This document shows, piece after piece, positions 1 through 64,000 of a stretch of DNA of 64,000 nt. Each line of letters starts with the position of its first letter. Positions within the stretch are counted from its first letter, which is position 1. Below the pieces are notes generated by a model. It ran no database searches and was not told the DNA's origin. It saw only the letters and a program-made list of their open reading frames with translations. Both the position numbers and the translations under genes were made by a program. The DNA is from Struthio camelus (lineage: Eukaryota > Chordata > Aves > Struthioniformes > Struthionidae): assembly GCF_040807025.1 (NCBI RefSeq), contig NC_090954.1, forward strand, positions 13,533,501 to 13,597,500, read 5' to 3'.

Positions 1-1200
1 AAGGGAGTAAGGCAGCTATTAACGGTATTAGAAACCTATTTGATTTCTGCAGAAAATTCTTAACATAAAGAATCATGTACAGCTGGGCTACGTTAGCAGG
101 TAAGCCTTGGCTACGATTCTCCTGGGATCAGAGAGCTGAACAAAGGCGCTGAGAGTCTAAGATGTCAATAGAGATCTTGACTGTAAAGAGTCTCTCTGTT
201 TGGTTTTCTTTAATGGGTCAGGCAAGGTCACTGCACATTAAGCTTGGGCTTTAAGGTCTTAATCGACAGCCTTGAATTGAGTGGTAGCCTTTCTCCTGGA
301 TGAAGACATTAAGCTTAGACCTGGTGCTGTCAATAGCTGTGAGTTACCCGATGGCACTAGGGGTTAAGAGCAAAGCAGAGTCTTGCACTCCCCACTTGAA
401 GCCTGTTCTTGCAGAAGTGTCAGACTTTCTTGGCTTCAGTAAGGACAAGATTACCCCCTGCTGCGGGCTTGGTGCCCACTTGCACTGTGGGTGGATGGGA
501 TTGGGGTGAAGAGGGAGAAAGGATGCTTTCCTGCAGAAGGACCTGGGACGTTTCTAGTGGATGGGAGCGAAGGCTTCTGTCTGAACTTATTTTACAGACA
601 AGCAATCTAGGCAACTGCTTGGGCCCCCATGACACAGGGGAGAGCTTGCTGCGCTCAGCCGTCCGATAGCAGACTGAGCAGGGAACAACTTGTGCCTTAG
701 CCTCTGCCCAGGGCCGTCCTGGGACGGATGCCAACTTTGTCTTGGGTGAGGACTGACTGTAGCTGCTTGGCCAGGAGGGACCTGGGGGCCCATCTGCATG
801 CAGATATTATACCAATTTCCTTCCGATTGTTTTTTTAAAACCAATTCAGGCCTGCATTTTAAAGCTCTCCTGGCGTAACTCTGTCAGGAACACAGACATA
901 ACGATGCTGAGGAAAGCCCTGGGGTGGACGTAGTTATACCGGTATTAAGTGCTTTCTCCCAGTCTCATTTATCTTGCTTCACTGAACTGGAATAAGCTAT
1001 GCTGGCATAAGCATTTTATACTGGGGGCACTTGCCACATTAGCTACGTTAGCATAATTCAAACGGCAAAACTTGTGCGTGTACACAAAGCCCGAGTTAAA
1101 CTGATACAAACCTCTAGGCAGCAGTTTCTATTTCAGGTTGGCTTCTGTCAATTAAACCTAGCTTAAAATAAGAGTCGCCTCTCGGCCTTTTGCAAGGGCT
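1..1200. other. Intergenic DNA upstream of the RPS14 CpG island
   Basis: I see no exon, RNA gene or recognised repeat here. Open frames are short, overlap on both strands and lack family resemblance. Base composition is ordinary until CpG density rises near 1,200. Confidence 0.5.
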
Positions 1201-1760
1201 TAAAACCCCACCGTAGATTTGAAGCGAGGCTGGTGCCTGTTTGAGTCCGGCTGCCCTGGAGACGAAGGGCAGAGCAGGGAGGGAGCAGCCCGGGGTCTGG
1301 GACTGACCATGCCTGGCTCGCAGACCGGGAGCGAGATCGGCGCGTCCCCGCGCCTCTCCCAAGCCGCAGAGCCTGCGGGGCTGCGACCGGCTGCGCCCCG
1401 GCTCCGCGTTTCAGCACGGCGCCGGGCGGCTGCGACGGACCTGCTCTCCCCGACTCCGCCAAGGTGTATATTTAAAAAGCTGCAGCTGCTCTGGGGCCGC
1501 AGCCGAGGCCAGGACGGTCGGTGTGCGCGAACGGGTGGGCGGTAAGACACAGCCCGCTCCCACCTCCAGGCACACGCTTCGCTGCCAGTTAACAGTTAGC
1601 GCGCTCTCATATGGCTCCCGCTACAAGGCCTCGTGCTGCCCAGCACCCCATCACCGTGCGGAGAGGCCACCTCAGGCCGCAGCCTCTGCCGCGGGGCTGC
1701 TCCTCCCTGCCGCGCAGGGCCGCCACCTTCCTCGAGGCCCAGCAACACCCTCTCCGCGCC

Positions 1761-1951
1761 GCCATCTTGGGGAGGGCGCTCTGCGGGAGGGCCCGCCATC
1801 TTGGGGAGGGCGCTCTGCAGGGGGCGCCATCTTGGGGAGGGCGCTCCGCGGGAGGCGGGCCGCGCCACCTTGGAAAGGGCGCTCTGTCGGGGGCGGCGCC
1901 GGCACCATCTTGGGAGGGGCGCTCCGCGGGAGGCGGGCACCGCCATCTTGG
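1761..1951 (+). promoter_or_regulatory. Tandem array of six YY1-type sites upstream of RPS14
   Basis: The motif GCCATCTTGG or a one-base variant occurs at 1,761, 1,795, 1,826, 1,864 (GCCACCTTGG), 1,904 (ACCATCTTGG) and 1,942, all in the same orientation. Spacing is 31-40 bp, and each motif is followed by a GGAGGGCGCTC-like block, so this is a degenerate tandem repeat of about 31-40 bp. CCATCTTG is close to the established YY1 consensus (CCATNTT). The array ends about 205 bp upstream of the inferred RPS14 start site. Binding and function are inferred. Confidence 0.7.
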
Positions 1952-2155
1952 GGAGGGCCGCCCCGAGTTTTCTTTGTGAGCGTTTTTCGCCTTTGAATCG
2001 CGGCGGTGCGGTGCGGCGTGGCGCGGCGTGGCGCGGCGGGCAGCGGGAGAGGTTTCTGCGCCGCCAACAAGAGAAACGCCGCTTTCTTTGCAGAAAGTGG
2101 CCGCCTCCCCGGCATCGCTTCCGGGTGAGCGCGGTGACCTCTGCCCCCGGGCCCG

Positions 2156-2198
2156 ACCCCCTTCCTTTCCGGTGCCGGCAGCCGGAGCGGAGGCGCAG
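2156..2198 (+). other. RPS14: RPS14 non-coding exon 1 with 5'TOP-like start
   Basis: A pyrimidine run (CCCCCTTCCTTTCC, ending at 2,170) is followed by GGTGCCGGCAGCC and a consensus donor CAG|GTGAGC at 2,199. Ribosomal protein mRNAs in vertebrates start with C in a 5' terminal oligopyrimidine tract, which puts translation under mTOR/LARP1 control, so transcription probably starts inside this run. The exact start base cannot be fixed from sequence. The leader is spliced to the ATG exon about 1.37 kb downstream. Confidence 0.7.
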
Positions 2199-3544
2199 GT
2201 GAGCGCGGGCCCGCGGCGCATCCGCCGCCATCCGCCCGCCCGGGGCTCGCCGCGGCGCTGCCGCCATCCGCCCGGCCCCTCGGGGGGGCAGCGCGCCCGG
2301 CGCGGGGGGGGGTGCGGGCGGCGCGCCCGGCGGAGCGCGGCGCTAGGCCGCGGCCGAGCCGGGGGCTGGCGTGGCTGGGCGCCCCGGGCGGCCCCGGCCC
2401 GGCGCGGCAGGCGGCGGCGGGGCCGGGGCCGGGCGGGCGGGAGGAGCGGCGCCGCCGCCGCCCCGGGGCTGCGCTCCGCCGAGGCTGCCGGGGAGCGGCC
2501 CGGCCCGGCCCGGCTGGCCGTGCGCGCTGCTGGTTTGCACCTCCTGCGCTCGCTGGGCAGCCTCGCTGCTCAGCTTCGTATCCGCGTTCAAGTGGCCACA
2601 GCTCAGGGGTTTCTGCTCTGTCTGTTAAGTCAGAGCCACCGAGCTTTGGGGCCTGTTATGTTCAGAACCGCCTCGGGGCGGTAACATCCGTGAAGCCTTT
2701 CACGGACTGTATTGGAGGAGGGGATGCAGCTTCCTTGCGGTGGTCGTGTTAGGCCGTGGTTTAGAGTTCAGTGTTCGGGGCAGATTTCTATAGAGGGGGA
2801 TCCACAAGCTAGTCTTGTGGGTAGAAGTGGGCCATGCCTTGGGGTGACTTTCTTAATGATATCATTATACTTTCACAGAGATCCCCAGTTGTAGCTGCTA
2901 TTTGAAAAGAGAGGGCAGTATGGAACAAGCCCTCTGTGCTGCAGGGGCAGGTGTTTGGGATTCTCTGCCACCCAACAAAGTGCTCCTAAATGCAATGTCT
3001 GCTGATTTCCATGGCTAGGCCTAATTATTAGAGGCAGTCAGTGTATCTGAGCTAATCTCAAGGACATGGTTTAGAAGAGTGATAGCATGTGTAAGAACCC
3101 AAGTTAGTGTTTGGGAGTTCTGCAGAGTCAGAGCTTTGTGATAGTACCTGGGTCTGTAGTCATTGGCAGGTTAGATATTTTCTCTGCTTCCATATAGTCA
3201 TGCAGAAAGGCCCCCTTGCTGGTTATCAGAGATATGATCCCCTTGCCTGGGGCTGCTGTGTTGCCCAGAGACATCTGCGATAAAGCACAGCTTACTCAGA
3301 CAATTCCTGCCATGTGAAGTGAGGCTTGAGACCCTACTAAACATTTGTAGGTGGAGTGACTGGCCTGCCAGCCTACAGTAAAGCTGGGAATATTTGGGGT
3401 TTTTGAAGAGATCTGGTTGTACCCAAAAGTTGCTACTTGAATGGAATTTTGTCATCAGGCACTCCTCTTGCTTTCTTGGTAAAAGGTTGCAGTAGCAGGG
3501 AAGTTTGTAAAAACCTTACTTAAGCGCTTAAAAATCCACTGTGA

Positions 3545-6362
<2,818 letters not shown>

Positions 6363-6381
6363 CCAATGCTGCATCTTTCAT

Positions 6382-6387
6382 ATTAAA
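6382..6387 (+). terminator. RPS14: RPS14 polyadenylation signal (ATTAAA)
   Basis: ATTAAA lies 20 bp after the stop codon, giving the very short 3' UTR expected for RPS14. Cleavage is probably near 6,400. Confidence 0.75.
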
Positions 6388-6405
6388 GCTCTCTTACAAA
6401 CATCT

Positions 6406-8360
6406 TCTCAAATTTGTATTTTCTTACTGAGGTATGCTTTTTTAAGTTTTAACAGCTTATGCTGTCTCCCTGTCATCTAGGATCCCTATGACTGTAATAC
6501 TTTTCTGGTCCTCCTGGAAACACTTTAATTACATCCACAAAAGGCTCGTCCTCTGTATCTGGGCTTCCTGTTTGTGTTGGGATTGTTGTTAGTGCATATA
6601 TAACAAGCTTCTAAAAGCACAGAAATTACAGCTCCCTCAGCTGTTCTGTTTATGTATTTATACTTGCAGACATACTTAAGAAAAAAGGCTCCTTGTTTCC
6701 TAGACACGCTCTGGTTTCTGCATTGATATTTACCCTCCAATGAAAATACTGCCATCACTTGGAACATATGCCTATTTCCAGCTTTTTAAATGTACTCTTC
6801 TTCAATATCAGGACTTTAAAATCATTCATGTTTTTGTTGCACTTTCTTGACTATAGACAAATTTTAGGCCAAAATAAGATTCATTGGCATATAATATTTG
6901 ACAAGTATACTGTACGGGGAGTATCCTTTATACTCATGACATCAAGGTGATGGTTAAAATAGCTGTGGCTTCTGTTTTCCAATCAATTTAGCTGAAATTG
7001 CCAAAATTCCTCCTGTGAAATGGTGGCTTCAGTCCTCGTGTAGTGCAGTGCTTCTTTTCGTATGGGTCTGTGCTGCCCTGTCATCTCTGCAGCATTGTAG
7101 TTAGGTGGGTGGTAGGTAGGAGTTCAGAGGCAGCTACAACAGCTAGTCACGCTTTCTCCCTCTGTTGCAGTTGTGTACTGATGTATGTGTGTACCACATA
7201 TGTAGTATAGTATGTAGTCCCATACAGTATGAATATCTTGCCTGGCAATGAGCAGGTGAGCTTACCTGGCACTTCTCACATTATTATCTGGGAGTGCTTG
7301 CTGTCAGGTTTAAGTGATGAAAATGAGTTTATCTCTCTGGACTAATAAAAAACCCTTAGGATTTTCAGCATGGTTGTATGACAAATAAGAATCACCTGCA
7401 CAATTATGTCACATTGAGCTATCTATAAAAAGATGTTGGAAGGTGGTGGTCTGGTGCCAGGGGCTCTTTGGCAGGGTCTGCTTCTAGACAATGAACCTTG
7501 AGAAACTGCTGCTTTTGCATGGGCTCTCTTATCACACCATGCTGCATCTTAAAGGACTTTACAGGGGATTCCTTTATCTCCCCACCTTATTTATTATCAA
7601 AAGGGATGCTGTGGCTGATGGTTTTGTCAGAAGTGCTCTGTTCTCAAAGCAATCTCTCTTCCAGTAAAGTTAGTCCATCAAGCGATTTTCAGTTCTCAGG
7701 TGCTAGTTCTTTCACAGTAAAGGGGATGAATCTCACAGCAGAGGAAATGAGACTGTCTGATGTGAAGCCATAGAGGGTTGTCGTTTTAGTAGTTAAAACT
7801 ATATGGATGCTTGTGGTTTCAGTTAGTCATGGTCTCTTGGAGGTATCACTGCTGTGGAAAAAGAGAGCTCTGCTTGTGAGCAAGTTAAATAGTATTGGGG
7901 TTTCTGCAAACTTGCTTAATACAGAACTTCCCCTTCTGATGGAAAAATTCTCTTTGCCCAGAGAGATCTTCCTAAGCCAGCATTTTCTTTAGCATAGTCA
8001 TGGTGTTTTATTTGTAATTTTACATGTGAATGTGGAAAGGCTTTAGAAATAAACTTCTGTTACTGTCTTAAAGTGCATGATTTGCAATTTAAATCACTAT
8101 TTGCCTGTACTTGAAATGTTCCCTGACGTTTGTGGAGAAGCTGCTGAAAAATGAGTCCAGCAGTGGTTCAGCCAACGTGGAGCTGAACAAGACCTCATGT
8201 AGAGGGAGGGAATAGGGCAGAGAGCTGTGCAAGAGAGCAGAACACTGTGGGAGGTGCACCCTTCCTAATGACAGTTAAACTTACTGTGCTGGTAATACAT
8301 TATTTTGTCCAAGGTGACATTAATAGGGCTGCTTCACAGGGTACATAGTAGGGGAAAGCT
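6406..8360 (+). other. Intergenic DNA between RPS14 and the minisatellite
   Basis: AT-rich unique-looking sequence with no exon or repeat I recognise. The short open frames have no splice borders or resemblance to known proteins. Confidence 0.5.
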
Positions 8361-8365
8361 GTCCA

Positions 8366-9170
8366 GGTGTGATAGAGGATGGGGATGAGATATGTTGGAA
8401 GGTGGTAAGAAATGGCAGAAGGGAGTGTGAGGAGTTGGAAGGGGATGTAATAAGGGGGGGGGGGGCTGATAAGTGGCAGAGGCATGACAAGTGGGACGAG
8501 GTGACAAGTGGTGTGGGGGGTTATAAATGGTGGAGGGGCATGATATGACAGATGGGGGTGTGGTAAGTAGGAGGGGTGATATGTGGCTGTGGGATGAGAT
8601 GTCAGAAGTGGGGCATGGTAAGTGGCATGAGGTGTGATCTGTGGCATAGGTGCATGATATGTCAGCTGGGGGCAGGGTGTGATAAGTTGTTGGAGGATGT
8701 GATAAATGGCAGGAGGGAGTGATGTGTCAGAAGGATGTGTGTTATGCAGGTGAGGGTAATAAGTAGTGAGGAGGAGGGGGCTGATATGTTGGAAGGACGG
8801 TGTTGATAAGTGGTGGGGGGTGATCTGTGGTGTTGGGGAGTGATACATGCTCCATAAGGGTTGATATGTGGAATAGGTGATAGGTAGTGGGGGTAGATAT
8901 GTGGCCTGGGGGTGCTATGTTGGAATGGGGGTGTGAGGAGTGGTGGAGGGGTGATAAGTGGTGGGGGTGTGATATAGCAGAAGGGGGGAGTGGTAAGTGG
9001 TGGTGGGGATGCTAATTGGCTGGGGGTGTGACATGTTGAAAGGGGATCTGGTAAATTGTGGGAGGGTGAGAGGTGGCTGGGTGGTGATGTGTTGGAATAA
9101 GGTTGTGATAAGTGGGGGGGGGGAGGGGGATGACACATGACATGTCAGAAGGGGACAAGAGGGTAGGGCA
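8366..9170 (+). repeat. G-rich minisatellite, first block
   Basis: Degenerate head-to-tail units of roughly 17-25 bp built on GGGGGTGATAAGTGG, with variants such as GTGTGATATGTCAGAAGGGG. Runs of four or more G on the plus strand are frequent, so G-quadruplex formation is possible. The opposite strand gives long frames rich in His, Pro, Thr and Ser; these are a product of the repeat and not proteins. Confidence 0.9.
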
Positions 9171-9174
9171 ACAC

Positions 9175-9670
9175 AGCAAGGTACAAGCAATCCAAGAGGT
9201 TTCTGCAGAGCACTTAGATAACTTTCCAATAGAGGTGATAAAGGAGCCAAAGAGGAGAGGTGCTCTGCTGGACCTCATACGTACGAAGAAGGAAGGGCTG
9301 GTTGGAGATGTGAAGGCTGGGGGCAACCTTGGCTGCAGTAACTATGAGATGGTGGAGTTCAGGATCCTGTGAGGGGGAAGCAGGGCAAAAAGTAGGATCA
9401 CAGCCCTGGACTTCAGGAGAGCAAACTTTGGCCTCTCCAGGGACCTGCTTGGAAGAATCCCATGGGATAGAGCCCTAGAAGGTAGGGGATCCAAGAAAGC
9501 TGGTTACTATTCAAGGATCACCTCCTGCAAGCTCAAGAAACGTGCATCCCAATGAACAAGAAGTCGAGCAAAGGGGGCAGGAGAGCTGCGTGGATGAACA
9601 AGGAGTTCCTGGCAAAACCCAAACAGAAGGAAGAGGTGCCAAGAAGGTGGGAGCAGGGACAGGCCACCAG
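9175..9670 (+). mobile_element. CR1 LINE fragment (ORF2, end of endonuclease domain), sense on plus strand
   Basis: The block reads like avian CR1 ORF2 around the end of the endonuclease domain. A frame from about 9,180 to 9,372 contains RRGALLDLI and EMVEFRIL. The family SDH endonuclease motif is replaced by SNY, and a stop follows FRIL, so the copy is dead. Both ends are missing: there is no reverse transcriptase region and no CR1 3' tail with short ATTCTRTG repeats. The minisatellite directly borders both sides. Confidence 0.85.
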
Positions 9671-9671
9671 C

Positions 9672-11031
9672 GGTTTGGGGGGGGGGAGGGGGAGCACATG
9701 ATATGTCGGAAGGGGCTGTGGTAAATGGCCAGGGGCATAATAAGTGGTGGTGCTGGTGAATTAGTGGCAGGGGGTTCGTAATAAGTGGCTGGAGGAGTGG
9801 TAATAATATTTGGGGGGTGGTGCAATAAGTGGCTTAGGGGTATAAAACATGTGGAGCCATTCTAAGTTATGGGGGGGCATAATAAGTTGTGGGAGGGTGT
9901 AATAAGAGGTGTGGGGGAGTGTAATAAGTGTTTGTGGGGGGGTAAAAAATTTTAGGGATCGTAATAACAGGCCATGGGCCATAATAAGTGGTGGGGGGTG
10001 CAAGTCGTTGGGGCATGTAATAAGTAGCCCGGGTGTGTGAGATGAGGCGGGGGTGGTTATGAGTTGCAGGGAGGCATAAGAAACAGCGGGTGGGGGGGTG
10101 ATTTGTTGGCAAGGGGCCTGTCATGTAGCAGGGCGTGATAAGTGGTGGGGAGGTGACACGAGGCAGGGGGTGATACATGGTGGACGGTGTGAGAAGTAGT
10201 GTGGGGGTAATGTGTGGCGGTGGGGTGTGATATGTGCCCAGGAAGGAGTAATACACAGCAGCGGGATGACACGTGGCTGCGGGGTGTGATAAGTGCCATG
10301 AGGCATGATGTGTGGCAGAGGGGTGTGATAAGTGTCTGCCAGGGGATGATATGTGGTGTGTGTGGGGGGGGGGTGCTTGCAAGGGGGCATGCAAGGGAGC
10401 ATGATCTGTTGGGGGTGGGTGTGATAATTGCTGGGGGGCATAATAAGTGCCAGAGGGTGTAACAAGTTGCTAGGGGGTGGTATAAGTGGTGGTGGGGGGG
10501 GGCGCAAGAAGTGGCTGGGGGGCATAGTAAGCAGTGGGGACAGTGACAAGTTGTGTGGTGAGGCATAATCTGTGGCCGGGGGTGCAATACGAGAGCAGAG
10601 AGCAAAGCGTAATAAGTTGCTGGTGGTTGTAACACGTGGTAGGGTAGCGTAAGGATTTTGGGGAGGTCATAAGAAGTGGCGGCGGAGTGAAACAACTGAG
10701 GGGGACTTAAAAAGTGGAGAGGGGGTTTGGTAAGTGGCTTGGTGGCATAATAAGTGGAGGGGGGCATAATAGGTTGTAGGGAGCGTGATAGGTGGTGGGG
10801 GGCTGTAAGAAGTGGCTGCGGGGCATAATAACTTGTGGGGGGGCCTTATAACTTCCCTGGTGTCATAATAAATGGTGGAGGCCTAATTAGTTGCTGGGGG
10901 GGGTAGTAATTTGGGAGAGAATGTAATAAGTTGTCAGGGGATTTAATAAGTGGTGAGGGGGCATTAAAATATCTGGGGGTCAGAATAAGTTGCCAGAGGG
11001 AGTGTTGGGGGCATAATAAATGGCAGGACAG
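9672..11031 (+). repeat. G-rich minisatellite, second block
   Basis: Same repeat family as the first block but with a different common variant, GGGGGCATAATAAGTGG, suggesting separate local expansion. A G-run of more than eight bases marks its start just after the CR1 fragment. It ends within a few bases of the outermost homologous block of the inverted duplication. Confidence 0.9.
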
Positions 11032-11032
11032 T

Positions 11033-11413
11033 TATTTGCATTTATTGGTTTTAACTTTACCTTAACTTGTTTTAGCTCTGGTGGGAGTTCAAGAGAAGCA
11101 GTGGAGTGGATGCTGTAAACTTATCTGATGTTTTGTATTGAGCAGAGTACTGATGACAGAGGTTTGTGTAACTTCTGCAGGGATTTCCATGGATGCTAGT
11201 ACAATTAAGTGAATACATAAGCGTTAACACCTTTTGTTCCTTTCATCGAGCATAATGCAGGAGAGCCTTGGGAAGCTGTTAAGCATACAAACTATGCTGC
11301 TTTGTCACTGAAAACTGAGTGAGAACGTGTGTGGAGGTGACCTTAAATTGCTCATGTGTGAGGCATGAAAAAATAGCCGAATGTGCCAGTTATTTAAGAG
11401 GATAACAGAAAGC
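11033..11413 (+). repeat. Outermost block A of the inverted duplication, left copy
   Basis: The reverse complement matches 44,740-45,127 with scattered substitutions and a 7 bp difference near 11,080. This block is the outer limit of symmetry on the left and starts where the minisatellite ends. I see no gene in it. Confidence 0.85.
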
Positions 11414-13010
11414 CAGAATCCTGAATAATGTAAGATCCACTCGTATTAAAAGTGACCATGTATATCTTGACCAAACATAATCAAACATGCTGTCTTACTT
11501 TGTTATGTGGTCTTATTACAAACGAACTCGTACTTTCTTGCACAGTCATAATATAAGCAAACTTCTTGCAGCTACACTAGCTAAGAAAGCTAGTTGAAGA
11601 TGCCTACAGCAAAGTCACTGAAAAAATCTTGTAGTGTGCAGACGCAGGCAAGTGCTTCTATTGGAAGACATGGACACAAATTTGAATTTCTTTCTAGCAG
11701 AAGAAAGCATTTTGTTATGTAATAACTATCCAATTTTAAAACTCAAGTGTGAAATGAGCTCAAAATTGTCTTAAGCAGGTCAACTATTTCTGTTGCTTGT
11801 TCTCTTCTATCATTCTAGAACCAATGGAGTAAACATAGTTGGGTTTTTTTGGTTACATTTAGTGAAAAAAATATATTGGAGTAATACTTGAGTCCTTATG
11901 CAGTCATACATGCTTTTGTGTCTTGAGGAAATCGCTATAGCCGAACGACAAGATAGGTTTCAACAGTGGTACATTGTTTGAGTTGGATACCTTCTGAAAG
12001 ACAACCTTGCCCTGAAATAAAGCAACTCCCCTCTTATTATATAATTGAATGAATGTATTGACTGGGAAAGTAATTTATTTTGGAAATGATCTACACAAAT
12101 CCTGTATAAAATTTAGGTGAAACAGAATCTCTCCCTGAGGAAGAGAAGGGATGGGCTGAATTCAGGGGTGTTCTGCGCACTCGAGGCAGTGTGAGCGAAC
12201 GGACAGCTGGATGTATCAGTTATTGCTCTCTTCTTCCAAGGGAAGAACAAGACTGTAATCAGAGGGAAGGCTTCATCCATTATGTACAAGAATGATCTTG
12301 TTAAATTTTGCTGGCTTTAATTTTGAATGCGGAATTTGCTCAGTTGAGGCTAGCAATCTCTTGAGGTACTCGGAGAGCAACCTTACTTGTACCTCGTCCT
12401 AGTTCTCTTCACTATACAAATAAGATTAAGGGAGTATTTGGGACTTCTGTAAGAAAATCCTTGGTATTTGTTCAAGTGTGAAGCTGTCACTGAGACTGTG
12501 CATTAAAGCATATGAAGAGTATGATATGGAGATTTTCTTGGTTCAGCTTCACAACTTAGGATTCACTAAGTTAGAGTTAAGTTATGTAGATGAATCAAAA
12601 TGGTTCTTTCAATTTGCTACATAAAATTCATCAAAGAGCCCTTATAGTGTGTTGCTGGGAGTAGGTCTCTTTTTCATACCTTTATTTATTTCACTACATC
12701 AAGTGTAGTACTGAACATGACTTTGTGGGAGAAAGTGTGCAACTACATATAGCGGAAGATACATTTTTAATACCTGGCAAAGCAGCTGAACTTAAGTCAT
12801 TGGGAAGAATGCTAGGGGGATGATTTTCAACTGATAGACTTAAAAGGGTTCCAGATCAGAGGGAGCTGGGTCAGCTGAAATTATTTTCTGGGGGGAAAGG
12901 GACCTTCTAGGTGAAGGCAGTGGAGATTTTTTGGTTCCCCTCTCCCTCTGTCTGAAATTAAGGGGTGGGAAGTGGTGCTTGGCCCATGGGAGTAAAGAGG
13001 TTTATCCCTT
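11414..13010 (+). other. Left-only segment X between homologous blocks A and s
   Basis: About 1.6 kb with no counterpart on the right, where only about 19 bp separate blocks A and s. It is AT-rich, and I see no exon, terminal repeat or known transposon. It is either an insertion on the left or a deletion on the right. Confidence 0.6.
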
Positions 13011-13053
13011 ATGTGGGGTCTTTTTTTTTTTTTTTGAGTGGAACTGGTTTGAT
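13011..13053 (+). repeat. Short homologous block s, left copy
   Basis: ATGTGGGGTC, then a run of 15 T, then GAGTGGAACTGGTTTGATT. The reverse complement of 44,673-44,720 has the same order with small changes around the T run and one G/A substitution. It joins the main arm directly here, but on the right it is separated from the arm by about 1.85 kb. Confidence 0.7.
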
Positions 13054-16000
13054 TCCTAAAAATAGAAACACTTCTGTGCATGTGGTGGCTGGTGCCAAAA
13101 TACTCATAAGCTCTTAAAGTTTGTCCTAAACCCTTTGGCGATGCCGAAGGGGTGCTTTGCTACCCCCAAGTTCAGTTCAGGTTTGTGCAGTAATCGTTCA
13201 GCATGATGGATATTCCGCAGAGATACAGACTGAGCTTCTGAAAGGGGTTGCTTCGAGTGTGATGCTGTTTTTAACAGGGGGTTGAGAGGAAGATCTTGTA
13301 TACAGGGAAAAGCAAACTGTTGGGGTTAAGAGAAAGCTTATTTAATTGGAGAGCAAGTAGATTTGATGACTTCCCCCATCACCAGGAGCAACCCATACTT
13401 TGTTTTAAAAGTAGATTACTTATGTTTCTTGTGCAAGTCTTCTAAATCCTGTGAGCTTTCAGAGGAATCTCAAGCTGAAGACTCAGATTCTGGCTGACGT
13501 GCCCTAAGCTGGTGTCACAGACAGGAGGATAAAAGTGTTTATCGTTTAGCTTAGCTACAAAAGTAAAGAGTGTGCTTGGGCGAAATAGGTTTCCCAGTCA
13601 CATTACCACTCTTCCCACCACCACACCCACACCCCCCCCCCCCCCAAGTGCAGGAGTTAACAAATGTTTTACATCAGGTGCCAATCAGTCACTGTCAGAC
13701 AGGCAATGTGCTACAGGACCTGTATGCTTGGTGATAAGCATCCCATCTTTACCTCCTCAGGCTATTTGATGTCCTTCTCCTGTGCAGGAGCAGCATGCTC
13801 TTTACGTACGACGTACGACTCGTTTAGACGATTGTATGCTGAGTAAGCAAACTTCCCAGCCTGTTGAGCAGAGATGTTGGCAAATGAATGAAACGTTATG
13901 TTTGAGACCACAGTGTGTCTCGTAGTAAGTCAGGGCATGCCTGCAGAGGATTCCTGGGCTGCTTCAGCTGCCTGCTTGAGCAACAGGTCAACTGAAATGC
14001 TCGTCTTTCAGAAGACCCGCAGCCTTGTTAGCTCAAAGTCAAGTTATTCCAGCAGGTGAAGCTAGGCTAAGGCACAACTGTTACTGCAGAGTGACCCTGA
14101 TGCCTTCTGGAAAGTTGTTTATGTTGCAGAAAATGATACTGGTATTAAAGCAGGCACGAATTCTAGTTCGATAGAGTAGGGCATACTTGGTACTGACTTT
14201 TGGCTGAATGCTTTATCTTTTACTGTTAGTTGGTAATGATGCTGTTTAGATGAGATGATAGATACAGTGACAAGCTTATCTGCTTGTGGTAATTAAGCTT
14301 TCTGGAGTGCTTCTTATGAGACGCAACAGTGGAGCTGTGCCACGCGAGGAAGCTCTGGAAGCAAAACAAATTCTGTCTGGGCAATGAGGAAGACAATGTT
14401 AGTGAATAAAACTGACAGTGTGAGCATCCAGTAGAAGCGGTGCTTGCTTAGAGTTTAAGCACTGGAGTGCTGAATGTTCAAGTTGTTAAGGATGAGCCTG
14501 CAATTCATTTATTTATGCATGTATTTTACAAATAGCCTATCAATTTTATGTCAGTGATACTGTGGTTGGCTGATGACCCAAGTTCCTATGTGAAGGAAAG
14601 GCTAGGCTTAAAAGCGCTGGGTGTGTTAAGATTACTTCATCTAATCTGTATCAATGGCAATCCTTTAGAGGTAGGCTATACTGGCTAAGAAAATCCCTCC
14701 AATTGTTTTTATCCCTGTCCAAATCTAGAGGCAAAGTAGAAAAGGAAGAGCTGGCCCTTGCTGCTGAAGCACAAGAAGTTAGGGAATGACTGAACTGAGT
14801 GTTTTTGCGCAGTTGTTTACAACTTGTGTATCTAGGTCATGTTTTGTATTTTTTTTTATCATTTAATGACTTTGTTCTGTAGGGAAAAGGTTTTTAGTGT
14901 AAAGGATTGATGAGGGCAGCAGATAATCTTCACAGAAGATTAACAGAAGACGTGTAACAACTTGTATCGATGTAGGAATTGGTTTGTCGTGTGAATGTTG
15001 TGTGAGATGTGGGAGAATTTGCATGAGAAGTGTGAACTTCTCAGAGCAGTGTTTGACTAGTAGGTTGGAACAAGTTTCTAAATAAAATGTCAGCAGATCT
15101 GGGACAGTAGGGAAGTAGTGCTGTAGAGTCTCAGGTCTTGAAGCTACTTGACTGAAGACTTGAAGCACAGTTGCTGCCTTAGTGGTTGTGAAGTTACAAG
15201 TTACACGTGTAAAGCATGAGTCTTGATTTTGTTTGTTTGTTTTCTCATTTCCATTTGATCTCGGTTGTTAAATCTAAGTGGATTTACCTGCTGGGGGGAG
15301 GGGGGGGAAGAAAACAAAGGATTTTGAGGGATGAGACTTTATTTTGAACTACTGCCTTGTTGCATGCCTGTATTGTATTAAGCCACAATTTTTTTAACAG
15401 CTGCTTAAGATGATTCATTAGAGATATGAAATGGATATGTAAAGACCCATTCATTGGCTAGAAAGGTTACGGGTGCATCATGAATGACTTGCCACTTAAT
15501 GCTCAGATTTACTAGACTTAATTGAAGTAATACCATTTTATTGTAGTTCCAGATATTCTTGCAGGATTTCTAGAAATAATGACTGTGCATAAGAGCAGAC
15601 TAATGACATACCTACATTTCACCTTAAGTTCTGCCTTAATGCTATCTCTTTGTTTACCACTAGTTGTTAATGTTCTAGACGGCTTCATACAAATTCATTA
15701 TTGACAGTTCAGACGGTTATGTGCAGTGTTCCAGTTGTATTAGAGCAGGTAAATATTTGCATTAAAGACAGAAGAAGAAAAGATTTGACGTTATCAAGAC
15801 AGCCTATGGGATTGCACCGATAGTCAGTGTGAATGGCGAGAATAAGTAACGGAAACATACTTCCGTGTACTGCAGGCGAAGCACATGCATACGTACACGT
15901 TGCCAATTACATTTTATTTTTTGGAGCCCCTGTAGAACAGCATTGCGTTTAGGACGTAAATAGTTTCACATGCAAATCTCATCACTTTTTGTAATGGATG

Positions 16001-19000
16001 CTCTAATGGTGTTTCTTGACGAACGTTGTATTTTAATATACAGGAATTCAGACAGTTGAGTGTCGGTGATGTTTTGCACTTTGCTCGATAAGGAAGTTTA
16101 TTTCAAAACTACGCCTCCTGAGCCTCATTTAGTGAAATGCTGGGAGAAGTGCAGCTTAACAATTTCAAAAATGCTTTGAGATGCCCATATAGGTTACTGT
16201 ACATGTATTTGGTGCCTGTAAAAAGGTGCCGGATGAACATTAGAGAAGAAGCCGTCTGTCCAGGTAGCTGCTATTGCGCTGGTATTAGGCAGGACTGCTT
16301 GTCAATATTAATGGATTTAGGAAGCCCGTCTTTTCACCTCAAGCTTTGTCTGAAGTTCAAATATGAATCTACAGACTAGTAATTATAAATCAAAGGAGAC
16401 TCTGTGCATTGTGTTTATAGGTGAAGACTTTATAAAAGCCTGCTGCTGTACTTTTACCCGTATAATTTGGGAATTTCAGTTCCACAAAGCTGTAAACAAA
16501 CTGGAGAAAGAACCTTGCCTTGCCTTGCTGGCAGCTGGAGGCAAAGGCTAGACTAGTACAGAACACAGGACTATAAAGGTTGGAGGAGCTGCAGCAGCTG
16601 TTGACCGTTCAGCCAGGAATGTGTGCTAGATCAAATGGAGTTTCCTCACCATTAGGGTCCTCAGTTTTTTCTTTTGGTGAGGAAAAATGCAGTGGGTGAT
16701 CTGTTTGCCACAGAGGGCTGGAAAGGGGGACCTCGGTCAGCTTCGAGGAAGGTGGCTCCCATTGCCAGGGAGCAACAGCTCTTGCTGTCTCATTAGATAA
16801 TGGGATCAAAAAAAAAAAAGTTTGATTTTATGGGGATTGATTAAAACAGGAAGCAACACCAGAGGTGTTGCTGAAGGTGACCACTGAAGGTGTACAGCAA
16901 AGTAAAGATAAAATCTGTTAGTAGGTGTTTGCCAGTGTTGGCTATTACTGTGACTGCTCTGTCTTCTTGATTTCTAGAGCACCTTTTACTAATTAGTCAA
17001 TCATTAGCTTACTCTGAGTCTGTGAATGGCTAAGGCTTTTATAAGCAAAGTCTTTAAAAAAAACTGTGTTTTTTCTTATTATATGTCGATGTTACTACAG
17101 CGTATGCGACATTGGATATAAAAACACCACTTCTTGGGCTTACAAAAAAAAAAAAAAAAAGGGTCAGACTTGAGTATCTCAGTTAATTGGAGTTTGTGTG
17201 CTAACTCTTAAACGTGGCCAGCTGACCTCAGTTTACCCTTTTGAGTCCAGGTTTTGTAGGTGAACCTCTGTTTTCAGAGTACCCTCTAAATGCTGGTAAT
17301 AGGTGAGGTCTTCCTAGTGGAATCTAAAGAGCCTTTTGGATGACCAGAATATTCTGCTCAAAATCTATTTCTCTTGTTTCACAGAGATTTGCCAGACTGC
17401 CAGAATCCTCACAAAAGTGGGAAATCCTCAGTTGCCCTTTTTTTGGACCCTAAGGCCAGTCAGGGATGTCACACCTATTTACTCCTGTGTGGTTTGGGGT
17501 TTTTTTTTTTTGTTTGTTTGTTTTCTTCCTCTCCTGCCAGATGTATCCTATTCTGTTGGTTAATGATTATGTATGCCACATTCACTTCTGAAGTAAGCAC
17601 TAAAATGAGAGTGGATGGAGTTCTGAAGAAAAATGGAAGCTTCAAACTAAAATCTAAAATTTAAAATCTCTTTTAATAATATAAAGAGAGACTTGTCCTT
17701 GTTTCTTAATCTTTGTAAAGATCTTGATTACTTAGGCATCTATTAGAGCATTCAAGGCCTGATTTACTTCAAAGGAGTAACCTTGAATATATTCTAATTG
17801 TTATATGGCCCGTTAAACGGGATAGTTGAAAAGGGAAGCATTCAAGAATGTAGGAATGCTTATGGAGGAGCTCAGGTTAACCGGGAGTACTGCGTGTAGA
17901 AGTATATTTTTTAAATTAAATGAAGCTGGACACAAAGTCTGTTTTGGCTATTAAGAAAGTATCCATCAGCACCACTGCATCACACGCTAGTTTTTGAGCC
18001 TACAGCTGCGGTATTAAAATTTATTTATTGCCTATGCTCATCTACTTAAGTCTTCTTGTGGAACATATGTAATCGTTTAACAGATGTATCGACATATCTA
18101 AAAAATGACCTGGCAGTGGTCAACTGACTGGTGTATTGCCGGACTAGATCTCTTTTGTAACGAGCCAAGGGACAAACGGAGAAGCGGCAAGAGAATTGCT
18201 ACTGCCATACCAGCGATTGCTTCAGGTCTAATAACGCTGAAGCTTTCATACCTGCGTGTTGAGGCTGGTAAGCTGGTGCACGTTTAATAAAAGCAGCATT
18301 GCAATTTGTGTGTTGTGGAACTATGACTTGACTCTTTCAGAGGTCTAGTTTATAGATGTTTTAGCTAGCAAACTACTTGAAGAATTAAAAAGCTGTAAAG
18401 CATCTTGAAGAGATGCAGTTTGCCTCTATTGAGGAACATGCTATACTCTTACAAGGCTTTTTTAGGAAGTTCAAAGGAAAGTGTTGGTTTTTTTTGTTTT
18501 TTTTTTTTAATAAGGATTTTTTTTGAAAACATTGTGTGTATTGGCCAGTGCTGCCTACCTTAACTGGCCGGTTATGGGAGAATGCTAACACTGAATCTAA
18601 ACTGAAGAGAGTAATTTGAGCACTCAAATGTATTTTCCAGCCAGCTGTTACCTTGCAGTTAATAACAAGAGGTGGGTGATCTATATTTTAAGATATACTT
18701 CCCCCCCCGCCCCGAGGTTCTGCGCTTGCTGTCCATAATTTACAATATCACCGCAGATTAATTTTTTTCTTAAAGAAATTGTTTCTGCAGTAGTCTAAGC
18801 TGATCTAAGGGTTGGCTGCCCTGGGGCCATCCTTGCATGTGTCTCTGACAGCCAGCAGGTCTGTTGGCTCAGACTGCCCAGAAAGTGCAGCGCGGAAAGC
18901 TTTTTGGAATGAGCTTTTAATTTTGCTCTGGTTTTAAAACCTGCTTCTGATGAACAGCAATGAAGTAGTCTCTGAAACCAGTTCTTCAAAACAGTAGTGG

Positions 19001-22000
19001 CAGTTTGAGCTGCAAGTAACAGAACGATGTTACTTGGATTCTTTTCCCTAAACTTTATCTATCGATCTGTCTATCTGTCTGTCTATCTTCAGGTACAAAA
19101 CTGTAGAAGTCAAGGTTACGTAAGCTTGTTCATAGCTATTTTTCCATTTTCTGACTCGGTTTGCCTTTCGGTACAAAGGCTTGTATAGCAGTCATCTGGC
19201 AAACACAACTTCTTCAGCACTCCATGTGCTGTTTGGGGTGTGCTAGTGTTCTGCCTCTTCAGACCAAAATGTGGAAGCCACCCCAGTTTCTTTCTCCTTT
19301 CGAGCCGGACGGATCAGACTGCTACTTAAGGCTTCTGTGTTCTGCTTGCGCAGGGACGTGGTGTGGAGATGCGCTGTTCCTTCATCTCCTGAGCGTCAGA
19401 CGATGGCATTTGTGAGGGTGAGTGTCCCATATGTTTAACGGGGATTTTGGTCTCTGGCCTGTTCCCCTGCCCTGTTTCTGGGACTACTTCTGAGGCACTC
19501 ATTCTTCCAGCTTGATGGTTGGAGGGTTGCTGCTCCCTGCTCTTAAAACGCTAGCCTGGGGGACCCTCTGGCTTTAGCGTGAGGAGTTAGTTGTCTCGCT
19601 TCTTTTTCCTAGGAACGTTTTATTTGTGAATGATCAGTCTCTCCTCTTGAGTGAGGAAGGAAACTAGAGTAATCCAGGAAAACCAGAGAACTTCCTGAAG
19701 CCAGGTTGGGAGAATGGCTGGGCTGCCTTCCTCTGATCTGACAGCAGTGCCTCCCTGTGTGGTAACTTTGTGCTGTCGGCATGAGTAGCTTTCCAACTTC
19801 ATTTTGCAGTCTGGGCTAAGGTGTTCGTGTGTTTCTCGGTCACCAATTGTAGTGTCTCTAGGACCGTTTGGCTTCGGGTTCAGCTTTTAGATCAACTCTT
19901 AGCTTAATGATTTAAATAACGCATTTTAAAGGAATTCCTCTGAACAGCTGTAAAGCAAACGGCTCTTTCCATGTGATGCTATAAAAACCAAGCGTTAACA
20001 TGCGACACTAGTAGCAAAAAAAAAAATTAGTATTGCTAACTCCAGTTACCTTTAATGTACGCGATGGAGTATGGCAATTATTTCAAGTTCTCATTTTTCA
20101 AAGCAGACGCGTGCTTCTTGAAGCGCTAATCAACTTACCGTAAAGCAAACATTTTGCTAATTACACTTTTGCTAGTTTTACGAGTAATGCCAGGTATGCT
20201 TTGTCATGGGTAAAGACCCAGAAAGTCGGTCCTAAATGAGTGTGTAGTTCTAGTCTCTGCACTTCAACTAACATGACTCAAGTACCTCTTTCATGAATTC
20301 CCAGGTGCCTTTTTATATTTAATTACAAATTTGACTACAGCAACAGGTGGTTAAATTGGTCTGGTAGGAGCATCGTTTACCTTTTATACTGAAGAACAGA
20401 AGTTGTAGGAGTGGACTGTGTTTTGCGGCTGTAAGATCTAGTCTCCAGGTGCAAACAACTTCTTGCACTGCGTGCGATGTTAACTAGATTTGGATTTCCT
20501 CCCCTTAGACTCCGCTAGTCCGCGTACGCCTGTGGGAAGCTATTCCCTTCCTGGTTGTCAGGAAACATTGTGTGCGCGTTTGTTTGTGGCTGGTTTAAAA
20601 AACACTTGTCCTTGAGCCAAGTTTCAGAATGTTTCTTTTTCAGGTGTTGGAGTCCAGATAAATTTTAGAGAACAGTCGTATCTTTCCTTGGGTTTTGCCC
20701 TTTTAAACCAAAACGGTCAAGTTTCTGTATGGTCCTCTTACAAAACTATGGCTGCTAGCAGCAGTTAGAACTGTTCCCTGAAGTTGCAGGCAGAGAGCAC
20801 AGAGGGTAGTGCAGTGCAGCATGATTTTTCTGAGCAGTGTGCAGTGGAATGAAAGTTGCTGTTAGGTTCCAACGTTACCTTGCTGACTGCTGTTCCAATG
20901 TACGCGGTAAACTGTGAGATGCTCTTGATTTTTCCTTTTTTGATGGAAGTGAGAATTCTGAGCGTAACAAACGAGAACATAGAGAAGTAACGTTCACATA
21001 GAATCGAAAGATCATTCGGCAGGCGTTAAGACACCTTTATTTACAGCTCGTGGCCAGCTCAGATGCAACAGTTTGAGTAGCACGTAGATGAACGCAAGAT
21101 TTAAAATACATAGACTGCTGTGAGTTCTGCACTGAAAGTTGATGCCATCCCGTCAAGTCGTTTAATTCTCTGGATGTTGACGGTTTAACTTCAGTAGCCT
21201 GAGCTGTACCTCAATGAGGAAATGGTGATTTTTCACACCAGTAAGTGCAGTGAGCCATTGTGGAAAACCTGTCCACTGTTTTTATGTGCAGCCTTCCAAT
21301 GACTCTCCCTTCCCTCCTCGAAGGTCAGTACGGCCAAGATTGACGCTTTAGGATAAAAGAATAGACTACAAAGTGAGATTAACTATGAATGGTTCCTTAT
21401 GCACAAGTAATCCAATACCTTGCTTTTTACAATTATGCGCTAACTTCAGGAATCTGCACTCAAAAACACTGCAAGGAGTTGTAAGCAGTACTTGGAGCAT
21501 TAATTCCTTTACAAACTTCATTTTACTTTAGCAGGATTTTTTTTTTTTTTTATACAAGCCTGGTGAACCTTTGAGTACCTCCTGAAAGACTTAAAGCCCT
21601 TGGGTTAAGGAACGTTTAACGTATCTTTGTGGCACCTTATTTATTCACCGCAAGGATAGCGAGGGAGTAACGAGAGAAGCTCAACTCGAGATCCTGAAAT
21701 GCAAAGAATTTGACGTAATTGGTAGACTTCTGAGTCAGAAAGATTACTTCCCTCTGTTTCACGTATGGCCTGCCATGAATCTCCCCTAAATGATGTCATT
21801 CTATGAAATGAAATCTCTATATGTAAAACTTCTTTTTCCTTACAGCACAGTTTTTGAGTTTTAATGCTGCTGCTTGGATTAACCTTAAGAATGCTTGTAT
21901 TACTGCCATGCAATTGAGTTGACATATCTGCTTTCCTGTATTTCTACTTGTATGTGCTTATTTTTAAACGGATACCTTTGCAGTGTGACAGAATAACAAG

Positions 22001-22914
22001 CTTTAGAAAACCGGGAGTGAAAAGAGCATTCAATAGCCTATTGACGCTCAAGCTTCTATCAGTGAACTCCAGTTGCCCAGCTACTTGTTGATGATCGTTG
22101 CGTGAACTTATCAGAAAAAGAAGTTATGAATCTCCTGGGGGGGGGGGGGGGGAAGGAAGAGTGATGGTAAGATGATGTGGCAAATCATTTTGAGCTTTTC
22201 ATTTGTTGTCCTGTTAATGTCTATTATGTAATAGTAATTTTCAAATGTTGTCGTTCTGGCAGTGTTATGTTGGGGATGTGAGGCAGGAGGAGGAGCATAA
22301 CACTGGTCTAAACTGTTACATCAACCATTGAGTAACTGATACAAATCTATATAGCATCAGGCATCATTTGGCCTTCTGTGATAGGGTGGACTGAAAAACA
22401 GCAAGCATGAATGCACGCTGTCCTCACAAGACCAGGACCTGGAATTGCAGAGGAAAAGCTCTTAATTGCCTAGGGAGTGTCTCTAGCAAGCAATCCAGTC
22501 AGGTAAGTAGTAATTTTTGCTGTAGTTCTCATCTGTCGCGCTGGATGTCAATAAAGCTGTCTAGCTTTGATATCAAGTAAGACACCGTTGAACAATGAAA
22601 TTTGGTGTCTGCAACCTGCAAATGGTTTCACGTCTAAAACCAGGACCAGGCAGTTCACGCTCAAATTGTTCTCTTGAGCTTTTCTCCTATGTGCTATTTT
22701 GCTTGCGAGGAAGACTAGTTGGTTTTAGAACTCGGGGGACTGATGGTGTTTTGTTAGTCACGCTATGTCCCAACAGTTGACAAATACGATGTTGGGAAAT
22801 CCTGAACGTTGGTAGATTAAATTTTCCTACTGGAATATGAGGTTTAAAACATAGATTTGACTCCCTGTTATGACATCCCTGAGGCCTCTTACAGGAATTG
22901 TAGTTTTTAAAAGC

Positions 22915-22941
22915 TTGTTGTTGTTGTTGTTGTTGTTGTTG
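22915..22941 (+). repeat. (TTG)9 microsatellite, left arm
   Basis: Nine perfect TTG units followed by a T run. The mirror copy at 32,937-32,963 has the same nine units, so even a slippage-prone tract is equal in the two arms. Confidence 0.9.
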
Positions 22942-25900
22942 TTTTTTAAGGTCTCATGTGAGCTCTTGAAGGGTACTCTGAAAAATCCTGCTCCTCCTCA
23001 GGGATGAGTGTCCTGCAGACCACTGTTCCTCAGTTGCCCTTTAGGTAATGCATTCGTTCTCTCTGTAGCTCTGTGTGCTACAACTGTCTTCGTTGATCCA
23101 AAGAAGTTTTGATGACGTTAACTTGTTACGACTCTTAACACAGGCTATACTGCAGCTTCCACAAAGGGCGGGTCTGGCTAAGTTTTTTGTCTTCTTTTAA
23201 TTTGGGAAGCTGAAAACAACAATTTTTTCTGCTTTTTGCTACAGTACCTTTTCTGTATATGGGTATTATAAAACGTGCTTCATCAGAATTGTCTGGAAAA
23301 ACTCTATATAGGGAAACTTGAAATGCGTCTGTGTGCACAGACTTGTTCTACTGCTATCACGGTTCTTTACTTTGTGTTGAGAAAATAATTGCCTATGTGG
23401 TTCTTGTAACGTTCTGCAGCTTATCACAGAGGATGCTGAAAAGGACTACCTTCTGCGTTGAGGTGAATGGTTATTGGGAAGCCGCCCTGATGCTCAACTG
23501 CTGCAAAGAGCAGTTTCCGTTAGTAACTTGAACAGTGAAATTAAATCAATACTCTCTCCCTCCATGTAATAAGTTTTTTGGGCTGAATTTTGAGTTGGCC
23601 GATTGTAGTGGACTTTGTTCCCTCTCTAGAGGTGAACGGTAGAACTGTGCGTTCGGTCTAGCTCCAGCTGGTTACCTAAACCTATTCTAGCTTAAACATG
23701 AAACTCTTGTTCTTAGACCCTGTCAGTGTAGTTTATACTGTTTTATTTGGGAGAGAACTATGTTTTGAATAAAATAGTTTCCTAGCTGAGATGTAGCTGA
23801 AACTTGTTCTTTATGTTGCTGTTGTTGCATCATCATACTGTAGCTGTACTAGCGCAGCTAAATAGTATGACCTTTGTATAATTTCTAATTCCCTGCTCTT
23901 TCTGTCCATTTATGGAACTCTTTCAAAGTTACAGCCTTACAGAAGACCAAAAGTTTCTGACAGCTTTTTTCAAAGTGACTTTTCACGCCCCCTCCCCTCC
24001 CCGCCCCCACACAAAACCACCACCTTGCCCCAAGCCCACCTTATGAGAAGCAGGCAACTGTAACTGCCCTAACTAAGGGAACGCGTGCAAATGGGGAAGA
24101 AGGCCACAGCACTGGCTGGTTAAAACCTGAGCTTTTCTGTTGGAAAGCTTGGCAGGCATTATATCCGTGGTAGCTTAAAAGAGGATATGCCATAGCCAGA
24201 GATGCTGCACAGGAATCGACCAAGTCAGGACTGTGAAAGCGCTGCAATTGCCACTTAACTGTCACTTTATCTAAGCAATGTATTCTGTGAAGTGGAAAAA
24301 ACTTGTATTTAATGTAGCTGCTATCAAAAAGGCGATCGTTAGTAAAAGTGAATTGTTTGAAAGGCAGCCGTTTTAAAAAATGCCCTTAAGATTAGTCCAA
24401 AGGGAAAAATATGAAATACGAGATTTAAGACTGGCTATGAGCGAGAACAGTAGGGATGTTTCAGGAAATGGCTTTCTTCTAGCAGGCTTATTCTATCCCT
24501 GCTAACAAAACCAGTGTCGGTGGCCTAAATTTCACTGTTTGTCTCTGCGTTGGGATCCTATGGAAGAACCCACTCCTTTTACACAAACACTAGTAAAAGG
24601 AACTTCTTTTTAACTCTAAACGTTGCACTTATTTCTTACTAGTTTTGAGTTAACCAGGCAGACTTTTGATCTGTAACTTCCGTTATTGAATCGCTATTGT
24701 GATTATATCTTTGTTTGTTGCGTTTTGTTGTTTCTTGTGAAGTTCTCAGAGATCCTTTTAGAATACTTAGTAATTGAGAAAACAGTCGCTTGTGTACCAG
24801 AACTTTCTGAAGTACATCAGAACCGTTTTGAAGCAGTAATTCATTGTGGGCTTAGGTCATTAACTTAGGTGGTTACAGTGTTCCAAATACAAAAAATATG
24901 GAAGCTTCTGTCATACTGTCTCAGGGTATAAAAACTCCCAATCAGTTGTGCTGACCTCCCCTCCCTGCCACTTAGTCATCTCAAATGAAATTAATACTAA
25001 AGCTGTTTAATTCTTGAAAGCGCTGGAAAAGTTTGTGCAAATCCCCAATGGCTGGTGACACACAGGTTGGTTGGTTTGGCCAAAAAAAAATGTAACTTGG
25101 TTTATTTTCGAAAGAAAAATGCTGCATCAGTGAATGTCATTCTGGTATAGAAGCATTGTAGACTTTAGTGATGCAAACACATCCAAAATCTAGAGTTTTG
25201 CTTTTTTTTTTTTTTTTTTTTTTTAAAAAAAAAGATTGAAAGCTCTTTTTGAGGAGAAGACATATTGGCGACCACAAAATCAATGAACTGACCAACCAAA
25301 TCTCAAATTTTAAGGATGAACACTTGAATGGGACGCAGTTATTTTGATCAGAATTGGCTGACCTCCCTCCCCTTCCTTCCTCCCTGCCCCCGCAACTTTT
25401 AGTATAGACAAGGAAGGAACAGAAGACTCTCCTTTATAGGTGACTGTTCCTGTTCCCGGATATCGGAGACAGTATAAAATGAGCTGAGTCCTGCTAGCCT
25501 TAGCTGGAAGGGAATGAACAGCCAGGTATCATTTAACTGAACCACTGTGATTGATGCCTCTCAAGCTTTTATGGTCTCTGATATTGTCCGAGTGGTAGGT
25601 GGCACAGGCTTTGCAGGAGGATTCCAACTATTAGGAATATGTATGATAATTAGTGAAATCACGCAAACTGTATGTGTGGTGGTAATCATGGCCTGCTCCC
25701 GAACCACTTCTATAGCAGTTAATAGCACTAAAACTTTCTTTTTAAAATCTTCTGGGTGCTTAATTGATACGCTTATGCTCTTAACGAATATTGAGGAGTG
25801 AATGCAAATGGCAACATAGTTCTGCGGGTTCCCCCCCATCTGTAATGTGAAAGGTAAAAACCAACCAGCCCTTTGCATGAAGGATCCTGGCTACTGAATC

Positions 25901-26847
25901 ATAAAGCTGTTTTTCAAAATACATTCTTCCTAAGAAGATTTCAGTATGATTATACTTGGAAATCCTAACGCTATCATGTGACTTCATACATACGTATACA
26001 TATGTCAATACTAGATAGATATTCTTAAAAATGGAACACCACAACTATTCTACTTCAGTCCTAGAATTCTTCCTGCCTGAAGAGCTGGTTGGTTTTCTGG
26101 TATGTTTTTCCGCGCACAACTTGCTCCTAGATCTGCCGACTGCATTTAATCTTGAATGTAACCGTAAGTGCAGTTGTTATGCATCAGGAGTACTTCCTTA
26201 TCTGTATTAAGTTTTTTGCCTGTGAAGAATGGCTGAGAGAATGAACCTGGAAAAAAGCAGATATATGCTTTCTGAGGAAAGAGAAAAGATTAAACACTAA
26301 ACTCTTAATTGATGTAATATACTTAATGCCCTTTGGAAAAGAAATTGTAATTGCTTTGACCTCACTTGAAGCAATACTGATGAGCAATGACCCAAAAATC
26401 AAGAATGCTACTTGGCTGCAGCTGGTCAGAAAACAAATTGCTATCTCTGTCCTTCCAAGCAAGTGCAAAATGCAGATTTCTCCTGTTTACTAGTGCATAT
26501 TCATGAATAAAGAGAAGCTGGCATGTTTAATGAAACTTTTTTTTTGTTTTCCTTCTTGCTCTTTCTCTGTTTTTAAACATCAGCTTGTGCCTGAAGTCGC
26601 TTCTCATACCAAAGGTACCATGTGATGAGAAGCATCCTTTTCAAGAGTGATACTTCCACGTTACTCCCTCTCCTGAGATGGCAAAGTACATTTCATTGCA
26701 CATTGAAATAAATGCAATATCTGAATAATTGTTTGCTTTTTTTTTTTTTAGTAAGGTCAGAATGGTGGGATTCTTCATTCCTGATCAGTATGAATCAGGA
26801 AATTGGGAAGCCTTTTTTGTCTTCAATTAGCTAACTGTCTCTTCTAG

Positions 26848-27004
26848 AGATCTGTCTCGCATGATGGGGTACGCCGCTGTTCTTTCAGCGCAGTTTCTCC
26901 CAAATTCAAGTCTCTCTTCCTTAGCTCCAGATGATTTGGAGGTGAAGATGAATCAGCTGTACGCAGAATATGGTTTTAAATTAAATGTTGCTTTTGCTAC
27001 TTAA
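26848..27004 (+). CDS. Possible terminal exon near the palindrome centre, left copy; gene not recognised
   Basis: A pyrimidine-rich acceptor (TCTCTTCTAG) precedes an open frame that begins with one base of a split codon, reads DLSRMMGYAAVLSAQF and ends KLNVAFAT then TAA: 51 codons. AATAAA follows at 27,063-27,068. Acceptor, open frame, stop and poly(A) signal in this order fit a last coding exon. I do not recognise the protein. A second frame from the same acceptor is open for 28 codons, so the reading is not certain, and I could not connect it to an upstream exon. An identical copy lies on the opposite strand at 28,874-29,030, making the two tail to tail. Confidence 0.3.
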
Positions 27005-27482
27005 ATACTGTTAGATGGAAACTGCAGGAGTCTTATCTGTTCATAAGACTCTCTTTCTTACTAATAAAAAACCTATTTACAATGTATTGCATCACTTCTT
27101 CTGTTTGATATAATAGCAGCATAAAAATATGGCTGTGACACTTGAATGTAACGTTCTTTCTCTGTGTGCATTTATCCATTTTTATGAGAAACCCTTTCTT
27201 TAGAAATAAATGAATGGGAGTATGAGATATTTGTATTAGGTACCAGGATAGTTAAAATTGGGAGCTATTTTAACTTTACACAGGCTTTATATGCACGTGT
27301 GGAAGTGTTACTGCGGCTTGACAGAAGTTTATTGTTAAGCTAGAGCAAGAATTCATCTTACAAAATCCTGTGTGTAGAATTAACTGTTCCTTAACAAAAC
27401 CTTTAAGGCAAACGCATTTAAATAGCATCTGTTCAGTATTTTTCTGATTTGAATAATAAACAGTAGAAATTAAGGACAGATG

Positions 27483-28395
27483 CTTGCTTGTATTCTTTGT
27501 AACGTTGGCAAATGTTAAACGTTGAGTTGTAACTTAGCCTTGGAGTTTGCATCCTATCTGTGGAAGCACTAGGACAAGATTACTTGGTAACAGAAGAATC
27601 GAATTTGTTTGTTTGGGTGTTTTTCTTTGTTTGTTTCTCCCCCAAACCTAGAGTAATTTCAGCTTTCAGTTGCAGAGAACCCCTTTTCAGTTTCTGACTG
27701 GAGAGCACTTTTGATAGTCCTGTATGCTGTGGCTGTACTGGTCAAGTGTTGTGTGGTTTTTTTTGTTTTTTGTTAAGCTCCATATTTGCTTGGTAAGTGC
27801 AGTTTCAGAACTGCCGTATCAAATTTATTTTGTAGGAAGGCTGACACCTCTTGGAAAGAACTTTTTTTTCCTCCTTTTTTTGTTTCTTGGTAGCATATTT
27901 AGGGTAATGCAATATTATAGTTGCAATGCTATCCACTGTCTATCCAAGTTCAGCTAATTTTCAGGTCACTTCAGACTGAAAGATTTAGAACCCTAACGTC
28001 ATGTGAACTGCATGCTAAAAATAGTTTATGCTACTGCTTGAACATAAGTACGTGTTATGAAATGACTTGGCTGTTGGATACAGGTTTCACCGTGAACATT
28101 TACCATGAGTTAAGATCACAAAATTATTACCAGCAAGCTTGAGTCTACCTTGAATCGACAAGTATACTTCAAACTTCTGTGCAGATCAAAAATTGCATGT
28201 AGGCATTGTGACACACAAGTTGTGGATGTCCTTGTTGTTACTCTAAGCACATTTCTGAATGACAGTGTTTACTGTTGACTGACTTAACATTATGATGTCC
28301 TGTTTCTGCAAAAGGAAAGAATGTGGCATACACAGTTATGATATATCGTTTAATAGCTGATGACACTAAACCTGTATCCAACAGCCAAGTCATTT
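27483..28395. other. Palindrome spacer (913 bp)
   Basis: Single-copy centre between the arms. It shows T-rich runs on the plus strand and no convincing exon. Its right edge carries one half of a 31 bp inverted repeat described separately. Confidence 0.85.
28057..28087 (+). repeat. 31 bp inverted repeat inside the spacer, first half
   Basis: Starts ATGAAATGACTTGGCTG and is the exact reverse complement of 28,368-28,398. Separation is 280 bp. Confidence 0.9.
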
Positions 28396-28398
28396 CAT
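28368..28398 (-). repeat. 31 bp inverted repeat at the spacer/right-arm junction, second half
   Basis: Exact reverse complement of 28,057-28,087. Its last three bases (CAT, 28,396-28,398) are also the first three bases of the right arm, so the repeat and the arm overlap by 3 bp. Confidence 0.9.
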
Positions 28399-28873
28399 CT
28401 GTCCTTAATTTCTACTGTTTATTATTCAAATCAGAAAAATACTGAACAGATGCTATTTAAATGCGTTTGCCTTAAAGGTTTTGTTAAGGAACAGTTAATT
28501 CTACACACAGGATTTTGTAAGATGAATTCTTGCTCTAGCTTAACAATAAACTTCTGTCAAGCCGCAGTAACACTTCCACACGTGCATATAAAGCCTGTGT
28601 AAAGTTAAAATAGCTCCCAATTTTAACTATCCTGGTACCTAATACAAATATCTCATACTCCCATTCATTTATTTCTAAAGAAAGGGTTTCTCATAAAAAT
28701 GGATAAATGCACACAGAGAAAGAACGTTACATTCAAGTGTCACAGCCATATTTTTATGCTGCTATTATATCAAACAGAAGAAGTGATGCAATACATTGTA
28801 AATAGGTTTTTTATTAGTAAGAAAGAGAGTCTTATGAACAGATAAGACTCCTGCAGTTTCCATCTAACAGTAT

Positions 28874-29030
28874 TTAAGTAGCAAAAGCAACATTTAATTT
28901 AAAACCATATTCTGCGTACAGCTGATTCATCTTCACCTCCAAATCATCTGGAGCTAAGGAAGAGAGACTTGAATTTGGGAGAAACTGCGCTGAAAGAACA
29001 GCGGCGTACCCCATCATGCGAGACAGATCT
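28874..29030 (-). CDS. Possible terminal exon near the palindrome centre, right copy; gene not recognised
   Basis: Reverse-complement twin of 26,848-27,004 with the same acceptor, 51-codon frame, TAA and AATAAA (complement at 28,810-28,815). It runs toward the spacer. Its strand agrees with the minus-strand first exon at 46,018-46,084, so one transcription unit of about 17 kb could include both, but I could not trace internal exons with confidence. Confidence 0.3.
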
Positions 29031-32000
29031 CTAGAAGAGACAGTTAGCTAATTGAAGACAAAAAAGGCTTCCCAATTTCCTGATTCATACTGATCAGGAA
29101 TGAAGAATCCCACCATTCTGACCTTACTAAAAAAAAAAAAAGCAAACAATTATTCAGATATTGCATTTATTTCAATGTGCAATGAAATGTACTTTGCCAT
29201 CTCAGGAGAGGGAGTAACGTGGAAGTATCACTCTTGAAAAGGATGCTTCTCATCACATGGTACCTTTGGTATGAGAAGCGACTTCAGGCACAAGCTGATG
29301 TTTAAAAACAGAGAAAGAGCAAGAAGGAAAACAAAAAAAAAGTTTCATTAAACATGCCAGCTTCTCTTTATTCATGAATATGCACTAGTAAACAGGAGAA
29401 ATCTGCATTTTGCACTTGCTTGGAAGGACAGAGATAGCAATTTGTTTTCTGACCAGCTGCAGCCAAGTAGCATTCTTGATTTTTGGGTCATTGCTCATCA
29501 GTATTGCTTCAAGTGAGGTCAAAGCAATTACAATTTCTTTTCCAAAGGGCATTAAGTATATTACATCAATTAAGAGTTTAGTGTTTAATCTTTTCTCTTT
29601 CCTCAGAAAGCATATATCTGCTTTTTTCCAGGTTCATTCTCTCAGCCATTCTTCACAGGCAAAAAACTTAATACAGATAAGGAAGTACTCCTGATGCATA
29701 ACAACTGCACTTACGGTTACATTCAAGATTAAATGCAGTCGGCAGATCTAGGAGCAAGTTGTGCGCGGAAAAACATACCAGAAAACCAACCAGCTCTTCA
29801 GGCAGGAAGAATTCTAGGACTGAAGTAGAATAGTTGTGGTGTTCCATTTTTAAGAATATCTATCTAGTATTGACATATGTATACGTATGTATGAAGTCAC
29901 ATGATAGCGTTAGGATTTCCAAGTATAATCATACTGAAATCTTCTTAGGAAGAATGTATTTTGAAAAACAGCTTTATGATTCAGTAGCCAGGATCCTTCA
30001 TGCAAAGGGCTGGTTGGTTTTTACCTTTCACATTACAGATGGGGGGGAACCCGCAGAACTATGTTGCCATTTGCATTCACTCCTCAATATTCGTTAAGAG
30101 CATAAGCGTATCAATTAAGCACCCAGAAGATTTTAAAAAGAAAGTTTTAGTGCTATTAACTGCTATAGAAGTGGTTCGGGAGCAGGCCATGATTACCACC
30201 ACACATACAGTTTGCGTGATTTCACTAATTATCATACATATTCCTAATAGTTGGAATCCTCCTGCAAAGCCTGTGCCACCTACCACTCGGACAATATCAG
30301 AGACCATAAAAGCTTGAGAGGCATCAATCACAGTGGTTCAGTTAAATGATACCTGGCTGTTCATTCCCTTCCAGCTAAGGCTAGCAGGACTCAGCTCATT
30401 TTATACTGTCTCCGATATCCGGGAACAGGAACAGTCACCTATAAAGGAGAGTCTTCTGTTCCTTCCTTGTCTATACTAAAAGTTGCGGGGGCAGGGAGGA
30501 AGGAAGGGGAGGGAGGTCAGCCAATTCTGATCAAAATAACTGCGTCCCATTCAAGTGTTCATCCTTAAAATTTGAGATTTGGTTGGTCAGTTCATTGATT
30601 TTGTGGTCGCCAATATGTCTTCTCCTCAAAAAGAGCTTTCAATCTTTTTTTTTAAAAAAAAAAAAAAAAAAAAAAAGCAAAACTCTAGATTTTGGATGTG
30701 TTTGCATCACTAAAGTCTACAATGCTTCTATACCAGAATGACATTCACTGATGCAGCATTTTTCTTTCGAAAATAAACCAAGTTACATTTTTTTTTGGCC
30801 AAACCAACCAACCTGTGTGTCACCAGCCATTGGGGATTTGCACAAACTTTTCCAGCGCTTTCAAGAATTAAACAGCTTTAGTATTAATTTCATTTGAGAT
30901 GACTAAGTGGCAGGGAGGGGAGGTCAGCACAACTGATTGGGAGTTTTTATACCCTGAGACAGTATGACAGAAGCTTCCATATTTTTTGTATTTGGAACAC
31001 TGTAACCACCTAAGTTAATGACCTAAGCCCACAATGAATTACTGCTTCAAAACGGTTCTGATGTACTTCAGAAAGTTCTGGTACACAAGCGACTGTTTTC
31101 TCAATTACTAAGTATTCTAAAAGGATCTCTGAGAACTTCACAAGAAACAACAAAACGCAACAAACAAAGATATAATCACAATAGCGATTCAATAACGGAA
31201 GTTACAGATCAAAAGTCTGCCTGGTTAACTCAAAACTAGTAAGAAATAAGTGCAACGTTTAGAGTTAAAAAGAAGTTCCTTTTACTAGTGTTTGTGTAAA
31301 AGGAGTGGGTTCTTCCATAGGATCCCAACGCAGAGACAAACAGTGAAATTTAGGCCACCGACACTGGTTTTGTTAGCAGGGATAGAATAAGCCTGCTAGA
31401 AGAAAGCCATTTCCTGAAACATCCCTACTGTTCTCGCTCATAGCCAGTCTTAAATCTCGTATTTCATATTTTTCCCTTTGGACTAATCTTAAGGGCATTT
31501 TTTAAAACGGCTGCCTTTCAAACAATTCACTTTTACTAACGATCGCCTTTTTGATAGCAGCTACATTAAATACAAGTTTTTTCCACTTCACAGAATACAT
31601 TGCTTAGATAAAGTGACAGTTAAGTGGCAATTGCAGCGCTTTCACAGTCCTGACTTGGTCGATTCCTGTGCAGCATCTCTGGCTATGGCATATCCTCTTT
31701 TAAGCTACCACGGATATAATGCCTGCCAAGCTTTCCAACAGAAAAGCTCAGGTTTTAACCAGCCAGTGCTGTGGCCTTCTTCCCCATTTGCACGCGTTCC
31801 CTTAGTTAGGGCAGTTACAGTTGCCTGCTTCTCATAAGGTGGGCTTGGGGCAAGGTGGTGGTTTTGTGTGGGGGCGGGGAGGGGAGGGGGCGTGAAAAGT
31901 CACTTTGAAAAAAGCTGTCAGAAACTTTTGGTCTTCTGTAAGGCTGTAACTTTGAAAGAGTTCCATAAATGGACAGAAAGAGCAGGGAATTAGAAATTAT

Positions 32001-32936
32001 ACAAAGGTCATACTATTTAGCTGCGCTAGTACAGCTACAGTATGATGATGCAACAACAGCAACATAAAGAACAAGTTTCAGCTACATCTCAGCTAGGAAA
32101 CTATTTTATTCAAAACATAGTTCTCTCCCAAATAAAACAGTATAAACTACACTGACAGGGTCTAAGAACAAGAGTTTCATGTTTAAGCTAGAATAGGTTT
32201 AGGTAACCAGCTGGAGCTAGACCGAACGCACAGTTCTACCGTTCACCTCTAGAGAGGGAACAAAGTCCACTACAATCGGCCAACTCAAAATTCAGCCCAA
32301 AAAACTTATTACATGGAGGGAGAGAGTATTGATTTAATTTCACTGTTCAAGTTACTAACGGAAACTGCTCTTTGCAGCAGTTGAGCATCAGGGCGGCTTC
32401 CCAATAACCATTCACCTCAACGCAGAAGGTAGTCCTTTTCAGCATCCTCTGTGATAAGCTGCAGAACGTTACAAGAACCACATAGGCAATTATTTTCTCA
32501 ACACAAAGTAAAGAACCGTGATAGCAGTAGAACAAGTCTGTGCACACAGACGCATTTCAAGTTTCCCTATATAGAGTTTTTCCAGACAATTCTGATGAAG
32601 CACGTTTTATAATACCCATATACAGAAAAGGTACTGTAGCAAAAAGCAGAAAAAATTGTTGTTTTCAGCTTCCCAAATTAAAAGAAGACAAAAAACTTAG
32701 CCAGACCCGCCCTTTGTGGAAGCTGCAGTATAGCCTGTGTTAAGAGTCGTAACAAGTTAACGTCATCAAAACTTCTTTGGATCAACGAAGACAGTTGTAG
32801 CACACAGAGCTACAGAGAGAACGAATGCATTACCTAAAGGGCAACTGAGGAACAGTGGTCTGCAGGACACTCATCCCTGAGGAGGAGCAGGATTTTTCAG
32901 AGTACCCTTCAAGAGCTCACATGAGACCTTAAAAAA

Positions 32937-32963
32937 CAACAACAACAACAACAACAACAACAA
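32937..32963 (-). repeat. (TTG)9 microsatellite, right arm copy
   Basis: Reads as nine CAA units on the plus strand and mirrors 22,915-22,941 exactly. Confidence 0.9.
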
Positions 32964-35900
32964 GCTTTTAAAAACTACAATTCCTGTAAGAGGCCTCAGG
33001 GATGTCATAACAGGGAGTCAAATCTATGTTTTAAACCTCATATTCCAGTAGGAAAATTTAATCTACCAACGTTCAGGATTTCCCAACATCGTATTTGTCA
33101 ACTGTTGGGACATAGCGTGACTAACAAAACACCATCAGTCCCCCGAGTTCTAAAACCAACTAGTCTTCCTCGCAAGCAAAATAGCACATAGGAGAAAAGC
33201 TCAAGAGAACAATTTGAGCGTGAACTGCCTGGTCCTGGTTTTAGACGTGAAACCATTTGCAGGTTGCAGACACCAAATTTCATTGTTCAACGGTGTCTTA
33301 CTTGATATCAAAGCTAGACAGCTTTATTGACATCCAGCGCGACAGATGAGAACTACAGCAAAAATTACTACTTACCTGACTGGATTGCTTGCTAGAGACA
33401 CTCCCTAGGCAATTAAGAGCTTTTCCTCTGCAATTCCAGGTCCTGGTCTTGTGAGGACAGCGTGCATTCATGCTTGCTGTTTTTCAGTCCACCCTATCAC
33501 AGAAGGCCAAATGATGCCTGATGCTATATAGATTTGTATCAGTTACTCAATGGTTGATGTAACAGTTTAGACCAGTGTTATGCTCCTCCTCCTGCCTCAC
33601 ATCCCCAACATAACACTGCCAGAACGACAACATTTGAAAATTACTATTACATAATAGACATTAACAGGACAACAAATGAAAAGCTCAAAATGATTTGCCA
33701 CATCATCTTACCATCACTCTTCCTTCCCCCCCCCCCCCCCCCAGGAGATTCATAACTTCTTTTTCTGATAAGTTCACGCAACGATCATCAACAAGTAGCT
33801 GGGCAACTGGAGTTCACTGATAGAAGCTTGAGCGTCAATAGGCTATTGAATGCTCTTTTCACTCCCGGTTTTCTAAAGCTTGTTATTCTGTCACACTGCA
33901 AAGGTATCCGTTTAAAAATAAGCACATACAAGTAGAAATACAGGAAAGCAGATATGTCAACTCAATTGCATGGCAGTAATACAAGCATTCTTAAGGTTAA
34001 TCCAAGCAGCAGCATTAAAACTCAAAAACTGTGCTGTAAGGAAAAAGAAGTTTTACATATAGAGATTTCATTTCATAGAATGACATCATTTAGGGGAGAT
34101 TCATGGCAGGCCATACGTGAAACAGAGGGAAGTAATCTTTCTGACTCAGAAGTCTACCAATTACGTCAAATTCTTTGCATTTCAGGATCTCGAGTTGAGC
34201 TTCTCTCGTTACTCCCTCGCTATCCTTGCGGTGAATAAATAAGGTGCCACAAAGATACGTTAAACGTTCCTTAACCCAAGGGCTTTAAGTCTTTCAGGAG
34301 GTACTCAAAGGTTCACCAGGCTTGTATAAAAAAAAAAAAAAATCCTGCTAAAGTAAAATGAAGTTTGTAAAGGAATTAATGCTCCAAGTACTGCTTACAA
34401 CTCCTTGCAGTGTTTTTGAGTGCAGATTCCTGAAGTTAGCGCATAATTGTAAAAAGCAAGGTATTGGATTACTTGTGCATAAGGAACCATTCATAGTTAA
34501 TCTCACTTTGTAGTCTATTCTTTTATCCTAAAGCGTCAATCTTGGCCGTACTGACCTTCGAGGAGGGAAGGGAGAGTCATTGGAAGGCTGCACATAAAAA
34601 CAGTGGACAGGTTTTCCACAATGGCTCACTGCACTTACTGGTGTGAAAAATCACCATTTCCTCATTGAGGTACAGCTCAGGCTACTGAAGTTAAACCGTC
34701 AACATCCAGAGAATTAAACGACTTGACGGGATGGCATCAACTTTCAGTGCAGAACTCACAGCAGTCTATGTATTTTAAATCTTGCGTTCATCTACGTGCT
34801 ACTCAAACTGTTGCATCTGAGCTGGCCACGAGCTGTAAATAAAGGTGTCTTAACGCCTGCCGAATGATCTTTCGATTCTATGTGAACGTTACTTCTCTAT
34901 GTTCTCGTTTGTTACGCTCAGAATTCTCACTTCCATCAAAAAAGGAAAAATCAAGAGCATCTCACAGTTTACCGCGTACATTGGAACAGCAGTCAGCAAG
35001 GTAACGTTGGAACCTAACAGCAACTTTCATTCCACTGCACACTGCTCAGAAAAATCATGCTGCACTGCACTACCCTCTGTGCTCTCTGCCTGCAACTTCA
35101 GGGAACAGTTCTAACTGCTGCTAGCAGCCATAGTTTTGTAAGAGGACCATACAGAAACTTGACCGTTTTGGTTTAAAAGGGCAAAACCCAAGGAAAGATA
35201 CGACTGTTCTCTAAAATTTATCTGGACTCCAACACCTGAAAAAGAAACATTCTGAAACTTGGCTCAAGGACAAGTGTTTTTTAAACCAGCCACAAACAAA
35301 CGCGCACACAATGTTTCCTGACAACCAGGAAGGGAATAGCTTCCCACAGGCGTACGCGGACTAGCGGAGTCTAAGGGGAGGAAATCCAAATCTAGTTAAC
35401 ATCGCACGCAGTGCAAGAAGTTGTTTGCACCTGGAGACTAGATCTTACAGCCGCAAAACACAGTCCACTCCTACAACTTCTGTTCTTCAGTATAAAAGGT
35501 AAACGATGCTCCTACCAGACCAATTTAACCACCTGTTGCTGTAGTCAAATTTGTAATTAAATATAAAAAGGCACCTGGGAATTCATGAAAGAGGTACTTG
35601 AGTCATGTTAGTTGAAGTGCAGAGACTAGAACTACACACTCATTTAGGACCGACTTTCTGGGTCTTTACCCATGACAAAGCATACCTGGCATTACTCGTA
35701 AAACTAGCAAAAGTGTAATTAGCAAAATGTTTGCTTTACGGTAAGTTGATTAGCGCTTCAAGAAGCACGCGTCTGCTTTGAAAAATGAGAACTTGAAATA
35801 ATTGCCATACTCCATCGCGTACATTAAAGGTAACTGGAGTTAGCAATACTAATTTTTTTTTTTGCTACTAGTGTCGCATGTTAACGCTTGGTTTTTATAG

Positions 35901-38900
35901 CATCACATGGAAAGAGCCGTTTGCTTTACAGCTGTTCAGAGGAATTCCTTTAAAATGCGTTATTTAAATCATTAAGCTAAGAGTTGATCTAAAAGCTGAA
36001 CCCGAAGCCAAACGGTCCTAGAGACACTACAATTGGTGACCGAGAAACACACGAACACCTTAGCCCAGACTGCAAAATGAAGTTGGAAAGCTACTCATGC
36101 CGACAGCACAAAGTTACCACACAGGGAGGCACTGCTGTCAGATCAGAGGAAGGCAGCCCAGCCATTCTCCCAACCTGGCTTCAGGAAGTTCTCTGGTTTT
36201 CCTGGATTACTCTAGTTTCCTTCCTCACTCAAGAGGAGAGACTGATCATTCACAAATAAAACGTTCCTAGGAAAAAGAAGCGAGACAACTAACTCCTCAC
36301 GCTAAAGCCAGAGGGTCCCCCAGGCTAGCGTTTTAAGAGCAGGGAGCAGCAACCCTCCAACCATCAAGCTGGAAGAATGAGTGCCTCAGAAGTAGTCCCA
36401 GAAACAGGGCAGGGGAACAGGCCAGAGACCAAAATCCCCGTTAAACATATGGGACACTCACCCTCACAAATGCCATCGTCTGACGCTCAGGAGATGAAGG
36501 AACAGCGCATCTCCACACCACGTCCCTGCGCAAGCAGAACACAGAAGCCTTAAGTAGCAGTCTGATCCGTCCGGCTCGAAAGGAGAAAGAAACTGGGGTG
36601 GCTTCCACATTTTGGTCTGAAGAGGCAGAACACTAGCACACCCCAAACAGCACATGGAGTGCTGAAGAAGTTGTGTTTGCCAGATGACTGCTATACAAGC
36701 CTTTGTACCGAAAGGCAAACCGAGTCAGAAAATGGAAAAATAGCTATGAACAAGCTTACGTAACCTTGACTTCTACAGTTTTGTACCTGAAGATAGACAG
36801 ACAGATAGACAGATCGATAGATAAAGTTTAGGGAAAAGAATCCAAGTAACATCGTTCTGTTACTTGCAGCTCAAACTGCCACTACTGTTTTGAAGAACTG
36901 GTTTCAGAGACTACTTCATTGCTGTTCATCAGAAGCAGGTTTTAAAACCAGAGCAAAATTAAAAGCTCATTCCAAAAAGCTTTCCGCGCTGCACTTTCTG
37001 GGCAGTCTGAGCCAACAGACCTGCTGGCTGTCAGAGACACATGCAAGGATGGCCCCAGGGCAGCCAACCCTTAGATCAGCTTAGACTACTGCAGAAACAA
37101 TTTCTTTAAGAAAAAAATTAATCTGCAGTGATATTGTAAATTATGGACAGCAAGCGCAGAACCTCGGGGCGGGGGGGGAAGTATATCTTAAAATATAGAT
37201 CACCCACCTCTTGTTATTAACTGCAAGGTAACAGCTGGCTGGAAAATACATTTGAGTGCTCAAATTACTCTCTTCAGTTTAGATTCAGTGTTAGCATTCT
37301 CCCATAACCGGCCAGTTAAGGTAGGCAGCACTGGCCAATACACACAATGTTTTCAAAAAAATCCTTATTAAAAAAAAAACAAAAAAAACACAACACTTTC
37401 CTTTGAACTTCCTAAAAAAGCCTTGTAAGAGTATAGCATGTTCCTCAATAGAGGCAAACTCCATCTCTTCAAGATGCTTTACAGCTTTTTAATTCTTCAA
37501 GTAGTTTGCTAGCTAAAACATCTATAAACTAGACCTCTGAAAGAGTCAGGTCATAGTTCCACAACACACAAATTGCAATGCTGCTTTTATTAAACGTGCA
37601 CCAGCTTACCAGCCTCAACACGCAGGTATGAAAGCTTCAGCGTTATTAGACCTGAAGCAATCGCTGGTATGGCAGTAGCAATTCTCTTGCCGCTTCTCCG
37701 TTTGTCCCTTGGCTCGTTACAAAAGAGATCTAGTCCGGCAATACACCAGTCAGTTGACCACTGCCAGGTCATTTTTTAGATATGTCGATACATCTGTTAA
37801 ACGATTACATATGTTCCACAAGAAGACTTAAGTAGATGAGCATAGGCAATAAATAAATTTTAATACCGCAGCTGTAGGCTCAAAAACTAGCGTGTGATGC
37901 AGTGGTGCTGATGGATACTTTCTTAATAGCCAAAACAGACTTTGTGTCCAGCTTCATTTAATTTAAAAAATATACTTCTACACGCAGTACTCCCGGTTAA
38001 CCTGAGATCCTCCATAAGCATTCCTACATTCTTGAATGCTTCCCTTTTCAACTATCCCGTTTAACGGGCCATATAACAATTAGAATATATTCAAGGTTAC
38101 TCCTTTGAAGTAAATCAGGCCTTGAATGCTCTAATAGATGCCTAAGTAATCAAGATCTTTACAAAGATTAAGAAACAAGGACAAGTCTCTCTTTATATTA
38201 TTAAAAGAGATTTTAAATTTTAGATTTTAGTTTGAAGCTTCCATTTTTCTTCAGAACTCCATCCACTCTCATTTTAGTGCTTACTTCAGAAGTGAATGTG
38301 GCATACATAATCATTAACCAACAGAATAGGATACATCTGGCAGGAGAGGAAGAAAACAAACAAACAAAAAAAAAAAACCAAACCACACAGGAGTAAATAG
38401 GTGTGACATCCCTGACTGGCCTTAGGGTCCAAAAAAAGGGCAACTGAGGATTTCCCACTTTTGTGAGGTTTCTGGCAGTCTGGCAAATCTCTGTGAAACA
38501 AGAGAAATAGATTTTGAGCAGAATATTCTGGTCATCCAAAAGGCTCTTTAGATTCCACTAGGAAGACCTCACCTATTACCAGCATTTAGAGGGTACTCTG
38601 AAAACAGAGGTTCACCTACAAAACCTGGACTCAAAAGGGTAAACTGAGGTCAGCTGGCCACGTTTAAGAGTTAGCACACAAACTCCAATTAACTGAGATA
38701 CTCAAGTCTGACCCTTTTTTTTTTTTTTAGTAAGCCCAAGAAGTGGTGTTTTTATATCCAATGTCGCATACGCTGTAGTAACATCGACATATAATAAGAA
38801 AAAACACAGTTTTTTAAAGACTTTGCTTATAAAAGCCTTAGCCATTCACAGACTCAGAGTAAGCTAATGATTGACTAATTAGTAAAAGGTGCTCTAGAAA

Positions 38901-41900
38901 TCAAGAAGACAGAGCAGTCACAGTAATAGCCAACACTGGCAAACACCTACTAACAGATTTTATCTTTACTTTGCTGTACACCTTCAGTGGTCACCTTCAG
39001 CAACACCTCTGGTGTTGCTTCCTGTTTTAATCAATCCCCATAAAATCAAACTTTTTTTTTTTTGATCCCATTATCTAATGAGACAGCAAGAGCTGTTGCT
39101 CCCTGGCAATGGGAGCCACCTTCCTCGAAGCTGACCGAGGTCCCCCTTTCCAGCCCTCTGTGGCAAACAGATCACCCACTGCATTTTTCCTCACCAAAAG
39201 AAAAAACTGAGGACCCTAATGGTGAGGAAACTCCATTTGATCTAGCACACATTCCTGGCTGAACGGTCAACAGCTGCTGCAGCTCCTCCAACCTTTATAG
39301 TCCTGTGTTCTGTACTAGTCTAGCCTTTGCCTCCAGCTGCCAGCAAGGCAAGGCAAGGTTCTTTCTCCAGTTTGTTTACAGCTCTGTGGAACTGAAATTC
39401 CCAAATTATACGGGTAGAAGTACAGCAGCAGGCTTTTATAAAGTCTTCACCTATAAACACAATGCACAGAGTCTCCTTTGATTTATAATTACTAGTCTGT
39501 AGATTCATATTTGAACTTCAGACAAAGCTTGAGGTGAAAAGACAGTCTTCCTAAATCCATTAATATTGACAAGCAGTCCTGCCTAATACCAGCGCAATAG
39601 CAGCTACCTGGACAGATGGCTTCTTCTCTAATGTTCATCCGGCACCTTTTTACAGGCACCAAATACATGTACAGTAACCTATATGGGCATCTCAAAGCAT
39701 TTTTGAAATTGTTAAGCTGCACTTCTCCCAGCATTTCACTAAATGAGGCTCAGGAGGCGTAGTTTTGAAATAAACTTCCTTATCGAGCAAAGTGCAAAAC
39801 ATCACCGACACTCAACTCTCTGAATTCCTGTATATTAAAATACAACGTTCGTCAAGAAACACCATTAGAGCATCCATTACAAAAAGTGATGAGATTTGCA
39901 TGTGAAACTATTTACGTCCTAAACGCAATGCTGTTCTACAGGGGCTCCAAAAAATAAAATGTAATTGGCAACGTGTACGTATGCATGTGCTTCGCCTGCA
40001 GTACACGGAAGTATGTTTCCGTTACTTATTCTCGCCATTCACACTGACTATCGGTGCAATCCCATAGGCTGTCTTGATAACGTCAAATCTTTTCTTCTTC
40101 TGTCTTTAATGCAAATATTTACCTGCTCTAATACAACTGGAACACTGCACATAACCGTCTGAACTGTCAATAATGAATTTGTATGAAGCCGTCTAGAACA
40201 TTAACAACTAGTGGTAAACAAAGAGATAGCATTAAGGCAGAACTTAAGGTGAAATGTAGGTATGTCATTAGTCTGCTCTTATGCACAGTCATTATTTCTA
40301 GAAATCCTGCAAGAATATCTGGAACTACAATAAAGTGGTATTATTTCAATTAAGTCTAGTAAATCTGAGCATTAAGTGGCAAGTCATTCATGATGCACCT
40401 GTAACCTTTCTAGCCAATGAATGGGTCTTTACATATCCATTTCATATCTCTAATGAATCATCTTAAGCAGCTGTTAAAAAAATTGTGGCTTAATACAATA
40501 CAGGCATGCAACAAGGCAGTAGTTCAAAATAAAGTCTCATCCCTCAAAATCCTTTGTTTTCTTCCCCCCTCCCCCCCCCAGCAGGTAAATCCACTTAGAT
40601 TTAACAACCGAGATCAAATGGAAATGAGAAAACAAACAAACAAAATCAAGACTCATGCTTTACACGTGTAACTTGTAACTTCACAACCACTAAGGCAGCA
40701 ACTGTGCTTCAAGTCTTCAGTCAAGTAGCTTCAAGACCTGAGACTCTACAGCACTACTTCCCTACTGTCCCAGATCTGCTGACATTTTATTTAGAAACTT
40801 GTTCCAACCTACTAGTCAAACACTGCTCTGAGAAGTTCACACTTCTCATGCAAATTCTCCCACATCTCACACAACATTCACACGACAAACCAATTCCTAC
40901 ATCGATACAAGTTGTTACACGTCTTCTGTTAATCTTCTGTGAAGATTATCTGCTGCCCTCATCAATCCTTTACACTAAAAACCTTTTTCCTACAGAACAA
41001 AGTCATTAAATGATAAAAAAAATACAAAACATGACCTAGATACACAAGTTGTAAGCAACTGCGCAAAAACACTCAGTTCAGTCATTCCCTAACTTCTTGT
41101 GCTTCAGCAGCAAGGGCCAGCTCTTCCTTTTCTACTTTGCCTCTAGATTTGGACAGGGATAAAAACAATTGGAGGGATTTTCTTAGCCAGTATAGCCTAC
41201 CTCTAAAGGATTGCCATTGATACAGATTAGATGAAGTAATCTTAACACACCCAGCGCTTTTAAGCCTAGCCTTTCCTTCACATAGGAACTTGGGTCATCA
41301 GCCAACCACAGTATCACTGACATAAAATTGATAGGCTATTTGTAAAATACATGCATAAATAAATGAATTGCAGGCTCATCCTTAACAACTTGAACATTCA
41401 GCACTCCAGTGCTTAAACTCTAAGCAAGCACCGCTTCTACTGGATGCTCACACTGTCAGTTTTATTCACTAACATTGTCTTCCTCATTGCCCAGACAGAA
41501 TTTGTTTTGCTTCCAGAGCTTCCTCGCGTGGCACAGCTCCACTGTTGCGTCTCATAAGAAGCACTCCAGAAAGCTTAATTACCACAAGCAGATAGGCTTG
41601 TCACTGTATCTATCATCTCATCTAAACAGCATCATTACCAACTAACAGTAAAAGATAAAGCATTCAGCCAAAAGTCAGTACCAAGTATGCCCTACTCTAT
41701 CGAACTAGAATTCGTGCCTGCTTTAATACCAGTATCATTTTCTGCAACATAAACAACTTTCCAGAAGGCATCAGGGTCACTCTGCAGTAACAGTTGTACC
41801 TTAGCCTAGCTTCACCTGCTGGAATAACTTGACTTTGAGCTAACAAGGCTGCGGGTCTTCTGAAAGACGAGCATTTCAGTTGACCTGTTGCTCAAGCAGG

Positions 41901-42999
41901 CAGCTGAAGCAGCCCAGGAATCCTCTGCAGGCATGCCCTGACTTACTACGAGACACACTGTGGTCTCAAACATAACGTTTCATTCATTTGCCAACATCTC
42001 TGCTCAACAGGCTGGGAAGTTTGCTTACTCAGCATACAATCGTCTAAACGAGACGAGTCGTACGTCGTACGTAAAGAGCATGCTGCTCCTGCACAGGAGA
42101 AGGACATCAAATAGCCTGAGGAGGTAAAGATGGGATGCTTATCACCAAGCATACAGGTCCTGTAGCACATTGCCTGTCTGACAGTGACTGATTGGCACCT
42201 GATTTAAAACATTTGTTAACTCCTGCACTTGGGGGGGGGGGGGGGAGGGGGGTGTGGTGGTGGGAAGAGTGGTAATGTGACTGGGAAACCTATTTCGCCC
42301 AAGCACACTCTTTACTTTTGTAGCTAAGCTAAACGATAAACACTTTTATCCTCCTGTCTGTGACACCAGCTTAGGGCACGTCAGTCAGAATCTGAGTCTT
42401 CAGCTTGAGATTCCTCTGAAAGCTCACAGGATTTAGAAGACTTGCACAAGAAACATAAGTAATCTACTTTTAAAACAAAGTATGGGTTGCTCCTGGTGAT
42501 GGGGGAAGTCATCAAATCTACTTGCTCTCCAATTAAATAAGCTTTCTCTTAACCCCAACAGTTTGCTTTTCCCTGTATACAAGATCTTCCTCTCAACCCC
42601 CTGTTAAAAACAGCATCACACTCGAAGCAACCCCTTTCAGAAGCTCAGTCTGTATCTCTGCGGAATATCCATCATGCTGAACGATTACTGCACAAACCTG
42701 AACTGAACTTGGGGGTAGCAAAGCATCCCTTCGGCATCGCCAAAGGGTTTAGGACAAACTTTAAGAGCTTATGAGTATTTTGGCACCAGCCACCACATGC
42801 ACAGAAGTGTTTCTATTTATGCTATTACTAAAAATTTAGGCTAAAGAAAAAAGACATTTCTAACCACACCCAATCATATTAACTTCTAGTTAGCAATGTT
42901 CACTTAGGCAGCATAGCAAATCCTATTTTAACTTCTCTTTCAAGCATTGATTCATAGGCTCAAAGGGGTTCGAAAGGTACTCAAGTCTCTAGTTGTTAC

Positions 43000-43470
43000 G
43001 GAAAGAGTTCAACCATAGTTTTCCAAGGAGCAGAGTCTCATGCACATATAACAGCAAAATTATTTATTTATTTAAATGACAGGACAGTATAGTAACAGCT
43101 CAAGCTGGGTGCCTCTAGGGAGGGACCCGCAACAAAGAAATTCTGGGGTAATTATACTCTTTACAGCTTTCCCCGCCTGCCAGTGAAGGTCTCCTCCAAT
43201 CTTTTTTACTGGCTCGGTGGTCTCTTTCCTTCTGACTGGTCCTGGCCTACGTCCCAGGCTGGTTGCCACGTCCTTGTTTCCCACAGTCCCTTATCTTCTC
43301 CAAGGTTAGCCACAGACCAGGTGCATCCCATTTTGTCTCCTATATTCTACTTTGTACCCTTATTAGCTAGTTTTGTATCTTTGTCAGCTAGTTTTAATTG
43401 GTTTTGCATCATGGGCAGTGTCACATCATCAGCAATGGTTCTTGAGTTCATTGACAGTTCACTCTTGAGG
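43000..43470 (-). mobile_element. Probable solo LTR of an avian endogenous retrovirus (ERVL-like), minus strand
   Basis: Read on the minus strand, the block has a moderately GC-rich body, a CTGGGACG element, GGGTCCCTCCCTAGAGGCAC, then overlapping AATAAATAAA signals and a short R-like stretch. This order resembles avian ERVL LTRs as I remember them. No internal retroviral gene is next to it. Ends are approximate, and I did not find clear target-site duplications. Confidence 0.45.
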
Positions 43471-43589
43471 CCGGCAGGCTTCATCCACTTTAGGCACTTC
43501 TTTTAAGCAAGAGTCAGACTTCCGCTAAGCTGAAGCTCAATCAGCTGCAATTTCCCTCTCTAACACTAGTCCAATCTTCTCAGAAAACA

Positions 43590-43870
43590 GGGACAACACC
43601 TAATTCAAACCAGGCTGCTTAGGGCTTTGTCCAATCAGGTCTTGAAAACCTTCAAGGATGGAGGTTGCACAATGTCTCTGGTCAACCAGTTCCAATACTT
43701 AACCATCCTTGGAACTACAGGTGGGTTTTTTTTGCTTTTGTTTCGCTTTGCTTATATCCTGTTTCAATTTGTGACCACTGCCTCCTGTTCTACTGCCATG
43801 ACATTTTGTAAAAAGCCTGGATTCATTTGCTCAGCTGGGAAAGATGAACCACCCATGAAGTGTTTGGTTT
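43590..43870 (-). mobile_element. CR1 LINE remnant, 3' part, minus strand
   Basis: The plus strand reads as diverged antisense CR1: CTTGAAAACCTTCAAGGATG, then a CAACCAGTTCCAATACTTAACC-like block (family form: lead-in to 'CTCTGGGCAACCTGTTCCAGTGCC'). The element's sense strand is therefore the minus strand. It is clearly older than the CR1 fragment at 9.2-9.7 kb. Confidence 0.75.
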
Positions 43871-44672
43871 CAGCTTAGCTGCAACAACAACATAAGAGAA
43901 GACCCAATGCTTTCAGGCACTTACCTGTTTCCTACATGCCCAAAAGCATTACGTACTTCTCCTCTGATACTGAAGTGTTAGGGACAGCAAACAACATCTA
44001 AGATAAGGGCTAACATAGACTAAGTTAAGGCTGTCAAGGAAGCTTCTGAGATTTCTGCTTCCTCTGGTATAAGAGGTTTATCTTTAAGCAAAACCTCATT
44101 TTGCAGAACAAGCATACTGTCAAGCCAAGTTAAAACTGTAGCTGCTCATTCCTATCTCATACCAGCCTATACTCAGTACTGGCAGAAGAACAGATGATTG
44201 TTTGCCAAAAGAATGTATTTCCCTCCCCCCACGCATTTCATTGTGATGAAAAACAACAACACCAAGCCACATTAAACAGTCATTCCCACCTCCAGTCCCT
44301 GTGCCAGAACAAAATGATGCTGAAAAAAAATGAATCCACTTCTTTCAGCAGCAGTGATGTGTCAAGGTGCTCCAACTAGGACCTTAAGTCTTAGGAAAAT
44401 ACACCAATTCATACATTATTAGTATAAAGACTGGCACTAAATTCTAATTGCACAGGCTATCAAGTTCAACATATTATATTAGACCTGAATGACTCAAAAT
44501 GACCCAAAGTAAGAAATACTGAATTAGGAGTTCTAATACAGATTGTCTCCACTTTTTTGTGCATGCACATAAACTTCAACCTAAGAATGGTCTTACAGAA
44601 AACTATTTCTAGCACAAATTCTCTCTCTGTAGCCTGGCCTTACTTCCTGCCAATCAGGGAGTAAACAATAGT

Positions 44673-44720
44673 AATCAAACCAGTTTCACTCAGGAAAAAA
44701 AAAAAAACCATGACCCCACA
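44673..44720 (-). repeat. Short homologous block s, right copy
   Basis: Reverse complement of the left block at 13,011-13,053: AATCAAACCAGTTTCACTC, an A run, then GACCCCACAT. Confidence 0.7.
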
Positions 44721-44739
44721 TTCCCACATGACCCCAACA

Positions 44740-45127
44740 GCTTTCTGTTATCCTCTTAAGTAACTGGCACATTCGGCTATTTTTTCATGCCTCACACATG
44801 AGCAATTTAAGGTCACCTCCACACACGTTCTCACTCAGTTTTCAGTGACAAAGCAGCATAGTTTGTATGCTTAACAGCTTCCCAAGGCTCTCCTGCATTA
44901 TGCTCGATGAAAGGAACAAAAGGTGTTAACGCTTATGTATTCACTTAATTGTACTAGCATCCATGGAAAACCCTGCAGAAGTTACACAAACCTCTGTCAT
45001 CAGTACTCTGCTCAATACAAAACATCAAATAAGTTTACAGCATCCACTCCACTGCTTCTCCTGAACTCCCACCAGAGAACTGAGCTAAAACAAGTTAAGG
45101 TAAAGTTAAAACCGATAAATGCAAATA
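44740..45127 (-). repeat. Outermost block A of the inverted duplication, right copy
   Basis: Reverse complement of 11,033-11,413. Symmetry ends near 45,127, after the plus-strand bases ATAAATGCAAATA. Confidence 0.85.
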
Positions 45128-45900
45128 ACAAGTAAACAAATAATAGTCAACACTGTTAGTATTCACCATTTTTGCCGCTACATTTATAGCTTGACACACA
45201 ATCCAGTGCTAAAGGTGATTAGCTTTAAAATGTACTCATTGCTTCAGGTTAACAAGTTTTGTCTCTAGTGGAGACAGAGAAGACTTGATGACAAAGACGA
45301 CCAATGATCTGAATCCAGGTCAGAGATGTTTATGGCCATGACTGTAGCTGGGCTTTGTACATTTATCAGAGATCCGGGAGGGGTGGAGGGGGTCTCAAAA
45401 GGGATTCACTAGGGACAATAACAAAAGTCAGGGGAAAGATCACACTAGCTGCTGTGTTTTGGACAAAGCAAATGGGTATAAGAAAGAGATCTGAAAAGAC
45501 TGAAACAATCTTTCATTACTGTTTTGCTTTGGTTATTGATGGGAACACTGGCAGCTCTAGAGGTTAAATCAAACAGCATAGCCACAATAAATGAAAAACA
45601 AAATTTCAGGTGCTCAAGTCCATAGTTCTAACCAGAGTTTGTGCACTCAAAAGCTTGTCTGATCTTTCCAGCCACAACAATTGTTCTAATTAAAATGTAA
45701 AAACATACATATCATTTTCACATATACTCAGACGTCACCTAGAGAAGCACGAGTTGCATCATAGCCACCAATTCCTGGTGGAAGACAAGACCTCCACCTA
45801 GGGAGGTCAGGAACTACTCGATGTCTCCCCAAATGAAGGGCCCAAGCAATACGTACGCCGAGACCAGGGCACAAACCTGCCCTTAGAACCACCTTCAAGA
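45128..45900. other. Single-copy DNA between block A and the 46 kb promoter
   Basis: No exon or recognised repeat. If the 46 kb promoter fires, this would be first-intron sequence. Confidence 0.45.
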
Positions 45901-46017
45901 CAAGACATGCGAACCGCCGCTTCCTATCACAACCGCCCCCCGCCCCCCCGTCTCTTGGGAAGCACCGGGGCGGCAGCCCCCAGGCCGCCTCCTGCCCCCG
46001 CCCCGCCGCTCACTCAC

Positions 46018-46084
46018 CCGCTCGGGCTTGGTCCCGCTCTCCTCCTCCTCGGCGGCTCGCCCGCTCCGCTTCGGAGCCATCCAT
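46018..46084 (-). CDS. First coding exon of an unrecognised gene
   Basis: On the minus strand two overlapping start codons lead to a consensus donor (GCGG|GTGAGTG at 46,017). The upstream ATG (46,084) has the better Kozak context (GGGATGG) and begins MDGSEAERASRRGG. The second ATG (46,080) is in another frame, begins MAPKRSGRAAEEEESG and ends exactly on a codon at the donor (21 codons). CpG-island location and the donor support a real first exon, but I cannot choose the frame or name the gene. The unit would run leftward through 45.9-45.1 kb and into the right arm. No equivalent promoter or exon flanks the left arm. Confidence 0.5.
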
Positions 46085-46308
46085 CCCACCTGAGCTCAGG
46101 AGCTCCTCGCCGCCAACACCCAGAGCCGCCTAACTCCCCAGCCTCTCCTCGTCGCCCCCGCCGCCTCCCCGCCAAGCGCTTCAACACACCCGCCCCGCCC
46201 GGCGGCCCTTAGCGCGCACGCGCCCTGCCCCGCCCCGCCCGGCAGCCGTTAGCTCGCACGCGACCGGCTCCGCCCTGCCCTGCCCGGCAGCCGTTAGCAC
46301 GCCGCGCC

Positions 46309-46318
46309 GCGCATGCGC
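46309..46318. promoter_or_regulatory. NRF1 site (GCGCATGCGC)
   Basis: Perfect match to the NRF1 palindromic consensus, about 225 bp upstream of the minus-strand start codons. NRF1 commonly drives CpG-island promoters of housekeeping genes. Confidence 0.65.
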
Positions 46319-46399
46319 CCTTGAAGAACGGGAAGGGCGCGGAGCGTGGGCGCTGTGGAGGGGCTACGCAACCCATGGCTAAGCTCTGGCCGTCGTAGT

Positions 46400-49300
46400 T
46401 TTCGGATAAAATCACAGCTTTAAAGCGTTCCATGGCCTTAAAACTGGAGTTGGATCTTTGTAGCAGAAGTTACATAAAGCAGGCCGGCTCTGTCAAGCAG
46501 ATTAACCACTCAAATTTCAACTTTCCTTTGGGGTGTGCCCCTGCTTGTTTTAGCATGAGTTTTCCTTTTATTTCATCTCATGATTTTATATTTGGGCACA
46601 GTTTATGCTATCATAACTTTAGAATTACAAAATCAGTCAAATCATCATGAATTTAATTACTCGTTTACAGTGACAGGCCATATAACCGCATCAGTTTCTA
46701 ATTTATACTGCACCGTTCTACAGGGACAGTTCAACAAGCAATTTGTCAGCTTCAGTTTAAAAAAAAAAAAGGCCTTTTATTTTTTTCTCTTCAGCCAGCC
46801 CTTACGGCAATTTTGTTTTTCTGTGCCGTCTTTCTTTGTCCGCGTTAAGCAGCACCGGGAGCAGAAAGCTCAGTCGTTCCAGAGCCAGGGAGAGGCGACT
46901 GCTTTCCAACTGCCTGACACTGCTGTGCACAAATTTAAGAGTCTCTAATCCAAACTCTGTAGTGCTCTTTGTTCAGCATAACTCTTAGATGCTCCAGAGT
47001 TTTGTTTTACCAAATGTTTCTGCATTTGCCCCAAGACTAGTCACACTGCTTTGGCCAAGTCTTTTTCGGTCTAACTCACATTGCACTCAGCTCTAAGGTG
47101 AAAGAGCAGCAGAGAGAGCTTTACAAAAAATAACTGTAGGATTAATGAAAACAAGTACACATGGACGGTCTCAAGAAAACTGTACACAAGTATATATTTA
47201 GGGATTAAGTTGACTTTTTGATGAAGTAACAGATCATATGCATCATCATCTTAAGCAAGGCCAGGAAAAAATCACTGAGATTTAGGTGTAGGGACTATAC
47301 CTATTAAATTGAAAAGACTCAAAGCATTTACTATTTTCAGTAATCTTATGCAATAACAGCTACAGCCCTGGCTGTAATGGAGACACGATGTGCATCCATC
47401 AGGCTATAGGTACATCATGTGATGAAAGATTTACCCAAAAGCACTCTTACTTCCTTCTTTTCCTGTTGCCATTTGACAATGGGACAAATGGCTGGCAGAT
47501 GACGTTTACTATATTGTCATTTTTTTTGACTCTGACTTGCAAATATTCTGCAAGTCTGCACATACGGAGCTTGGCTATGACATCAAATCATTGTTTGAAT
47601 TGTACAAGACATTGCTACAGGATTTTCTGGAGGAGTGTTTAATTAGATTACTGTAAATCAGGAACCATTATTTCTACTTCACCGTCTCCTCAGCAAAATT
47701 TAAAGTCTTTTCTTTTTGCAAATGTTTTTAGTCATAGTCCAGAATTTTAGTATTCATATTTTTTTCAGTTTCCAGGACAGGAAAAGCAAATATTCCATGT
47801 GTGAACCAAGGACACATGAGCATATAAATTCTGCAGGCAATTTTAAGTAAAAGGAATGAGATGAGATAATGCAGTTATCCCAACTAGGAAAATTTAAGTG
47901 AGAAAACCCTACCACAAAAAAAAAGAAAAAAGCTCTCCTTAAACCAACAAACAGGTCTCAGATCATTTTGGCAATCAGTTTTGAATATAGTATTTTGGCC
48001 CGTCTCCAAGAGCAGCCTAGTGTGGCCTGAGGGTGGAAATTAGTAGTTGTTGTAAATCTGTTCTTAGTTCGGCTTCATCTCTGAAGAAAATTTATTTTAA
48101 AATTACACATTTTGTAAAAACCACTTCATAACATTAAAATCAAGTAACTATAGAAGGCCACTACTATGTAGACACTAACATTTCTCCTTGTAATCTCAGT
48201 CATATTCAGTCTCATAACTACAACAGCCAACAGTGACAGAAAACTGCAAATAAATATATATTAAAACAAAAACAAAAACAACAAAAAACCCAGACCATTA
48301 ACTTAGAGCAAAGAGATCACAGCCTGGCAGGCGTGAGATATTTTGAGCCCTCCTCAAAGACACACTATTTATACCTGAATTTGATCAAAGCGTGCCGGTG
48401 AAGCTGACTGGCTGGCCCAAGCAATATAAGAACTTACCCCTCTCTCCCCCTCTCTCTAAACATAAAAAATAGAATAGTGCAAGCTTCCAGAAGACACATA
48501 CCCCAATAGCATATGAAAAAGAAAAAGGTTTTAAGTTTGTGACAGTTTATAAGTTCAATGACAGAATTTCCATTTGCCAGAGAAGGCATAAGCCTCCGCT
48601 TAAAACGGCAGTTCTAAAGCAGCTGAAGTCAACTGGTCAACAAAGCAGCGATTCATATTTTAGTCCTTGAAAAATGTTCTGTGCTCCAGGTTTTTGGTAG
48701 TGAAGAAGGAAATCAACAAGGTTGAAATCATTGTCCTAACTGCACTGGGGGGGAAAAAAAAAACAAGAAAAAAAATGTTCTGTATACTACTGTGAAAGTA
48801 AAAGACAATCAACAATAGTGGAAAGACTAACTTCATTTTTTTACTAATCACTTTTTTAAGATAGAGCAAAGAAAGCAACCTTGAGCTTTGTATAGAATGC
48901 TCCAACTCCTGCCTGGCTTGCCAAGGACTCAAATGGCGTGAAGGCTGAGAGAAGTTGCAGGTTTTGCTAACGAAGAACTTCATTCACTTTGTTCTCCGCT
49001 TTGTGTATATAGCCAAGCAAGAGAGTGATACATAGTAACTATACCAACAAAAGAAATGTATATAAGTCATTTACTTATGCTAATCAGGGAAGCCTCTGCC
49101 TGATCTGCGCATCAGACATGCTTCCCGTGCAGCTGCTGTGGTGTGTGTGCGTGAGAGTAAAGGCTGTCTCTGAACTAAATTACTACAAGTAAAGTTGTTC
49201 TGTGACACTACCATGGGAGAAAACATACTATGTTTGCCTTAGCCACAAACAGGAAATGGGTTACTAAGTTACCCACTAGTACATACCCTGAGCTTTTCAT

Positions 49301-52300
49301 CCGAACATACCTTGTCGTTAGCACAACTACTCTTCCTCAGCAAACACTCCACAATCATCCTTCTGCTGCTCCTGAAGAGTTCCAGGGGCTGTTCAAACTG
49401 CCTTGTCTCTCCTCCCTATTACTGCGCTCAGTTTTCTCCTGAAGCAGTTACTCTCCTGCCCCTTGTCCCTTTTTGCAGCTTCAGATGACCTATTTTTACA
49501 TTTAGGAATTTAAAAAATCTTGAAAGCTCTTTGGATGGAAGCTAGGCTAAGACAGGTTACAATGCGTGAGAACATGGTAAAATACAATTATAAAAGGTCA
49601 CAGTGTAAATAACTTAAAAGGTAGGAAAATGAGATTAGATATACTAGCTACTAAGCAATGTGAAGCAACAAAGAACATTATTTGAGTATGAATAGATATT
49701 CTGTATTGACAAAATGACCTCACTTGCTAAAAATACTCTCTTTGACTAATTAAGTTTAATAAATATGGTTTAGCTTGCAAACCTAAATCCAGAGAAGATT
49801 CACTTACTGCTAAGATAGTTCCAAGAAACACCTGTTTGCCAAAGATTTATTTAATCTACAACCATAACTTCCTGGCCTTTTAGAAGCAGTCATCGTACAT
49901 TGTGTATTGTGTCTGTAAATCAAGTCGTAAGAAGTTACTATCGTATTTCTAACAAATATATGTTAGTGATTTGTAAGTTCATTAAAACATCCTAAAATAA
50001 TCATTGAAAAATAAAGCTATGCTTCATATTACAATCACAAACAGAATCAAAAATGTTAATTAAAAGCACAGCTAATTATGAATATTTCTATAAATGAGTG
50101 AGGATTACAGCACAGGCAGCTTCTTCACAGCTATTTCAATTAGTTTAATTTTCCATGGCCACAGCTACACTTGTTTTTAACCTGTTGTGAGATGGCTGCA
50201 GAGTAGTTCACTGATTAAGCTATATACTGGAAAATTTTGAGCCAACTTACACGTTTTGTCTATACCTCTTTGTACTTTATAGGAAGGGGAAGCTGACAGC
50301 TCCTACCTGTTGTTTAAAAAAGTTTGTGTTGCATATGTTTGTTAGTGAGGTAATGAACGCCACAGTCACAGCAGACCTACAATTGAACTTTACTTGCTAT
50401 GCCTAGCTCCAAGTTAAAACCAAAAGCATTGGCGTTAGACAAAGTATAAAACTATTAAATTATATATGAAACATACATAGTCAGCCTATGCCAAGACACT
50501 TCATTCAGTAAAGAAACTTATGTAAATCCAAAACTAAATTAAATACTGATTTTAATCTGAACAAAAATTTCAGCGGGTCGTTGGCAGTATGACCCCTAAA
50601 AGTACTATTTGTAGACTATCTATTAGCAGAGTAATAAAGAAATGCTCACCTATAATATGGGAATTTTGTTAGAAATAAGCTTAGAGCAAATTGGAGATGA
50701 CTGTCTCTTTGCTGCATTTGGGCACTGAAAAAGGAGCGTATATAAACTCTTAACTTTTTCTTTTCTTGCGAGTGATAGATTGTGCAGACTCTTTCTATTT
50801 TATTTGAAGGAAAAAACAAATGAAATTAGCAGGAGAACAGGCTGCAGAGAGGAAAGGCCATTATTAAAGTCGGTGCAGCTTTTTTCCAGTGTTCCCAAAC
50901 AAGAAGTTACAGAAAACACAGACATTAGTTGCTGGCGTGAACACAAAATAAAAAATTAGGATTGCACTGGGTCAGAAGAGGGTTTTTAATGCCAAAATCT
51001 ATGTTCCCTTCCCCTTGCAGTGCCATATAATTACGGATCAAATATTAGCCTTTCTGGGAAAATGAAAGGTTTAGAAAAGCTGAAATTTCTGTATTAAAAA
51101 ATGAAAAACCCACACGGCATTATTCTCAGTATGACTTCTTGAATTTTGTCACTGCTACTTAAAGTATGATATAGCTTCGTGACATGATAATGTTCACTAC
51201 TGGAATGATTTTTCAGTCAGATTAAGATATCAAGTTGCTGCAAAACGCGGTGCTTCTCAAACTCAGTGATAAGAGCCTTTAAACACCAACATTTGTTCGG
51301 CTGTTAATCTTTTTTTTCCCCTCACTCTTTCTAATTCTACTGCTTAACCTTGTGACTTTCCTGTTGTGTGAATGCTTCTTCCTAAAGCTGCTAAAACAGT
51401 AGTCCTTTTCTTTTGTATCAACCCGTGTTAAGAGCTTTGGAACATTTGACATGGAACTGCACATCCTTTGTGGAATTTTTCCGTACCTATTTAAGCTTAT
51501 TAATTTTTCTGTACCTAAAGACAAAACAAACTTGCTTGATAGCATTCTTTTAATTTTTGGAAGAAGAAAAGCAAAACAAATGAGAAGTCTCCTCAAGGCA
51601 ATTGGCTTGGTTTAACTCTGTCTGAGCTAAGGAACGTGGAGGCGTATGCCACAAGTTACATTCAGTACAGAAAACAGAAGGACTTTGCCTTCAAACTATC
51701 TAGCAGCTTCTTGTGGTAAATTAAGGCAGAGATCAAGAAGTTAAAACCAGTATTAATGTACTTCTCAAGAGAAGTAGCAGCTGAGAAGTATTTTGAGATC
51801 TTCCTTGCTATTGAACAGTTGATGAGCTGCCTAGGCATTGCCATGAAAATACAGCAGTCTGATATTTTTTTTTCTCCAGTTTTCATTGTAACGAGAAGTA
51901 ACAGTGACCTTGAAACGTACTGGATTTGGGAATGTGATGCTTCCCTCTACTGGCTGACTCACAGAGTGAGAGGGTACAGCGAGTAAGGGAGTACTGTACG
52001 GTAAAGCATGCAACAGTCACATTTTTAAAAACAGCAGCCTATGCTTAGGGCTGAAGTAAGAGGATTATAATTACAGTCTCTTGCACAGGAAGGGTTAAGT
52101 CCCTTACCTGCATCACAAAATAGCTTTCTCTTATGAAGTGACTAAAATCGCATCAATCAGTTTTGGGAAAGTGAAAGAACACGAAGTCCATTAATATTTT
52201 AAGCCACTTCATGGCTACGAATAACATTGCCACTAAGTATTTGTAGTACGTTACAAAGACCATGCAATCAAATACTTGAATCTCACAAGGAAGACGTCTA

Positions 52301-52500
52301 TCCAGGGTAGAACCCATGATGAGCTGGCTCATCTTTCAGCTTAATTTTTGAGAGTTTAAGTGCTGGACAAATAACAGCAAAATTGCTTTTGTTTTTTCAG
52401 CTGAACTGACGTCTTTGGAACATCAGATGCTCCTGCATCTGATTTCTCTGCTAACTAATTGCCTGGAAAAACCCCAATACTGAGGTTAGATAAGAGAATC
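46400..52500. other. AT-rich DNA without a gene I can support
   Basis: There are several short frames with splice-like edges on the minus strand, for example one ending LQQLLISTLRPH near 48,020, one ending ITRKKRKS near 50,770, and a basic one ending near 51,280. They could not be joined into a coherent protein. I see no repeat family. Confidence 0.4.
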
Positions 52501-55017
52501 GAGGTGCTTCTGTAGTGCCAGCTCAAATGTCTGTTTTGGAAGTAAAAGGCTGCAAACACGTATGACCTGCGGACCGGGAACCAGCATGAGGGCACCACTG
52601 GCTGCACGAGGCTGGCTCCCTAGCTACCCTCGATGAAGGCATGCTTCCCGCCTGCTCTGGGGGAGGTTATACAGGAAAACCTGGGGAGTCGCTGCCCTGG
52701 GCATCCTGCTGCAGCCGGGGAAGTCTCCGTGCACAGGGCAGTGGTGGCACTTCCAGCTGCAGCCAGGAGGACGAGCTAGTCTGTATGAGCGCAGCAGGGC
52801 GAGACCTGAGCGCTGGGACTAAGCCTGGACCAGGTCACCCCATCTCCATCCTCCACAGGTCAGGGAATTTCAGGTCCCAGCCTGGATGACAAGTGTAGCA
52901 GGGGAATGGGGCTCTCTTAGGACAAAATGGGCAGGGGATGGAGAGCGCTTGGCCATCCCTGTGCTGCCCTGGGGCAGATCAGCACAAGGCTGCATCCAAA
53001 ATCAGAGAGAGGGGGCTAGTGTTCAGGTGGGGTTGTTATATTTAACTTGGCAGGAATCATTGATTTATGCCAACTAGGTAAGGACACCTTGGAGGACTTT
53101 CCAGGAGTGTGGCTATAGCAGGCAGGGAGTGGGATATGGCCTTAGCCTTGTTCCTGTGTGTGTTGCTGTGGGTGAGTGTGAGCTGAAGAGGGAGCAGCTG
53201 GGCTGCCTGCTGGAGCCGCCTCTGGGTTTGCAACTCAATCCTTGCTGGCTAGAGAGCTCCAGAGCTGAGCTAGGAAAACTGATATAATAGCTAAAGAAAT
53301 CTTCCTGAGCTTTTTCCAGCTCCTGAGTTAAAGCCTTATGGGCTGCAAGCTGTGAGCTGTGAGGTTTACCTAGTAGCTAGTGACGCTGGTGAAAGCCCAG
53401 GCAGGTTGCTTTTACTTTCACACCCAGAGTAATCACTCCTGGCTGAACTCTGACCAAGGTCATGCTGGGTCCTAACACTGGAGATGGCAGTCCCGGGCTT
53501 CTCTCTGTGCCAGCCAAGGTCAAACCCTGACACATGCAAAGTGTAAAACACAACTGGCTTGACCTGTGTGCAGAGACCACTGGGGACATGCTGCACTGGG
53601 GACATGTCACCACTGGGGACATGTGCTGCCCATGAGTTCGTTCCAAAAGCAAGAGCCAAAAAAAGGCAGCACAGACTAAATGCCTCTTCTCACCCCCTAA
53701 TGCCTAGCCGGGCGGCGGCAGGGTCCTGGGTGCCCCCGGTGGGTTGGTACCCTGCAAGGGAGGTGTGGGGGCGGCCTGTGTGCAGGGCCGCCAGCCCTGC
53801 AGGGAGCCCACGGCTGCGTTTCTCCCACCGCTGCTTTGCAAAACCAGGGTGGCTGCCCCTTGGAGCTGCTTCTCCTCTCTTGGTTTTTCAGGATGGAAGC
53901 AGGGCCACCAGATGCACTCAGGGCCCTAACCCCAGCCACGACAGGTGACAAGTGCCCAAAAGGGCCTGAAAACCCTTGACAGTCCCTTTAAGTGTTACCC
54001 CTTCTCAGACAACAGAGCACTGTGGAAGGTTTCCTGTATCCTGAGCCTCCCCTTGCAGACACGCAGCTCTCTGGTCTAGCATTTGTAAGCGGTCTCTCCT
54101 CCCCTTTGACCAGAAAGGCCAAATTTCCATTTCTTCATTGCCAGGGTTTATCCCGCTTTCTCTCTGAGGAGTACCACATGTATTTTATTGATGTGGTGCC
54201 TGAGAGATCAGTGTTAACTTTGAGCTCCAGTGAGCTCTGTGTCAGGCAGTCAAGGAGGAGAAAGACAGTTCCTGGCCCGAGGAATGAACATCACTCAAAC
54301 TACAATCTCCTGGGAGACGTCTCTCAGGACGCCTCACTACACAAACACTTTCTAAGCTTGACGTTTGTGAACATGAGGATAATAGGTCAGGCCCTCGCCT
54401 GACCTGTGACCAAAATGAGAACATCATGCAACCACATAAAGATATCCTCCCTCATATTTTAAGTATGTATCTAGTCATGAGGGTTGGATTCCTCTTGCTC
54501 AGTGTGAGATGCTTACAGTGCAGATGTCTACCCCAGAACTAGATCCTCCTGTCTTCCTTTACAGTCAACTGGACTACGAGGGAGTAATTCTGCCCTGTTT
54601 CAGACGCAGGATTTGGGAGATGGATCGGCCTCATGTTCCACTGACTGAACCAGCCAGGTCTCCTTCGCTCTAAAGGGAGCCCAGGACGACTGGCTCAGGT
54701 TGATAATCCCACTCACGGTGTGGGAAGGGCTGCAGGCTCCAGGGACAGGACAGCAGGACCCAGCAACTGCTCTGGTGGGCTGGAGCCCTCCCAAGAGCTA
54801 TTCCTTTGACTGCCCTGCTCCAGGGCATGCGGCTCAGCATTAGAGAGGCGCAACTTCTGTTGCCAAAAGGGGACTGGATCTTAGATGCAAAGTGCATCTT
54901 CAGAGGCAAGGCCTGTTTTCTTGCTTTCTTACCCCTTTTCTTCCTGCTCTTCCTCTTTTGACCCTATTCACAGCTCTTCTCTAAGGACCTCTCTAATCTC
55001 AGGGTCTGTCTTCACAG
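52501..55017. other. Intermediate-GC DNA upstream of the ARHGEF37 relic
   Basis: ARHGEF37 exons for the DH domain and most of the BAR domain would be expected in this direction but I did not find them. A small tandem repeat of CACTGGGGACATG occurs three times at about 53,578-53,623. Confidence 0.4.
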
Positions 55018-55178
55018 ATGCCCCATAGCCACATGCCTCTGCCTAGTTTCTGACAGATGGTGGAAGACACTTTGCAGCCATCTCGAGCTCAACTCCATAC
55101 CTTCTGCCAGAAGTTTGAGATGATCATGCCAAGCCCTGTGTCAATCATTGCCAAGCCCTGTGTCAATACCTACAGCAG
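55018..55178 (+). pseudogene. ARHGEF37: ARHGEF37 relic, exon for the end of the BAR region
   Basis: ARHGEF37 is a Tuba-family protein with DH, BAR and two C-terminal SH3 domains. Acceptor CTTCACAG and donor AG|GTAGGA bound a frame reading MPHSHMPLPSF, stop, QMVEDTLQPSRAQLHTFCQK. This corresponds to the human stretch with FRKLVEDALG and LRSFQETF. The stop (TGA) sits where the family has Arg, as a CGA-to-TGA change would give. Later a 22 bp tandem duplication (TGCCAAGCCCTGTGTCAAT, at 55,127 and 55,149) shifts the frame. Family assignment rests on recalled human sequence; the defects are visible directly. Confidence 0.75.
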
Positions 55179-55548
55179 GTAGGAGCTGGAAAGGGTTTTT
55201 TTTTGTAGGCCAGCTAGATGAAGAGGCAGGACTGAGGCCTCCTAGCATGGAAGAATGTCTCCTTGGAGGGGAGGTTGGCTCAGAGGTAGGGACAAGGAGG
55301 GGTTTGCCAGTCATAGTATTGCCTCTTACCTCTTGACAGTGGCTGTCAGGGAATGGTGAACCAGGGCTGAAACACTCTTAACTCTTCTAGTTCTAGAAAC
55401 TTGTCTCCAAACCATGAGGATAGTTAACATGAAGGAGTTTCTACTCCAATAGCTCACTGGCATGTGATCACTCAGAAAGGAGTACATGGAGGGCCTCAAT
55501 CTCCTGCGTTTCCAATCAAGTGCTCTTTTGTCTCTTGCTTTCCATTAG

Positions 55549-55940
55549 CCTCTGAACTCTGCTGAGGAGTGGAAGGTCCTTTCCCTTTTGAACAAACATG
55601 GCCCAGACAAACTTTACCAAGTGACAACATCAGCGGCAGCAAAGATTTGGACTTGACCTTGCAAAGAGGACAGATTATAGCTCTGCTGCAAGGTGTGGAC
55701 ACTAAGGGGAATGAGCAGATGGCTGGTGGATGCTTGAGGTACTGTGAGGGCTTCAAGGAGGCTTTGCCTGCCTCAGCATGAGGGTCAGAAAGCAAACCTG
55801 AACCACGTATTCATCTTGGAGTCTATGGATGGGTTTGGATGAAACAGTGGGCTATTTCCTTCTGGGTCCTCCCTCTACAGGGTTTGCTCAGCCAAAACCC
55901 ACCTCTGCTTTGCCATCTCCACCTGCAGCCATTAGATGTA
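55549..55940 (+). pseudogene. ARHGEF37: ARHGEF37 relic, first SH3 domain and linker, frameshifted
   Basis: After acceptor TTCCATTAG the frame reads PLNSAEEWKVLSLLNKHGPD then KLYQVT. A change of 4 nt modulo 3 is then needed to continue as NISGSKDLDLTLQRGQI, IALLQGVDTKGN, and another shift to recover SRWLVDA, immediately followed by a stop. Human ARHGEF37 has the same order (KLYQVTSNISG, LDLTLPRGQIVAILQ, DTKGN, GRWLVD). The remaining SH3 end (GYVP) is scrambled. A proline-rich linker (QPKPTSALPSPP) survives near 55,880-55,935. The right border is uncertain. Two indels and a stop in one domain point to loss of function. Confidence 0.75.
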
Positions 55941-56998
55941 AAGTTCAGGTTTCCCTATTCATTCTCTGTAGGAGCATTGTGAAGTGTCATGGCTGGGAAA
56001 GGAGAATCCCCTGCACACAGAAACATCTTGAAACCACTTTGCCGGGTTTTGCTGATGGATGTCCTCTAGTGATGTAACAGTTTGAACAAGGCCATGCTAG
56101 GCAGCAGCCAAGTTGGCATTCCTCTCTCCTCCAACCAATCCTAAATGTGCCAGGCAGCTGGGGCTCCATAAACTATGTGTGCGCCTGTCCTCAAGGTCCC
56201 TAAGGGTTTGTCCCTGCTGGGAAACTCCAGCTCTATTGCCTAGTACAAAGGCAGCAGCCCGGGATGCAAATGCCAGCCCTGGAGAGCAGAACAGAGAGGA
56301 GGCAACATTCATTTGCATTACCTGGAGTTCCCAGGCCTCAGGTGGCCACGTTCACCCTAGCTTTCCAGATGACAGTGTGAGATACTCCAAGGTTCATCCC
56401 TAGCAGCCCTGTCAGTTCAAACACTAGTCACTGTGTGTGCAGAGTATGGGTGGATGCATGGATCTGCTTTTCCAGCACACGCATGGTTGTAAATGTGCTG
56501 CTGTGTGCTCCATGCGTGCCTAGGAGGGAAGTGTTGTGCCAGCCTGGCTCAGTGCCTTGCGAGGCTGATATTTGTCCCGCTGGGAGCTGAAGCAGATGGA
56601 GTTGGAGGAACCATCCTGAAGCACAACAGCACATTGGAGAATGCTAGAGAGAGTGGCGGATGGGTCTTTCCATCTCCTGCTGGGGCCAGAGGGGGAATTG
56701 GTGAAGGGCACTGATTTGTGGGTGTGAGGAACATCACGCTGCCTATGTGCTGTGCTGTTTCTGTGTCGCTCTGGCTAGAAGCGACAGTAAACTGCTCCAG
56801 GGAATTGCACTTAGTGGCACTTGTGGTCACCGGTCTCCCTGCGTTGATGGCAACATTGTGCCGCCTTTTTGGAAATGGCCTCAGGTAGTGAGACTCTACA
56901 TGTCCCCTCTATATCCTGCCCTGCTGTGCATGTCTTTTCCCCCTTTGACTCTTATTTCCAGTAAAGGCTTCCACTGCTCTTTCTCCTACCTTTCCCAG

Positions 56999-57193
56999 GT
57001 AGTTGCAATTTTCTCCTTCGCAGCCAAGAGTCCCCAAAAGGTCAGCATCCAAGCCAGGCAGCCAGTTTTGGTGCTGGAACCACATGGCAAGAATGGAAGC
57101 AAGGAGTGGAGCCTGGTGGACATCAACGGCCAGAAAGGCTTCGTGCCCTCCAGGTACCTGGTGATGGTCCCTGTGCAGGAGCCCAGGGGCTGA
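56999..57193 (+). pseudogene. ARHGEF37: ARHGEF37 last exon, second SH3 domain, locally intact
   Basis: Acceptor TTTCCCAG precedes an uninterrupted frame to TGA at 57,191-57,193. It contains VVAIFSFAAKS, VSIQARQPVLVLE, then EWSLVDINGQKGFVPSRYL. ALYDY-like, WSL and GFVPS positions are those of an SH3 fold, and the human protein has EWSLVEVNGQRGYVPSGFL in the same place. This exon alone is undamaged, which suggests recent decay or an alternative short product. Given the broken upstream exons I call the locus a pseudogene, but resequencing could change that. Confidence 0.8.
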
Positions 57194-57640
57194 AGCTTGC
57201 CTGTGTGACCACTGCCATCCCAGCACTCAAAGGAATGGGCTTCATGCTGGTCTCAGAAGAGAGCCATCTGCTTGGCACCCAAGTTGCTTGCTGTGGGAAA
57301 TGCTGGAGAGGAAGGCAGCGCAGGAGGGCTCCAGGCAGAGAAGACTGTGGAAAGCAGCTGGCAGAATATTGCCCAGAGGATGCGAGTGTGAGAGGCAGAC
57401 CATGCCTTTGGGGCAGTGCCCACAGACAACCCCTCTCATCCAAAGGGGAGATGCTGGTGTGACTGCAGAGATACTGAGGATGAGGGAGCCCCAGAGACGC
57501 AGTTCCCTGCTCCTTACAAGGGGAGGGTGTCTGCCTGGGTGCAGCCCTGTAGTGCCATTTCAGCCCCTTTGACAGCACAACCCTCGCAGAAAGGGCTTGG
57601 CAACGTCAGCCTGTGTTCACCCCAATTGTCAGTGATACCT
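57194..57640 (+). other. Downstream of ARHGEF37, nothing recognised
   Basis: Probable former 3' UTR and intergenic DNA. No clear AATAAA near the stop codon and no repeat recognised. Confidence 0.35.
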
Positions 57641-57644
57641 AGTG

Positions 57645-57815
57645 GGTACAGTATTGGGCTGAGATTCCCAATACTTGGGTTCCTCTTCCGGCTCTCCTGG
57701 TGACCATGTGCCACCCCAGGCCTCAGTTTCCCCCTCCATACAGTGGGGCTAATGCTACTGATCCCTTTGTTAAGCACTTTGCACTCTCGTCATGAGAAGC
57801 ACTCTATATGTGACA
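57645..57815 (+). mobile_element. Old MIR-like SINE
   Basis: Contains the MIR order of words: a TGGGTTC-like box, GGTGACC, then GGCCTCAGTTTCCCC (core region), ACAGTGGGGCTAATG, GTTAAGCACTTTGCACTC and a tail near AAGCACTCTATATG. Strongly diverged, as expected for an amniote-wide element. A second scrap, CTGCGCCTCAGTTTCCCC, occurs near 58,938. Confidence 0.7.
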
Positions 57816-58554
57816 GGTACAGCTGACCAACGTTATTTAATGTGACTAATGTGCTGACATTATAATATATCTCTACCCATGCAGGCAGCTCAGCGCTGCT
57901 GAGCTTTGGCTCCTCACTCTCGCCTGGTCCTGGGTCAGCGGGGCTCTGGGGTGCAGGGCACCGGGGCATTGCTGGGCTGCGCTGGCAGCCCTGCATGGCC
58001 CCGGCACGGCAGCAGCGCGGCCACGAGATGGCAGAGCTCCACCGCACGCTGCCGTGCGCCTGGGCCTGCTGGGCTGCCCTCCTCCTAGTTAGCAGCTAGC
58101 TGGGGGCACTGGGAACAGTGGTTTCTGGGCCACCTCACCCTGCTCAGGGAACAGCAGAGGGGTTTCGCTGCTGCGCCCCCAGCAGTGGTGGATTTTGCTG
58201 GTCCTTGGTCAGCAGGGCCCAGAGGATGGCACGGGGACACCTTGAGGTGTCACATCTGGCAGTGCCCCAGGGCACAGTCCAGGTCCCTGCTGGGCTCTTA
58301 CAGGTGCCTTGCACAACTGAAGCGGTGACAGAGGCCTCGTGATTCAGCAGCTGGGCTGGCGCGGGGCTTTCGGGGCTTGGGAAAGCTCTCCAGATTGCAG
58401 AAGGGCAGCTGCGGCGAGGGCAGGGCAGAGCAGACAGCCAGGCAGGACTGCACCATCCCTGCTAGGATGGGACCCCCCTGGGCACCTCAGAGCGGATGTC
58501 TTTTCTAGCTGCCGCTGGCCTGTTCTCCCATGAAATCCCCTAACCTCTCTCTGA

Positions 58555-58645
58555 ACTTTGCTTTTGGTCCCCACAACATCCAGTGGCAGGGAGTTCCTCC
58601 ATTTCGTTGTGTGCACTAGAAAACGTGTTTTTCGTGCTCCCCTTG
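58555..58645 (-). mobile_element. Old CR1/L3-like LINE scrap
   Basis: The plus strand ACAACATCCAGTGGCAGGGAG, TTCC, CATTTCGTTGTGTGC resembles the antisense of ancient CR1/L3 3' ends (CTGTGGCAATGAGTTCCACA and GCGTTGTGTGAA). Boundaries are approximate. Confidence 0.4.
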
Positions 58646-59199
58646 CTGACTGCAGTGAATTTCCAACGGCTTGACACATGCATGCTCAGTAGAAGCACAG
58701 GGCCCCTTGGAAGAGATTTTTAGGAAAACCAGCCTGAGTGTAACACTGCCATCTCCAGGGAACCTGTGTGGGGCTACAGTGAGGGGACAAGAGGTGCAGT
58801 GACAGCAGGGGGCATGTCCTGACGGGTGGCGAACACTCGTTGTCCCCATGCACGTACGAGGGGTGAAGCTAAAAGTAGTGTAAGGTCAGGTCAGAGACGT
58901 CACACTCCCTCCCACTGCTGCCTGAGGTGTCACTACTCTGCGCCTCAGTTTCCCCATAGCTTGCTCTGATGCTCTGCTACTTCGATGGGTCATGGGCAGC
59001 TCTGAGAAGGGAAGGGCTCACCCCGGGGTGCTCCTGGGGCAGTGAGCACAGTTTCTATCAGAACAAGCAAAAGAGAGAATGTGCTGGAAAAAATCAAAGG
59101 CGAGCGTTATGGTAAGTGCTTAGAGCCGTGGCTTTTGCCCTGGGGATGTGAAGAGGTGGAGGTCACCGGGCAAGAGAGAGAGGAGCCAGGCCCTCCAGC

Positions 59200-60900
59200 C
59201 CCCTCCCCGCTCAGCTGGGGGCCGCGGCAGGGAGGGCAGAGCTGGTGGCGCCGGGGCAAGGCTGGAGAGCAGCCCAGCCATGGGGGCTCTGAGGCTGGAG
59301 CTAGGTGCGGAGCGGGTGACCGCCTGCCTCTGCCAGGCACCGCCTAGGCCAGGGGTACGTCTGGAGGTGAGGCGGCGGCTGTGGGACAGGAGAGGCACGT
59401 GTCAGGCACCGACAGAGCCTGGGAGATGGTCAGTTCAGCTCCGTGACAACAGCAGGACCTGCCGTCTGCCCAGCACGGACCGCAGCGAGCACCGCGGGGC
59501 CGCGGCCTTCCCGTGTGTCGCGAGAGCCCATCTCTGAACACGCACACACGCACACGCCATCGGAGAAACGTCCCCATGTCCTAGAGCCGGGGGTCTCTTA
59601 AAAACGAGCGATCCCACGCTCTGTGGGCTGTGGCGAGCGCAAGCTGCGTGTGAGGGTGTGCGTGCAGGGGGAGCTCTGGGGCAGGCGCAGCGCATCCCTC
59701 CTCAGCACCGCCACGGCGCTGGCCTTGCTGCAACGAGCCCCTTGGGGGCACCAGCCGGGTCTGGCGGCAGCTCGACACCTGGGGTGTCTCGAAGCTTTTC
59801 CTGACTCTGGAGAGCAGTGAGACACTTCCCTCCCCAGAGCCGGCCAGCCAGCAAAGGGGCTGCCCAGGGCCGGGCGCCCCCGCAACGGTGGGGCGAGCCG
59901 AACGCCAGTCCCAGCCCACCGTCAGGCCCCGGCCCGCCTGCTGTCCCCGCTGCCCTGCACCACCACACGGGTGCTGGCCGCGGTGGCTCCGGGGTGCCCC
60001 CAAAGGGCGCTGCGGCCCCTAGCAGACCTGCAGGGAGCCTGGGCAGAGCAGCACAGGCAGGGCCCGCGCGCAGCTGCCACGCCGCCCCCCTCCCCGCGTG
60101 CTGCGGGGATGCTCTGGGCCGGGCTCGCACCCCGCAGCCCCTCCGTCTCCTCGCCCCGCGTCGCCACTGGGCGCCTCCGGCCCTTGCCGCAGCGCAGAGC
60201 GACTCTGCCAGCACCGTCAGCGAGGCCGGGGCAGGGGGACCGCGCGCTGTGCCCACCCGGCAGCACCGACATCGCGTCAGAGGGCGACTCGGGAGCTGCC
60301 CGCTGCAGCCCCGGGGGGCTGGCACAGCGCTCGCTGCCAGGGAGAGCCCAGGCCGCGGAGCCCAGCGCTGGCGCGTGCCACGGGCAGGCGAAGCGGGGAG
60401 CAAGGCGCCCGGCCTCGCTGCCCGCCCGGCAGGAGGGCTGCCGCCTCTGCGGCAGCCTGGCGTCTTCCCCTCTGCCGCCGGCTCCTCGCGCCTCCCCGCA
60501 TCAAAGGTGCGGCGGCGCGGCCGGCAGGATCCTGCATGCTGGCTCCCGTGCCGCGGCGGGGTGGGAAGGCAGCGCGCCGCCTCCCACGGCCGCCCTCGGG
60601 GCCCTGGCTTGGCAGGACGGCTGCGGCGTGCCGTGCCGGTGGATTCCTGCGGTGCTGCCCTCCGGCCGTGGCTGCGGGCCAGGTACAAGGGTAGAGGTGA
60701 CATGTCCTCACCTGACTAGGCGCCGCGCCGCCGCCGCCCCGCGCACGGTGGGGAGGGAAGGGGAATCGGTGCCAGGTGGGCTGGGCCGGGCTGGGGCAGG
60801 CAGGCTCTGCCCTGCTCCCGCCGTCTGCCCGTGCACGTGGGTCCCTGCCGGTGCCGGTGTTGGGGGCAGAGCTGCCTTTGGGTTTCACCCTCCTTTATCT
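59200..60900. promoter_or_regulatory. GC-rich, CpG-dense block without a recognised gene
   Basis: Very high GC with many CpGs. Frames of 300 codons or more are open on both strands at once, which is expected when stop codons are rare. The predicted proteins are Ala, Pro, Arg and Gly rich and share no domain I know. It may be an island for a gene to the right, or an orphan CpG island. Confidence 0.5.
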
Positions 60901-63006
60901 GCAGGGAGGCCAAGTGCTTGCGAACCCTGCCTCTTGTCTGGGGGTGCGTTAATGCTTGAAAGGCTTGAGCAGAGGCGCTCTCAGCATGAAGCCTAGTAGG
61001 GGAGGGCTGGGGCCACTGGAACGGGGACTCGCTCAGGCTGGGGGAAGGCAGAGTTGGCCACAATCGCCTGGGGGCCACCGGCAGCAGGTCTGGGTGATGC
61101 TGCAGGGTCCAGCCTGGCTGGGAAGTCCTGGTGGTCCCACGGGGGGAGGTCCGCGTCTCCTCGCACCAGGACCTCATTCCTCCACGTCTGCCACCGCTGT
61201 CCCCCCTCCTGGAGCAGCATGCCCTCACGGCACTCTCGCAGCGCAGCGGTGGGGCCCAGACCTCCAGCTCGCTGCTGATGGCTCCTCCGGATTTTTCCGT
61301 TCCTAATCAAATCAAATCAGGTTGGATTTCCCTCCCGAGCTGCCTTCCTGCCCGCTCAGCAGGGCGCAGATGCAATCAGCTGAACGCGGGCCCCGGCGAC
61401 CACAGGAGTCGGCAGCCTGGCAGGTCCTGCTCTGCCACTCTTGGACACCCAGGGCCCTTCAGGGGGTGAAAGGTGACAGCGGGACGAGGAGGGCTGTGAA
61501 ACTGCTGCTACGTTTCCCTTTATCTACTGCTCAGAAGGAAACCTGGGGCGGGCAAGACTGGTGGAAGGCTTATAAAACCCATTGGGCTTTCTCCTTCCAG
61601 CTCCTCAGGACTCTGGATTTGATATGTTGTAAAATGACAGCTCTCTTCTCCAACCTGCCTCTGCCCACCATCAGAGGTGGCTGCATCTTAGTGCTGACCA
61701 AAACAAGCTTTATGTCTTGCTTGCAGACTGCATGGAGGGAGCAAGGCTATGAGGTGTCCTAGACCCCCACTGCCTTTCTTCGCTCTCCATCTCACCCCTC
61801 GAATGCCCGTCTGTGCTGCGTTTGCCAAGGGCTGATGAGCATGTGAAGGACAACATGGAAAGAGCCTATTGGAAATCCCACCAGGAGACTTACCTTAGCC
61901 ACACGCTGACTGCTCTGCAGGAGGCAACTGGGCCTCGGTGGCCACAATGGCCTCCACAAACTCAGGGATGTGCTTCCTGTGGGAACAAACTGGACATCTG
62001 CGCCCTCTGCCTGATAAGGCATCACCCTGGCAAGTTGTGTTTAGAGCAGGGTGCAGAAGAGGAACCGAAAGGCTCCGTCACTGGGCTGAGACAGCCAGTG
62101 TCAGCGCCATACCCTCAGCCTAGCGTTGGCAGCAAGGGTGCCCTGCCTACCCTGAGGTCCTGCTGGAATGGGCACTCCCTGCTAGAAAAAGGGGAATTAG
62201 CTTATGCTGCTTATTTTATTTCTGAATCCAAAGTGGTGAGGATGGGGCCTCTCCAAGCTCCTGCAGAGCTATTTCTGCCCTGAACCTTGATGGCTGTGGG
62301 GCATTTCCCTGCAGAGTCCGTCTCCAGGAGATGCCCTATAGCTTGGCTTGAGGAAATGGGGTGCTGACATTCCTGTCTTCTCCTATTATTTGACCCAAAC
62401 TCATTGTACCCAGTGCTGCCCTGAGCCTGGAACTGCACTCCTCTGAAGAGTACAGGCCTCTTCCAGCCTAAACATGGGGAAGAATAAAGGGCGCAAGTGT
62501 GCCTTTAAATAGCCTGGTGAGGACATGCTCTTCCAGGAGGAATGCTCTGGCTGGGCCTGTGGAATGTGTTTGTGGCTGGGGGCAAAGCGGGGCACAGCCA
62601 GGCAAGGGGACAGCTACTCGCCAGGCAGTCAGGTCAAGGTTAGGGATTGCCCTGGGCACGCACCACTGCTCTGCCAAGGCTTTGGCTCAGCAACTTGGGA
62701 AAAAGCCCATGAGGAGGGTGGGGAAACACTTCCCGGGGGCCCAGGTCTGATCTGCAAGGTCACGGTGAAGCCAGCGAGGCACTGCTGCATGTGGCCCTGC
62801 CCTGCTAGGGCTGCGAGGAGTTTGGTGCCTGGCACAGCCTGGCTGCCGGAGCAGCTTGCCAGGCAGCTCAGATTGTCCAGGAATGGCAGCTTTGCTCATG
62901 TCTAGGCTAATTCATATCCTGGACGTGCAGGCGTTTGGGTAGAGTCCACCTACAGGGTGTGACAACAAGGATCAAGTCCTGACCTTCTGGCCCCTGTCTA
63001 GCCTGG

Positions 63007-63044
<38 letters not shown>

Positions 63045-64000
63045 ACGCGCACGTGCATGCATGCACAGTCACCAAGACATGCACTAGGTAGGTGCAACAG
63101 GGCTTCTCTTCTCTGTGCTGAGCTATGCAGGGAGAGAAACACTGTGCCCTCCTGTCAGGAAGTATTTGCAGAGCCATCCCCTCCTGCCATCAGTGCTGAA
63201 GGTGTGCACACCTGTGTTGGTTACGCTGGATACAAAAAACCCCCTTCCCGGCTGAGCAGTGGCTCTCGCAGCCAGGAGTGCAGCCCTGCATCCACCTGCT
63301 GCAGGCCTGACACCTTGAAACCAGCAGAAGAGGAAGGGGCAGGAGGCGAGGTGCTCGTGCACACCTGCACACTTTGGGAGTGCTGCTGCCCCGTGGCATG
63401 GCCCTGGCTCGGGAGAGCTGGGCTGTGCACTGCACTCACCAGTGGAGTGGGGACATTGCCTAGTAGTGTTGGTCTGGGACCCTTTATAAACTGGAAGGAG
63501 CCCAGCAAGGCAGTACAGGACTGTTTGAGCAGCTGGGCCAAGTGTGCCATGAGGCTTCAGGAGCCTGCCTTTGGAGGGCACCTTAGCCTGATAGAGCCAT
63601 TGGCAACCCTTGGGGCTAGGGATGGATGGGCTATGTTCCCATTAGAGAACTACCCTGTTGTGGGAAACCCAGGCTGAACCCTGGGCCCTAGGGAACCACT
63701 TGCCCAGAGCAACCGTGGCCTCTTGAGAAGATCAAGGCACAAGAATCTCTTTGCTCTTTGCCTTGTCCCAGAGCAGGAAAGGGATGGGAGAGTCTCCACG
63801 TGGACATCGTCGCCCCCTGTCCATCCCTCACCTCTGGGACCCTGCAGCCCTCTGCAAAGCCAATGCCTGGCCTCTCGGCTCCCGTCGTGCCCTCCAAGCT
63901 CTGCCACTGGGGCTGCAGACCCTGGGCACAAGCTAGCACTGGCGCCACCTCGCACAGAGAGCGGGACAGCCTGCGAGGACCTCCGGGCTGCCAGGGCTGG
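60901..64000. other. Moderately GC-rich DNA, no gene I can support
   Basis: One plus-strand frame (61,813-62,283, 156 codons) contains a CASCGN and CALCL pair but has no splice borders or family match. The rest shows short overlapping frames only. Confidence 0.35.
63015..63043 (+). repeat. (GT)n microsatellite
   Basis: About 14 uninterrupted GT units, followed by GCACGCGCACGTGCATGCATGCA, an alternating purine-pyrimidine tract able to adopt Z-DNA. Confidence 0.9.

Follow-up and report, generated by a model that had tools for sequence, protein, structure and literature searches.

A large palindrome in the ostrich genome probably arose as a fold-back inverted duplication on what is likewise probably an autosome, its arms having later been trimmed by deletions and its inner arms homogenised by gene conversion or by assembly. 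It lies in a window of 64,000 nucleotides, the whole stretch of DNA that was analysed (C13:13533501-13597500), and its relatives were sought in the 1.45-Gb, 262-contig assembly to which that window belongs.

Geometry of the palindrome and of its centre

Self-BLAST of the window returned a single minus-strand alignment, of 13060-27482 with 42818-28396, spanning 14,433 columns at 99.688% identity with 25 mismatches and 11 gap openings; its bit score was 25,794, against a maximum of 47.3 in 20 first-order Markov shuffles. The initial annotation had described a 14.4-kb inverted repeat with a coordinate sum of 55,878, and both its coordinates and this sum proved exact. In large palindromes the mirror-oriented arms reach a length of about 8 kb or more and an identity of 99% or more; here the arms measure 14.4 kb at 99.69% identity, and the part left unduplicated between them is short, consisting of a 280-bp loop and a 574-bp block found on one arm. 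Homology between the arms extends outward to 11031 on the left and 45129 on the right, interrupted where one arm or the other has lost 1.6 or 1.85 kb. The repeat is thus larger and less symmetric than first described, and the duplicated, mirror-oriented stretch amounts to approximately 17 to 19 kb (Table 1).

Table 1. Features of the palindrome and its surroundings (positions in the window)
Feature	Position	Strand	Evidence and remarks
RPS14, four coding exons	3572-3721, ~4655-4813, ~5456-5533, 6294-6359	+	tblastn, 96-100% per exon; GT-AG bounds
G-rich degenerate tandem repeat	8366-11023	.	TRF, self-BLAST; ends 8 bp from the palindrome's left limit
Segment X, left (outermost)	11031-11413	+	pairs with 44740-45129; 96.9%, 5 mismatches, one 7-bp gap
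D1, left arm only, 1,597 bp	11414-13010	+	portion 12597-13020 lies between X and D2 in the C5 relative
Segment Y, left	13011-13058	+	pairs with 44669-44721; 83-85%, partly a poly-T run
Left arm core	13060-27482	+	self-BLAST; 35 of 36 difference blocks in 13060-18752; 18753-27482 free of substitutions
Left-only block, 574 bp	27483-28056	+	absent from the right arm; ATG common to both sides of the joint
Innermost left 31 bp	28057-28087	+	exact reverse complement of 28368-28398
True loop, 280 bp	28088-28367	.	no unusual self-folding, z = +1.14
Innermost right 31 bp	28368-28398	-	28367/28368 is the fold-back junction; 3-bp overlap with the right core
Right arm core	28396-42818	-	self-BLAST
D2, right arm only, 1,850 bp	42819-44668	-	outer part (from 44169) found in the C5 relative
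Right Y (44669-44721) and right X (44740-45129)	44669-45129	-	self-BLAST; 18-bp filler between them
Right outer extension	45130-46255	-	part to 45322 and GC-rich 45962-46255 match C5 and C198 at ~65-73%
SH3 exon	~57005-57160	.	similar to DNMBP (solved structure, E 2.5e-10); Pfam SH3 scores below cut-offs

The centre had been read as a 913-bp spacer, but 28057-28087 returns exactly at 28368-28398, and the real loop is therefore the 280 bp at 28088-28367; the remainder of the supposed spacer is the 574-bp left-only block together with the 31-bp arm pieces that flank the loop. When 28057-28398 is folded as a single strand, the 31-bp ends pair, as they must, and the loop alone is unremarkable. The 574-bp block is also present in relatives of the arm on contigs C5 and C11 and was therefore lost from the right arm.

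The outer flanks, likewise, are not simply different, as had been stated, in that segments X and Y pair outside the core, but the flanks beyond these segments do differ, with RPS14 on one side and the SH3 exon on the other. The two copies are unequally complete: the right copy is the fuller outside, reaching ~46255 against a left limit of 11031, and the left copy is the fuller inside. No counterpart of the right extension 45130-46255 was found on the left side. One of the 10-mers in the 18-bp filler between right Y and right X is repeated adjacent to the filler.

Linear relatives and a proposed order of events

One linear relative of the arm lies at C5:14919808-14941376 and carries, in this order, a CpG-rich stretch, X, part of D1, part of D2, the arm, the 574-bp block, the 31 bp and the loop; additional sequence found only on C5 lies between its matches to 15664 and 17204, and also at 22340. 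Beyond the end of the loop, C5 (14941376 to ~14945000) and C11 (20967555 to ~20973100) remain alike, and this likeness implies that the C13 joint at 28367/28368 is the derived state relative to the linear C5 copy. The joint, derived as judged from these three copies, is the strongest evidence for a fold-back here.

Queried with the inner segment 22344-27400, the genome gave two matches on C13, one on C5 (86%) and six pieces on C11 (73-80%), as well as nine short ones (30 to 49 bases) on further contigs, which share a single short stretch of the query. The C11 pieces belong to a third relative of the inner arm segment (C11:20960972-20973162), which parallels C5 past the C13 joint. The query 18800-24000, matching up to 22340, found at least 34 places on C5 (8.56-14.93 Mb, 75-81%) and one each on C56 and C11, counts that are lower bounds because the best 39 of 80 candidates were scored. 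For the D2/X stretch, the best 40 of 2,106 candidates were scored, and the matches listed among these lie on C5, on C11 and on C198, where three copies stand 34 kb apart. On C5, an array related to the outer part of the arm occupies 5.9-14.9 Mb, in both orientations and at a spacing of ~0.1 to 0.8 Mb. Contig C198 (91,635 bp) consists of ~34-kb tandem units that are 99.97% alike and carry the outer segment of the arm together with CR1-like elements; one of its reading frames has a weak HEAT-repeat match (17.9 bits, cut-off 23.5), which we take to be MROH-like, and a long frame with a reverse transcriptase domain (RVT_1) is presumably a CR1 element.

Counted per aligned base, the divergence of the left copy from that at the C5 edge amounts to 9.9-11.3% in its inner part and 17-25% in its outer part, and its inner part is 17-18% divergent from C11. 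When the C198 copies are compared along with that of the C5 edge, the outer half of the C13 copy shows 17-26% divergence. Compared with this divergence between C13 and C5, that between the arms (1.3% in X and 0.4% in the outer core) is low, which suggests that the fold-back probably happened long after the C13 and C5 copies had separated.

The linear relative also bears on what each arm has lost. It holds 12597-13020 of D1 and D2 from 44169 outward, so that these portions, at least, were lost from the right and the left arm respectively; the C5 comparison supports these losses for the parts that C5 holds, and the route of repair is one that we infer. The stretch 42379-44168 is absent from the C5 and C198 relatives, and its inner 440 bp pair with 13060-13499 on the left; it is probably an acquisition of C13 that predates the fold-back. 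The interior of D2 at 42994-43565 is a dispersed repeat, with copies 79-85% identical on C1, C2, C3, C8 and C20, and a CR1-like relic lies at 43588-43672. The idea that D2 is one simple inserted repeat was rejected, as its outer part exists in the C5 relative, although a dispersed repeat lies inside it. A protein search with one reading frame of D2 gave four candidates, none with E <= 1.

These comparisons suggest the following order of events. The starting point would have been one copy, on C13, of a segment akin to the edge of the C5 amplified region, as the order on C5 indicates. A break or a stalled strand at 28367 would then have folded back, with copying restarted at the complement of 28087; the junction itself is present in the sequence, the priming is presumed, and no priming repeat at 28367 was seen in the printed sequence by eye. 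Copying from the fold-back would have produced a second, mirror copy around the 280-bp loop. Later end-joining deletions may have removed from the right arm both the 574 bp by the loop, where the ATG is shared, and D1, where the filler and its repeated 10-mer stand, and a later deletion would have removed D2 from the left arm. Afterwards, the outer 5.7 kb of the core would have gathered differences on both arms, and in the inner 8.7 kb, where substitutions are lacking, one arm would, most simply, have been copied over the other by recent gene conversion. If conversion did homogenise the inner arms, the 574-bp deletion beside the loop either escaped it or is younger. The earlier reading of a large and highly identical inverted duplication stands, and is corrected as regards the size of the spacer and the plain description of the flanks; the membership of the arms in a dispersed family, part of it amplified on C5, lay beyond its view.

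Differences between the arms and the reliability of the assembly

The differences between the arms are distributed very unevenly. Of the 36 difference blocks in the core, 35 fall within 13152-18752; the remaining block, nearer the centre at 22137, is a single-base difference inside a run of G. We counted 23 substitutions. Left out of this number are three single bases in the poly-T run at 18489-18498, two multi-base blocks (at 13631 and 17144) and differences that are gaps alone; two substitutions in low-complexity runs, at 13629 and 15299, are included. All 23 lie at 13152-18752, and the inner 8.7 kb (18753-27482) has none; if they were placed uniformly, the chance of an empty inner stretch of 8,730 bp would be 1.2e-8. 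The rates are 23 in 5,693 bp (0.4%) for the outer core and 5 in 383 bp (1.3%) for X, which differs by 3% with gaps included, and the arms differ by 15-17% in Y, a short segment that is partly a poly-T run.

Polarisation by BLAST alignments, with C5 or C198 as outgroup, was possible for 18 of the 23 substitutions, and assigned 13 derived states to the left arm and 5 to the right (two-sided binomial p = 0.096), or 12 and 5 if the left-derived site 15471, at which C5 and C198 conflict, is omitted. Ten of the polarised changes run from A/T to G/C and five in the reverse direction. The initial annotation had held that the arm differences argue for real DNA, and it is upheld by these derived changes on both sides and by the composition of the counted substitutions (16 transitions and 7 transversions); judging from the alignments, each arm seems to have mutated independently.

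The absence of substitutions in the inner arms could, however, have another origin, in which two real inverted paralogous copies exist and the reads of one of them were used for the centre and for both inner stretches of 8.7 kb, making the identity, and perhaps the head-to-head joint as well, a product of assembly. The change at 18752 is abrupt, from 0.4% to no substitutions at all, and the identical inner part of ~18.4 kb (2 x 8.7 kb and the centre) is comparable to long-read lengths, from which it follows that an assembler could have produced the identity. A study of zebra finch, hummingbird and platypus reports false chimeric PacBio palindromic sequence of read length (7-17 kbp) in reference assemblies (PMC9516828), and amplified DNA also reportedly yields artificial palindromes (PMC6218980). 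A simple fold-back read, on the other hand, would yield neither a 574-bp block on one arm nor the 31-bp return beyond it, and the block exists in C5 and C11. We consider this origin of the inner identity less probable than gene conversion following a fold-back.

That the entire palindrome is a fold-back or haplotype misassembly is very improbable. The 0.4% divergence of the outer arms is of the order of heterozygosity, given as 0.95/0.34/0.22% in a table row whose column heads are partly lost in the available text (PMC9516828), and artificial long-read palindromes resemble this one in having mirror arms of read-length scale. The C13 palindrome differs from them in its unequal arms, in the different ancestral blocks lost from each, with the right arm reaching ~46255 and the left ending at 11031, and in its two distinct flanks, one on the RPS14 side and the other on the SH3-exon side; moreover, X differs by 3% with gaps.

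Gene content, chromosomal context and comparison with known palindromes

The gene RPS14 is complete and lies 4.7 kb outside the palindrome, with the G-rich tandem repeat in between. A special link between gene and palindrome is not supported, and RPS14 looks like a bystander. Within the G-rich repeat, 9167-9667 resembles C5 14925728-14926231 (79.6%), and the repeat shows a strong strand asymmetry (GC skew 0.55 at 8001-10000). On the other side, the gene to which the SH3 exon belongs is presumably ARHGEF37; 20 other reading frames of the right flank gave no Pfam family at E 0.05. CSNK1A1 was rejected as a gene of the window, its sole match being 13 residues at E 3.7, as was PPARGC1B for the two pieces tried, which gave no match. 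An Rfam search over the window found nothing at gathering scores, and a tRNA-Arg prediction at 1748-1842 overlaps a GC-rich tandem repeat. CpG-rich stretches at 45962-46310, common to the C5 and C198 relatives, and at 1200-2600 are possible promoters.

None of the 17 left-arm reading frames scanned reached a Pfam cut-off. The best frame alignments contain a stop in 15 of the 25 listed against C5 and in 15 of the 25 listed against C11, the rest being open, and these stops make it unlikely that the arm frames are coding. Maintenance of the palindrome by selection, for example through a testis-expressed arm transcript as on sex chromosomes, is for both reasons scarcely credible, even though the outer half falls in part within an amplified family, one that also has a CpG-rich stretch, and testis-expressed amplicons are known in chicken (PMC9974502). 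The palindrome is probably a neutral rearrangement, with no sign of a cellular function seen in its sequence.

Among the seven matches to human DMRT1, five, including the best, are on C41 and two on C8, with none on C13 or C5. The best matches being on C41, neither C13 nor C5 is the DMRT1-bearing Z; C41 is likely to be the Z, and C13, which bears RPS14, is probably an autosome. The possibility that C5 is the Z, with an amplicon array of the chicken type, was rejected, as C5 is without a DMRT1 match.

The large palindromes in the literature cited here are mostly sex-chromosomal. The duck W carries 38 palindromes of 15.2-345.5 kb, and none was found on the emu W (PMC7787181); in the white-throated sparrow, a palindrome that bears signs of conversion is reported for the W (PMC3403216); and palindrome P6 of the human Y shows multi-kb conversion tracts and rare inversions (PMC3723533). 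A limited literature search found no survey of autosomal palindromes in birds, which is no proof of absence. The C13 palindrome resembles those of sex chromosomes (P1-P8 of the human Y and those of bird W) in its inverted arms of more than 99% identity, its short spacer and an identity that is uneven along the arm, which would fit multi-kb conversion tracts. It is unlike them in being probably autosomal, with arms of 14-19 kb, no gene recognised and unequal deletions, and its conversion is deduced from one assembly.

Fold-back inverted duplications arising from breaks are alike in having a linear relative, a mirror copy that starts a few hundred bases back and a short loop; the C13 case differs in being interstitial, with both flanks, rather than terminal, and in that no priming repeat was seen by eye. 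In yeast, breaks near inverted repeats give rise to inverted duplications, with fold-back priming as the model (PMC10622511). Bird segmental duplications and ampliconic arrays are comparable in that one outer-arm segment recurs at no fewer than 34 places on C5 and a related stretch lies in the 34-kb tandem units of C198, but the C13 copy is mirrored rather than tandem, its outer half departing by 17-26% from the copies on C198 and at the C5 edge, and its inner half by 10-11% from the latter.

According to a review, the risk posed by palindromes rises with longer and more alike arms and with shorter spacers, and an inverted-repeat pair spaced 280 bp apart is stable in wild-type yeast (PMC7999016). 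On these grounds, the trimmed centre and 280-bp loop of the C13 palindrome would fit a tolerated palindrome. We tentatively propose a fuller picture, in which a young autosomal palindrome was seeded by a stray copy from the edge of an array, folded back, had its centre trimmed asymmetrically, which would reduce its capacity for cruciform extrusion, and now has inner arms that are converting, all without a sex chromosome.

The C13 palindrome is most likely a known kind of rearrangement with an unusually readable history. The presence of a linear relative in the same genome makes the order of events readable, from the turn of the strand through the pieces lost from each arm to the likeness that remains. 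If the inner identity is a product of assembly, the palindrome would be a warning case for long-read assemblies; as a probably autosomal case, it would bear on whether conversion of inner arms and trimming of the centre occur without sex linkage.
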